From Terebella lapidaria (Eukaryota > Annelida > Polychaeta > Terebellida > Terebellidae), in NCBI GenBank assembly GCA_949152475.1, contig OX424564.1, forward strand, positions 27,836,165-27,900,164: 64,000 nucleotides of DNA, given 5' to 3'. Of this stretch, positions 1-64,000 are shown piece by piece. The position numbers and the translations under genes were made by a program. How positions within the stretch are numbered: position 1 is the stretch's first letter; every line of letters starts with the position of its first letter. Below the pieces are notes generated by a model that worked only from the letters and a program-made list of their open reading frames with translations, was not told the origin of the DNA and made no database searches.

Positions 1-1233
1 GTATGTTTTCATTGGACGAGTAGTATTAAGGAATAACGTACGGTATTTGGGCCGACTTTAGTATGCTTCCCATGAACACTGCGCGACAACGGGAAACATC
101 TCATTTAATCCGTCTGACACCCTTTTAATCCTGATTAGAGATAAAAGAAAATTCAGTATAGCATACCTCTGCTAGAGTTCGGTTCTATTTTGTGTGGCCT
201 AATAGGCGCTGATTAATGAATCTGAGTTATATTCGCCACGCTTCAATGCGCAAAAACCCCTACTCACTTGACCGCGGTACTTCACCCCGAAGTACCCCCG
301 AAACACCCTCGAAATAACCCCGACACGAAAAAAGTTCTAAATTCAATGAAGATTAAAAATGTGCCAGATTGATTAAATATGGTATACATCAAATGGGTGA
401 GTAGTATTAACAGATTGGGCCCTACAGGCTTAGACAACCCTGAACATATCACCTTTTGTAAATTTTATTGCTAAAATATGATATATTTCACCTAAGGTAT
501 CTGTTATTTGCTCTTTCAGTCACTCTCATCTTTGTATGCACAAATAACATCAGACATTCAGAAATCGTGCAACATCAGAATACTTTATTAATATTGGGCG
601 AAACACGCTAAATTAATTTGCAGGGGAAAAATAATGGAGTGCGAAAATTAACATGACAATGGTGAAATATGGTTGGTGATTGTATATTGGTCAACATCAG
701 TTCCATTGCAACCAGTTACTTTCATGTGTTTCACCAATGTAACACGAGTTGGTGACATATGTATTTAAGTTTGTTGGTATAATTTGTCGATTTCACCAGA
801 ATGAACCTTCTGGTGTGATTTTGAGATACTTGTCTATAAAGTAAAGACAGGGGATTCACTATTATAGACCGCCCGTAATAAACACATTTCTTACGACATT
901 TCTATTTTCATGATTGTACGACTCTCGTGTTTCTCAGTCTTAGACTTTCGGATCCATTGTATAGCTGGGTTCTGTTATAATGGGTGAATTGTAACAAAAT
1001 GCCACAGGCATCCTCCTTAGGTAATATCGTCAGTGTTTGGCTAGTAAGCAATCGGCCAGTTTCATGATTTGTGTGTGAAAAGTGTAACCTGGAGCAAAAT
1101 CAATGACACTGCGGTCATTAAAGTTATGTGTCTGTGGTTTTAACAGGGCTATCATTAGGCCTATAGGTTTATCACTCATCGAATTTGACCGTTCATGACA
1201 CTGATTTTGTAAGTATCATTCATGAATCACTCC
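1..1233. other. Intergenic DNA, no gene seen
   Basis: I find no coding region here. The only structure noted is a short stretch at about 266-341, which recurs with a small deletion at 2453-2508 (see those entries). The rest is AT-rich sequence without recognisable motifs. Confidence 0.5.
266..341 (+). repeat. Short dispersed repeat, copy 1
   Basis: The sequence from CGGTACTTCACCCCGAAG to the end of CCCCGACACGAAAAAAG is shared with 2453-2508 in the same orientation. The second copy lacks about 13 bp in the middle. The family is not recognised; it may be the edge of a larger degraded transposon. Confidence 0.6.
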
Positions 1234-1805
1234 TATACTCGGATTTTTCTAACTCGTTTACACTGTTTTTCGCTCATATTTTTGTGATGCTAAACGCTAT
1301 CGTTCTATAACTTGGCATTCTTCACCTGGGAGTCAAACGGCAATTTTCTCCAAAATTTCAGACAGCTATCACGAAAATTGAAGAAGTTGGCAATCTACCC
1401 CAATGTTAAATTTAGCCCTATTATTTAATTTCTGGGCCCGCACACAATTTTGTGCATTCGCTCGGTTTTGTAGCGGAGCAATGTTTCAAAATCAACATGT
1501 TTGTGTAGAATACACCCCAGTGTATCTTCTAGTTCAAAGTTACAAAGATATACCGAATACTGGAGGATGTAAACAGGGCCAATTCCTCGAATATGCTCAG
1601 ATTCTCGAGATCCCGTTTTGGGCTGAAATTTAACATTGAGGTAGATTGCCAACTTTTTCAATTTTCAAGATAGCTGTCTGAAATTTGGTAGAAAACTGCC
1701 GTTTGCCTCCCAGGTGAAGTATGCCAAGTTATGGAAGGATAGCATTTGGCATCACAAAAATATTAGCAAAACACAGTGTATACGAGTTAGAAAAATCCGA
1801 GTATA
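1234..1805. mobile_element. MITE-like element with ~200-bp inverted arms
   Basis: The first ~200 bp, starting TATACTCGGATTTTTCTAAC, are repeated as an imperfect reverse complement in the last ~190 bp, ending CCGAGTATA. The arms include a shared block around TTGGCATNCTTCACCTGGGAG and another around GTTGGCAATCTACC. The ~180-bp centre has no recognisable coding region. Long imperfect terminal inverted repeats with a short non-coding centre fit a non-autonomous DNA transposon or foldback MITE. Arm-like fragments of the same style recur near 4080-4440, 6830-7012 and 43080-43170, so this is a family. The target-site duplication is unclear; TA is possible. Confidence 0.72.
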
Positions 1806-2452
1806 AAATATGGATTTGTCTATATCGATATCCATTCGTCAGTAGGCCTATACATATGTAACGTGAGACCAAAGAAATCAGTGATCCCCCAAAGTCCCCC
1901 CCCCCCCCCCCTAAAAAAGGATCAAAAACACGCTGACCGGCGCTTTTTAATTCGAATGACATTTACTGCTCTGATATACAACATTTATCGTAGGAATAGC
2001 ATATAGCTGTCTGTACTTCCAATGAAACATTATGTGAATATAAAACAGACTACTCCTGCCGACGTGTATAGAACATGATTCGTTTCATATATAAATATAA
2101 ACATGCTTTCGCATATCAAATTCTTCTAATTTGAATCCGAATTATAACAAACGACTCAAATCTCGACGGTGACACACTACACATTCTTGCCAAGAACATG
2201 TGTGAGGTGAACACTGGACCATTGAGCTACTGAGACCCGATGAAACAAAAATCCTTGCATAAGTCACACACGGAGATTGTAATACAATGAACAGTAATAG
2301 TGGTAAATTAGTTAGACACTATAAACTGGTTTATAATTTTGTTTGGCTTCAATCTCTGTGGAGTGTCGACTGGAAATCGCTCTTGTGGGATTAGTTTGCT
2401 TTAAGCTGCACGCATCACTGAATAAACCCCTGGGTGACGAGAAGAGGGGATT
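1806..2452. other. Intergenic DNA, no gene seen
   Basis: A run of 16 C residues lies at 1896-1911, inside the arm-proximal flank. Otherwise I see no coding region or recognisable element. Confidence 0.4.
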
Positions 2453-2508
2453 ATTGCGGTACTTCACCCCGAAACACCCTCGAAATAACCCCGACACGAA
2501 AAAAGTCT
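2453..2508 (+). repeat. Short dispersed repeat, copy 2
   Basis: This matches 266-341 in the same orientation apart from an internal deletion. It lies just before the 20-bp minisatellite. Confidence 0.6.
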
Positions 2509-2523
2509 ATTGTATATGGATTG

Positions 2524-2670
2524 TACTCACGGTACATTGACAGCACATTGAGTTTACTCAATGTACATTGACTGTTCTCACTGTACATTGACTGCACTCA
2601 TTGTAGGTTGATTGTACTCATTGTACAATGATTAAACTCACTGTACATTGACTGTACTCGCTGTACATTG
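2524..2670. repeat. 20-bp minisatellite (GTACATTGACTG type)
   Basis: About six to seven copies of a 20-bp unit resembling GTACATTGACTGTACTCACT follow one another with point differences. The spacing between successive GTACATTG motifs is 20 bp in the central part. It is not coding. Confidence 0.8.
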
Positions 2671-2737
2671 TTGCGGTTAATTGTGGGGTTTTGCGCCTAA
2701 AATGCCGTCATAGTCCGGTTTGTTTGTGGGACATGAT

Positions 2738-2800
2738 ACGCATCACTGCGTCATCAGGGGCAGACTGTACACTTAGATGGAACCAGCACAAAACTGCCCA
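2738..2800 (-). repeat. R300 dispersed repeat, diverged fragment
   Basis: Read on the minus strand, this contains the order seen in complete R300 copies: GTTGTTGGGCAG, a TGTACAGT-like block, then CCTGATGACGCAGTG. It is a partial, diverged copy of the repeat described at 3664-3990. Confidence 0.5.
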
Positions 2801-2810
2801 ACAACCAAGA

Positions 2811-3663
2811 ACTATTTAACACTTTAGAATCAACATCTTGTCAGTCGCCTTATGACCTGTTGTGAGAAGTTTCTGTTTGCATTCCTTATAATAAATGTTT
2901 CGTCTAATAATAACAAAATAGCTTCGTTTACAATAATGAAAACTTCAGAACATAATTAATTTCGTTAAAGGTCCTATCCCAATCCAGTCACAAATTCTGC
3001 ATGCATTACGAAATCTACCGAACAGTAGTTTGCGTTGGATGTGTCATTCGTGTGTGAAATAGTTTTATCAGTACGGAAAGCTGCTCGCATCACATTGAGG
3101 GGAGATTTTGTGTCATAAGAGCATTGTCAGTGTGTCTATATAATTGACATTGAATGACTCCCAACGTGACATTCGCCCGAATGGAAAGTAACGGGAACGG
3201 ACATGCACACTGACATCATGTGTGATACATGCGTGTTGCACGTGACCCGCGAGACCAGCCCGACAAATCAGTTTCTCCAGAACTAGCACGTTACGCCACC
3301 TTGCCTTGTCTTGCCTTGCCAAACCGAACCGAGTCATCTCAAACGAATGGGGTTCGCAAGGCCTCACATCTACACATTAAGCATAACTATGAACACTAGT
3401 GAATAATGGTTGTCGCACACAACCTTACTTCCGAAATCTATAATGAGCCAGCGTTAATTATCCGCAATGAGATCATTGATGTGTATGTGAAAAGCCGGGA
3501 ATCAATGAATTTTTTAATATTCTGCACACAGGGCAGCATCCTATGAGGTAAACAACATTCTCAAGTGGTTTATTTGTGTCTTATGTTGAATAGAAAAATC
3601 GAAGCAGTACTAAGAATGGCAAAATACTTTGTCCCGGATGTTAGCATTTGGAACAAAAATAAA
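2811..3663. other. Intergenic DNA, no gene seen
   Basis: No coding region, repeat or RNA gene could be supported in this stretch. Confidence 0.4.
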
Positions 3664-3990
3664 ACATGACACCATCAACTCAGCAGCCTTTTGGCTTGTG
3701 ATTAGGTACTTATGTACTTGTCATATATCTATTCCATGGGATTTGTTTCGGATTTCTAGATTATTTTCATAGATTGTTGGGCAGTTGTATACTAATTCCA
3801 TCAGGTGTACAGTAGAAACAACTACATTTACCACACTGTCTGCTCCTGATGACGCCAGTGTGTCTTTTGATAAAGTAATTGGTCGGGCTTTGTTTCTATT
3901 GCAAAATGTTGTATGTTTGTTATTGGGATCATCAAAATTTGGCTGTGTTGGTGGTAATAGATCGATACTTACATTTGGTGCGATACTAAT
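3664..3990 (+). repeat. R300 dispersed repeat, copy 1
   Basis: About 300 bp starting near ACACCATCAACTCAG and containing CCTTTTGGCTTGTGATTAGG, TTGTTGGGCAGTTGTATAC and CCTGATGACGCCAGTGTGTC. Well-matched copies lie at 21042-21345 (-), 27000-27312 (+) and 60354-60660 (-), with fragments at 2738, 53107 and 54520. A frame with the peptide APDDASVSFDK is kept in three copies, but I cannot tell whether it is coding or a by-product of DNA similarity. The family is not recognised. Confidence 0.75.
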
Positions 3991-4621
3991 GTATAGAGTT
4001 CATTGTATTCGGATTTATATAACCTTCCTACACACCATTTTCTCCACACATGTAACCCCGTGACGCTGTAAGATATGCTGATATGACTTGTCAAACTTCA
4101 CTTAGGAGTGAAATTTGAGAAAAAAAACTTTTGCATTCTAACACATTCGTGGACAATGTGAACATGGTGAATCTTAGTGCATTTGTATACATTCTGCGTC
4201 ATAGAAAAATTGAAATCAATCTTTATGACTAGAATATATGTATGTCTATCTTTCGGTTTAAAATCGCAAAACAACTTTTATTAATTCCGATAAAGATATG
4301 ACTAAATCCCCAAGTGTACCAAAATATGTAGGGTAGATTGCCACAATGTTCGTTTTCTACAGGTAAAATCTGAAATTTGTTAGATATGGCTCCGAGGTGA
4401 GGTGTGCTAAGTCACATGATATCATCGCGTACCATCATTGAGGTACGGGTAAAAAAGTATGTAATAAGGTTGAGAGCATATTATAATTCCTCGATTGTTA
4501 TTGATTTCATGGATATTATTCCCGAGCACAGAAAGTGTATATCCTGTGATTCAATTTATCTGGTATTATAGCGTTATGTGGTTCAAGTTGCAAATGTGTC
4601 ATACGTGTACACACGTATATT
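3991..4621. other. Intergenic DNA with degenerate MITE arms
   Basis: Around 4080-4130 and 4320-4440 there are phrases that resemble the arms of the 1234-1805 element (GTAGATTGCCA, CTGAAATTTGTTAGATATGG). I see no gene. Confidence 0.35.
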
Positions 4622-6176
4622 TCAGGATTTCGTAAAAACCACAGCTGTCAAAATGTTTTGTTTCGATTTATTGAAAATGTTAAAAACAATTTGGATAATG
4701 GTATGGTTGCTGGCGCAATATTGACGGACTTGTCTAAAGCCTTTGATTATCTGCCGCATGACTTGTTGATAGCCAAATTAGGTGCATATGGGGTTGATAT
4801 TGATTCATGTTCATTGATGCATAGCTATTTTCAAAATAGATTCCACAGGGTGAAACTGTTTTCAAGTAGGAGTGAGTGGCTTCCACTTACAGTGGGAACC
4901 CCACAAGGTTCCATCCTGGGACCATTCTGCTACAATGTCCACTCAAATGATTTGATTTTAGATGTTGCCATGCAATGTGATATTTATAACTATGCTGATG
5001 ATAACACCATTTGTTGTTTTGGTGAAGATATATGTAGTGTAAAAGAAAAGTTGCAAAATGTAATGTCCGCAATGTTGAAATGGTTTAAATCAAACAATAT
5101 GAAGGTCAATCTTGACAAGTTTCAGTATATAATATTTGGTAATAATCATTATGAAAATGAATATGTTACATTGGGTGACAATATTGTATATTCACAACCA
5201 CAAGTTAAATTATTAGGGATTCAAATTGACGCTAAATTAAACTTTGACTTTCATATTAAAGATATATGTAGGAAAGTCGGACGGAAATTGAATGTACTGC
5301 GGCGTCTGTCCAAGAATCTTGATGAGAAAAGTAAATTATTATTATTCCACTCATTTATTTTGTCGAACTTTCAATATTGTTCTATTATATGGCATTTTTG
5401 TACTAAAGGGAATGTTCTCAAGATGGAGAAACTTCAGAAGCAGGCATTAAAATATGTTTTTAATGATCACTCATCAAATTATCAGATATTAATGAAACGA
5501 GCCAATTGTTCATCATTATATGTCCAACGGTTACGTGCTATTCTGATTGAAGTATTTAAATGTGTAAACAATTTAGGGCCATCATATCTGAATGAAATGT
5601 ATAGTCTTCAAAATGGTAACTATGATTGTCGAGGTATATTGAAACTAACTCAGTGCAAATTTAACAGTATGAAATATGGGTATAATACTTTATTGTATCA
5701 AGGGAGTAAAATCTGGAACAGCATAGACAATGATTTGAAATCTTCAATTAATCTCAATACATTCAAGAATAGACTAAGCAAATGGCAACCAGCACAATGT
5801 AATTGTTCCACCTGTATACTATGTACGTTGAGTCAAATGTGAATCAATGGTGACCATGTATTGTGTATGTACATTTGTAGGTGCATTTGTTTCTATATTT
5901 ATGTGATTTGTACGAGCAAGATAATTTGACAATTGTGCAAGTGATATAGTGTGCATGATTATAATATGAAGTGTGCACGGACGTAATGTCTATTGATTTA
6001 TGTGTATGTAATGTGAATGTACCTTATCACTTGTATATGCCCATTAGTATATATTTATCTTTCATTGTATGTATCATCTATCATTGCTTCATGTCGGTAA
6101 ATAGCTGTTCACCAGCTAATGTTTTATATTGTAAATAACCGACGTTAAATAAAGTTTTATCTTATCTTATCTTACA
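4622..6176 (+). mobile_element. 5'-truncated LINE with TTATC 3' tail
   Basis: The element enters abruptly inside its reverse-transcriptase domain at about 4622, is open to a stop at 5842, and has about 330 bp of 3' UTR ending in AATAAAGTTTTATC followed by TTATC repeats at about 6150-6175. A short tandem-repeat tail in place of poly(A) is common in CR1/L2/Jockey-related LINEs. 5' truncation is the usual result of target-primed reverse transcription. No convincing target-site duplication was found. Confidence 0.8.
4658..5842 (+). CDS. Non-LTR reverse transcriptase, C-terminal part
   Basis: This frame would copy the element's RNA into DNA at a nicked chromosomal target. Visible motifs are LTDLSKAFD (residues 22-30, motif A), TPQGSILGP (81-89) and the catalytic YADD (112-115, motif C). 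A C-terminal thumb-like region and a Cys-rich end (CNCSTCILC) follow. The frame is open upstream of the listed non-ATG start to about 4625, where a GFRKNHSCQ motif marks the finger region, so this is a truncated protein and not a true gene start. Endonuclease and ORF1 are missing. The coding part has no internal stop, suggesting a fairly recent insertion. It probably belongs to the CR1/L2/Jockey group; the clade is inferred. Confidence 0.85.
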   Translation: MFRFIENVKNNLDNGMVAGAILTDLSKAFDYLPHDLLIAKLGAYGVDIDSCSLMHSYFQNRFHRVKLFSSRSEWLPLTVGTPQGSILGPFCYNVHSNDLILDVAMQCDIYNYADDNTICCFGEDICSVKEKLQNVMSAMLKWFKSNNMKVNLDKFQYIIFGNNHYENEYVTLGDNIVYSQPQVKLLGIQIDAKLNFDFHIKDICRKVGRKLNVLRRLSKNLDEKSKLLLFHSFILSNFQYCSIIWHFCTKGNVLKMEKLQKQALKYVFNDHSSNYQILMKRANCSSLYVQRLRAILIEVFKCVNNLGPSYLNEMYSLQNGNYDCRGILKLTQCKFNSMKYGYNTLLYQGSKIWNSIDNDLKSSINLNTFKNRLSKWQPAQCNCSTCILCTLSQM

Positions 6177-6179
6177 AAC

Positions 6180-6829
6180 TAGAAATGAATTTTTAGTCGG
6201 ATTTATATAGAACGGAATTTTACAGAGGAAATGTCCTGGATCCAAACGTAGTTTCGTTAACCTTAATAAATGATTTATTAGTTACTAAAAAATTGTAATA
6301 TAATCTGTTGATTATATGTTGGTTGATACGTTTATGTGTGGTTAATACCGGTTTTTGCTTTACGTAGGAAGTTTTGGTATACCCTTCCGCAAGCAAAGTG
6401 GAATAACTAGTTGGACTGCTGTATAGTACATTTTTCGCAGAAAGTGAACTAGCTCAAAGTAGCTTTGGATAAAATTGTTAACATGTCGCGTCAGTAAGGT
6501 AAGTAGATCAACATGAGGTGCATTATTGAATTTCCCCCCGGTGGAGCAGCAAAGCGGAAGTTATATATAATGCCACTGTGGGTGACCTTATTGTCTAAGA
6601 GTAATATTAGATTACTGCTAGACGTCTGTCCATGACAGTCGACCGGTGCTTTAAATGACCTACTGTGCTGCTTCCTTGAAAACTATTTCCTCATTCAACT
6701 TTTTTTCACTTTACTGAGAACACATACCTATGGGTTTTTATTATATAATAGATATATACTTCACGAGAAGAAGAAATTAACCAAACGCTCTATTCAGATT
6801 TTTGAGGGCGGATATTTTGAAAATGTTTC
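6180..6829. other. Intergenic DNA, no gene seen
   Basis: No coding region or recognised repeat was found between the LINE tail and the next MITE-like fragment. Confidence 0.4.
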
Positions 6830-7012
6830 TAATGTATATCAGATGGAAAGGAAAAACATGACATATTCGCCAAGTTGACCCAGATTCCCAAGATTTTATT
6901 TGGGAGTGAAATTCACATTGGGGTCTTTTGCCAACCATTTTAGTTTTTGAGATAGAAGATTGAAATTTGATAGACATTTGCCTTTTCACTCCCGGGTGAG
7001 GTCATAAGTCAT
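6830..7012. repeat. Degenerate MITE arm
   Basis: Phrases such as TTGCCAACCATTTTAG, GAAATTTGATAGA and CCCGGGTGAGGT resemble the arms of the 1234-1805 element. It lies against the 3' end of the split LINE. Confidence 0.4.
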
Positions 7013-7029
7013 TAAAATACATACATATA

Positions 7030-8384
7030 AATTTCGAACCTAACCATCATAGAACAACACACAATTTTGTAATAATTGACATGAAACACAGCTATGTGAT
7101 ATTTTAACAAGTGATCAGGTGGTTTTTCAGTTTTGATTTGAAAGCATATAGAGTTCTACTACCTCTGATATTACTTGGAATGTTATTCCAGATCTTTGGA
7201 CCATGTATTTTCACATTGAAAGAAGATATTAAAGATCTACACTCATTTAACCTATAGTTGCTTTTTTGTCTTGTATCGTACATGTGATTGGAGTCATTTC
7301 TTGAAAAAAATGCAGAATAAAACATTGGCAGTTTATTCTGACTAAACTTGAACATAAGTATACCCGTAAAATATGAATACAACGAATCAAACTTTAAAAT
7401 CCTACATTTAAGAAATAAGTTGTTGGTATGCGCCCTGTATTCGGAAAAAGTTATCAGTCGAACAATTTTCTTCTGTAGCAATAAAATTGAGTTGATATTT
7501 CTATTGTATGAACGACCCCATACAACGATACAATATGATAAATATGGTCAAACCAAGGCATTGTATAATAGTTATAAGTGTATCTGTAAATAGTGTGTCC
7601 TTGACTTGTACAAAATACCGATGCTTTTGGAAACTTTAGCTTTGATGTTTCTGAAATGGGAATCCCAGTTCAATTTGTCGTCTATCATGACGCCTAAAAA
7701 TTTTGTTTCATGGGTTGTTTCTATTCGATTACCACTAATAAACATGTCCTTATTGTTTCGAATGAGTCGACTTCTAGGTGAAAATATCATACTTTTAGTT
7801 TTACTCACATTCAATGAAAGCTGATTCACCTTGAACCATTCATCAATTTTTATGACCTCGCGATTCATGACATTGATGGCATCGTCGAGTGTAGTATTTG
7901 AGGAGAATATTCGTATCATCGGCGTACAAGATCATATACAAGAGATCAGAAATGTTAACAATATCATTAATATAAACGATAAACAGTAATGGTCCGAGTA
8001 TGCTGCCTTGCGGCACCCCACATTTAATATCACAATTCTCTGATTTGGTGTTGTTGAAATATACGTACTGTTTTCTGTCGGAGAGATAATTTTTTATCAA
8101 TCCATATGCATTTCACCTTATCCTATAATGATGAAGTTTGGTGAGTAAGATATGGTGATCCAGCGTATCAAACGTTTTCGACAAATCAATGAAGAGTCCC
8201 ACCGTATATTTATTTGCTTCCATTGCAGAATGCAGTTTATCGACGAGTAAATGGAGGGCCATGTAAGAAGACTTCCCTTTCTGAAATCCAAACTGAGAAT
8301 CATTGATAATGTTGTGCTTTTCGAAAAAAATATCATGCGATTATATACAATTTTTTCAAATATTTTAGATATGACTGGTAAAAT
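7030..8384 (-). pseudogene. LINE reverse transcriptase, 3' half (split element)
   Basis: On the minus strand, reading from 8384 to 7104, pieces of one reverse transcriptase appear in different frames: SKIFEKIVYNR, a motif-A block IDLSKTFD near 8170-8190, GVPQGSILGPL and YADD at about 7920-8040, FLGVMIDDKLNWDSH, and the C-terminal KIHGPKIWNNIPS before the stop at 7104. At least two frameshifts separate the pieces, so it is inactive. Its upstream half is at 16190-16540. The junction falls exactly between the motif RPVSVL and the next proline, showing that the 8385-16189 foldback element inserted there. The same family recurs at 63733-64000 on the plus strand. Confidence 0.85.
8379..8384. repeat. 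Candidate target-site duplication of the foldback element, left copy
   Basis: TAAAAT here corresponds to TAAAAC at 16190-16195. Five of six bases match. Both flank the inverted ends and both lie at the break in the LINE reading frame. Confidence 0.55.
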
Positions 8385-8479
8385 TACAGCGGCCCAATGC
8401 TGCCATTATTCATGCCTGAGTTAAGAGTAGTTTTGAAATCAGTTTCATAGTTAGTAAACAGTTATTTTCAGTTATGAAA

Positions 8480-9087
8480 CTAGTTTCTAGCAAGGCACAA
8501 ACCCTTTACACCCGGCACAAACGTTTTTATCAGGGTGCAAACCTTTCTAGCATGGCACAAACCTTTATAACAGGGCATAAACCTTTATAACACGGCACAA
8601 ACCTTTTTAACTTGGCGCAAACCTTTATAACGGGGCGCAAACCTTTTTAACACGGCACAAACCTTTATAGCAGGGCACAAACCTTTTTTAACACGGCACA
8701 AACCTTTATAGCAGGGCATAAACCTTTATAACACGGCACAAACCTTTTTAACATGGCACAAACCTTTATAACGGGGCACAAACCTTTTTAACACGGCACA
8801 AACCTTTATAGCAGGGCACAAACCTTTTTAACACGGCACAAACCTTTATAGCAGGGCATAAACCTTTATAACACGGCACAAACCCTTTTAACTTGGCGCA
8901 AACCTTTTTAGCACGGCACAAACCTTTTTAGCATGGCACAAACCTTTATAACACGGCACAAACCTTTATAGCAGGGCGCAAACCTTTTTAACATGGCACA
9001 AACCTTTATAACAGGGCACAAACCTTTTTAACACGGCACAAACCTTTATAGCAGGGCATAAACCTTTATAACGCGCCACAAACCTTT
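8480..9087. repeat. 20-bp tandem array, left arm
   Basis: About 30 units resembling CACGGCACAAACCTTTTTAA run without spacers. Units alternate between a GCAGGG/TATA type and an ACACGG/TTTT type, giving a 40-bp higher-order pattern in places. The array stops where the Gypsy LTR begins. Confidence 0.9.
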
Positions 9088-9091
9088 TTAA
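9088..9091. repeat. Gypsy target-site duplication, left (TTAA)
   Basis: TTAA directly before the LTR is repeated directly after the other LTR at 15094-15097. A 4-bp duplication fits a Ty3/Gypsy integrase. The motif is short and AT-rich, so chance agreement cannot be fully excluded. Confidence 0.75.
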
Positions 9092-9928
9092 TGTCGCCGG
9101 GTGGCGAAATGACGAGCCACTCGGTGTTTTTTAATATTTTATTTCCGATACAATAAACCCTGAAACAACAACAACAAAAATAATATCACAGATAAAAGTT
9201 TCAGAACAACTGGCTTGGTCCTTCTAAATTAGGCGAAACAATAAATTGTACAATTACAATGCAATTGCAAACAAATTCAAATATTCCATATACTTTTAAG
9301 TATACCAGTACAGGATACACAATCATTCTCACCCAAGTGTTTTGACTTGAGGTTCCTCTAGATTCAGTCTCTTAAGTTATGCTGTTGTCATCTATTCCTA
9401 AACCAGGAACAAGTATACTTTTGTTATTCACACAGTACTAAATGTGTACTAGAAAAATACTTAGAAATTAACCAACTGAGAAAATACAAGATGGCAGCCA
9501 CACCATGTGCTTTGAAGGTCACCAAAGACAAATTACTACCATTCTGAATCCAGTCATGAACACAAAATACATCTCAATATTTGTTAGGGTTAGAACATAT
9601 AATAGTACTTACAAGCTGTGTTGAATCCAACTCCCTGTGATGCTCAAAGCAATGATTCAATATTCATGATAAACAGCATAAACTAAATTTCTATGGATGT
9701 GACCTTTCTTTGTCAATGGCTGTGACACAACTGGTCATAATTACATATGCCCCAACCTCATTGGTTCACAGGGAGTGGCCAGTCACTGGAGTGACCACCA
9801 GAGGCCAAAACCTATAGTACTGACACCTAGTGAATATTTAAACTAAACCATGATGACATTATGACATCCATCATCATGTATACTAGTACTTACCTATATC
9901 ATATGCTGAAAATATGATGGTTGTCACA
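9092..9928 (-). repeat. 3' LTR of Gypsy element
   Basis: On the minus strand the LTR runs from TGTGACAACC to CCGGCGACA, with the canonical TG...CA ends. It is nearly identical to 14255-15093. Length is 837 bp. Confidence 0.92.
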
Positions 9929-9944
9929 TACTCCCTCCCTCGGG
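9929..9944 (-). other. Polypurine tract of Gypsy element
   Basis: Read on the minus strand, CCCGAGGGAGGGAGTA ends directly at the first base of the 3' LTR. This is the expected site for plus-strand DNA priming in an LTR retrotransposon. Confidence 0.8.
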
Positions 9945-10067
9945 AAAATGTCGTCCCGACATCCCGAAACGAAAATGACAAAACGAAAGTATACTTACAA
10001 TTTGCGAGTGTGAACTCCAAACTGGCAAAATACAAAATACAAAATACATATATACATACATACCTGG

Positions 10068-13000
10068 CTATTCTGGAGCCAATACTTTAAGGACTGCCTG
10101 TCCTATTTCTGGCTTCATACCTGGAAATATGTCCTCGCTGGCAAGCTGTTTTAACACTTGAACCTTGTTCAACCAGTCTGGCTGATGGCTCATCACATAT
10201 TCCTCCGTGTTGTACCGTGCCGGTGGTTTACGTGACCTACCCGACCTTCGAGGGGCAGGCACTGGTGCTGCTGCTACTTCCTGCAATGGCACTGGCGGCA
10301 TCTCAGGTCTTGCCAGCACTGGCGTCTGTGGTCTTACCACTTCTGGCGACTCGGGAGGTCCGACATCCAGCTCCGGCTCCACTGGGTCGACCATGACCCC
10401 ACTCTCGACTTCCACTGCGTAATCGCCACCGCTCTCGTCACTAGACGACTCTCCAGAAGTTGAGTCATCACTCTCCACCCCCGCTTGAGAAGCATCCTCA
10501 GGACTAAACTGATCCTCAACACTAACCTTTTGGTGGGAGTCACTGGATGTCTCAATGGGCAGACTTCCTATGGGCAGAAGTTTGTTCCTGTGCAGCGTGC
10601 GTTCTGCACCCTGGCCATCTTCTCGCCTAACAACATACACTGGAATGTCGGGACTCACCTGCCTGATGACTTCATATGGGTGGTCTTCATATTTATTGGC
10701 CAGCTTGTGCTTCCCGGTAAATGCAAGAATTCTAACCAGCACGCGATCACCAGTTTCTAGGACCGCACCTTTGGACCTCAGGTCGTAATATCGCTTCTGC
10801 TTACCTTGGGCTTTGCCTGTTGTTTCCAATGCTAACTCGTAACTGCTCTGCAGTCTGTCCCTAAGATCCTGGACGTACTCACCATAGTCTCTGTGAGTGG
10901 TAGTTTCATTACCCAAGCCAAGAGCAAAGTCTATTGCGATCCGCGGAGCGCGTCCAAACATTAGATAAAACGGAGACTCACCTGTTGTGTCATGCCTGGT
11001 ACAATTGTAGGCATGTACAATTGGTGCTATATGGTCCTTCCAAGCCTGTTTCTGTGCAGGTCCCAGGGTACCTAGCATGGAGATTAGCGTCTGATTAAAC
11101 CTTTCTGTTACCCCATTCCCGGACGGATGATAAATACTCGTCCTGGACTTCGACATCCCAGTTAGCCGACATAGTTCTCTCACGATATTACCCTCAAAAG
11201 TCTTACCTTGATCCGAGTGCAGCCTTTTGGGGAAACCGTAGTGACATACAAATTCCTGGAAAAATACCTGGGCTGTAGTTTTTGCCGTCATGTTGCGAGT
11301 TGGTATAGCCTGTGCATATTTCGTAAAATGATCAGTTACGACTAAGACGTACTGATACCCACCTTTCGATGCCTCTAGGGTCAAGTAATCAAGACATACT
11401 AGTTCTAACGGCTGCGACGTGGTTATATTTACAAGTGGGGCTTTATCCGGTGTGCGCTTCCTCATGATACATCTGACACACTTACCGACATACTCCTCCA
11501 AGTCCTTGGACATGTTAGGCCAATAGAACCTGTCTCTCAAGATTACATTACCTCGAGCCTGGCCCAAATGGCCAACGTCATCATGGGCTCCCTTTAGCGG
11601 AATCTTTCTATATGCTGAAGGCAGAACCAGTTGTAGTATCTCTGAACCATTTATCGTTACCTTTCGAAAGAGAACTCCACGTTGCACAATCAAATTCTTC
11701 ATCTCTTTCTGCAGGGATCTGGTCTCAGGTGTAGTAATCAAGTTCGAGTCAACAGTAGATTTGTTGGTTACAGCTCTGTGAAATATACTTACGACTGGAT
11801 CCTGTCTCTGACGTGTCCTCCATAACCGTACATCGATCAGTTCTCCATCATCTCCAATTTCATCCACGCACACATTCACACTCATACACACTGTGCTACT
11901 ATAACCTACCATACTTCCACATTTCCAGATTTCCTCGAGAACCTTTTCGGACACTTCTTCGTACTCACCATTCAGACGTGACAAAGCATCCGCATCCCTG
12001 TTCCTAGGTCCAGGGCGATAGTGCAGAGTAAAATTGTACTCTGACAGAGCGGCTACCCACCTCTGTCCAGTCGCGTCTAACTTAGCCGTGGACAACACGT
12101 ACGTGAGGGGGTTGTTGTCTGTAAACACCTTGAAAGACTTACACCCATACAAATAGTCATGGAATTTCTGACACACTGACCACTTCAAAGCCAAGAACTC
12201 GAGTTTGAATGCACTGTACCTCTTTTCTGACTTCGACAACCCTCTACTGGCGTACGCAACCACTCTGTTCTTACCACCGTGTTGCTGGTAGAGTACGGCA
12301 CCAAGGCCATCACCACTGGCGTCTATGTGCAGCTCATAGGGTTTAGCAAAATCTGGATAGCAGAGCACTGGAGGCGAGGTCAACAGATCCCTAAGCTTGT
12401 CAAATGCATCCTGTTGTTCTTGTTCCCATCTCCAGCTGGTACTTACCTGAATTTTCTTACGACCCCGTTTCTTCGGGTGGTTGACAATACCGGTCAACAG
12501 CTCATTCAAAGGCTTTGCAACCTGAGCAAAGTTTGGCACATACCTCCTATAATATCCCGCAAAGCCGAGAAAACTTCTCAGGCTGTCAACGTCGTGCGGC
12601 ACCGGCCAGTTCACAATTTTCATGGTTTTTTCCGGATCCGTACCGATTCCTGCTGAGGACACGATATGCCCAACATATCTTACCTTGCTTCTGCAGAAGT
12701 TACATTTCTTAGGTGAAAGCTTCATCCCAGCCTCTCTAAATCTGGCGAATACCTCACTCAACCTACTCATGTGTTCTTCGAATGTAGTTGAGAATACAAT
12801 CACGTCGTCGAGGAAAATCTCACAAATACGATGATTCAGGTCTCCCAATGCTTCCTCCATAAGACGCTGGTAGGTGCTTGGTGCATTGCTTAGCCCAAAG
12901 GGTAGCCTGTTGTACTCGAAGAAACCAATAGGACCTACCGTGAAAGCAGTCTTGGGTTTATCCTGCTCTGTGATCTCCACCTGGTGATACCCACTTTTCA

Positions 13001-14354
13001 TGTCCAGCACGCTAAAATAACTATTGCCAGCCAGACCTTCCAATAACTCTTCAACTCTGGGCAATGCATACGCATCTTTTACCGTCTTGGCGTTTAATTC
13101 CCGGAAATCGACACACAGCCTAAGACTCTTGTCTTTTTTACGTACCAAGACAATGTTGGACGACCATGGACTGTGCGACTTCTTTATTACCCTTGCATCC
13201 AATAGCTCCTTGAGATGAGCACGTAACTCATCGTAAACACCCCTTGGGATATACCTGTGTTTCTGCTTGAATGGGCAGTTGTCCTCCAGTTTGATCTCGT
13301 GTTTCACCAAACTCGTCAACCCTATGTCAAGGTCATTCTGCGAGAAAATATCTGGCCACTGCGATATAAAATCCTTGAGCTCACGTACCTGATCACCATC
13401 CAAGTCATTGTCATCCCAGGAAATCTTCTCTAGGAAAGATACATCAGCTGAAATACTCACCGACTCCTGTGGCTCAGACACATCCATGGAGCATGCTTGC
13501 AGCTGGCACACCACGGCATGTGAAGGAATGACGACCGTGCTCGCTGTGTGGTTGGACACCTGAACTGGCACACCATCCATGTCTTTGCTATACTTTACTA
13601 GGGCCGGAGTTACCTCCACGTCTGCTGGTAACACAGAACTCGACTCCTCCTGAATGATTGCACAGCACGTCTGCTCGACCAACTTCTTACCAACCTTACA
13701 GGTCAGCATTACCGAGGTGTTGCTTGGTACAACTACCTTGCTGAACATGGACTTCAGCACACACAGCTTACCGTCTGAACGAGATAACTCCTTCGACGTG
13801 AGATTCATGGATCTGAATGCTAGTTCAAAGCTCGTATGAACTTTAGCCACTTGTATGTACCGTACACCATATTTACCTTGCAGAAGGTCCATCAGTGGAG
13901 ACAGCACGTTTGTTCCCACTATGACCGGAACTCTACTTCCATACCTGGTGTCTGGCGTTACCAAAAACAGTCCTTTTACAGTTTCTGACATACCTGGGAG
14001 TGAAACATCAGTTTCAATGTAGCCATCATAGGGCAAAGGGTGGCCACTAGCACCCTCTATCTGCAGGATATGATCCAAGGATTGGATAGGCACACCCTCA
14101 AATAGCTCGTGGTACTTACTTTTACTTATTGTTGACACAGTTGAACCAGTGTCCAAAAGTGCCAGAACCTTGTTGTCGTTTACCATAATCTCTGCCTCAT
14201 TTGCATAACCCGTGACTTTTCCACAACACTTGGAGGTTGTGAAAAATATTAAAATGTCGCCGGGTGGCGAAATGACGAGCCACTCGGTGTTTTTTAATAT
14301 TTTATTTCCGATACAACAAACCCTGAAACAACAACATAACAAAAATAATATCAC
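10068..14354 (-). CDS. Gypsy pol polyprotein (PR-RT-RH-INT)
   Basis: The 1428-codon frame has no internal stop. Domains in order: aspartic protease with LLDTGS (DTG at 68-70); reverse transcriptase with LCVDFRELN (about 413-421), SVLDMKSGYHQ (448-458) and FLDD (514-517); RNase H with D678, E719, D746 and D787/D789; integrase with an HHCC zinc motif (H924, H929, C959, C962) and the catalytic triad D989, D1048, E1084 (35 residues between the last two); then a GPY/F-like C-terminal module and a Pro- and acid-rich tail. Residues 1 to about 33 are translated from the LTR, the listed start is a GTG, and the first in-frame ATG is residue 57 just before the protease. The true start is therefore unknown and gag is missing. 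All catalytic residues I could check are present. Confidence 0.95.
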   Translation of the reverse strand: MILFLLCCCFRVCCIGNKILKNTEWLVISPPGDILIFFTTSKCCGKVTGYANEAEIMVNDNKVLALLDTGSTVSTISKSKYHELFEGVPIQSLDHILQIEGASGHPLPYDGYIETDVSLPGMSETVKGLFLVTPDTRYGSRVPVIVGTNVLSPLMDLLQGKYGVRYIQVAKVHTSFELAFRSMNLTSKELSRSDGKLCVLKSMFSKVVVPSNTSVMLTCKVGKKLVEQTCCAIIQEESSSVLPADVEVTPALVKYSKDMDGVPVQVSNHTASTVVIPSHAVVCQLQACSMDVSEPQESVSISADVSFLEKISWDDNDLDGDQVRELKDFISQWPDIFSQNDLDIGLTSLVKHEIKLEDNCPFKQKHRYIPRGVYDELRAHLKELLDARVIKKSHSPWSSNIVLVRKKDKSLRLCVDFRELNAKTVKDAYALPRVEELLEGLAGNSYFSVLDMKSGYHQVEITEQDKPKTAFTVGPIGFFEYNRLPFGLSNAPSTYQRLMEEALGDLNHRICEIFLDDVIVFSTTFEEHMSRLSEVFARFREAGMKLSPKKCNFCRSKVRYVGHIVSSAGIGTDPEKTMKIVNWPVPHDVDSLRSFLGFAGYYRRYVPNFAQVAKPLNELLTGIVNHPKKRGRKKIQVSTSWRWEQEQQDAFDKLRDLLTSPPVLCYPDFAKPYELHIDASGDGLGAVLYQQHGGKNRVVAYASRGLSKSEKRYSAFKLEFLALKWSVCQKFHDYLYGCKSFKVFTDNNPLTYVLSTAKLDATGQRWVAALSEYNFTLHYRPGPRNRDADALSRLNGEYEEVSEKVLEEIWKCGSMVGYSSTVCMSVNVCVDEIGDDGELIDVRLWRTRQRQDPVVSIFHRAVTNKSTVDSNLITTPETRSLQKEMKNLIVQRGVLFRKVTINGSEILQLVLPSAYRKIPLKGAHDDVGHLGQARGNVILRDRFYWPNMSKDLEEYVGKCVRCIMRKRTPDKAPLVNITTSQPLELVCLDYLTLEASKGGYQYVLVVTDHFTKYAQAIPTRNMTAKTTAQVFFQEFVCHYGFPKRLHSDQGKTFEGNIVRELCRLTGMSKSRTSIYHPSGNGVTERFNQTLISMLGTLGPAQKQAWKDHIAPIVHAYNCTRHDTTGESPFYLMFGRAPRIAIDFALGLGNETTTHRDYGEYVQDLRDRLQSSYELALETTGKAQGKQKRYYDLRSKGAVLETGDRVLVRILAFTGKHKLANKYEDHPYEVIRQVSPDIPVYVVRREDGQGAERTLHRNKLLPIGSLPIETSSDSHQKVSVEDQFSPEDASQAGVESDDSTSGESSSDESGGDYAVEVESGVMVDPVEPELDVGPPESPEVVRPQTPVLARPEMPPVPLQEVAAAPVPAPRRSGRSRKPPARYNTEEYVMSHQPDWLNKVQVLKQLASEDIFPGMKPEIGQAVLKVLAPE

Positions 14355-15093
14355 AGATAAAAGTTTCAGAACAACTGGCTTGGTCCTTCTAAATTAGGCG
14401 AAACAATAAATTGTACAATTACAATGCAATTGCAAACAAATTCAAATATTCCATATACTTTTAAGTATACCAGTACAGGATACACAATCATTCTCACCCA
14501 AGTGTTTTGACTTGAGGTTCCTCTAGATTCAGTCACTTAAGTTATGCTGTTGTCATCTATTCCTAAACCAGGAACAAGTATACTTTTGTTATTCACACAG
14601 TACTAAATGTGTACTAGAAAAATACTTAGAAATTAACCAACTGAGAAAATACAAGATGGCAGCCACACCATGTGCTTTGAAGGTCACCAAAGACAAATTA
14701 CTACCATTCTGAATCCAGTCATGAACACAAAATACATCTCAATATTTGTTAGGGTTAGAACATATAATAGTACTTACAAGCTGTGTTGAATCCAACTCCC
14801 TGTGATGCTCAAAGCAATGATTCAATATTCATGATAAACAGCATAAACTAAATTTCTATGGATGTGACCTTTCTTTGTCAATGGCTGTGACACAACTGGT
14901 CATAATTACATATGCCCCAACCTCATTGGTTCACAGGGAGTGGCCAGTCACTGGAGTGACCACCAGAGGCCAAAACCTATAGTACTGACACCTAGTGAAT
15001 ATTTAAACTAAACCATGATGACATTATGACATCCATCATAATGTATACTAATACTTACCTATATCATATGCTGAAAATATGATGGTTGTCACA
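14255..15093 (-). repeat. 5' LTR of Gypsy element
   Basis: It is an 839-bp direct repeat of 9092-9928 with the same terminal bases. The DNA just inside it (TTTTAATATTTTTC on the minus strand) carries no TGG-type primer-binding site. It joins almost at once to protease-coding sequence. Confidence 0.92.
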
Positions 15094-15097
15094 TTAA
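15094..15097. repeat. Gypsy target-site duplication, right (TTAA)
   Basis: This matches 9088-9091. The 20-bp array resumes just after it in the same orientation as before the insertion, confirming that the Gypsy element landed inside the left arm of the foldback element. Confidence 0.75.
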
Positions 15098-15155
15098 CAT
15101 GACACAAACCATTTTAACACGGCACAAACCTTTGTAGCATGGCACAAACCCCATG
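15098..15155. repeat. 20-bp tandem array, rest of left arm
   Basis: About three further units in left-arm orientation (ACACGGCACAAACC type) separate the Gypsy element from the point where the array changes direction. Confidence 0.8.
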
Positions 15156-15182
15156 TTGTAAAGGTTTGTGCTGTGATAGATA

Positions 15183-15256
15183 GGTTTGTGTCATGCTAGA
15201 AACTAGTTTCATAACTGAAAAAAACTGTTTACTAACTAGGAAACTAATTTCAAACC
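15183..15256. repeat. Internal extra copy of the foldback terminus
   Basis: The block with GCTAGAAACTAGTTTCATAAC and GTTTACTAACTAGGAAAC matches the right-end sequence at about 16082-16145 in the same orientation. The element therefore carries a second, internal right end. This suggests arm expansion by recombination or template switching, or two overlapping foldback copies. Confidence 0.75.
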
Positions 15257-16080
15257 TACTCTGTTATAAAGGTTTGGGCCCTGCTATATAGGTTTGCGCC
15301 GTGCTAAAAAGGTTTGTGCCCCGTTATAAAGATTTAGGCCCTGTTATAAAGGTTTGTGCTGTGTTTAAAAGTTTTGTGCCTCGTTTTAAAGGTTTATGCC
15401 CTGCTATAAAGGTTTGTGCCGTGTTGAAAAGGTTTGTGCCCTGCTATAAAGGTTTGTGCCGTGTTGAAAAGGTTTGTGCCTTGTTAAAAAGGTTTGTGCC
15501 GCGTTAAAAAGGTTTGTGCCCTGTTATAAAGGTTTGTGCCGTGTTAAAAAGGTTTGTGCCCTGTTATAAAGGTTTGCGCCATGTTAAAAACGTTTGTGCC
15601 CTGTTATAAAAGTTTGAGCCATGTTAAAAACGTTTGTGCCCTGTTATGAAGGTTTGCGCCCTGCTATAAAGGTTTATGCCCTGCTATAAAGGTTTGTGCC
15701 GTGTTATAAAGGTTTGTGCCATGCTAAAAAGGTTTGTGCCGTGCTTAAAAGGTTTGCGCCAAGTTAAAAAGATTTGTGCCATGTTATAAAGGTTTATGCC
15801 CTGCTATAAAGGTTTGTGCCGTGTTAAAAAGGTTTGTGCCCTGTTATAAAGGTTTGCGCCCTGCTATAAAGGTTTGTGCCGTGTTATAAAGGTTTGTGCC
15901 ATGCTAAAAAGGTTTGTGCCGTGCTAAAATGGTTTGCGCCAAGTTAAAAAGGTTTGTGCCGTGTTATAAAGGTTTATGCCCTGTTATAAAGGTTTGTGCC
16001 GTGCTAGAAAGGTTTGCGCCATGCTAGAAAGGTTTGCACCCTGCTAAAAACGTTTGTGCCGGGTGTAAAGGGTTTGTGCC
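15257..16080. repeat. 20-bp tandem array, right arm
   Basis: About 40 units of the GTGCCGTGTTAAAAAGGTTT type, the reverse complement of the left-arm unit, run without spacers. An open frame across part of it is an artefact of the 20-bp repeat. Confidence 0.9.
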
Positions 16081-16189
16081 TTGCTAGAAACTAGTTTTAT
16101 AACTGAAAATAACTGTTTACTAACTATGAAACTGATTTCAAAACCTTTCTTAACTCAGGCATGAATAATGGCAGCATTGGGCCGCCGTA

Positions 16190-16195
16190 TAAAAC
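16190..16195. repeat. Candidate target-site duplication of the foldback element, right copy
   Basis: TAAAAC here pairs with TAAAAT at 8379-8384. Confidence 0.55.
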
Positions 16196-16540
16196 AGATA
16201 CTGGACGATAGTTTTTCATTTCGTCCGTAGCACCAGTTTTGAAAATAGGAATTACTTTTGCTATTTTCAGCTCATTCGGAAAAATTCCATCTCTAAGTGC
16301 TAAATTGCAGATATGTACTATCTGTCGTAGTACTGCCGTAGAGACAGATTTTAGGATTGTAGAATTTAACCCATCCCAACCGAATGCTGTTGACTTCAAT
16401 TGTCCTATGATTTCTTGAATTTCATCTTCCGTTACTGGCGTGAGGAAAATCTATTCAGGATACTCCCCCCGCAAATAGTCAGCGGGGCATTTTGTTTGAG
16501 TTGGTATTTTTTCGGCCAATGATTTGCCGATATTTATGCC
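16190..16540 (-). pseudogene. LINE reverse transcriptase, 5' half (split element)
   Basis: Read on the minus strand this encodes a NIGKSLAEKIP-like stretch, then TEDEIQEIIGQLKSTAFGWD, LNLALRDGIFPNE-like sequence and the motif MKNYRPVSVL at the break. These are the spacer and first finger motifs that precede the part at 7030-8384. One stop codon lies in the upstream portion. The element is truncated at about 16540, before its endonuclease. Confidence 0.82.
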
Positions 16541-17002
16541 AAGTATGGTATGCCAAGTTATATGTTACATGCCCACCCCCCCCCCCCCCCCCCCCTATAA
16601 TTTCAGAAAAAATCCATGATAGCATTACCTAGGTCGCATTTCGTGTGTTTTGTCAACTTTTGTTCCTGTTTTCTTTTAGAATATATTTTTGTGTGACATG
16701 TACATTTGCATACGATGTATGTCATACCGATTATGTATATTGTATTTCGAATATGCATGTACATGTCACACAGTGTTATATTTGTAAGACCAATATAACA
16801 TTTTTATGTTTGCCCCCTTTTCACTGCACATGCTCGCATCGGTCTAACTTGTGTTTTCTTTTCAATTCTCAGAATGCACCACAGAGTATCCGAAGGTCAT
16901 GGCTTCTGGGGCCCTAGGTAGGCCCCATACTCCACGCCTGATTATTTTTTCCAGTACTTTAAAACTCTTATTTGATTCCATCTTTGTCTGTCAGATCACT
17001 TG
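16541..17002. other. Intergenic DNA with 20-bp poly(C) run
   Basis: A run of 20 C lies at 16576-16595, close to the truncation point of the split LINE. A MITE-like phrase (GGTATGCCAAGTTATATG) occurs at about 16547. I see no gene. Confidence 0.4.
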
Positions 17003-17279
17003 GTTTCCAAGGTCCAACTGCACATGTCGTATTTTAGCCACACTTTACGAAAAGTTCCTCTTAAGTCACACTTTTCGATTGCACACCTCTCACTTTGTGT
17101 CGAAGTTACACTTTAGAAGCCCTTAAATTTAGTGAAATTTTAGTGAGGCATGAGCCTCCCTAAAGCCGCACTTAGCGCAGTATGCCATGTATAATGTACG
17201 TATTTGAAGTTATTTGTACAACTATAGCATTGGGGGTTCTCGGAGATATAGATATATGTATGACGATATAGATAAAACC

Positions 17280-17470
17280 TCGAATCAAATGCAATGAATA
17301 ATACAAGTTATCATGGCCTTCAGACTCCAATAAGGCGTGATATCTGCCTGAAATCACTATATACCACGAGGCCGCAGGCCGAGTGGGATATGCTGACTGA
17401 AGGCAGATATCATGCCGTATTGGGGTCTGAAGTCCATGATAACTTGTATTATTCATTGCATTTGATTCGA
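17280..17470. mobile_element. Palindromic MITE-like element
   Basis: The left ~69 bp (TCGAATCAAATGCAATGAAT onward) match the reverse complement of the right ~69 bp with only a few differences. The centre, CCACGAGGCCGCAGGCCGAG, is itself nearly palindromic. Reading frames on opposite strands therefore start with the same peptide (MNNTSYHGLQTPIR), which reflects symmetry, not coding. A half copy follows directly at 17471-17575. It is a non-autonomous DNA element of unknown superfamily. Confidence 0.75.
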
Positions 17471-17575
17471 TATATCACCATATACCACGAGGCCGCAGGC
17501 CGAGTGGGATATGCTGACTGGAGGCAGATATCATGCCGTATTGGGGTCTGAAGTCCATGGTAACGATTTTATCAT
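17471..17575. repeat. Tandem half copy of the palindromic MITE
   Basis: It repeats the central and right-hand part of 17280-17470 (ATACCACGAGGCCGCAGGCC through GGGGTCTGAAGTCCATG) in direct orientation, then diverges. The arrangement implies slippage or recombination across the palindrome. Confidence 0.75.
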
Positions 17576-18479
17576 TGGATTATATGGAGCTCTCCAAAAC
17601 GTCATTCCGTATTACCCGCCTTAAGCCCACGAAACAGAAAATATCGTGGGGTTGTTACGGCGTGGTATTGTCGGGGAATTGACCAATCAGGATCGCGCAT
17701 TTTTTCAGCAACCCGATGATAATGAGTTATATATTATTCCAAATCCATAGGATTAACTTCAAGACGCGTGGGCTGTACATTTGTACAAATAATTGCGATG
17801 ACAAAAATCTATATCATTAAAATATGTTATGCTTTATATTTCCACATCTAACGTGATATTATTTCCCAAAACGTACCAATATACAAAGATGGGCGCAGGA
17901 CACATCCAATTAAAACATATTGTATCCGTGACATCTGTTATGATTTAACAGTTATTATTATGATTATAATAAATGATTTCATATATCCACTCGCTTGAGG
18001 TGACCATAATTGACAAACTTCGTGATATCTAAAAACGGATATTATATAATTCTATGAACATTCCATGGAATCAGATAATATTATGGTAATTGCATATACG
18101 TTCTGAATTTACTTGGAATTTTAATCCATGCCATTTTTCCCGTGTGATGCTCTCATCAATATTTCTTGCTTTTAGTAGCATGATTATAGCTATGAATTAT
18201 CGATAGCAGATTTCCTTGTTCATATGTTGTATGAGTTGAAAATGCAAGTCATTGTGACATGAGTATTGTGTCTTGCAGTTCGAGAATGCTCAAGAAATTC
18301 CTCGTTAGATACACTCCGCCGCACACTAACCAAAGTGAGGTCCTGAGTTGAACATGTGCAATACAAGCTACACTCTGCGAAAGTTCTGCTTTGCGGTCAC
18401 TTGGTGGAGTGTAACTTACGCTTAAGTTATACTTTTCCAAAGTACGACATGTGCAGTCGGGCCCAAGTTGTCTTGCTGC
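17576..18479. other. Intergenic DNA, no gene seen
   Basis: No supported coding region, RNA gene or array, apart from the weak terminal repeat at the right end noted for 17003-18470. Confidence 0.35.
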
Positions 18480-18960
18480 AGTATATTCTAGAACTAGGGC
18501 AAATTAATCCCTCTGAACGCCTAGACATGTTTGTGAAGAATGTCGACTCGCAAGAAAAAATCAAATTCAAGGCCGAAGTTCATTCCTAATACCCTTAAAA
18601 CACACTTTTTCTGGGCGAAAAGTTCGAGAATAACGTCCGTTGCGCTCCCCGATGCACTATCCGATATGTCGATGAACATGGAAATGTAAGCAAAATATTT
18701 ATGGTCACAGTTCACTAAAAAAAAATACTCTAAAACATATTTGTCTAGGGTGTCGAGTCCGAAAAGCTGTTTGTCTCTACCATTTCCCAGGTATCAATGA
18801 AAATATATCATACGGCCCTAGCAAACAAAATTTAGATCATGATCAAAGTTTACACCTAACAATACTGAGAGATGTTTGTCTAGGGCGATGAGTCTGAAAA
18901 TAACGTCCGTTTTGTACTGTGGTTTTTTTTAATACCCTACACAGGAGTCCGTCGCCGAGA
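18480..18960. repeat. Degenerate ~140-bp minisatellite
   Basis: Worn copies of the unit that is clear at 25850-26460 and 40430-42345 are seen. CTAGACATGTTTGT, GAGTCCGAAAA, ATAACGTCCGTT and GACTCGCAAGAAAAAA recur in the expected order. A further scrap lies at about 19950-19985. Confidence 0.55.
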
Positions 18961-19318
18961 TGTCAACAAAAATGAAGAAAGCCGAAACAAATATCAGGTC
19001 AATTGTCGTTTTCAAGAGATCAAAAAAATATATATTTCACTGCTGTAATTTGTAAATGACTATGGTTCTGAAATAATATAGGGGTATAAGAATTTCAACA
19101 AAGCCATGATATATTATTACTTAGGTGTTCATAGTTTTGCGCCAGTATCTGGAATCATAGGATATGTCGGATGGATACATTGTATAGAAGACATAAATGT
19201 AGTATGCGTTACTGGTAAAAGTTGGTGACTATGTGGGATGAGTGTTCAACAAAACATGTGTTCAAACATGTTTATAACTTGAGCAAATCTAGCCTATAAT
19301 GTGTAATGATGATGGTTG

Positions 19319-19597
19319 TAATGATGGTTGCCCGGTTAGCTCAGGTCGTATGTGGGCTGACTTCTCACCAATGCAGTCGGTTTGGGCGCGGGTTCGATCC
19401 CCGGCCTCGGCAGTATGTGAGGTGGTATGTGGTCGCCAAACCGAGCAAGTGGGTTTTCACCAGGTTCTCTGGTTTCCTCCCATGAGAATGACCACCCTTA
19501 CGCCAAGATCCAAGCCTACAAGAGATATTAATATAAGCACATGCTTGTTCGTCAATTGTTGTAAAATAAATGAAGTTTAAATTTTTGTTTAATGATG
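19319..19597 (+). mobile_element. tRNA-derived SINE with 8-bp target-site duplication
   Basis: The head (about 19329-19411) is tRNA-like, with an A box TTAGCTCAGGTCG near 19336 and a B box GGTTCGATCCC at 19391-19401, the internal RNA polymerase III promoter. A conserved-looking body follows, with GGTTCTCTGGTTTCCTCCCA at about 19463-19482, then an A/T-rich tail. TAATGATG at 19319-19326 recurs at 19590-19597, bracketing the element as a target-site duplication. The anticodon arm and acceptor pairing are imperfect, so it is not a working tRNA gene. Confidence 0.82.
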
Positions 19598-20379
19598 TAA
19601 AATTAATTTGTGCAAATTCACAGTTACCACATGAGTTTGATGTAAAACTAAAGCAAAATAATGAACAAAAATTGGACTACACTTGTACAGAATGCTCTGA
19701 GTCATAGGTGATTGATGTCAAAGATTTGTCACACGAAAAATCCTGTTGAAATGATCAGTATGAAAATGTGAAGGGTGTGTGTGCGTGTGTATGCCTATAT
19801 ATGTATGTTCATTACTGGCGTGACATGTGCTGTCTGATATTTGTTTGGTTATATACCCATATGATGCTCGGTGCCTGAGAATGTACCACTATAAATATAG
19901 TTATTGATATAATACACTGGTCAATGAAATAAAGAATAAATAAAAAAAAATACACCAAAACATGTTTGTCTAGGGAGCCAAGGTCATCATTACAGTATTA
20001 TCCATTTCTTTCAACCACGCACTGTTTCCAATACATGCAGGAATCCTTAAGGACGACTCAAAAATTCTTTTGCACCCTATGTCACAGGTCATTTCCAGAT
20101 TGACCCAAACTCAATCGTGTTCTTCCTGGTGGCATATGTGCCTGCATGCATAAACGTTCCGCAGCCATTGTTTGAATACTTGTTCAGTTATCGTCCAGAA
20201 ACCAAAACCATGAGTCAACATTGATTTCATCCCCACTGATTCTGGTTTCTTCATAATGATCATACATTGAGGCAAATTTCATCAAGTTATCATCTTCAAA
20301 CAAAAACGACGGAAAAATAGAGGGGGGTATTCCGAAATGCTTTAATAAACTATGATCCCAATGTGGTCGCATCAAATGA
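19598..20379. other. Intergenic DNA with minisatellite-associated scraps
   Basis: Fragments near 20090-20200 (CAGGTCATTTCCAGATTGACC, AGTTATCGTCCAGAAA) resemble the flank that follows the ~140-bp arrays at 26461-26893 and 41040-41480. No gene is seen. Confidence 0.4.
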
Positions 20380-20640
20380 CGGATGTGGCCTCACCAAGTA
20401 AACCAATCCATCACTGTCGTGCCGAGACAAATCCTATCCATTTTCCAATAGAACACATATTTGTAGAGATCTCTTATGCCAACAGGTGTTCCTGAATGTA
20501 ATCAATCAAATATTTGCATTTCTTGCATAATCGCTACCACTGCCCATTGGAATCGACGGGAGAATCGATCCTTTCATGACAGACCAGCGAACTTTTATAA
20601 CAGACCATCGAGGGATGATTCAGGATATGAACAGGGTGAT
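20380..20640. repeat. Dispersed repeat shared with 44920-45180
   Basis: Shared phrases include CCATTTTCCAATAGAACA, GAATGTAATCAATCAAATAT and TTGCATTTCTTGCAT, in the same order and orientation. No coding potential is evident. The family is unknown. Confidence 0.65.
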
Positions 20641-21041
20641 CCATAATTACCATTACTTACGTATCTCATCAATAGTGGTCCATTCGTCTTTACTGACAAA
20701 ACGAATCCGTTTGAGATGGGAACAAATAGCACGTTTTTAAATGAAAAAAATGGGATTTTCAATATGAAGATATGAGGTCATTCTATGCACAACAAAACAA
20801 ATGCATGAACGCGACGTATTCTCACCAGCATATTCTATCATTAACATTACGACGTACTTGGTAACGAAATCCTGTACATAATGGCATCACATATATGCAG
20901 CCAAGGGCAGTAGATTTCCCATGAAAATAATATCTGCTTTGTGAGTGGTCCCACGATGGTTGTTCCCGTTTGTATGGGGACAACCCTAATGACTCGTGCG
21001 GCGAAATGCGCCCGTTGAACGCTTTGTTATCATGATAAATG
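20641..21041. other. Intergenic DNA, no gene seen
   Basis: Nothing beyond AT-rich sequence could be supported. Confidence 0.35.
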
Positions 21042-21345
21042 TAAGTATCAATCTATTACCACCGATACAGCCAAATTTTGATGATTCCAATAACAAACGT
21101 AAAATACAACATTTTGCAATAGAAACAAAGCCCGACCAAATAGTTTATCAAACGACACACTGGCGTCATCAGGGGCAGACAGTGTGTTAGATGTGGTTGT
21201 TTCTACTGTACACCTGATGGAATTAGCATACAACTGCCCAACAACCTATGAAAATAATGTAGAAATCCGAAACAAACCACATGGAATATATATATGACAA
21301 GTACATAAGTACCTAATCACAAGCCAAAAGGCTATCACCCTGTCA
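21042..21345 (-). repeat. R300 dispersed repeat, copy 2
   Basis: This is the reverse complement of the 3664-3990 repeat, from the GTAAGTATCAATCTATTACC end to the CAAGCCAAAAGGCTA end. It keeps GGCGTCATCAGGGGCAGAC. It lies upstream of long unit A. Confidence 0.78.
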
Positions 21346-21639
21346 CGCGTTTTCAGTCGTTATCTACCTATTTCCACAGGTCAGGTAATATTATTGTAAA
21401 ATTATTTAACGACATATGATTTTATACGTTTTTGAGACATTAGCACGAATATCAATGGAAATGGCCCAAATTTGAGTGTTTTTGTCATATGTGTTGAAAG
21501 TTATTGAGTAGTCACACTTCAAAATTCCGTGATATCAGTTCTATATGATGCATGGTAAAATAATCAACTGTTGTCGACGTCATAGTACATGATTCCTTCA
21601 GAAACGTAGGCCGATTCAATTTGCTAACTGAATTATGTG

Positions 21640-24600
21640 CAGCCATTTGGTTACTCTATCCGAGTGCTGCTATTTTATTTCCATGAAGGGCGAATAGCCA
21701 AGGCCACATCACAAGTTCACAGTCGACATTGTAAACATGGCCATTATAAATCCATTCTATAAAGAAATATTTCTTCCCATTTCCGAACACCATTTCATAA
21801 ATGGGGAGGTCGGAATAATGTCCTTGATGGGAAACATAATGTGTAATATAATTTCGAGCCTTGTAGGTTCTGTAGCGTCCACGTATACGTATAGTGTAAT
21901 GTTTACTGCTATCTAAGTGTAGATTGGTGTTCAAGATGACATACCGACAGTTAGAGTTTTCTTACAATTTTAATGTCATCGTCATATCATTCGGGGCATT
22001 ACTCAACTTCACTGGCGTCAACTCATTCCTTCTAGATAAATCAATACTTGTTTGTTGCATTCCAGTCTGTCACATACTCAATGTTTGGCTTTTCGTAGTA
22101 AAGCAACTGCTATTTTCAGCCAAAGAGATATTGCCACTTCAAAATCCTTCGTCTGCTGAACCCTGATGTTCGAAAGTCTGTTGTAGGCTAAAACCGAAAT
22201 TAACACCGAAGTATACAATGAAGCGAATTATAGTCTTATGCAAATTGCGTTGGTTTGCTGAGTTCCTCTGGCAGACATGGTGTGTTAGATTGTCCAACTT
22301 CTTCATCATATTCTATGTGGCACTGATGCATGTAATTTCATTTCAAATAACTGTGTTGTTGAATCATGATGACCATAAGTTGGTTAAGCTATTCTGGACA
22401 TTAATATGGCATCCAACTTGAAAAGTAAGTTTGATTTCCAAGTTGACCATAAATTGGTTAAGTTATTGTGGACATTAATATGGCATCCAACTTGAAAAGT
22501 AAGTTTTTGATTTCTCGTTTATGTCATACTTTTATGCAATGATCTACAGTTTCTGTCTATAAATTCTATATGTGTTTTCAATAGGCACAATTGCATGGGA
22601 TGTCGACTTGATATATTGACGTGATACTTGATATGCTTAGGTTGTGAACGTGTACATTATATCGATACTTTCTATATTATATTGTGTGTAATATATAGAT
22701 ACTTATAATTCTATGATTATCCATTGACCATATAAAAAAATTGGATATTTGTTAATAGAAGCTCAGGGTTGGGGATTCAATGGCCAAAATAGCAAACTCA
22801 CGTACATGACGTACAAAAGTATACTCAAAGCAAAGTATACAGCATGCCATGTGGCCAAAAAAAAACATAGACAATTTGAATTCCACATATGGCAGATTGT
22901 AAGCAGCTATTTCAAATTTATCGCACAATATTCATCTCGAAAAGTCTCCAATAAAAATACCTGACAAACTGCGATAATGAATTCCACAGCAAATGCGACG
23001 CAAGCGGTTTGCTATAAAACCGAAAACGTCCATGTTCTTTATTGCTACTTCAGATTCACAACAAAAAATATCACTGATTATCATGGGCTCACAATCGAGT
23101 GATTGTGTTATTTATCTATTTTTGTCATATCTAGGCCACTGCTGTAGTGGCAAAGAAGAGTCACCACCATCCGTGGCAGTCAATGTCTAAATGAGTGCCT
23201 AGGTAATAAATTCCAATTAGGGAAGACTTGGAATTTGAGTACCATGCGCTGTGCGCGGTCGAAAAGACACACCCAATAAATAACAGGATTAATACCAGAA
23301 ATGTGCAAAATTATGTGAGTGATATACTACAGATAAATTCCCTCTGGATCCGCGTAGATTTGTTAGGCGTTCCCCCGCATGATGGAGTGCATGATGATAG
23401 CAACACAATAAATCTGACACTGTCTGAAATGATGAGGTATCGCTGTAGCATTTTCAGATTAGATTGATGTTTGATTACTTATTACATAATATAACATCGG
23501 TCACCATTAGCGACTTATTTTTCACATCGGAACTAAAACATACATAATATCCAATGTATTTGATCAGACATAACATATGTGTCCTGTGTTTCTGGTGTCA
23601 TTGAATATCAAGACCTCAAAAATAATGCCCTTATCTCAAACATGGCGGAGAGTACCAGGTGTGACACTTCTACTCCTTGATAAATTAGCATATATTCACC
23701 AAATCAAACAAAGCAACATAACATAGAAGGCAGCAAATGAATATCAATATTATATATGGGCAAGATGAGAGTTCGAATTCAGTGACTATGTTTTATTGTT
23801 ACTTTTTCCATGTTATAGGCTGCAAAGCAAATCAAATAAAAATTCTACTGAAATGAGCATCTGTTTATTTCTTAGGTTGCCTTTGGATCTTGGTTGTCCG
23901 TCAGTTGTTTCAGCAATATCTTAGGAGAGACATCTGAGAAGAGACATACATGTCTAAAATAAAACGTATAAATTATAATAGAGAACGACGAAAATACATG
24001 TGGTTGCCCCTTGGCATACGTATGCTGAATCGACCCTCAAACATTTTCACCGGTCTTTGTCAATAGATATTTCATTCGGTCGATTAGACAACAGTTGAAA
24101 TATTTGATTGATGCATTCGGGGACACAGCTAGTCAAACGTTGTGAATTGTCTCGCTGTTAAGTGATGTGGTCTGTTTAGCAATGACAATGGTGGATTGGT
24201 TTACTTAGAAAAAAACTTTCCTCGTTTGGTTCATCCCTAGTTCTCATATATGCTAACATGTCAATTAGCCGTGGGAAGCCTTTGAATATCCGATAGTCTA
24301 TTTTCGTCTGCATCGACCCGATTCCAGACCTAATGAACACAAAACATTCTAGCCACAATAAACCTATCCTTTATAACTGTTCAAGTAGTCCAAGAAATGG
24401 TTGAACATTCAGTCTTGATGGATTACCTGTTGGGGTCGAGGAGGTGTAAATGTCAGTTAGTGTTTGGTGTTAGTGGAGATCGTAAAAGACAACAGGATAG
24501 TTGGAAAGTGTTCCAGATATGCCTCAAGTCTTCTCCGTGATTGATCACGTACTCTAATTATAAATATATATATACGTAAATATGCCTCATACATATATTG

Positions 24601-25808
24601 TCTCTTAATTTATATGAGACACACAAACTGCACAGGGAAATATAACGCCGCACAAAACCGAGTTTCATAGAATAAGTAAAACAAATTCAATCGATACTCA
24701 TATTTTTGTTCCAAAAGAGCGAACCTTTACTGAGACAGTTTCTGCACCTGAAGCATGAGATAAGGCAGTACAGTTGTCACTGTTTTGCATTAGCACCTTT
24801 ACCACCATCAGATGCGAGGACCAGGAACCAAAATCAGTTATCTCACACTACTATCATACAAATGGTGTGTGTTTTTATTTGAACGTGGGTTTATACGCCA
24901 CATGTTCTTATGTACAAACGCAAGTCTTACTTCTTAAAATTCATATGAATAAAATCCACTGCTTCACCTCCTGAATAATTTTGCTGTTTCTTCAGTTAGA
25001 ATTACTTTTTAGTTCAAATTACTTCACAAGCTGAAAGACAAGAAAGTGAGTTGAGTATCGAATAGTGTGGTCTATTTACAGAGACACATCTTTGAGAGTC
25101 ACTTAGTCAGACGTGAATTACATGTCCACACAGGCGAAAGTATATATATTATTTATGACACAAACCCTTATCGATCCATTCATTAATGTCTGGATTTCAA
25201 GCCATCAAAAAATAGCAAAGGTAAGCTATTGCACCAGATCATTATGCTGATACACTCTGCTGCACATTGCCCTGTTGGGAATGTAGACCATTTTTATCTG
25301 GTACAGTCATCTCTGTATATAGTTATCAAAATTCATTGTGTAATGACTTGTAATTGAGTATCATCTAATCTCAACAACCTGCATTTCTTTCTTCATCGGG
25401 CCATAATCAATACTGTATATGATAGCGATGCTTCATCATCCCAGACAATATCCGATTCATTTCTTTGTCATTATCAGGCATTCATAGTTATCCTACCTGT
25501 TCCATTATGCCGTGGGACTCTACAATGTGATTTATCGATCTTACGTAATTGTGTTCACTCCTATCTCCAGCACTGCAGGGGAATTCTTGTATCATGTAGG
25601 TAATTTCTGTGGTAGTGCCCAGCCGACCACACACATGTTATTGCTCCAAAAGCATTGAAGGGTTTCGTAATTGGAATGTATTACCCGAAGGAAGAATTAC
25701 ACATTAGAATGCTGGATGCCGTGTGATTGGCACTAGAACACTGGCCCAGAATCCACAGACAAAACTAGACGTCAAGGCCTGAAGATGCCTTTGAGCATTT
25801 CGACTGAA
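21640..25808 (+). repeat. Long unit A (degenerate ~4.5-5.2 kb repeat)
   Basis: Blocks found here recur in the same order and orientation at 27950-32760 and 49320-63738. Landmarks are CATTACTCAACTTCACT (about 21997), GCGTTGGTTTGCTGAGTTCC (22250), AGATTCACAACAAA (23051), TGTCTAAAATAAAA (about 23950), GTGGATTGGTTTAC (24189), GTTTTGCATTAGCACC (24782), GAGAGTCACTTAGTCAG (about 25090) and TAGCGATGCTTCATCATCCC (25423). No reading frame is conserved between copies. The unit is not assigned to a known transposon, satellite or gene. Confidence 0.75.
22369..22508 (+). repeat. ~70-bp tandem duplication
   Basis: Two adjacent copies of a segment containing GACCATAAGTTGGTTAAG and TTAATATGGCATCCAACTTG are found only in unit A. 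The other units have a single copy, so this is a local duplication. Confidence 0.85.
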
Positions 25809-25849
25809 ATTCATAGGTAAACATACGTTTAGCTCTACAACGCATTGTT

Positions 25850-26460
25850 TCCGAGATATGGCTGAAGAAGAAAAATGCCGACTCAGCAGAAAAAAACTTG
25901 ACCCAGGGCCAAGTTCACCCAACATACCGCTAAGATATGTTTGTCTAGTGTCACGAGTCCGAAAATAACGTCTGTTTCGCTGTAGGACGCACTGTTTCCG
26001 AGATATGGCCGAACATGAAAAATGCCAACTGAGCAAAAAAAACTTTGGCCCAGGGCCAAGTTTACCCAACATACCCCTAAAACATATTTGTTTAGTCTCA
26101 CGAGTCCGAAAATAATATCCGTTACACTCTATGACGCGCCTTTCCCGAAATATAGCCTAATGCCGACTCAGCCAAAAACATGAGGCTCACTGACAAGTTC
26201 AACCAACATACCCCCCTAAGACATGTTCATCTGGTGTCACGAGTCCGAAAATAACATCCGTTTCGCTCTACGATGCACCGCCTACGAGATGTTACGGAAA
26301 ATGCAAAATGTCGAATAAAATTTGGACCAGGGCCAAGTTCACTTAACATACCCCTAAGACATGTTTGTCTAGTGTCACGAGACTGCAAATAACGCCCGTC
26401 TCGTTTTATGATGCACCGTTTCGGAGATATGCAATGGACATCAAGGTAACTCACCAAAAA
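25850..26460 (-). repeat. ~140-bp minisatellite, about four units
   Basis: Units of about 138-148 bp repeat the order TTTCCGAGATATGGC, AAAAATGCCGACTCAGC, CAGGGCCAAGTTCACCCAAC, CATACCCCTAAGACATGTTT, GTGTCACGAGTCCGAAAATA. Open frames across it, repeating a FSFSAISRKRCVVERNG-like peptide on the minus strand, come from the repeat itself. The same units build the arms of the foldback element at 40430-42345. Confidence 0.85.
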
Positions 26461-26893
26461 TATTCTTAGCCTCTGGGTCGAAGGTCATTTGACAGATTGA
26501 CCCCATAATCAATATGGTTCCTCTGCGACAATATATCAACCTAAGTGGCAAGTTTCAGAATTGCAGCATAAGTCTAAAGTACTCTTCGAGTTATCATCCG
26601 GAAACCATTTTGACACAAAATTCATCCTCACAGACTAACCAGACTGCGGATTCATCTAGGGTTCATCTACATAATATATGTGATATTACTGTTGAAAATT
26701 TCTCGGATATTCGTCAAGGCGTTCTTGAGTTATCGTCCAGAAAGCGAAAAGTGAAAAAAAGGAAGAAAGAAATTCTGACAAAACCATAAGTACATTTCGT
26801 GCCGAGATGCCCTAATAATGACATATTCACTTGACTGTCAGGTGTTTGTTGAAACATTTATATTTGGCCATGTTACGAACATGCAGAAATTGA
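26461..26893. repeat. Flank of foldback type 2, single half copy
   Basis: From GCCTCTGGGTCGAAGGTCAT to GCCATGTTACGAACATGCAG this parallels 41056-41480. Together with 25850-26460 it is one arm plus centre of the 40430-42345 element, without the opposite arm. Confidence 0.75.
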
Positions 26894-26999
26894 CATCAGA
26901 AAAAAAAAACCGTCGCTTACTTCACAAATTAGTCCTTCAGTATATCAATTTAATAAATCATTCATTTCATGCAATGAATTTATTGTTTAACATATTGAT

Positions 27000-27312
27000 A
27001 CCACCAACTCAGTATCCTTTTGGCTTGTGATTAGGTACTTATGTACTTATCATATATCTATTCCATGGGGTTTGTTTCGGATTTCTGAATTATTTTCGTA
27101 GGTTGTTGGGCAGTTGTATACTAATTCCATCAGGTGTACAGTAGAAACAACTACATTAACCACACTGTCTGCCCCCGATGACGCCAGTGTGTCTTTTGAT
27201 AAATATTTGGTTTGGCTTTGTTTCCATTGCAAAATGTTGCATTTTATGTTTGTTATTGAAATCATCAAAATTCAGCGGTATTAGTGGTAATAGATTGATA
27301 CTTACATATTAT
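27000..27312 (+). repeat. R300 dispersed repeat, copy 3
   Basis: It begins at CCACCAACTCAGTATCC and matches the 3664-3990 copy throughout. The core reads CCCGATGACGCCAGTGTGTC, so the first T of CTGATGA is changed here. Confidence 0.75.
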
Positions 27313-27949
27313 TATTGTTTCCGAGGTTCTACAAACCGTTCCTTCAACATCTTGAATTTGTTCCCTTAGTTTGTGAACTAAATAGAGTAAAGGTTTATTA
27401 CACTGAGCTGATGACTGTTCTTTCAAATTTATTATGTCATTCGTTGAATTTATGTATTTATGAACACAAACATTTATAAACGATGCCTGCCAATACAAGG
27501 TACATCGCAATTTGTTCAATTGTAATTTGATACCAAACTAATCGCACCAGATATATTGATGTAGCTCAAGAATGCAATATATATAGGTTATACCCTGGTT
27601 GCTTCCTGATATGGTTTTTACGAGTGGTAATATCATATTCACCACGAGTGGATGAAACCATATCAGTTGCTACCATGTTATAATTTGTTTACTACATGAT
27701 TTATACTGTGTTAAATTGAAAACCAAAAGGCTATCAACATTAACTTGCACTGACAAATCAATAAAATGATCCATGCTTTTTGTGTGTTTTTCTGTTTACT
27801 AGTTCTACTCAGGAAAAGTCGTTAGATATCGTTTTGCATAGCCAGTGGAAAGAACATTGCATGTGATATGGTTTATATCATTCGGGTTTGGGAAAAGGCA
27901 ATCTATAAATGGAATATATGTACAGAGTGGTATTATCAAATGATAACAA
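27313..27949. other. Intergenic DNA with a hairpin at about 27603-27666
   Basis: TGATATGGTTTTTACGAGTGG and the later CCACGAGTGGATGAAACCAT form an imperfect inverted repeat of about 27 bp arms, MITE-like. A stretch at about 27355-27470 (CCTTAGTTTGTGAACTAAAT) resembles 56590-56700 in long unit D. No gene is seen. Confidence 0.45.
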
Positions 27950-29651
27950 CCCAGATCATATAATAAATAGGGATACTTCATCTTCCCAGGAAACGCCAGA
28001 TTTATCGCGTTATCGGTATCAGGATTACATGGTTATCCCATGTGTACCAGGACGATGAGGGAATCCACCTGCAATATAACATTCTTACGTAATTTTTTGT
28101 ATGTTTCCAGCCCTGCATAGGAATTATTGTAAAAGATATATTATTGAGATGGTGTTACCGGGTCAACCATTGAAAAAAAATAGAAAAAAAAATATGTCCT
28201 TTATTGCTTTTGAACTTCAGAATCACAACAAATAATAATACTATCACTGAATATCACGGGCTCACAATCAAGTGATTGTGTTATTTATCTATTTTGTCAC
28301 ATCTAGGCCAGTGCTGTAGTACGAAAGAAGAGTCACCACCGCCCGTGGCAGTCAGTGTCTAAATGAGTGCCTAGGAAATAAATCCCAATTAGGGAAGCTT
28401 TGGAATTTGAGTGTCATGCGCGGTCGAAAAGACACACCCAATAAATAACAGGATTGATACAAAAATTGTGCCAGACTGGTTTTAGACCATAAACAAAATT
28501 ATGTGAGAGTGATACATTGCAGGTAAATTCCCCCTGGATCCTGGTATATTTGTTTGGCGTTACTCCGCATGGTGCAATGGCTGATGTTAGCAACACAATG
28601 AATTTGGTACTGTCTGAAATGATGAAATTGTACTGTCTACAGGTATTGCCGTGGCATTTTTCGAATATATTGATATTGGATTATTTATCAAGTAATTTTA
28701 TATTGGTCACCAATAGCGATTTATTTTTCACATCCGAACTAAAACATAAATAATATCCAATGTGTTTGGTAAGACCTAACATTTGTGTCCTGTGTTCCTG
28801 GTGTCATTGAATATCAAAACTTAAAACATTATGCAGTCATCGCAAGCATGGTGGAGAGTACTAGGTATGACACTGCTACTCCTTGACAAATTAGCATACA
28901 TTCAACAAATCAAACAAAGCTACATAAAATAGAAGCAGCAAATGAATATCAATATTATATATGGGCAAGAGGAAAGTTCGAAGTCAGCTAACTATTTTTT
29001 ATTTTGTTTTGTTTTATTGTTACTTTTACCATGTAATAGGCTGCCAGAGCAAATCGAATAACAATTATAGACAAATGAGCATCTGCATATTTCTCAGGAA
29101 AGGCATCTGAGAAGAGACACATATGTCTAAAATAAAACCAATCTAATGTAAATTGTTATAGACAACAACAAAATACATATGGTTACCCCTTTGCATACGC
29201 ATGCTGAATCGACCCCCTAACATTTCAACCAATCTTCGTCAATAGAGATTTCATTCCGTCGATTAGACAACAGTTGAAATATTTGATTGATGCATTCGGG
29301 GACACAGCTAGTCAAATTGTCTCGTTGTTAGGTGATAGGGTTTGTTTGGCAATGACAATGATGGATTGGTTTGGATTTGTTTTTTTTCTTCGTCTACATC
29401 GACCTGATTTCAGACCTAAAACACACATACCACTCTAGCCACAATAAACGTGTCATTTATGGCTATTCAAGTAGTCCACAAAATAGTTGAACATTCAGTC
29501 TTGATGGATTACTTCCTGTGGTCAAGGAGGTGTAAATGTCAGTTAGTGTTTGGTGTTAGTGGAGGTCGCAAAAGACAACGGGATAGTTGGAAAGTGTTCC
29601 AGATATGCCTCAAGTCCTCTCCATGATAGATCACTTGTTCTAATCATAAAA

Positions 29652-29652
<1 letters not shown>

Positions 29653-29710
<58 letters not shown>
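29653..29710. repeat. (TA)n microsatellite
   Basis: About 29 TA repeats lie in unit B at the position where unit A has only a short ATATATATATAC tract. The array therefore expanded after duplication of the unit. Frames coding Tyr-Ile repeats are artefacts. Confidence 0.95.
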
Positions 29711-29711
<1 letters not shown>

Positions 29712-30145
29712 GTAAGTATGCCCAATCTAGCTATTTTCTCTTAATTTATGTGACACACAAACAGCAGGGTGGAAATATAACGCCGCACAAATCCGAAGAG
29801 CGAACAGCGACAGTTTCTGCACCTGAAACATAAATTATCTCGAAGTAACCAATTTTGAAGGAATAAGGCACTACAGTTGCCACCGTGATGTTTTGCATTA
29901 GCACCTTTACCACCACCAAATGTTCGGAACAGGAACCAAAATCAGTTACCTCCCACTACTATCATACCAATGGTGTGTGTTTTCATTTGAACGTGGGTTT
30001 ATACGCTACATGTTCTTATGTACAAATTCAAGTTTTACTTCTTAAAATTCATGTCAATAACATCCACTGCTTCACCTCCTGAATAATTTTGCTGTTTCTT
30101 CAGGTTAAAATTATTTCACAAGCTGAAAGACAAGAAAGTGAGTTG

Positions 30146-32030
30146 ATGATTTTCAAACATAGCACCAAGGGTGCTGTAGCTTACCGGCAATCATGTGAAT
30201 TGCATAGAATACTGAATACATATAAATTGTTACACTGATGTTAAAATCAATATAACAAAACATCTTCGTAAATGTTGATAGAAACACATTTTCTGTATGG
30301 ACTATAATACGAAATCAAGTTACATCTTGAAAGATTTTTTTTGTTAATGACAAATTTTCACAGATAGTCGATTCAAAGGCAACAAAACTTATAAACATCA
30401 CAAACGTACATAAGGATAATCTTATACATGATTTCGAGGAAAACTGTCTGAATAGATTTCGATGAAATGACCACCAAAAGCAAAATTCATCGTTTTTTCG
30501 ACAATAAAAGTCGTTTTGACCTTTCAATGTCATTGAAGGTCAAATTCAAGGTCACCACTCAAACTGCAATATATGATTTCCCATTTGAATGTGCCAATAC
30601 TTAGGCTCTATCTTGAAGTGTTCTATGAGATTACTCTGCATATCTCCCATTATGAAAGAAAATTTGGGTGAAATTTCCTAAGTCCAAAAAAATTTTCAAT
30701 GGTCGAAAAAAAACTTTTTTTTTGCTGGAAATGGCTCAAAACGAATAGTGACTTGATTTGGGACAAAAAAAAATTTTTTTGCCGACTCGTCAAAAAACCA
30801 AAATGGCCGCCCCACGCAGACCGTCATTCAAAGGCAACGAAATTTATACACATCACAAAGGTACATAAGGAGAATCTTATACATGATTTTGAGGAAAACT
30901 GTGTGAATAGATTTCGAGAAAATGACCACCAAAGGCAAAATTCATCGTTTTTTCGACAAAAAAGGTCGTTTTGACCTTTCAAGGTCATTGAAGGTCAAAT
31001 TCAAGGTCACCACTCAAACTGCAATATATGATTTCCCATTTGAATGTGCCAATACTTAGGCTCTATCTTGAAGTGTTCTATGAGATTACTGTGCATATCT
31101 CCCATTATGAAGGAAAAATTGGGTGAAATTTCCAAGTCCAAAAAAATTTTCAATGGTCAAAAAAACAATTTGCTTTTTTTTGCTGGAAATGGCTCAAAAC
31201 GAATAGTGACTTGATTCGGGACAAAAAAATATTTTTTTGCCGACTCGTCAAAAAATCAAAATGGCCGCCCCACGCAGACCGTCATTTCAAAGGCAACGAA
31301 ATTTATACACATCACAAAGGTACATAAGGAGAATCTTATACATGATTTTGAGATACCGTCCGAATAGATTTCGAGAAAATGACCACCAAAGGCAAAATTC
31401 ATCGTTTTTCGACAAAAAAAGGTCGTTTTGACCTTTCAAGGTCATTGAAAGTCAAATTCAAGGTCACCACTCAAACCGCAATATATGATTTCCCATTTGA
31501 ATGTGTCAATACTTAGGCTCTATCTTGAAGTGTTCTATGAGATTACTCTGCATATCTCCCATTATGAAGGAAAAATTGGGTGAAATATCCTGTCCAAAAA
31601 AATTTTCAATGGTCAAAAAACTTTTTTTCCAGCAACTTTTTTTTGCTGGAAATGGCTCAAAACGAATAGTGACTTGATTTGGGACAAAAAAAATTTTTTT
31701 CGCCGACCCGTCAAAAATTCAAAATGGCCGCCACACGCAGACCGGCGATTCAAGGACAACAAAACCTATACATGTCATAGAGGTACATGAGAGAGAAAAT
31801 GGCCACCAAAGTCCAAAATTGGCAATTTTTCGTCAAAAATGGCCGCCAAATCGGCAAAAACGATTCAATCAAAAAAATTTTAAAAAAGTTTTTAGAAATT
31901 GGCCTAAGGTATATTCTGACAAATTTAAGGGGAAATTCAACAAGCCAAAAAAAAGTGACAGATCCGGACGGACGCCGGACGAAAAACCACGATAATAGCT
32001 TATCGGCCCAAAGGGCCGGTAAGCTAAAAA
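30146..32030 (+). mobile_element. Hairpin-ended element with three ~460-bp internal repeats
   Basis: Comparison with unit A places the insertion between GTGAGTTGA and GTATGTTCTATTC. Near the left end is a hairpin, AGCACCAAGGGTGCT, then AGCTTACCGGC at 30178-30188. At the right end the reverse complement GCCGGTAAGCT (32015-32025) is the right arm of a second hairpin around CGGCCCAAAGGGCCG, followed by CTAAAAA. The centre has about three tandem units of 454-464 bp. Tandem repeats between hairpin-bearing ends resemble mollusc pearl elements and Helentron-derived INEs. No Rep/helicase gene is present, so it would be non-autonomous. The class is inferred. Confidence 0.68.
30370..31780. repeat. Three tandem ~460-bp units
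   Basis: GTACATAAGGAGAATCTTAT-type motifs lie at about 30407, 30861 and 31320, and AAAATGGCCGCC-type motifs near 30798, 31258 and 31722. Each unit contains several AGGTCA half-sites (AAGGTCATTGAAGGTCAAAT) and AAAAAAATTTTTTT tracts. No coding function is inferred. Confidence 0.85.
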
Positions 32031-32760
32031 GTATGTTCTATTCAACGAAACACATCTTCGATAGTCACTTAGTTAGACGTGAATTCCGAGTCCACATAGG
32101 CGAAAATATGTCTATTTCTTATGGCATATATCCTAATCGATCCATTCAGTAATGTCCACAGTTCAAGCCATCAAAAAATATCAATTGTAAGCTATAGCAC
32201 CAGATTATTTTTCTAACACAATCTGCTGCACATTGCCCTGTTGGAAATTTAGACCATTTTATCTGGTACAGTCATGTTTGTGTGTAGTTATCAAAGATTA
32301 TGGTGTAATGACTTGTAATTGAGTATCATCTAATCCAATAACCTGCATTTTTTTTCTCCATCTGGCCATACTCTACATATGATAGCGATGCTTCATCATC
32401 CCAGACAATAGCCGATTTATTTCTTTGTCATTATCAGGCATTCCATATTTATCCTACCTGTCCCAGAATGCTGAGGGACTCTACAATGTGATATATCAAT
32501 CTTACGTAATTGTGTTCACTTCTATCTCCAGCACTGCACGGGAATTCTAGCATCATGTAGGTAATTTCTGTGGTAGTGCCCAGTCGACCACACACAGTTT
32601 ATGGCTCTAAAGCAATGGAGGGGTTCTTAATTGGAATGTATTACCCGCAGGAAGAATTACACATTAGAATGCTGGATGTCGTGTGACTGGCACTAGAGCA
32701 CTGGCCCAGAGTCTAAAGAAAAATTTAGACGTCAAGCCTGAAGATGCCTTGGGGCATTTC

Positions 32761-33992
32761 GAGTAACTCCATGAATGACATATTTACAAAAAATTGTGCC
32801 CTCCAATCGGATCACACGAGAAATCTTTTTTTCATGTGAGAAACAAACGTTTGATATCAAGTTAATCTCACGACTGACTCATAGTAATATCCGTGGGACA
32901 GTCTATATTCAATTCAAAGCTTCTGGTTTAGGATCAAGGTGACTAATTCACATACTGATCATATGAGACATGATACTAAATTCGTTTCAACACCCAAGGA
33001 TGTCTGCGCATGAACTTTTAGAACATGATGACGTCACGGACACAAAAGTGTAACAACAATATGTAGCTCGAATCGAATATCACAAGTCAGATACTGTTTC
33101 TGAATAGAGAAAAATTCTCGTTACGATCTTTTAATATGTTATTAGCTGGTCAGGTTGTCAGTATTCATGTCAATCAAACAAATCAAAGAAACACCGTGAT
33201 TTCCCAGAATGTATTTGAATGCGTAAGAAAAAAAAGAATATAAGATGTTTCACATCAACACTTCCAAATGATGATAAAAAGACGAAGACAATTGGGACAA
33301 TATCATCCGAACAATATCCAATAGCTTCTGACCTTACCAACACCCATCTACAAGTTTTTTGGCTGAAAATGCCTAAAACCTATGTATTGATCCCTTGTAT
33401 TCAGCAAGAACCAGAAGTACAGTTTTGTCTCGTCTCAACTTGTAATAACTCTGATGCATGGGAACCGTGTACTTCGTTCGTCAGAACCCCTGGATAGACA
33501 GGGAGAGGAATACATGGAACTTATTTTCTTTAGACTGATGTTGGGCGATTGTATACAAGCATATACATGTATATAAACATGGCACTTACAAATGAACAAT
33601 AGCCAATTGTATTATATACTGAGTATGTGAAAGTTACAATAAATGTTAGGCCTACATATTACAAGAGAACTGAAATATAGCACCACTTAATTGTGAAAAT
33701 GGGAAATCTGAATGTTTATCTGAATGTGAGTGAACCGCAAACAAACTGTATGTTCGGAATCCGTCAATTCCCACGTCAAAATGCACGTATACCGAACACT
33801 CTGACAGGCGACGGAATGTACTGATATGTGAGTAGAAGACTTTCCTCGATGTGAACTGTTGGGTCTCCAATCATTACCGTGGTCGTTCAGTTGTTTGTTG
33901 TTGTTTTTTTTTTTCAAATTTATTCTGTTTTTCACACATGCCATGTACAACATACAAAAAAGATATCTATACATATAGCAATTCATGTAAAC
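32761..33992. other. Intergenic DNA, no gene seen
   Basis: I found no conserved frame or named repeat between long unit B and the LINE insertion at 34002. Confidence 0.4.
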
Positions 33993-35645
33993 AAATACAG
34001 TTTACTTCCGATCAGTGGAAAAATACTAGAGAGGATAATATTTAAACGTCTGTACCAATTCTGCGAGCTAAATAATTTGCTAACATGGCGAAATTCGGGT
34101 TTCAAGCCTTTAGACTCAGCCATGAACCAAGTGGTATATATAAGCCATAAGATCTACCGTGAATTGGAGAACGGGAGAGATATATGCATGGTCTACCTGG
34201 ATATATCTAAGGCCTTCGACCGAGTATGGCATACGGGCCTATTATACAAATTAGAATCGCTAGGAATCAATGGTAATCTTTTAACATGGTTCAGAAATTA
34301 TCTCCATGATAGAAAACAGAGAGTTGTAATAAATGGGAAAAGTTCCGAACTAATAGATATTCATGCTGGAGTTCCCCAGGGGTCAATACTAGGCCCTCTT
34401 TTATTTCTAGTATTTGTAAATGACATTGTCCAGGATATTGGAACCGACATATTTTTATATGCTGATGATTCAACGTTGATGAAAGTTATTCATGATCCAA
34501 TTCATAGCATATACGAGTTAAACTCGGACCTATGTAAACTAGAATATTGGGCAACTCAGTGGGCTGTGCAATTCAGCGCCCAGAAAACTGAACATATGAT
34601 CATATCCAAAAAGCGTGGACCAAGTAATTACCAAGTATTACGTTTCTTCAACACCGACATTCAAAGGGTGTATGAACACAATCACCTGGGGGTGTTGATG
34701 AATCACAAAATGTCCTGGGAACCCCATATTCAATCTCGGATTGATAAATGTGCACCAATGACAAATATGCTTGCACGACTATCACGAGTGCTTCCTCGCC
34801 GATGCAGGGAACAAATATATATTTCATACATAAGGCCAGTGCTTGAATTCGGCTGCCTATTGTATGACAACAGCCCAGAAAGTTCATCTCAATTGATAGA
34901 AAAAACCCAAAGAACGGCAGGTCTTATAGTCACTGGTGCTTACCGTCATACTGCTCATACCTCTCTGCTAACTGAACTGGGCCGGCCTACCCTTCAGGAC
35001 AGAAGGAAATATTATAAATTGACATTACTTCACAAAATTCAGTGCGGAAGATCACCACAGTATCTTCGTGACTGCCTGGAGTCCATGCATCCACCACTCC
35101 CTTATTCCTTGCGTAACGCTGCAAACTTGCGTGTTCCCGCGGCAAGAACATCATACCTCGCAAATTCCTTCTTCCCGTCAACCGCTCGCTTATGGAATAA
35201 GGTTCCGGTATCAATACGTTCGATACCTAGTAACAACTCATTCAAAGTTAAATTAAAACATATGATTTTTCCAGCTAAAAACAAACTGTTCTCATATGGA
35301 ACAGGTCACGGTCAGGTAAATTTGAGCCGAATTAGGATGGGCCTCAGTGGTCTTAACAGACATCGGCACAATTACCACTTTATCGACGATCCTCGCTGTA
35401 TGACTTGCGGTCACTGCGATGAAGACATCAATCATTACTTCTTGGTGTGTCCCACCTATGACGAACAAAGACATATATTATTCAATTCCGTGTCGGCAAT
35501 CATACAAGACTTCAGTGACCTTGACTCTACTCAACTCCTTGATATTTTAACCACTGGTTCGCATTTACTCGACTTTCCATCCAATAGCAAAATTTTCGAC
35601 GCTGTTTTCATATATATACTCAATTCCAAGAGATTCCTATCATAG
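33879..35645 (+). CDS. Non-LTR reverse transcriptase with C-terminal zinc motif, 5'-truncated
   Basis: Element-derived sequence starts at about residue 41; the first 40 residues come from flanking DNA and the listed start is a GTG. Motifs: LLPISGKILERI (42-53), YLDISKAFD (106-114, motif A), GVPQGSILGPL (164-174) and YADD (194-197, motif C). The C-terminal region has a CxxC...H...C cluster (CMTCGHCDEDINHYFLVC) that may bind nucleic acid. The endonuclease and any ORF1 are absent because of 5' truncation. The frame has no stop or frameshift, so the insertion seems recent. It probably belongs to the Jockey/CR1 superfamily; an exact clade is not assigned. Confidence 0.88.
   Translation: MVVQLFVVVFFFQIYSVFHTCHVQHTKKISIHIAIHVNKYSLLPISGKILERIIFKRLYQFCELNNLLTWRNSGFKPLDSAMNQVVYISHKIYRELENGRDICMVYLDISKAFDRVWHTGLLYKLESLGINGNLLTWFRNYLHDRKQRVVINGKSSELIDIHAGVPQGSILGPLLFLVFVNDIVQDIGTDIFLYADDSTLMKVIHDPIHSIYELNSDLCKLEYWATQWAVQFSAQKTEHMIISKKRGPSNYQVLRFFNTDIQRVYEHNHLGVLMNHKMSWEPHIQSRIDKCAPMTNMLARLSRVLPRRCREQIYISYIRPVLEFGCLLYDNSPESSSQLIEKTQRTAGLIVTGAYRHTAHTSLLTELGRPTLQDRRKYYKLTLLHKIQCGRSPQYLRDCLESMHPPLPYSLRNAANLRVPAARTSYLANSFFPSTARLWNKVPVSIRSIPSNNSFKVKLKHMIFPAKNKLFSYGTGHGQVNLSRIRMGLSGLNRHRHNYHFIDDPRCMTCGHCDEDINHYFLVCPTYDEQRHILFNSVSAIIQDFSDLDSTQLLDILTTGSHLLDFPSNSKIFDAVFIYILNSKRFLS
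33993..34001. repeat. Target-site duplication, left (AAATACAGT)
   Basis: The 9-bp sequence is repeated at 35847-35855 after the poly(A) tail, flanking the truncated LINE. Confidence 0.8.
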
Positions 35646-35849
35646 TGCCTAATATATGATTGTAGGAAAAAATTGACTATGCTCTGCCAAACATTTGACC
35701 TGTTTTTTAATGTATTTTTCATGTATATAAGATTGTTTGTTTGCTATCCATGCACAATTATTGTAATGATAAATGTGGAAATTACCTTGTGCCATTTTAA
35801 TGGCGTGTAAGATCCACTTGAAATAAATATTTTATAAAAAAAAAAAAAA
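34002..35849 (+). mobile_element. 5'-truncated LINE with poly(A) and target-site duplication
   Basis: The insertion starts inside the reverse-transcriptase finger (LLPISGKILERI), runs to a stop at 35645, and ends with AATAAA (about 35822) and an A-run at 35836-35849. AAATACAGT flanks both ends. This is a textbook target-primed insertion. Confidence 0.9.
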
Positions 35850-35855
35850 TACAGT
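35847..35855. repeat. Target-site duplication, right (AAATACAGT)
   Basis: This matches 33993-34001. Its first bases merge with the poly(A) tail, so the exact boundary is uncertain by a few bases. Confidence 0.8.
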
Positions 35856-36037
35856 ACATTACAGCATGTGCTGCCGTGATCAGCCTGTAGCGAATGACAC
35901 ATAAATGTTCACATTAAACAACTATGTAATCAAATGTAGATGATTTGCATCACCATTTTGTTCACCAGAAATGCTTTGTACTTATATTATAAATGCGATT
36001 GATTATCAATCATAGGACTATTTCTGAATCTCGACCT

Positions 36038-37195
36038 TCAAAGTTTTCTCCAGGACTTTTCTGATTCGTAAAGTACAGTTATATTAGTGTCTCTTTTGAA
36101 CTTGAATATACTTATACACTTCTTGGCTACCAATAAAAGAATACTGATTTTTTGGAAAACACTTTGAGACGTATCTAAGTCTGTGATGCCTTTGATTTTA
36201 TCTTTGATTGATAATGAAATATTCATACCAGTTAGAAACCGTACATCCCTTTCGACAGTTTCCCATAGACCCCTCACATCTTCACATGTTACAAAATAAT
36301 GTTCGATATTGTCTTCAACTTTACAAGTTATACACGTGCTTTCTCCACTTACTTTTATTCTACTGAGATATTTGCGAGTTGGATAGATGTGATGCAATAT
36401 ACGCAATTGTAAGTATAAGAGTGATACTTCTCTGGTAGTTAGGTATAACAGTTTCCAAATGGATTCGGTTGTGTCGTGCCTAGTGTGAAGTGTATCCTCT
36501 ATTTTAGTTTTTGTTAATATTTTTCTGAAATTTTGAGTGTGATATTCACTGATAGGTGTTGTGTATAAAGTTAAAGTAAAGTCACGTTCTTCACATATGT
36601 GCGATGTGTTATGTTTCATTAATGCATGCTTAACTACGTTATATTCTAGCATCGTCACCCCGCTATATTCGACAATATTTGCTATTTGATCATATGACAA
36701 TATTTTACCATCCTGGCATATATCTGAAAGAAACAAAATATTTTTGTTTATCCACCGTTTGAAGAATAGTACTTTATTTTTATATTTTATATCTTTGTTA
36801 TTCCAAATGGATTGAGAGCAATCCTGTTGTAAAACAGGGCAGTTAATATTAACAACCGTCAGCCACCTTTTAACTAGGTCTTTATAAAAACTAGGGAAAA
36901 ACCCGTCTAACCCTTTAAACTGACTGAAGTCTACGTTGGCCTTGAAGACAAAATAATTAGAACCAAATCGGGACAGATATTTACTTGGTATGATACGCCA
37001 TGCCCCGTTACCACATGTAACTAGCAATTTTACCCATTTTAGTGTGATTGCCAACTGTAAATCGTGCATGTGTATCATGTTACCCCTCCCCCCCCCCCCC
37101 AATGCATTTTGTCCTGTATCATGACTGTTCGTTTCACCCTCTCCGTTGATGTACATTTGGTTTCCTTTCCATCGTGTGTTTTTCGAGAAGACCAA
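36038..37195 (-). CDS. Tx1/L1-like ORF2, C-terminal part
   Basis: This continues the reverse-transcriptase ORF after a frame change at the C-run 37088-37100. It starts at an arbitrary TTG, so the first ~35 residues overlap the previous frame. HDLQLAITLKWVKLL matches the post-RT region expected in L1-type ORF2. Near the C-terminus, CITCKVEDNIEHYFVTC forms the CxxC...H...C cluster found in these proteins, probably for RNA binding. It would not be made as a functional protein on its own. Confidence 0.78.
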   Translation of the reverse strand: MVFSKNTRWKGNQMYINGEGETNSHDTGQNALGGGGRGNMIHMHDLQLAITLKWVKLLVTCGNGAWRIIPSKYLSRFGSNYFVFKANVDFSQFKGLDGFFPSFYKDLVKRWLTVVNINCPVLQQDCSQSIWNNKDIKYKNKVLFFKRWINKNILFLSDICQDGKILSYDQIANIVEYSGVTMLEYNVVKHALMKHNTSHICEERDFTLTLYTTPISEYHTQNFRKILTKTKIEDTLHTRHDTTESIWKLLYLTTREVSLLYLQLRILHHIYPTRKYLSRIKVSGESTCITCKVEDNIEHYFVTCEDVRGLWETVERDVRFLTGMNISLSIKDKIKGITDLDTSQSVFQKISILLLVAKKCISIFKFKRDTNITVLYESEKSWRKL

Positions 37196-38355
37196 ATAAA
37201 TTTGAAAAACAAAGTGTTCAACCTGTTTACCACTGCGTCCGGTAAAATAATTCCTTGCATGATATAGGTGAATTGAGATAATAAAAATGATTTTACAAGA
37301 GTAACTTTCCCAAATAAAGTTAAATACCGTCCAGACCAGCTTCGAATAATCGACTCACATTTCTCTATTCGTGTGTTCCAATTCTCTGATAATTCAGAAG
37401 CTACACAATCGCTTCGAAAATATACTCCAAGTAGTTTTATTGTATTATCCGGATATATCTTCCACTGTAAGCCAGCTAATTGTTTCCGTCTACATTTCCA
37501 GCACCCCATCCATATAGCTATAGTTTTATTTCGATTAAGAGTTAATGATGAAATTTGAGAAAATATTTGTATAATGTGTAGGCTTTCAAAAACGGAATTT
37601 TCGTCACCCAAAAACAATGTTGTGTCGTCCGCATATTGAACAACTTTAATAGACTGAAGTTCGTTTTCGTTGTTTTTAATATTTATACCCCGAATAGACG
37701 GCGTTTGACGTATTTTGCATCCTAGTAGCTCGCATGCTATAACAAAACATAGCGGCGATATGGGACAGCCCTGACGGATGCCCCTTTCTAAATTAAACCA
37801 CTCAGAAAGCCATCCGTTATATGATGTGCAACTTATCGTTTTATAATTCAAAGCCTTTATCCATTTCATAAAATCTGGCCCGAACCCAAATAATTCCAAT
37901 GAAGATGTTATGAATTCTTTAGATATGGTGTCGAATGCCTTTGAGTATTCTAATGAAATTAAAATTCCGGGTGTGTTAGTGTGATTTGTGTATTCAAGAA
38001 TGTCATCTACAGTTCTAATTACTACACCCGAATTACGTCCCTTGATAAAGCCGTTCTGGTCTTCACTAACGATTTCTCCAACCACCTTTTTTAAACGATT
38101 ACATAATGTTTTTGCCAAAATTTTGTAGTCCGTGTTGGTCAGACTCAGCGGTCTCCAATTTGCTAATTGATTACGGGGCAGTGATTTACCTTTATGTAAT
38201 AAAGTTAAAATTCCTTTCCTTTGTGATATTGATAGCGAACCCAAGCGGAAAGATTCATTATAACAATTGAGTAAAATAGGATGAATACTCGACCAAAATG
38301 TTTTATACCAGAGGGTGGTAAGGCCGTCACATCCTGGACTAGAAGTAGTCTTCAT
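37075..38355 (-). CDS. Tx1/L1-like ORF2, reverse transcriptase part
   Basis: Motifs in order: SSPGCDGL (5-12), NWRPLSLTNTDYKILAK (66-82), QNGFIKGR (100-107), ISLEYSKAFD (133-142), RGIRQGCPISPLCF (191-204), QYADDTTLF (240-248) and KLLGVYF. Motif A normally has a catalytic Asp where this copy has Glu (E135), which would be expected to cripple polymerisation. The true frame extends upstream of the listed ATG to about 38450. There it loses register with the endonuclease ORF around a T7/A7 run. Clade placement in L1/Tx1 rests on the motif wording and is fairly secure. Confidence 0.85.
   Translation of the reverse strand: MKTTSSPGCDGLTTLWYKTFWSSIHPILLNCYNESFRLGSLSISQRKGILTLLHKGKSLPRNQLANWRPLSLTNTDYKILAKTLCNRLKKVVGEIVSEDQNGFIKGRNSGVVIRTVDDILEYTNHTNTPGILISLEYSKAFDTISKEFITSSLELFGFGPDFMKWIKALNYKTISCTSYNGWLSEWFNLERGIRQGCPISPLCFVIACELLGCKIRQTPSIRGINIKNNENELQSIKVVQYADDTTLFLGDENSVFESLHIIQIFSQISSLTLNRNKTIAIWMGCWKCRRKQLAGLQWKIYPDNTIKLLGVYFRSDCVASELSENWNTRIEKCESIIRSWSGRYLTLFGKVTLVKSFLLSQFTYIMQGIILPDAVVNRLNTLFFKFIWSSRKTHDGKETKCTSTERVKRTVMIQDKMHWGGGGGVT
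37088..37100. repeat. 13-bp C run at a frameshift
   Basis: The homopolymer (G run on the coding strand) sits exactly where ORF2 moves from the frame of 37075-38355 to that of 36038-37195. Polymerase slippage in the genome, or a sequencing or assembly error, would each explain it. Confidence 0.85.
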
Positions 38356-38462
38356 ATTTTGTAGTGCTTTTCCCCTTTCAGAGACAGTAACAGTGCCTTC
38401 ACACGACTGTTGGTAATCAAAACGGAACCGTGACTCCTTGTAAAAAAATGTAGCAATGTGTG

Positions 38463-39455
38463 TTAATCATATTCTTGTTTTTTCTTATATAACTCGGCAT
38501 AGAAACACCTTTGTTCGGTAATGATTCGACTCTGATCTTCTGTTATGTTACCCCCATCCAGCTGCAAAGATCGCATTATTTTCTTTTTCCCTCTGGCTTT
38601 CTCGATATTTAGAAAATACTTTGTGTTCTTCTCCCCTTCTTCTGCCCACTGTACTTTTGCTCTAATTTTTGCACCCCCATCATAGTGTACCGAAGACACT
38701 TCAAGCTCTTTTTCTAGCATACGTGCTTTATTTATCAGTTCACAAGATGGTGAGTTTGAAATTTCCATATTGACTCTGGATAGTTCATGTTCTATTTCTT
38801 TAATACGACACTTAGTATTAACAGCACAAATTTTGCCATACGAGATTGCATAATCTTTTACCTTTCTTTTGCATAAATCCCACAAAACGCAACAATTCTC
38901 GCCCGTATTGTAACTGGTTTCGATAATTTTTCTGGTTTCTTCTAGGTAAATTGGGTCATTTAAATATGAATCATTATGCTTCCAGTATCCGGGACCTTTT
39001 TTATCATTACTGTTTTCAATTTGCATAATAACAGCCCTGTGATCAGTGAAAGGAATATCCATAATGCGCGACAAGGTGACGATACCAGATGTTACATCGT
39101 CCACAAAAATATAGTCTAGCCGTCTCAATATCTGCCTGGTTTTATTTGACCATGTGAACTCTTTTAAGTTAGGATTGCATGACCTCCAAATATCGGTTAG
39201 TGTCAACGAATCTACCAAATTATTAAACGAAGCAATTTCAGTTTTTTTGTGAGGTAATCCCGCGATATTGTCTTGTGTGCTAATTGTGCAGTTGAAATCG
39301 CCCCCCAAAATAACTCTATATTCCTCTGTATAGGTTGACAAAAGAGTATTCAAATGTTCATAGAATTGTATTTTTTCATCATAATTGTTAATTGTTAGGT
39401 GCGTATACATTAGCACAACAATAAGTGTCGTCCTCATGATCAAATGCCACCGCAA
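38463..39455 (-). CDS. Tx1/L1-like ORF2, endonuclease part
   Basis: This is an exonuclease-endonuclease-phosphatase (APE-like) domain that would nick target DNA. Visible motifs are GGDFNC (51-56), a RRLDYIFVD block (111-119) and FTDHRAV (136-142), with the catalytic Asp and His. A spacer rich in Lys and Glu follows, including GEKNTKYFLNIEK, usual between endonuclease and RT in L1-type ORF2. The listed start is a TTG created by a frame change. The domain's N-terminus lies at 39456-39700 in other frames. The frame ends at a stop just before the RT part. Confidence 0.82.
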   Translation of the reverse strand: MRWHLIMRTTLIVVLMYTHLTINNYDEKIQFYEHLNTLLSTYTEEYRVILGGDFNCTISTQDNIAGLPHKKTEIASFNNLVDSLTLTDIWRSCNPNLKEFTWSNKTRQILRRLDYIFVDDVTSGIVTLSRIMDIPFTDHRAVIMQIENSNDKKGPGYWKHNDSYLNDPIYLEETRKIIETSYNTGENCCVLWDLCKRKVKDYAISYGKICAVNTKCRIKEIEHELSRVNMEISNSPSCELINKARMLEKELEVSSVHYDGGAKIRAKVQWAEEGEKNTKYFLNIEKARGKKKIMRSLQLDGGNITEDQSRIITEQRCFYAELYKKKQEYD

Positions 39456-39700
39456 TCACCCGTTTTTCCACAAACAATAGCCTCAAGTTTTCAGGACTAA
39501 AATCTTTACTTATCAAAATGATTTGACCACAACTATGTTTAGTACCACTCTGACGACCACGCTGTTCTGTCTTCTTCGATAAAACATGTTTCTTGTAGCA
39601 TAATTATGTCAATCTTTAACTTTTTAAAACGAGTGAAGAGAGATGAGCGTGTTCGTCTGCTTCTTAATCCACGAACATTGGCTGTCAATATTCTAGCCAT
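39456..39700 (-). pseudogene. Tx1/L1-like ORF2, N-terminal endonuclease fragment
   Basis: An ATG at 39698-39700 begins MARILTANVRGLRSRRTR, the opening strand and NxxGL-type motif of the endonuclease, followed by IIMLQET with the metal-binding Glu. The frame then shifts near 39540 and continues in a second frame (ILISKDFSPENLRLLF) up to the 39455 ORF. It is the broken start of ORF2. Confidence 0.75.
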
Positions 39701-40005
39701 AATGATATTATTGAGGGCATAGGCATATGCGTATATTGAAAGGGGTACCCAACAACGAGCAAGCGTTCGACATTACTGAAAACATACAAACGTGTTTCAA
39801 AAAGAGTAATCAAAAACGTGTTTGACATGTTAAATTGTGCGTGTTTATCATAATCAAGTAGAAATACATAGCAATTTTTCGACAATTTTCCATGACTCAT
39901 AAAAGTCATGAAAAAGACAAACAAAAATAGTCCATCAGCCGTAACAGAAGTCCGGGTCCTGGTACCGTTGTCATCATTGCGATTCTGTTTGGAGCGGAAC
40001 CAATA

Positions 40006-40353
40006 TCATTCCAGGATTTGGGACGTGGTCGGTGTTATGAGAGTGTCCCTTGCGGCCTTCTCTGGACGAACGCAGTGGGTAAGATCCGACAAGTTTACCG
40101 GACTTGAAGGTTTCCTCTTCCTAGATGGGGAGCGGAGGTTGGCTGTGTCTGACACGGAGTTGATGAATTTGTCGGCTATCGAGAACAATTCAGGTGAGGA
40201 CGTGGATTTTGTTAGAGGTGCGGCGAGAGCTTCAGAGAGGAGAGTTTCTGCCAGTTTCAAGGCGTCAGACGATTCGACGCCGGCGGATTGTGTGTTGTTT
40301 TCAATACTTCCCACGTCCGGAAACACCTGGCCCTCACTGCTCGTCAAGCCCAC
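40006..40353 (-). pseudogene. Possible ORF1 remnant of the Tx1/L1-like LINE
   Basis: This 115-codon frame lies upstream of ORF2 on the same strand, about 300 bp away. It is Ser/Thr-rich with a basic patch (RSPSRKRKPSSP). No zinc knuckle, RRM or coiled coil is visible, so identification as the ORF1 C-terminus rests on position only. The listed start is GTG. The frame is cut off near 40385 by the hairpin and foldback element. Confidence 0.35.
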
Positions 40354-40391
40354 TGCAGAGGGTGAGCGATCCGCTTGAACATCTTAGATAA

Positions 40392-40424
40392 TATCAGAAA
40401 CCCATAAGTTGTGGGTTTCTGATA
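40392..40424. repeat. 13-bp perfect hairpin at an element junction
   Basis: TATCAGAAACCCA (40392-40404) and TGGGTTTCTGATA (40412-40424) are perfect inverted repeats around a 7-nt loop. They lie between the Tx1/L1-like LINE and the foldback element, so the hairpin may be a terminal structure of one of them. Confidence 0.85.
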
Positions 40425-40429
40425 ATATC

Positions 40430-42345
40430 CGTTTCGCTCTACAACGTACCGTTTCCGAGATATGGCTGAAAATGAAAAATGCCGACTCAGCAGAAAAAAA
40501 ATTGATCCAGGGCCAAGTTCACCCAACATACCGCTAAGACATGTTTGTCTAGTGTCACGAGTCCGAAAATAACGTCTGTTTCGTTTTAGGACCTACCGTT
40601 TCCAAGATATAGCCGAACATGAAAAATGCCTACTGAGCAAAAAAAATTTGGCTCAGGGCCAGGTTTACCCAACATACCTCTAAAACATATTTTTCTAGTC
40701 TCACGAGTCCGAAAATATGACGCACCGTTCCCGAAATATGGCCGAAAATGAAAAATGCCGACTCAGCAAAAGAAAATGAGGCTCAGGGCCAAAATCAAAA
40801 ATGGGGCTCAGGGACAAAGTGTCACAAGTCCGAAAAAAACGTCCGTTTCGCTCTACGATGCACCGTCTCCGAGATATGACGGAAAATGAAAAATGTCCAA
40901 AAAAAAAATCTGGCCCAGGGCCAAGTACACTCAACATACCCCTAAGACATGTTCGTCTAGTGTCACGAGTCCGATAATAACGCCCGTCTCGCTTTACGAG
41001 GCACCGTTTCCGAAATATGAAATGAACCAAGGATGACGCACCAAAAATATTTTTGGCCTCTGGGTCAAAGGTCATTTGACGGATTGACCCCCATAATCAA
41101 TACGGTTCCTCTGCGACACTATATCAACCTATTTGTCCAGTTTCAGAAGTGTAGCACAAGTACTCTTCGAGTTATCATCCGGAAACCATTTTGACACAAA
41201 ATTCATCCTCACGGACTAACCGGACGTCGGATTCATCTAGGGTTCAGCTACGTAATATATGTGAGAAATGTTGAAAATTTCTCGGATATTCGTCAAGGCG
41301 TTCTTGAGTTATCGTCCGGAAAGCGAAAAGTTAAAAATAGAAGAAAGAAATTCTGACAAAACCATAAGGACATTTCGTGTGGGAAAGCCCTAATAATGAC
41401 ATATTTACTTGACTGTCAGGTATTTGTTGAAATATTTTCAAATATTTCCATTTGGCCATGTTACGAACATGCAGAAAATGACCCTAATGTTTTGGAGCCG
41501 GCTCCGCGGTCCGGTTAATTCGTGAGGAAGAATTTTGTGTCAAATGGTTTCTGGATGATAACTCAAAAAGTGCTTGTGCTACCATTCCGAAACTTGACAT
41601 AAATGTTGATATAGTGTCACAGAGGAACCCTATCGATTATAGGGTCAATCCCTTTCAACGACCTTTGACCCAGGGGCCGAAAACAATTTCGGTGAGTCAT
41701 CCTTGAGGTTCATTGCATATCTCAGAAACGGTGCATTGTAGAGTGAAACGAACGTTATTTTCGGACTCGTGACACTTGATAAACATGCCTTAGGGGTAAG
41801 TTTGGTGAACTTGGTCCTGGGCCAATTTTTTTTTGCTGAGTCGGCGATTTTCATTTTCAGCCATATCTCGGAAACGATGCGTCGTAGAGCGAAACGGAGG
41901 TTATTTTTGGACTCGTGACACTAGACAAACATGTCTTAGGGGTATGTTGGATGAACTTGGTCCTGGGCCAAATTTGTTTTTGCTGAGTCAGCATTTTTCA
42001 TTTTCAGCCATATCTCAAAAATGGTGCGTCGTAGAGCGAACCGGACATTATTTTCGGACGCGTGACACTAGGTAAACATGTCTTAGGCCCTGGGCCAAAT
42101 TTTTTCTTGCTGAGTTGGCGTTTTTCATTTTCGGCCATATCTCGGAAACGGTGCGTTGCAGAGCGAAACTGGCGTTATTTTGGGGGCATATTGAGTGAGC
42201 TTGGCCCCGGGCCAAATTTTTTTTGGCTGAGTCGGCGTTTTTCATTTTCGACCTTATGTCGGAAATGGTGCGGACTGGTGACACTAGACAAACATGTCTT
42301 AGGGGTATGTTTTTTTCATTTTCGGCCATAAGTATTGGAGAAAGT
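40430..42345. mobile_element. Foldback element 2 with ~140-bp repeat arms
   Basis: The left arm (40430-41230) has about four to five minisatellite units and then a unique stretch (GCCTCTGGGTCAAAGGTCAT, ATCATCCGGAAACCATTTTG). The right arm (about 41510-42345) carries the same features in reverse order and complement. The centre (about 41230-41510) includes GTTATCGTCCGGAAAGCG and GAGCCGGCTCCGCGG. No transposase is encoded. One arm plus centre also exists at 25850-26893. Apparent open frames are repeat artefacts. Confidence 0.75.
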
Positions 42346-43599
42346 TCATGAATGAAATATTTCGTTCAGGAGTGATTGGGAGCTTCTCGCACTTTAGTGT
42401 AGGTTGTATCCCGTTTTGACGCTGACGTCCTTCGGTAGATGTCGTTTTAGATGATCCATGTCAAGTGGGCTGTTTTGGACGTGGCGTTTGAGGCTTCGTT
42501 TTGACACAACTAAATTATTCCAAACTGCGCCCAATATCACTTGCGCCCAATATCACATGCAAATATACGTCCAGCTTCTGGGGCGCTAAAGGGGGCCCCA
42601 GACCCCCGGCCGAAAGTGCTCGGCGCTCGTAATACTTTCTCTCATGTTTTACCAATTTTCAAGAAATTCACTGTCATAACCACCTCAGCTATGCCCCTAT
42701 CTCATCTAAACATATTTACCTAGCGTGGGGCTATGTTTTGGCATGTGTTACATGTATTTCCCGACTGACGAATGCCTAGCCCCAGGAGGGGCCCTCTCCA
42801 ACCTACAAATCGGTGGGAGTTTCTAGGTTTCTAAGAAGAAAAAAAGACGAAGCTCAAGACAGAAATGTACAGCAGACAAATATCAACATGTGGTTGGTTA
42901 TAGAATAGGTAGAATACTCTATTCAACCAGGGCATCGTCATGCGTCACATGTCGTTTTCAATTTATTGTGCATTCATGATTCATTACATCAAAACACTTG
43001 GATAAATCCTCAATATACTCACACTGAGCCATATGTATACAGGTAAAGTCGATTTCTTGTTCTGTGTATTTCACATGACGTGAGTGGCCATGAAGCTGCA
43101 TTTTTTCACAAAGTTTCAGAATTCTATCTCAAAAACTGAAAACGTTGGCAACCTACCCAACCCTATCTTCTGTGTGAATACTAGTAAATACATTTGTATT
43201 GCATAGTGAATCAGTATTTATAGAGAACTTTGTGGCCCTATCCGATCATCAAGGTATTTCCATATGACATACCTTCTGAATTCCAGTTAACACAAATGTA
43301 TACCTGGGATATTACATCGATGGTGCCCCTCTGGCGAAATCATCTCTGTATCCGCCCCTGTTTCCTGTGTGTTAATATCTCTATTGACTCAAAAGTTACA
43401 GCCATTCGAAATCGCTATTGTGGGCATGTTGTCGCTTAACGCTCTTTAAAAGTTCTTGAACATTTTCAGCAGATCATTAGTATGTAAACGAGATTTCATA
43501 ACGTCATGAAGCAAAGCAAAGCATAATTGATCCAACTGAAGGGAAACTGATTTGGTCGATTGCTCAACAATACCACATACAATCACATTTATAATGTTA
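42346..43599. other. Intergenic DNA with small direct repeat
   Basis: TGCGCCCAATATCAC is tandemly repeated near 42524-42556. MITE-arm-like phrases (AAAACTGAAAACGTTGGCAAC) occur at about 43130-43160. No gene is seen. Confidence 0.4.
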
Positions 43600-44850
43600 T
43601 TATATTAGCAAATATATGTACAAAATGGACATTATTAGATTACTGGGTATGGCCCCGACCATGCTGACTGTTATGCAGACTGATTGCCCTCGGTATGAAG
43701 TAACGGATGTAACGTGTTGCTATCCTAACTTTAGGAAGCCTCAGTCTCCCACTACGAGGCATGACCTGCTGAGACAGGATGGTGTTCAGCGGATGGGTAT
43801 CATCTGTCAAGACACGGGAGAGTTTCGCTCGGAGGAGGTCATCGTATACATGTTCCACGTACTGCAACTCCTCGCCCACCATTTTGGTAGCCCGCGCAAC
43901 TCAATCCGATTGATGGAATCTGTATCGGCCTTGGTGGCATTTCCCTACCAACAAATTAAGCAATATTTCCATACACTTTCAACTACAGCACTATAGACCA
44001 ATTGCAAAATTTTTCGATCAACATTGAATATGTGGAGTTTATGCATGCAATACATCCGAGTACATAATTTTTTCATGATATATTCCATGTTATAGGACCA
44101 GTTAAGCATATTGTTGATAACAACTCTAAGATACTTAGTTTGTCCAAGTTTGTACACGGTCAACCTTTTTTCGGTTTATGTAGACTGGTGTAGGTGTTAC
44201 ACGGTTTTTACGGAAATCTATAAGCATGTCCTTAGTTTAAGTAACATTTAATTTGAGATAATTGTGTTCACAATACCTTGATTCTATTTCAAGGTCAAAT
44301 GATTCTATTTCAGTTTCATATGCTTAGAAGTTGTCATTGTCAACCAGACCAACCAAAGCCGTGTCATCAGCAAACTTCAGGAGTGGACATATAGTATTAG
44401 ACGAAAGACAATCGTGAGTATAAAGGGTAAAAAGAAATGGGCCCAATACTGTGCTTTGGGGCGTTCCAGTTTTTGATACTATTACATCAGAGCGTACATT
44501 TGATTTGATTTAACATACTGTAATTAATTTGCTTATGAGTATATGGGATTGTATGGTGTTAAAGGCCGAAGAAAAATCGAAAAATAATATTCTAGCTGAG
44601 GCATCAAATTCAAGGTGGGAATACAATCGATCGACCAGGGTAAATATGGCATCCTGTATACTACGATTGTTCTGATGAGCAAGTTTAACGGGTCAAGGAT
44701 TTAACAATACATTTCAGATGGGTTAACACAATTCGTTCACATACCTTCATAATAACAGATGTGAGTGCTACAGGTCTCAGACCATTCATACAAGTTTGGA
44801 TATCTTAGGCACTGGTACTACACAAGAGGTTTCCCAGAGAGATGGAACAC
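43600..44850 (-). pseudogene. CR1/Rex-like LINE reverse transcriptase, decayed
   Basis: On the minus strand, from 44850 down, pieces of one RT occur in shifting frames: CVVPVPK near 44815, LRPVALTSVIMK near 44740-44780, GTPQSTVLGPFLFTLYTHD with FADDTALVG (about 44350-44470), then TKYLRVVINNMLNWS (44090-44140) and a C-terminal block TDDTHPLNTILSQQVMPRSG (43650-43880). Stops and frameshifts separate the parts, so it is dead. A 126-codon plus-strand frame at 43616-43996 overlaps it and is a shadow. The wording of the first RT block suggests the Rex/CR1 side of the Jockey superfamily. Confidence 0.78.
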
Positions 44851-44919
44851 GTTTTTGCTTGAAGCATAAATTAAGATCACGGTAAAAGGAACATTTTTAA
44901 AATAGATTCGAATGTGGTC

Positions 44920-45180
44920 ATAATAAATGATGGATGTGGCTTTATCAAGAAGGAAAAAATGAAGTGGAAAATTTATTATTGTCCTGTCAAAACGGACTGT
45001 ATCCATTTTCCAATAGAACAGTTTGCAAAAGTATATTATGAAATAGGTATCCATGAATGTAATCAATCAAATATTTGCATTTCTTGCATGATCGCCACCA
45101 TTGCTTATCGGAATTGACTGGGGGAAACCCCTTTGAAAACAGACCAGCAAACTTATGGAGGGTGATGCAAAATTGCCAGG
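44920..45180. repeat. Dispersed repeat shared with 20380-20640
   Basis: It carries CCATTTTCCAATAGAACA and GAATGTAATCAATCAAATAT in the same order as the other copy. It lies between two minus-strand LINEs and has no recognised function. Confidence 0.65.
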
Positions 45181-45430
45181 TTAAGTGCTGAGGGAATCGA
45201 ATTTTCGATTTGATTTATTCAGTGTATAAAAACAACATGACATGCACATACATATAATTGATAAAATACAATGGAATGACATGCATACTGACAGAATACA
45301 CTATGGATAGCGCCCAAAAGCATTGCTGCTTATTTCCAGGACGGTCCATTTAGGTGAAAGATGACGGTAGGCAAGATATGACATACAGAAATACGAGTAC
45401 ATATGAGTTGGATTGTTATAATAGGTGATA

Positions 45431-48043
45431 CTAGTATCTAATACAGTCGGATTGTTCTTTACTCAGAGCCTGAGTTTGGAGCCAAGTTTTGACTTTAGTT
45501 TTGAAGACATTTTTTGTATTGACGTTTTTGAGAGCTGCTGGAAGACTGTTCCAGAGCTTTACACCCTGAGTTGTGAAATTGAACTGAGAGATCCCTTTGG
45601 ATATTGGTACCACAAAATTAAATTCTGAGTTGCGGGTACAGTGAGAATGTTGAGACTGAACTTTAGCGAAGCCCTGTGACAAATATCTAGGACTGGTTCC
45701 GTGGTATACATTGAACATATGGTTTAGCATTAACTGAGCGGTCCGATCTGCTACGCAGAGAAAATTGATGGAGGTAAGTTCACTCTGACCAATATGAGTA
45801 CGTGGCCCAGCATTTAGAATGAAACGGACTAATTTGTTTTGTGTTACTTGAAGTTTGTGTTTACAATACTTTGATATACCATGATACCACGCAGAAACGC
45901 CATAGTCAAAATGACTCTGTACTAGAGCAGTGGTCAAAAGTTTTCGATATTTCTGACTGAGGACACCACTATATCTATACAAAAATTTAAGCCTTGAATT
46001 AGATTTGTTAACTATAGAATTGACAATATCAACTCCGGACAAACAGTTATTGAGCTTTAGACCCAAGTACTTAACTTCAGACTTTGTTTTGAGGGTGTGA
46101 CCATTACATGCTATGGTAAATGACTTGGTCATATGTTGCTTACGCTTAGACGAAAATACAATACATTCAGTTTTACCCATGTGCATTGACAGGAGGTTGT
46201 TTGTTAACCAGTGAAAACAGTTGGATATATTACTACTGAGTTCCTGAGAAACTACATCTAGATTTTTATTGCTGACCAACAGGATTGTGTCATCTGCGTA
46301 CATTATAACTTTACATGATGCACAATTATGCATGTCGTTTGTAAATATGAGATAACACCACGGACCTAAAATACTGCCCTGAGGAACACCAGACACAATG
46401 GTTTGTTCTGAAGATTTTGTACTGTTAACACACACAATTTGTTTTCGGTTGTTGAGGTAAGACCCGAACCACTTTGGATCAATACCAGCTAACCTGATTT
46501 TTTCACATAACATATCATGATCAACGCTATCGAAAGCCTTCTGAACATCCAAGAGGGCCATACCTACAAAATTACCATGACTGATTTCATTGCGTATGTG
46601 GTCGTGGAGGTGGATAAGACATGTATCTGTGGAAAAAGTTCCTCTAAACCCGGATTGCAAGGGGTAGAATATGTTGTTTTCTTTACAATAAGCGTCTACC
46701 TGAATGTGTACTGCCTTTTCAAGGATTTTAGACAAAGTCGTCAAGACACTGACCGGTCTATAGTTTCCAACATCTAGTTTGCTATTTTTTTTATACAATG
46801 GGGTGATTGCGGCTCGTTTGCAGCAATCAGGTACACAACAGTTTGCTATTGACAGATTAACGAGATGAGTTACAATCTCGAACAGACCGTCTGCACCATC
46901 GCGGAGAAATAGGGGATCAATATTATCCAGACCAGTGCTTTTTGTTACCTTTAGTGACCTGAGTTCTCCTAGAACGAACTCAGGCGATACTGTTTTAAGC
47001 CTATACAATCCTGGTTGAATACCAAGGTTTCTGTAATACGATTTACACGAATCAGTGAAAGCACTGTACATGTCAGGCAGTTTAGGTAGTTTTTCAATAA
47101 GGCTTTGAGCTACATTTACAAAGAAGTTGTTTATGTGCTCAGCAACATTTACAGGATCATAACATGTTTTACCGTCAATATTCAGTACAACAGGATTTTT
47201 GTTCTTGCCTTTGTATTTGTAACCAAGAGATTTCAGAGTACTCCATAAACCTTTGCTGTTGTTTTTGTTTAGTTCAATTTGGTTTACAATATATTCAGCT
47301 TTAGCTGATTTTACAAGGCGCTGAGCTTTGTTGCGTACAGTACAGAATTGTTTGTATACAGACATATCCTTGGTTTTATGATACATGTGTAAGAGTTTAT
47401 CACGTTCGTTAATTGTTTCAAGTATTTCACTCGAGACCCAGGGCTCAGAGCGTGTTTTTACCCTTCGTTGCCGTCTCGGGGCAACGCTTTCTACAATAGT
47501 ACTCATAATAGTGGTGAAACTTTGCCATGCAGCATTTGTGTCATGACTATTTGTGACACTTTCCCAGTTTGCCATCTGTATACGATTTAACAATAGTTCC
47601 TGGGAATAACTTTTCATACATCGGGTGTTAATATATTTATGTGTGTTTACTGAATCACGCACAATTTTCCGAGTGCAAAATACCATATTGTGGTCAGTGA
47701 AACCAAGTGGGATTGTCCCACTTTGGGAGATTTTCTCAGCATGTGATACAATAACATGGTCAAGTAAAGTTGCAGTGTTAGGGGTAACCCTGGTTGGTTG
47801 GTCAATAAGCTGACACAATCCAGCTGACCGTAGTAAATCTTTATATTGATTTGCCAAGGAGCCATTGCTTCTAGAGCTAGGATTAGAAAGATTGATGTTT
47901 AGATCACCCAGAATTATGCTTTCACAGTCTGGTGGGAATCGAGACAAAACATGGTCAAATTTCTCGAGAAAAGTACAATCATTTGGTGGTCTGTATACAC
48001 AACCGATTATGATAGGCTTAGTTTTTGTTGAACAAGAGCTCAA
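45431..48043 (-). CDS. CR1/L2-type LINE, endonuclease C-part and reverse transcriptase
   Basis: The 870-codon frame begins at a TTG produced by the frameshift, so it is the second part of a longer protein. Endonuclease motifs: GDLNINL (46-52), LLDHVIV (93-99) and GFTDHNM (114-120). Reverse transcriptase: NYRPVSVLTTLSKILEK (427-443), LLDVQKAFDSVDHD (497-510), SGVPQGSILGP (551-561) and the catalytic YADD (582-585). The C-terminal region contains the usual thumb and an end block with GVKLWNSLP. All RT catalytic residues are present and there is no internal stop. The protein would nick target DNA and reverse-transcribe the element RNA there. Confidence 0.92.
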   Translation of the reverse strand: MSSCSTKTKPIIIGCVYRPPNDCTFLEKFDHVLSRFPPDCESIILGDLNINLSNPSSRSNGSLANQYKDLLRSAGLCQLIDQPTRVTPNTATLLDHVIVSHAEKISQSGTIPLGFTDHNMVFCTRKIVRDSVNTHKYINTRCMKSYSQELLLNRIQMANWESVTNSHDTNAAWQSFTTIMSTIVESVAPRRQRRVKTRSEPWVSSEILETINERDKLLHMYHKTKDMSVYKQFCTVRNKAQRLVKSAKAEYIVNQIELNKNNSKGLWSTLKSLGYKYKGKNKNPVVLNIDGKTCYDPVNVAEHINNFFVNVAQSLIEKLPKLPDMYSAFTDSCKSYYRNLGIQPGLYRLKTVSPEFVLGELRSLKVTKSTGLDNIDPLFLRDGADGLFEIVTHLVNLSIANCCVPDCCKRAAITPLYKKNSKLDVGNYRPVSVLTTLSKILEKAVHIQVDAYCKENNIFYPLQSGFRGTFSTDTCLIHLHDHIRNEISHGNFVGMALLDVQKAFDSVDHDMLCEKIRLAGIDPKWFGSYLNNRKQIVCVNSTKSSEQTIVSGVPQGSILGPWCYLIFTNDMHNCASCKVIMYADDTILLVSNKNLDVVSQELSSNISNCFHWLTNNLLSMHMGKTECIVFSSKRKQHMTKSFTIACNGHTLKTKSEVKYLGLKLNNCLSGVDIVNSIVNKSNSRLKFLYRYSGVLSQKYRKLLTTALVQSHFDYGVSAWYHGISKYCKHKLQVTQNKLVRFILNAGPRTHIGQSELTSINFLCVADRTAQLMLNHMFNVYHGTSPRYLSQGFAKVQSQHSHCTRNSEFNFVVPISKGISQFNFTTQGVKLWNSLPAALKNVNTKNVFKTKVKTWLQTQALSKEQSDCIRY

Positions 48044-48953
48044 TCCATATTGCTTCTATACAGTCATTGTGCAGGTCAAGTCGGAGATTAAAAACGAGAG
48101 AATCCTTCACGTAAATGCAGACTCCCCCGCCATGGGAACTTCGGTCGTTTCGGAGAACGTTGTAGCCCGGGAGCGCGATCTCAGCGTCTGTTACCGAGGG
48201 GTCGAGCCAGGATTCCGTCACGGCGATAACGCTTGCATTCGTACGTCTGGCCAGGTGGTTGACTTCGAGTGTTTTATGGCGTAGAGATCGGGTGTTTACA
48301 TGGACAACATGTATGCCCTTGGTCTGAAACACGGCGTAATCGTTGTCGTAACTAGACTGGTTAAGCGGTGTGTCTGGGGAGTTCTTAATTTCCGAAGTGG
48401 AGTTCAAATCCCAATCATCGTGCAGAGAGGGGAGTTCGTTTAATAGACACCGTTGGCAAAAGAATTCGAAACACTCACTTTCGTCTGTTTGGACCAGGCG
48501 GTCGTATGCCTCGATATCTATGACGCCACTGCATCGTACGTGTGTTCGTTGGTCACAACTGTTACAGTTAACTGATTTGCTGCGCCTGGTTACTGCCTTG
48601 TCGCAAACAGTGCACGGAAATGCGGGTGTTCTCTTCAACTTCGGCCCGGGTTGTGACTCGATGTCTCCACAACAAAGCAACAATGTTGCCAGGCATTTGT
48701 TAGCCGTCGGTGAGCGCCCTCCCGCGGCGGTTGTCAAGGACAGAGGCAGTGTGGGCGATAACGGAGGATACTGACAGTTCTTCACCAATCTGCCGCTTGA
48801 TCTGACCAGGTAATTGCCTAAAACGTCATCTAACAGCTTAGGGGGTTGACTATGTTGCAGAACAGTAGGTTTATCCCGTAGTATGTTGTCGATTTTGTTG
48901 TATAAAAGTAAGCATATCAGAGCAATCAGAAAAGCATTCTTGCCGGCCGCCAT
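48018..48953 (-). CDS. CR1/L2-type LINE, N-terminal part: 2A-like, PHD finger, endonuclease N-part
   Basis: It starts at a true ATG in good context (AAAGATGGCG). Residues 1-20 include a hydrophobic stretch (FLIALICLLLY) like a signal peptide or membrane anchor. GDIESQPGP lies at 96-104; in known active 2A sequences the fifth-last residues read NPGP, so the Asn is replaced by Gln. A PHD-type zinc finger follows with C114, C117, C130, C133, H138, C141, C166 and C169. The endonuclease domain then begins (VVHVNTRSLRHK, with the catalytic-site Glu in AVTESWLDP). The frame leaves register at about 48020, next to 45431-48043. Because the break is inside the endonuclease, this copy should not make an active protein unless frameshifting occurs. 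Confidence 0.88.
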   Translation of the reverse strand: MAAGKNAFLIALICLLLYNKIDNILRDKPTVLQHSQPPKLLDDVLGNYLVRSSGRLVKNCQYPPLSPTLPLSLTTAAGGRSPTANKCLATLLLCCGDIESQPGPKLKRTPAFPCTVCDKAVTRRSKSVNCNSCDQRTHVRCSGVIDIEAYDRLVQTDESECFEFFCQRCLLNELPSLHDDWDLNSTSEIKNSPDTPLNQSSYDNDYAVFQTKGIHVVHVNTRSLRHKTLEVNHLARRTNASVIAVTESWLDPSVTDAEIALPGYNVLRNDRSSHGGGVCIYVKDSLVFNLRLDLHNDCIEAIWIELLFNKN

Positions 48954-49319
48954 CTTTGATATTGAATCATCATCTTTAAATCATCATCTTTAAACCCGTA
49001 TGGTGCAAACAAAAGCAAAACACCAACACATTTTTTTTTTCAATTTCAAAAATATCATAGGTGGTCAAGGCCGAGGTTACGTCATTGTACAATGGTTTAA
49101 AGAGCTATGATTTTGATACACTTTTAGAGCTAATATCAATAAAATAATTGAAAACGGACCAAAATTTACCCGTTCGGATGTTTTTTTTTTGTCCAGTGTG
49201 AGATGTTTTGGACTAATGACATCTCGAAATTCAGCGATATTTCATTTGTGTCCAACTATAGTTCTATGTAGAGCACAGAAATGAAACTGGATACAGTTTA
49301 TTCTGTCTGAGTGTTATTT
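48954..49319. other. Upstream flank of the CR1/L2-type LINE, no gene seen
   Basis: TCATCATCTTTAAA is tandemly repeated directly upstream of the LINE start (about 48966-48995). This may be part of its 5' UTR. T-runs follow. No other gene is seen. Confidence 0.4.
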
Positions 49320-49770
49320 TATTGTCATGGATGGCGAACCGACATTGTTAACATGACCACCATTAATCCATTATGTAAAGAAATATTGCGTTTTTATCCA
49401 CATACCATTCCAGAGGTGGAGGTTTGAAAGTGGAGGTAGGAAAGTGACGCAAACTGGGAGGTCGGGTTGTGTCCTTGGTCGGAGTAATAACATGGAATAG
49501 ACCATCTATAGCTATCTATGTCAGTGCGGTGCACGTTGGATGGTTATATAGGTATTGAGATATCATGTGCTTCCATTAGAGCCTAACACTTACTGCTAGC
49601 CGAGTGTAGATTTGTGTCAAAATAGTGACACAAATCATAATCAATGAATGATATTTGTATATTTGTTTCGAAAATAATTTGTATTATTCCAATTTACAAC
49701 AATAAGGTTTTCTACGTACAACAAACCGACAATTTTCCTTTCCAACTTGTTTTGACGTTGCAAACTATCT

Positions 49771-49833
<63 letters not shown>

Positions 49834-52036
49834 TTCTTCATGGAACAAATTACACATTCGTTCCACATAGCAAACAATTGCGTAGCAAACTTTTTTTTCC
49901 ATGTGTAATTATGATATTTATGTCAGAATTTAAAAAAAGACTTAAAATAATGTGGCCAGAATAACCCTTCGCATATATAAGAATATTAATTCACATTGTA
50001 ATTAATATTTGCAAAATAAATACATGGCGGTGGCAGTTCTAAGTCGCCATCTAAGAGCGATTGCCATTTGAAATTCCTTGGTCTGCGAAACTCTGACGAG
50101 GGGAAATTCATTCTGATGATACACTAGTGTAGACTACAACCCAAATAAGTATAAAATATGAGGTAATCATCATTCTTTAGTAGTGCTATTATGCAAATTA
50201 TGTTGGTTTGTCGAGTTCCTCTGTGTGATGTGTAAAATGGCCTGACATTTTCATGCTTTTACGTGAGGCACTGATGCATGTATTATCTTTCAATACCTTT
50301 TTCTGTTGAGTTATATCGCTCATGAATTGGTGGAACTACTTTGGAAAATAATTTGGAATCCAACCTGGAAAGTGTATTTGGTTTCCAGCCCGCGTGAACC
50401 GAACTATCATATAAACTATACGAACAGAACCTCCCATAATGTATTTATCAACCTATTACCTATAGTGAATGCAACGTTTTTTAAACAACTGCTTAATATT
50501 GTGCTATGTTACAAAGCAATCTACAAGAGACGTACAACAAAGTACATGTAGGCGATAGAAATATTCCAGAAAATTACAACAATTTGGCAAATACTTTGTC
50601 GACGATATTATACAGATATACATGTATATCTCATTTATGTTTCACTGAACAGTTCAGTGGCAATTTCCGCGTACTGATTTTGTCTATAACGTCTTCTGTT
50701 ATGTATCTGACTCCACAATGCACAAATGCGTTACGGTGTGAGACATATAATATGATGGGCTGTGAACATGTATATTATAACAATACTTTCTATATTACAT
50801 TATGTATAATATATCAATACTGATAATTTGAACACTTAAAAAAGAGAATAATCGTTAATAGATGCTCGCAGATGGGAAAATACAATGACCAATAACACAG
50901 AATTAGGTGCATGACGTACAAGAGCAAAATGAACAAACACACTTAGCAATTACAACATGTCAGGCAGCCAAAAGACTAAAGACAGACTGTAGCAGATTGT
51001 GAAACAGCAATACCGACTTTTTCAATGCCTTCAATCGCACCAAATTCATAAAAAAATATGACGAATTGTGTTAATTCCACAGAAAATGCGATGCAAGCAG
51101 TCTTACATAAAACCAAAAAAGTTCATGTTCTTCACTTCTTCGAACGCCAGATTCACAACAAAGAATGACCACCGATGTCGATGGGTTTACGATCAGTGAG
51201 TGTGTACTTTTCTATTTTTGTCACATATCACCTAGTTGTAGAAAACCCCGTCATTACCACGAACATGGTGGGGGATACCACCTGTGATACTACAACTCGT
51301 TACCAAATCAGCATAAACTCGACAGATGAAACAAGCCACATAAAATAGAACCTAGCAAATAAATATTCCAGACGAGAAAACATACGTATATTTTTGAGGT
51401 GGCCTTCTGGCCTTGTTTGTCTGGGAGTTGTATGAGCTGTTGGGAGAGGCATCTAAGACGATACATGCATGCACATAAATAAAAACAACGAACTATTAAT
51501 ACAGAGAATGACGCAAAAAATACATGCGGTTCACCTTCTGCATATCCTGAGATTTCACGTATCTGTTGTCCACGGAGATTTCCTTCGGTTGATCCAACTG
51601 AGATTATGTTGCGATTATACAACAATCATGTAGTTGGAGTATTTGTTTTGATGCATTCAGGGATGTAGCCATTGCAATGGTTTTTAATTGTTTTGTTGAG
51701 ATTTAGATAGGACTTGTTTATGAACGACAATGATGGATTGGTTCACTCAAAAGACCACGTTCACCATATGAGGTCTTTTTCCTGCCTTTATCATCTGTTA
51801 ACCACAAGTACATATCACCTAGTTGTAGAAAACCGATTTCGAAGAATAGACAAGGCAATGAAGTTGACGTCCATTATACACACATTATTCACGCATTATA
51901 TACACATTATACACACATTGTACATTGCTATGTACATCACGATTAATATGTTTAACTATAATATATCTTGATTATCAATATTTGTCACCGTGATGTTTTG
52001 CATCAACACTTTTAGCATCATTAGATGTTCGGACAA
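49320..52036 (+). repeat. Long unit C (degenerate ~4.5-5.2 kb repeat)
   Basis: Landmarks in order: GACATTGTTAACATGACCAC (about 49344, cf. 21730), TTGGTTTGTCGAGTTCCTCT (50203), AGATTCACAACAAAG (51141), GGAGAGGCATCTAAGACG (51442), GATGGATTGGTTCACT (51733) and GATGTTTTGCATCAACAC (51994). It is cut off by the element that starts at 52037. It is more diverged from A and B than from D and E, judged by eye. Confidence 0.72.
49776..49829. repeat. (TA)n microsatellite
   Basis: About 27 TA repeats. The position within the long unit differs from that of the (TA)n at 29653, so the two arose independently. Confidence 0.95.
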
Positions 52037-52870
52037 AATTAGCCCAAGGGCTAAAAAAAGGTTACCGGACAATGTATATTTTAGATATTAGCTTTGTGTC
52101 CCATGACCTTGAAAATAAGGTCATTGGTCAATTCAAGGTCACGAGAACATTCAGCCCATATCATTTCTAGCATGTCCATAATTGATTCCTAAGCTGTAAA
52201 GTCGTTATCTGACCTTGAATGAGGTCAAAGGTCAAGTTCAAGGTCATGAGAATATTCAGCATATATTATTTCCAATATGTTCGCAACTGACTCCTGAGCT
52301 GTAAAGTCGATAATAAGTGAGATATTATCTTTTTTTGTTCTCTGACCTTGAAAATGAGGTCGAGGTCAAATTCAAGGTCACCAAAATATTCAGCATATAT
52401 CATTCCCTATATGTCCACTATGGATTCCTAAGCTGTGAAGTCGATGATTTTACCCATTTTGTTCTCTGATCTTGAAAATAAGGTCAAAGGTCAAATTCAA
52501 GGTCACCAGGATATTCAACATATATCATTTCCTATATGTTCACAATTGATTGCTAAGCTGTAAAGTCAATAATAAGCGATATATTAGCCATTTTGTGCTC
52601 TGACCTTGAAAATGAGGTCTAATATATCATTTCCTATATGCGCACAATTGATTCCTAAGTTGTAAAGTCGATAATAAGCGAGATATTGTGCTCTGACCTT
52701 GAAAATGAGGTCGGAGGTCAAATTCAAGGTCACGACAATATTCAGCATATATCACTTCCTATATGTCTTCAGTTGATTTGTAAGCTGTAAATTCGATCGT
52801 AAGCGAATTTTTAGCCATTTTGTGCTCTGACCTTGAAAAAGAGGACAAATCCTAGGTCTAGTATTGACAA
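52037..52870 (+). mobile_element. Hairpin-headed element with ~130-bp repeats
   Basis: It begins with a perfect hairpin TTAGCCCAAGGGCTAA, then A-rich sequence and GGTTACCGG. This is the same layout (hairpin, then TTACCGG) as the left end of the 30146-32030 element. About six units of roughly 130 bp follow, each with CTCTGACCTTGAAAATGAGG and AAATTCAAGGTCAC. The matching right-end hairpin was not found, so the element may be truncated or the right boundary misjudged. It interrupts long unit C. Confidence 0.6.
52100..52850. repeat. ~130-bp tandem array rich in AGGTCA half-sites
   Basis: CTGACCTTGAAAATGAGGTC-type motifs lie near 52101, 52212, 52342, 52464, 52598, 52691 and 52826. Several units contain AGGTCAAAGGTCA (52222-52234 and 52481-52493), a direct repeat of the nuclear-receptor half-site with one base between. 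Regulatory activity is only a possibility. Confidence 0.8.
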
Positions 52871-53106
52871 TCTCAAAATGGAAGTCACATACGGTGATTT
52901 CAGTGGTGAACATGAATTTGATCTTTTGTGATCTTAAAAGGTCAATTTTTGGTATCTGGCTTGACACTGCAAATTTCTCGACTGGCTTTCCTTGACCTGT
53001 GTATTGACTTTCAATATTCAGACTTTGTTGATCAGTGTAAGACAGGACATTTGTTTCTACTGTTTTCTGCGGCAAACAGTAGAATGTCGCATTCGATAGT
53101 CCCCTA
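52871..53106. other. Intergenic DNA, no gene seen
   Basis: Nothing could be supported between the half-site array and the diverged R300 fragment. Confidence 0.35.
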
Positions 53107-53345
53107 TTATCGATTATAATCGTAATGAAGACATAGAGACAAACCACGTTTCACTTTCGTGAGGATGCCTGTGTGTCTTTGGATATATAATTGGTCGGAG
53201 TTGATTTCTTTTCCAAAATGTATTTTAGGTTTGTTATTGACATCATCAAAATCTTGTAATTTTATTGTTAATAGTTTGATACTCGCATTCATATCACTGC
53301 GCCAGTGAAACTTATGGAGGACTTTATATCTGTCTCCACGGATAA
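53107..53345 (-). repeat. R300-related repeat, diverged
   Basis: Read on the minus strand it follows the R300 order (GAGTATCAAACTATTA, TTTTGATGATGTCAATAACA, then CAAAGACACACAGGCATC). A leading stretch (GGAGACAGATATAAAG...GTGATATGAATG) also occurs next to the 60354-60660 copy at about 60661-60715. That suggests the full repeat is longer than 300 bp. Confidence 0.55.
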
Positions 53346-54428
53346 CCACCCTGCAGCCAGCCGCCGAACGTTATCTGACCCAATTCTATTGTGTTGGAGT
53401 CAGGTCATGTTTATGTTAACGTTCTATTGCACCAGATATGAAGATATACGGGAACAAAATATATTTTTCCTCATCATATTGTTAGACTTGTGCATCGACT
53501 ACATGTGGATTCCATGTCCCGAATACCCCAAAATTGTATGTATTGTTCTGAGTCTTAATTTTATAGCCCATTGAGAAAAGTGTCATGTAATGTTGACACT
53601 TTGCTCATTTCCACGAACATCGTTCACTATTCAATGTATTTTGGTACCTAATTTTAGTCATAAAACAATATTGCGAAATGTCATATGTAACATTGAATGC
53701 ACATGTTGGACAGTATGTGACAACAGGGCACGAATAGGTGTAATACACGAATTATAACTGTTTTGTTGTTGAAATGACGTTCTGCTACCGTGGTTGACGT
53801 TCTGTGGATCGAATTATAGTCAGGATTTAATATCTGTGAGTGCTGTTCAGTATCGTTCGTCCTATACACTGCACTAACAATGAACGTAAAATCTCGAGAA
53901 TCTCAACCACAAAAATGTTGCTTCCATATGGTGAGAGGAGGAATCCATGATTATGTTTCAAGCATCAACAGAACGTTAACCCGAGCCACAGAACGTTATC
54001 ATGTCACGGATAAATTGGCAACACAAAATTAAGGACAGATACAACAATGTATTGTATATAAATTTCAAACTGAACAACCTTTGTACATATGTGCAAAATT
54101 TCTGTCAAAAATGCTAATATTACATGCTCCAAATTGAGGCGAGTTTACATCCATCTCGGACTTCAGTGTTACATCGTCGCAGTGCAAGACACCTTTCATC
54201 CAAACTCCAAATCCCAGTGTAGCAATCTCAGTGCACAACTTTTCATAACATCTTCGGACATGGAATCGAATAAGTTATAAAAGTGTACTTACTTGGCAAT
54301 TGCTTTTTTCACCTGTTTACATCATATGTCGGACTTTTGAAGATAACAGAACCTTAACATAAACATGACCTGACCCCAACACAATAGAACTGGTTCAGAT
54401 AACGTTCGGTGGCTAGCTGCAGGGTGTG
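53346..54428. mobile_element. 1.08-kb TIR element, non-autonomous
   Basis: The ends are inverted repeats of about 85 bp. The left begins CACCCTGCAGCCAGCCGCCG and includes GTTATCTGACCC and GTCAGGTCATGTTTATGTTA; the right is the reverse complement with a few changes. No transposase is encoded inside. Flanking bases show no convincing target-site duplication. It is a DNA-transposon-like element of unassigned superfamily. Confidence 0.72.
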
Positions 54429-54519
54429 ACAAAAACTTATGATTAGGAAGTTATGCGCATGTCATACACCTATTTCATGGGGTCGAGTTCCTGAAATCGT
54501 TTAATGTTGTTGTTGAGCA

Positions 54520-54700
54520 GTGGTGAACTAATCCCACTAATCCTGGTAGAAACAATTACATTTCATTCACCGTATGGCCCTGATGACATAAGTGTATCTT
54601 TGGATGAATATTTGATCGTGCTATCGTTCTATCCCGAACTTTTGCTGGTGATGGATTGATTTTCACATCGCATGTATTCAGATTGGATTGGTTTTGATTT
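54520..54700 (+). repeat. R300 fragment, diverged
   Basis: GTTGTTGAGCAG, GGTAGAAACAATTACATTT and CCCTGATGACATAAGTGTAT match the R300 order with many changes. Confidence 0.45.
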
Positions 54701-54860
54701 ACGTTGGTTAACATTAGTGATGTCTTTTTTCCCATCTGGAATAATACCCCATGCAAAACTAGGTGTCGGAACTGGGTTATTTATGCAGAACCCATGTCAC
54801 AGAGTTATGCTTTTGGTAAAAGGGAACATTCCTGTCATTTGCCTCTGATGTCTTTAGATA

Positions 54861-57800
54861 TCAAAGCATCAAACAAAATGTCATTACCACGAACATGGTG
54901 AGGGTATTAGGTGTGATACTCCGACCCGTTGACAAATCAGCATGAACTCGGCAGATGAAACAAGCAACATGAAAAAGAATCCAGCAAATAAATATTCCAG
55001 AGATGAAAACACATCCATATGTCTGAGGGTGTCTTTCGGCCTTGTTTGTCGGGAAGTTGTATCAACATTTCATCAGCTGTTAGGAGAGGCATCTAAGACG
55101 AGGCATGCATGTCTCAAAATAAACATACGGACTATTATTACAGAGAACGACAAAAAATACCTATAGCTCCCCCTTTTAATGTGCTCCATCGACCCTTAAC
55201 ATTTGCACATGTCTGTCGTCGTCGTAGATTTCTATTTCCTTTGGTCGATTCAAATGAGAGCAAATATGCAACAGTTGAAATGTTTGACTGATGCATTCAG
55301 GTACACCGCCGTTGGAAATCGTTTTATTAAGATTTAGATAGGACTTGTTTATGAACGACAATGATGGATTGAATTACCTAAACGACAACGTGCGTCAATT
55401 GGAGGGTGATTTTTTTATAACCTTTCCCTTAGGCAAACCACAAGTACACTTCACCCAGTTGTAGGAAACATTTGAATATCGAGTCTTCTCTGGTCCGAAT
55501 CGACTGATCGAATTACACATTAAGCCGGCTGCCTAGATATAATCAAAGCACATATAAAAAAATCAAGAAGTATTACACACCATCGTTTATATCCATCCAA
55601 GTAGTCCACGAAATGGTTGATCAAATAATCTTGATGGATTACCTTCTGTGGCCAGGGAAGTGTAAATGTCAGTTAGCTGTTTGGTTTTAGTGGATATCGC
55701 ACAAAGAGGGTATAGTTAAAACGTGATGTATATGGTGTGAAGTCCACTTCTTGTGATGGATCCACTTCTTGTGATTGTGATGTTCTGTATATAGTGAAGT
55801 ATATATGTTTCTGCATCCGGAGCATGAATTGTTTCTAATAACCGATTTTGAAAGAATACGCAAGACAATAGAGTTGACGCCCAGTGCACATAGTGTTCCA
55901 TAGCACAATTTCGTCGTACGTATAATATTCCGTTCCCAAAAATGAACAATTCGTTCCCACGACTAAACGAGCATACAACATAACAATTCATGTGCACAAA
56001 TCGTTGTGGAACGGATTACTATTTCGTTCCCACGAATTAAAAAGTATTTTTGGTATGTCACCTCAGTGGCTATATGAGGGACTCTACAGGGATGAATCAA
56101 TCTCAGTTGATTGTGTTCACTTCTATTTCCAGCCCTGCCCTGCAATTTTTAGACCAGTTGTGTCATTTGGATGGAACTGCCCAGTCGACCACACACGACT
56201 ATGGCTCACAAGCACTGAAGGATTTCCTAATTGGAAAGTATTACCTCCGCGAAGAATTACGCATTGAACGCTTGATACCGTGTGACTGGCACTACAACAG
56301 TGGCCCAGAATCTGGTACAACAACACTTGACCGTATTTTGTTGATTAATTTTTGCCCACGTAATAAACTTGCAGGGACTGTTTCAATTGATTTCTGATAA
56401 CTATAGATTTGTACGGTGTCCTCCATAGGACATAACACGAGAAGCAAGTAAATCGTAGTTAAATTTACAAACTGGTCCCCCAATATAATAATCGTTCATT
56501 CAATATATCATTCACACAATATACTAAATTGTTTGTTTGATATATTATATCGTTCCCACAATTTGACAAACTGTTCCTTTAAAATATGGAATTGTTTCCT
56601 CAGTTTGTGAAGTATATGGCATAAAGGCTTTATTACACTGGACTAACAATTCCTTGAATTTATTCAATTATTTATTAAATTTTTCCAAACTTTCCTCAAT
56701 TTAGTAACTTGTTCGCTCAATTTATTGAATTTTTTTTTCAGAAAACTGAACTAATTGTTCACCTAATTTATCAACTTATCAGTTCTAGTTGTTAAGTATA
56801 TCGAGCGAATGGTTTGTCGAACTGTGTGACTGATCTAATATATCGAATGAACAAAATATAATATTTTGTTCATTGGAAAAAAAATGTTTCTGGCCCAGCA
56901 CTGAATATTCCCGTTTTAGCCTCTTTTTTGTAAATTTCAGACTTTGTTGATTCAAGCCAGACATGAGATCTGAATGAACACAAGCTCACATATTTGTATG
57001 TGATATATCCCATGTGGTTCCTAGTACTACTCTCCGAAGTTCAAATCATCACAAAAAATATCAAGAGTAAGCTAAAATATCAAGAGAAAGCTACAACACA
57101 AAATGATAGGTTAACACTCTGACGTATATTGTGACCCAATGTAGGGCATGCAAATTTGTCTAATTACATCTTCACGTTTTGTTTTGTCTTGCGTGAAATG
57201 TGTAACGTGATAGACATCTGTAATAAAAATAAAAATGCTTCCTCCGATGTGTCGAAAGAACGCATAACTTCCACGTTGAGGCCCATTGTCTGTTATGTAT
57301 TGCTGTGAATCACGCCATGATCTGGTCAAGATTAACCATCATGGAAACTATCAGCGTTCGTAAAAGAATATTTACTACAATCATATATATGCAGTTTATT
57401 TCAACCAAATTTCCTCGGAATCTTCCTTGGAACCAGACATACCACCTCTTCTGGAATAAGTATCCTCTGATTTATATTCATGTTGCTTTATTGTCCGATG
57501 AATTCATGATAACGTAGCAAACAAGTTAAGTGTTATACCCAGTATTCCTCATAATGTTCATGGTGAATACTTTCAGATTGAGGCTACGATAATATTGAGG
57601 CAACAGAAGCACGTGCCACCGATATTTCGTCACACCAAGGAAAAAATATTTGTGAAATCAAGTAAATAAACATCAAAACAATTGGGAACAAACAAGTATA
57701 CATAATCACGCATGCTATACACCTGATATATTGCACCTTTCATGATATGATTGCACCTAAACACACCACATTTATATTCATCTAGCATGTGAATACAAAC
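54861..57800 (+). repeat. Long unit D (degenerate ~4.5-5.2 kb repeat)
   Basis: Landmarks: CATTACCACGAACATGGTG (about 54880, cf. 51254), GGAGAGGCATCTAAGACG (55084), GACAATGATGGATTG (55358), TTCCCAGCCCTGC-like and CCAGTCGACCACACACG (about 56179, cf. 25630 and 32582), and TCATGATAACGTAGC (57502, cf. 62129). A 115-codon frame at 56050-56397 spans a block shared with units A and B, but the other copies do not keep it open. I do not call it a gene. Confidence 0.68.
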
Positions 57801-60800
57801 TATAGCGATACTTTATCATCCCAGGCAACGCCAGATTTATTGTGTTGCCATTATCAGCATTAGACATGCATCCCATCTGTGCCGGGATACTGAGGGTATA
57901 GCTCGCAATATATCAGTCTTGCGTAATTTGATTCCCAGCCCTGCTCACGAATTATCGTATCAGTTATGTTATTTAGGTCGTGGTTCTCAGTAGACATTAT
58001 AATGTCCGTGGCATTCAAACACTGAACGGCTACCTAACCGGTGAATTTTTTTTGCACTTTGAATGTTATCATTATATATTCAGAGGCATTACCCAACTTC
58101 ACTACTATCAAACCATTCCACCCAATTCATGTGTTATTGCACTTCAATCCTGAGCTAAAAAGTATGCTAATTTTGAGCTGCCACCGCCATATTTTTTTAG
58201 TTCGCGTATGCCAACTAACATTTCGTATATATGAGTTAATATTTTGCAATTGTTAATTAATATTTTCAATTTACTATTTCGCATATACGAATTACTAATT
58301 CATGTATGTGGGAAAAAACTACATATGTTTAGCGGCTTATTTATTTTGCGGCTTACATTTGCAAAATAGTAAATCATATATGCGAAATAATAAATCGCTA
58401 TTTGCACAATAATAAATATATATACGTCGATGACAGCTCTACTCTACCATAGAAGAGAGATTGCCATCTCAGATTCCTTTGTCTACAAAACCCTTATGTT
58501 CGGAATCCGTTCTGATGATACACTAATGTACTCCACAATCCAATTAAGCACCAGATTATAAATAAGGCAACTATTATGCTATAGGAATGATATTAATGCG
58601 AATTGCGTTGGTTTGTCGCATTCCTCTGATGTTTAAGATGGTCTGACATTTTCATACTTTACGTGAAGCACTGATACTTGTATTGGCATCCAACCTGGGG
58701 AGTATGTTTGGTTTACAGCCTATTTAACCACATAAGCGATACAAAAATAACCTCCCATATTATAGTTTCAACCTATTACCTCTAGTGAATATCTTATCGA
58801 GCCCACGTGTCGAAGTGAAATGTACAAGACATGGAAGTAAAACAACGAGCGTGTTTTTTTAACAACTGCTTAGTTTTGTGATTTGTTACATAGTAATCTA
58901 CACCAGACCTGCAAAAGGGTCGGCGATAGAATTATCCCAGAAAATTACCACAATTTTGACTACGATATCATACAAGTATATATTTCATTTACGTTTCACT
59001 GAACATGTGAGTTCAGTGGTGGTCTTCATCGCCTCTTCCTCTGTGAAGTCATGATTACTGAAAATACTTCTGGTTTTCCTCACAACTTACTTCATAATTG
59101 AGAAAATTAGGAATCTACTGATTCCGTCTATAACGTATATGGCCCAAGTATCATATCCTGCGCTTTCCTCTATATACAATAATGAATAAAAAGGTGACAG
59201 ACGGATTAAATTGTATGCGTTTAGTGGGTGAGTTGTATTGTCACAGATGTTCTGCTTTTTGGTAAGAGGGAACATTCCTGTCCTGTGCTTCTGATGTCTT
59301 TAGATATCAAAGCATCAAACAAAATGTCATTATTTATGCAGAACCCATTTATGCAGAACTCATGAATGGTAAGAGGGAACATTCCTGTGGTGTGCTTCTG
59401 GTGTCTTTGGATATCGAAGTGATTATTGTCAAACTCGTTGACAAACCAACATAGACTCGGCGGATGAAACAAGCAACATGAAATAGAACCTATCCAAAAA
59501 ATATTCCAGAACATATACTTATTTCTGAGGATGCCTTCGGGACTATGTTGTATGAACATTTCGTCAGGTGTTGGAGAGGCGTCTAAAACGAGACATGCAT
59601 GTCTAAAAATAAAAACCAACAAACAGCTTTTACAGAAAACGACAAAATACATATAATCCACCTTTTTCGTGTGCTGAATCGAACCTCAACTTTGTCCATG
59701 GGTCTGTTGTCCAAAGAGATTCACTTCGATTCAAATCAGAAATGGTAGCAGTTATGGAACAGGTGAAATGTTTGATTGATGCTTTCAGAGGCACAGCTGT
59801 TGTAATCCTTGTGGTTTGTTTTATTGGGATATGGTGGGACCTGTTTATGAACAACAATGATGGATTGGTTTACCTAAAAAGACCATCTTCGTCCTTTGAT
59901 GTGTTTCTTCTACCTTTCTTTTATGTCACCTACTTGACATGTAGGAAACCTTTGAATATCAAGTGTCATTTTGATCCACACGGACCTAATTCGAGTTAAA
60001 CATTAAATCCCACTTCTTCGAATGATCTTATACACATATGAAAAATCTAGCAGCAATGTTGGTTGATCATATAATCTTGATGGATTACCTCCTGTGGTCA
60101 GAGAGTAATAAATGTCAGTTAGCTTTTTGGTTTCAGTGGATACCACACAACAAGGGGATAATTAATTCGTGATGCAGATAAGTGTAAGTCAACTCGTGAT
60201 GTATCATATGTTTTACATATAGAAGTATAAATATTTCTGCATCCGAACCATGAATTGTTTCTAATAAAATGAATTTGTAAGAATAGACAAGGCAATGGCA
60301 GTGTTCGATAGAACGATTTCATTGTTATGCACGTCACGATTATTAAAGATGTAAGTATCAATCTATTACCACCAATATAGCCAAATTTTGATGATTACAA
60401 TAACAAACGTAAAATACAACATTTTGCAATAGAAACAAAGCCCGACCGTATACCTTATCAAAAGACACACTGGCGTCATCAGGGGCAGACAGTGTGGTAA
60501 ATTTAGTTGTTTCTACTGTACACCTGATGGAATTAGTATACAACTGCCCAACAACCTATGGAAATAATTAAGAATCCAAAAGAAACCCCATGGAATAAAT
60601 ATATGACAAGTACATAAGTACCTAATCACAAGCCAAAAGGCTACTGAGTTGATGGTATCCTCGGAGACAGACTTAACTTCCACCAGCAGTGACACCGGCT
60701 CAGTGATATGAATGTAAGTATCAATCTAATACCACCAATAAATGTAAATGTGTTCACATTTACAATATACTCGATTACCAATATGTGTCACGGTGATGTT

Positions 60801-62319
60801 TTGCATCAACCCTTTAACACCATCAGAAGTTCGGAACAAAAAGTAGCATCCGTTATTTCACACAAATATTATATACAAAATTTGTCTACATTTGAAAGAA
60901 TGTGTATGCTACGCGTTCATATTTACACATGCAAGTCTCATTCCCTGATAACCATGTGAATATAATCCACTGCATCACCTCAGGGACGATTTTGCTGTTT
61001 GAATGACAAGAACCTGTGATGAGAACCGTTGCTCGTTTGGAATTGAATTGTTTTTTTTTCCAGAAATGGTCTGCAAATTACTTTTTGTGTTACAAAACAC
61101 AGTAGGACAACTCACATTCGCAACGACGAAATGACACTCTAGACAAGAAGGGGTTGAATTAATGACACCACTTGTGTTAACGCAGACATGGTGTGAACAA
61201 TCTTTTTAACACTAACATTTTGGTGATATACCTGGTACGAAATTCAAATGAAGGAAGAAGTTTGTTCTGAGTTTCCACCAGCATACTTTCAATGTACTTA
61301 TTTTAGCCTTGTGCATTTATTGGTCATTAGTGTGTGTCATTTATGTTCAGTTTAATTCATTATTCTGAATTACTAGTGGTACACATATTAAATCATGTCT
61401 CGTAAATGTGTCCATTATATTAGTTACTTTTATTGTAACAGTCGACGGGGTACATGGTATAGGTTCAGAAATGTTCACACGACTTTGTGTGTACATGTAA
61501 TGAATCAGGCACAACAGTACATGCACTTCGAGCACCGACAATTTGCAAAGCAAAATACTTCAAGGAACAACAACAAATTTCAATAATTCACAACAATAAT
61601 AATAATTCAGGCCTGAATAATGTTTACCACATGTTTCGTACAAAAATATTGCATCCATGCAATTCACATGTGGATGATTCTTCAATTTTATAATCTTGAT
61701 CGTTGAACATTGCCACAGAAAATCGAGGAATTCGATGTATTGGGTATGTCTTTTTCCCTTCACTGTATGGCAGTACAAAAATAGATGAACAAAAACACAT
61801 TTGAAATCATTTCAGTTATAATCTGGTGATAATAAAAATCTGCAAGGAATAAAAACATTTCAAAATATGTATCTAAAGAACACATCTTGAGGATCAATGT
61901 ATGCATTGTATTTCTCTGAACCATGCCTTGATCTAGTCAAAGTTAACCACCACAGGAGCCATCGCAGTGTTCGTGAAATATTATTTATTACAACCATATA
62001 TATCCAGTTTATTGCAACCAAATTTCCTCGGAATGTCAATGTCTTTTTGCCACGGAGCAGATATACATCCTCTTCTGGCATAATCTTCCTCTGAATTCTA
62101 GTCACGTCGCTTTATTTTCCGCGGAATTTATGATAACGTAGATTAGAGTGGAATGGTAAATACATTTTGATTGAGGCTGCGCAATACTGAGGGGGACAGA
62201 AGCATGTGCCAGCGATATTTCGCATAAAATATACATAATCATGTCTTCTATGATATATTGCACCTCTCCACTACCTAAACACCCCCCATTAAAGTTTATC
62301 TGGCACGTGAATATAAATT
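57801..62319 (+). repeat. Long unit E (degenerate ~4.5-5.2 kb repeat)
   Basis: Landmarks: TATAGCGATACTTTATCATC (57801), GCATTACCCAACTTCACT (58089), TGCGTTGGTTTGTCG (58605), ATGATGGATTGGTTTACC (59855), GATGTTTTGCATCAACCC (60797), CCTTGATCTAGTCAAAG (61925, cf. 57318 in D). The spacing to the next TATAGCGATAC at 62319 is about 4.52 kb, the best estimate of the period. An R300 copy lies inside. Confidence 0.72.
60354..60660 (-). repeat. R300 dispersed repeat, copy 4
   Basis: It is the reverse complement of 3664-3990 and one of the best-preserved copies. Just after it (60711-60745) GAATGTAAGTATCAATCTAA repeats the left edge of the copy, so the element has a direct partial repeat at both ends. This could be a tandem start or a terminal direct repeat. 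Confidence 0.8.
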
Positions 62320-63738
62320 ATAGCGATACTGCATCATCCCAGTCAACGCTGGATTTATTGTGTTACCATCATCAGCATTACACATGCATCCCATATGTGC
62401 CAGGATACTGAGGGTATAGCCAGCAATATACAAGTCTTGTGTAATTCGATTTCCCGCCCTGCTCACGAATTACCGTATCAGTTATGTTATTTAAGTGGTG
62501 GTTCTTAGTCGACAATGCAATGTTCGTGGCTTTCAAACACTGATTGGCTACCTAACTGGTGAGAAGTAGCACATTTGACAGTTAGTTATTGATGTGTTTT
62601 CACATATATTTACTGCTATCCTAGTGTCGATTTTTGTCAAAATAATGAGAGCTAAATATATGTCTTGCATTTTGAATGTCATCAGAGCATTACCCAATTT
62701 CACTATCATCAAACATTCCACCTAATTCTTGTTTTATTGCACGTCAATCCTGAGCTAAAAATCAGGACATCGTAGTGCTACCACCGCCATATTTTTGGCG
62801 TTTATATTTGTGAGTTGATATTTTGCAATTAATAATAAATATTTTCCATACAATTTACTATTTTGCACATACGAACTTCTTATTCATATATTTCAATTTT
62901 TTTTTCATATGCATGGCGGCTCATTGGTATTTGTAAAATATTCAATCTTATATGCAAAATAGTAATTCACATTTGCAAAACAATAAATATATGGTGGTGA
63001 CAGCTCTACGCTGCCATAAAAGTGAGATTGCCATCTCAAATTCCCCTGTCTGCAAAACCCTGATGTTGGGAACCCGCTCTGATGATATACCAATATCGGC
63101 TACAATGCAAACAGGCACCAGAGAGGCAGTTCATATTCTGGGGGAGTGATATTATGCAAATTGCGTTGGTTTGCCGAGTTCCTTTGTGTGATGCTTAATA
63201 TGCTCTGACATTTTTATACTTTACGTGAGGAACTGATGCTTGTAATATTTTTCAATAACTTTTGCTGTTGAATCATAACGACTATCAATTGAAAAATAGT
63301 TTGACATCTAACTAAAAAAATATACCGTGTTTCCAGCCCTCATAAACCGAACTGCCATCTAAACTATACAATAACTTCCCATCAGGTATGTATCAACGTA
63401 TTACCTAAATAGGATATGTTATCGAGCCCACGTGTCGAACTGGAAAGTACAAGACATGGAAACAAAACAACGAGCGTGTGCTGTATACAATTGCTCAGTT
63501 TCGTGATTTGATACATAGCAACAAACATAGCAATTACATCATGCCAGATAGCCTAAAAACTTAAAACAGATTGTAGCAGATTGTAAAAAGCTATACGATT
63601 ATTCCAATGTCGTAATGAATCGCACAGAAAATTTAATGCAAGTGGTCTTCCAAAAAACCCAAAAAAGTCCATGTTGTTTACTGCTTTTGAACGCAAGATT
63701 CACAACGAAGACTGATTAGTGATCACCATGGACTTACA
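62320..63738 (+). repeat. Long unit F (degenerate ~4.5-5.2 kb repeat, truncated)
   Basis: It follows unit E block for block: CGATACTGCATCATCCC (62323), GCATTACCCAATTTCACT (62688), TGCGTTGGTTTGCCGAG (63163) and AAGATTCACAACGAAG (63697). It is cut at about 63738 by a LINE fragment, and the window ends soon after. Confidence 0.72.
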
Positions 63739-64000
63739 ATTGTATTCATATTTTACGGGCATACTTATGTTCAAGTTTAGTCAGAATAAACTGCCAATGT
63801 TTTATTCTGCATTTTTTTCAAGAAATGACTTCAATCACATGTACGATACAAGACAAAAAAGCAACTATAGGTCAAATCAGTGTAGATATTTAATATCTTT
63901 TTTCAATGTGAAAATACATGGTCCAAAGATCTGGAATAACATTCCAAGTAATAACTATATGCTTTCGAATCAAAACTGAAAAACCATCTGATCACTTGTC
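63739..64000 (+). pseudogene. LINE 3' coding fragment, same family as the split LINE
   Basis: The sequence from TATTCATATTTTACGGGCAT onward is the reverse complement of about 7112-7380. It encodes YFTGILMFKFSQNKLPMFYS, YDTRQKSNYR and KIHGPKIWNN. It is strongly 5'-truncated, is inserted in long unit F, and lacks the SNIRGS-like stretch just before the end. It runs off the window. Confidence 0.85.

Follow-up and report, generated by a model that had tools for sequence, protein, structure and literature searches.

A worn tandem array of 4.5- to 5-kb units, probably an ancient segmental duplication at a single locus

Six repeated units, here called A to F, lie in one order and orientation within the DNA described here, an observation first made in an earlier note on this DNA and confirmed by our analysis. 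We suggest, with a probability of roughly 70%, that they are the remains of a segmental duplication that is ancient and specific to this locus, tandem and in part inverted, and that is now non-coding, has not been homogenized, and has been broken by later insertions. By the tests we ran, the array would appear not to be a mobile element or to belong to a satellite family. The window, meaning the whole stretch of 64,000 nucleotides that we analyzed, is C11:27836165-27900164 of a 761.6-Mb assembly in 438 contigs; its content (LINE-type reverse transcriptase frames, a Gypsy-type LTR element, and dispersed short elements) resembles, in our judgment, that of an animal genome. The LTR pieces of the Gypsy-type element, at 9090-9929 and 14253-15094, are 99.3% identical. 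Nothing in those portions of the literature that our searches reached was recognized as this locus.

Results

Once visible mobile elements had been masked, comparison of the window with itself (E ≤ 1e-3) gave 58 direct and 17 inverted matching pairs; each of 20 dinucleotide shuffles gave none. Direct matches account for 88% of the unmasked bases of A, 87% of B, 72% of C, 71% of D, 73% of E, and 85% of F, and outside the units they are absent from the left flank (0 of 3821 unmasked bases) and from two gaps (0 of 927 and 0 of 1217); inverted matches do take up 430 bases of that flank. Landmark order was concordant in 103 of 103 testable pairs outside module X, in a test that dropped matches with both ends in that module and that requires more than one direct match between two units (A-B, B-F, D-F, and E-F have one each). 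The offsets between units are 5162 from A to B, 4444 from D to E, and 4518-4622 from E to F, where the earlier note gave about 5.17, 4.49, and 4.52 kb. The sequence TAGCGATGCTTCATCATCCC occurs at five places when up to three mismatches are allowed, against 0.01 expected, and a 20-mer quoted in the earlier note has exactly two occurrences in the genome, both inside the window. Inverted matches other than those of module X number five: one joins A and D, and the four between E and F represent an AT-rich palindrome at 58171-58451 and 62769-63020. Fixed module order and colinear direct copies bear out the view that this is a worn tandem array and not a set of scattered insertions.

Profile searches give the module order as end, X2, front, Xr (in some units), Y, tail, and X1, and no unit has all seven. 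All units are on the + strand. Unit A (21383-25814) comprises front (21890-23129), an inverted Xr (23128-23457), Y (23539-24608), tail (24770-25057), and X1 (25410-25753). Unit B (27951-32772) begins with X2 (27951-28174) and continues with the last part of front (28193-28301), an inverted Xr (28300-28637), Y (28745-29666), tail (29873-30149), and X1 (32370-32714); at about 30147-32026 it carries an insertion not present in A. Unit C (49074-52049) has a left segment shared with A (within 49074-49428), front (49572-51226), Y (51187-51837), and a stub of tail (51978-52036). In unit D (54790-57799), Y (54801-55869) is followed by an X1 without its 5′ part (56075-56312) and by an end module (57210-57799). 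Unit E (57786-62316) carries X2 (57786-58049), front (58019-59110), Y (59242-60297), tail (60781-61023), and an end module (61832-62316). Unit F runs from 62303 to the window end at 64000 with X2 (62303-62592) and front (62592-63770); the earlier note had closed this block at 63.7 kb, and the Y of F lies beyond the window at 64191-64926 in window coordinates, so that the unit continues to about 64926. By profile, X1 is missing from E, X from C, front from D, and most of front from B: the units have each lost pieces of their own. A + strand remnant between A and B (26893-27451) matches D at 56435-56682 and is interrupted by a dispersed element (26996-27307); 121 of its 637 unmasked bases (19%) have a direct match. 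Further pieces of units were found by profile to the right of the window, at 72.4-73.2, 76.7, and 115.7 kb.

Head-to-tail copies do not make up the whole array. A model of the Y core sequence, built from eight of the ten copies it detects, found six direct and four inverted copies in 264 kb around the locus. Two of the inverted cores are in the window, r20 (20369-20646, - strand) and r45 (44898-45154, - strand, between two LINE pieces), and inverted Y pieces lie to its left at -15.0 and -20.2/-21.2 kb. In the Y-core tree the four inverted copies are split from the six direct ones by a 100/99 branch and form a clade of their own; A and B are set off by a 100/98 branch, and five of the seven inner forks are open. 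The start of Y is also present, in partial and inverted form, within the end module.

A unit can hold module X in as many as three places: X1, X2, and the inverted Xr inside A and B. X1 of A and B group at 99/97, with X1 of D joining at 92/93; X2 of E and F group at 100/99 and Xr of A and B at 100/100, and X2 of B sits on an open fork. The three are therefore mostly separate lineages that group by position. It had been argued that adjacent units join cyclically, the block that ends A and B being the one that starts E and F. That argument is not supported: it mixes X1 with X2, which are diverged paralogues; X2, not X1, is the block that starts B, E, and F.

Units differ at about 14-39% of aligned bases. 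For Y, where A and B are the least diverged pair, the K2P distance is 0.15 for A-B, 0.31 for D-E, and 0.35-0.48 for other pairs, and the tree places A and B (100/100) apart from C, D, and E, with D-E at 80/84. The A-B distance is 0.09-0.18 when Y, tail, X1, and Xr are considered (0.13 for X1); E and F are at 0.15 in X2, near that X1 value, versus 0.37 in front, and the highest value between units is 0.56. Taken with the trees, these distances indicate that most copies have diverged and have not been homogenized.

An element with 147-bp repeats follows unit A (25815-26895) and has related copies within 40422-42311. The insertion in unit B (30147-32026, about 1.9 kb) contains a 455-bp repeat in 3.1 copies and, toward its right end, a palindrome, and is absent from A at 25054/25061; D seems to lack the dispersed element in the A-B gap. 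Since these insertions are missing from sister units, they must be younger than the duplications. Between B and C lies a block (33855-48980) with open LINE-type reverse transcriptase frames, a palindrome of 147-bp repeats, and r45. The earlier description of a 16-kb block of retrotransposons splitting the array is right as to the split by mobile elements and needs amending as to content, the block including an inverted piece of unit at 44.9-45.2 kb.

Three candidate sources of the repeated sequence were considered and dropped. A LINE 3′ end as the source of Y was set aside by inspection: r45 sits directly after a LINE tail and itself lacks one. Four proteins of neighboring genes had no match to the window at E ≤ 0.1, and a Penelope-like array on the right shares with the units just a simple TA repeat and a dispersed element of 300-400 bp. 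Genes with a CNPase domain are found to the left of the array.

Taken together, the coding tests point to an array that is non-coding now. The claim that no reading frame is conserved came with a proposal to check coding potential; we ran substitution-phase, codon-score, and column-shuffle tests, and the claim stands, with no clear excess and weak local signals in X. Substitution phase was unremarkable in seven of eight pair blocks; in the E-F block, a single 150-column window of module X has 14 of its 19 substitutions at one codon position, which 6 of 300 shuffles reach. Indels in multiples of three were 37 of 195. Codon-score tests on 48 pair alignments, which omitted matches shorter than 150 columns and those with masked bases (the 2-kb A-B match was one of these, and was covered by the substitution-phase test), left two alignments that stood at 0 or 1 of 60 simulations. 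That is roughly as many as chance would give, though both lie in module X and in the same frame. X2 of E and F is gapless in one alignment and 87% identical versus 71% for the front block (MAFFT); a second aligner gave 87-88% versus 72-87% for other windows. The longest frame is unremarkable in five of six units, the exception being a 154-aa minus-strand frame in E, a length reached by 3 of 200 random sequences. Six-frame Pfam scans covering units A to E, with the gap to the left of D included (stops written as X), gave nothing at the curated cut-off; a B12D match in unit B scored 18.3 bits against a cut-off of 21.5 over 21 residues inside the 455-bp repeat.

The weak signals in X and the frame in E could be traces of an old gene, and one might accordingly propose that the array was once a cluster of protein-coding genes from a fast-evolving family, laid out in both orientations and since decayed, with X and Y as exon remains. 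We regard this as unlikely. It would accommodate the copies in both orientations, including the composite of end and X (57210-58049 and 61832-62592 in + orientation) and its inverted counterpart adjoining Y in A and B, as well as the codon signals in X; an inverted X copy also reads through an NPxxY-like string, which we take to be a GPCR motif. However, column shuffles of 24 gapless multi-copy segments gave no clear coding signal (best 13 of 400), close copies differ in single-base indels and stops, and ten X frames had no receptor match in Pfam at E ≤ 10, with two weak other matches below cut-offs. Searches of the genome at the protein level returned local fragments and one weak match elsewhere each: the E frame had eight matches, seven at the locus (itself and pieces) and one on C16 (E 0.225), and the Xr frame of B had four, three at the locus and one on C3 (E 0.155). 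With no receptor match and negative column shuffles, a GPCR origin was dropped. Sequence searches of the PDB yielded three matches, one with an E of 0.6 and the others near 1; a frame of Y had none.

A related proposal, which we consider improbable, holds that at least ten copies of one module, divided between two orientation clades, form a locus-private, lineage-specific array descended from a gene family, or a non-coding RNA gene, foreign to Pfam and Rfam, and of which some relatives may keep working copies. Selection on the array itself, as a non-coding RNA or regulatory array of the kind some macrosatellites represent, seems to us quite improbable. In its favor, the modules are still recognizable, at about 60-88% identity across old copies, and long copies are at one locus. 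Yet Rfam found no match at gathering scores over the window, and consensus structure in X, the module that was folded, is nearly absent, with 7 pairs and -1.43 kcal/mol. Identity is also fairly even along A-B (windows of 0.81-0.93) and D-E (0.78-0.84, with one window of 0.93), and large parts of units are gone. At E ≤ 1, two miRNA models hit E and F at the AT-rich palindrome, scoring 27.1 and 23.4 bits where the cut-offs are 100 and 171. ARAGORN found no tRNA.

The earlier note had also asked for copy number and location in the genome. Five blocks (Y, X1, front, end with X2, and r20) were searched as DNA against the whole 762-Mb assembly, the counts being lower bounds. Y had at least 14 matches, 12 of them at the locus; the other two are 40 bp each and fall on the 40 bases with which the query opens, ahead of Y proper. 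X1 had at least 15, three at the locus and 12 elsewhere, the latter 35-46 bp long and all to the last bases of the query, which resemble the edge of a dispersed element. Every match of front (8 of 8, at least eight), of end with X2 (5 of 5, at least five), and of r20 (5 of 5, at least five) was at the locus. No match longer than 46 bp lay away from the locus, in searches that partly missed local copies of about 60-68% identity: X1 did not return the known local copies of X2 and Xr, and Y returned one of four known inverted Y cores, missing r45 and the two to the left. Since known local copies were missed, relatives of like age elsewhere would be missed too. Within that sensitivity, the long matches fall at a single locus, and the idea of a giant satellite, as a repeat family, loses its footing. 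Exact-pattern scans of viral and genome contig collections for outside relatives gave nothing.

A mobile element or satellite of unknown type, to which the repeat-rich surroundings, the direct and inverted copies, and the ease with which very old copies would escape genome searches might point, is very improbable given that matches longer than 46 bp occur at this locus alone in 762 Mb and that six-frame Pfam scans found no transposase, reverse transcriptase, or integrase inside units A-E.

Discussion

An ancient segmental duplication, our preferred reading, calls for several copies that share order, orientation, and site, which is what we find, and for restriction to that locus, which holds at a search sensitivity that misses some local copies of about 60-68% identity. 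Dispersed copies, as of a transposable element, did not appear at the same sensitivity, and in place of a long homogenized array of many similar copies, as of a satellite, there are six units and pieces. Of the earlier interpretation, the worn tandem array survives and its option of a decayed multi-copy locus is supported; the giant satellite and the cyclic junction, as argued, are not supported.

We suspect that the founder, some 4.5-5 kb long, already consisted of smaller modules that had themselves been duplicated (X in either orientation, Y together with part of it in inverted form), and that it was multiplied in place by local tandem duplication. Copying may have proceeded by unequal crossing-over or by replication-based duplication, and at least one inversion or inverted duplication would have split the two orientation groups. 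Afterwards the copies would have drifted as non-coding DNA without homogenization, suffering deletions and taking in LINE, HINE-like, and other insertions. The founder may have been a lost gene, regulatory DNA, or plain spacer; most likely, the array does nothing specific at present.

The locus shares with local tandem segmental duplications and decayed multi-copy loci its single site, its ordered multi-kilobase units with A and B most alike, its later insertions and deletions, and its want of visible active function; it differs in being more tangled, with two orientation groups and internally repeated modules. Macrosatellites and megasatellites, such as human DXZ4 and the LTR arrays, also consist of tandem kilobase-scale units, and the human LTR arrays also contain pieces in both orientations (PMC2588610). 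The present array differs in being six worn units and pieces at one site, without homogenization.

The array illustrates how far unhomogenized local duplication stays traceable, module order being intact in all testable pairs at 61-75% identity. Should the founder have been a gene, this would be a case of an entire cluster lost in place; otherwise it is a caution that a new-looking repeat in a single window can be private to one locus.

The 5-kb units are unlike the tandem repeats carried by HINE/Helentron elements of oyster (PMC7492417), and the likeness is limited to the insertion in unit B, whose anatomy resembles that of these elements and which may be HINE/Helentron-like.

A Young Tandem Array to the Right of the Window

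Beyond the right-hand edge of the window there lies a second, young tandem array; it occupies C11:27964522-28000000, and perhaps extends further (128358-163836 when window coordinates are continued into the flank; pieces L009-L012). At least seven units are present, each of about 4.92 kb (one step is 5.4 kb), and they are 96.7-99.9% identical to one another in blocks. Every unit contains a minus-strand frame of 770-775 amino acids, and a domain scan of one copy detected RVT_1 and a weak GIY-YIG in it, domains from which we take the frame to be Penelope-like. A second frame, of 447-574 amino acids, is found in six units, and in one unit it is split; its scanned copy holds a NADAR domain (6e-16). 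NADAR is reported in ORF1 of an oyster Tx1 LINE and in an algal Gypsy element (PMC12477816).

Other Elements and Frames

The insertion at 30147-32026 in unit B of the old array is HINE/Helentron-like in its anatomy. Its 455-bp repeat is present three times and its right end forms a palindrome; unit A lacks the insertion. Four copies of a dispersed element roughly 300-400 bp long, at 3667-3974, 21037-21334, 26996-27307, and 60349-60740, are 90-93% alike over about 300 bp; the element also occurs at 53157-53289 and 54436-54669. The 147-bp repeat element is found at 25815-26895 and 40422-42311; at 40.4-42.3 kb, two copies meet head-on around approximately 41.49 kb, forming a large palindrome.

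To the left of the old array, two CNPase-domain frames, one in each of two C11 pieces, lie in opposite orientation (L020:2808-4265, adjoined by an AAA_33 frame, and L017:5098-5823). The LTR element at approximately 9.1-15.1 kb is bordered on both sides by 20-bp tandem repeats (8484-9091 and 15261-16090), inverted relative to each other.
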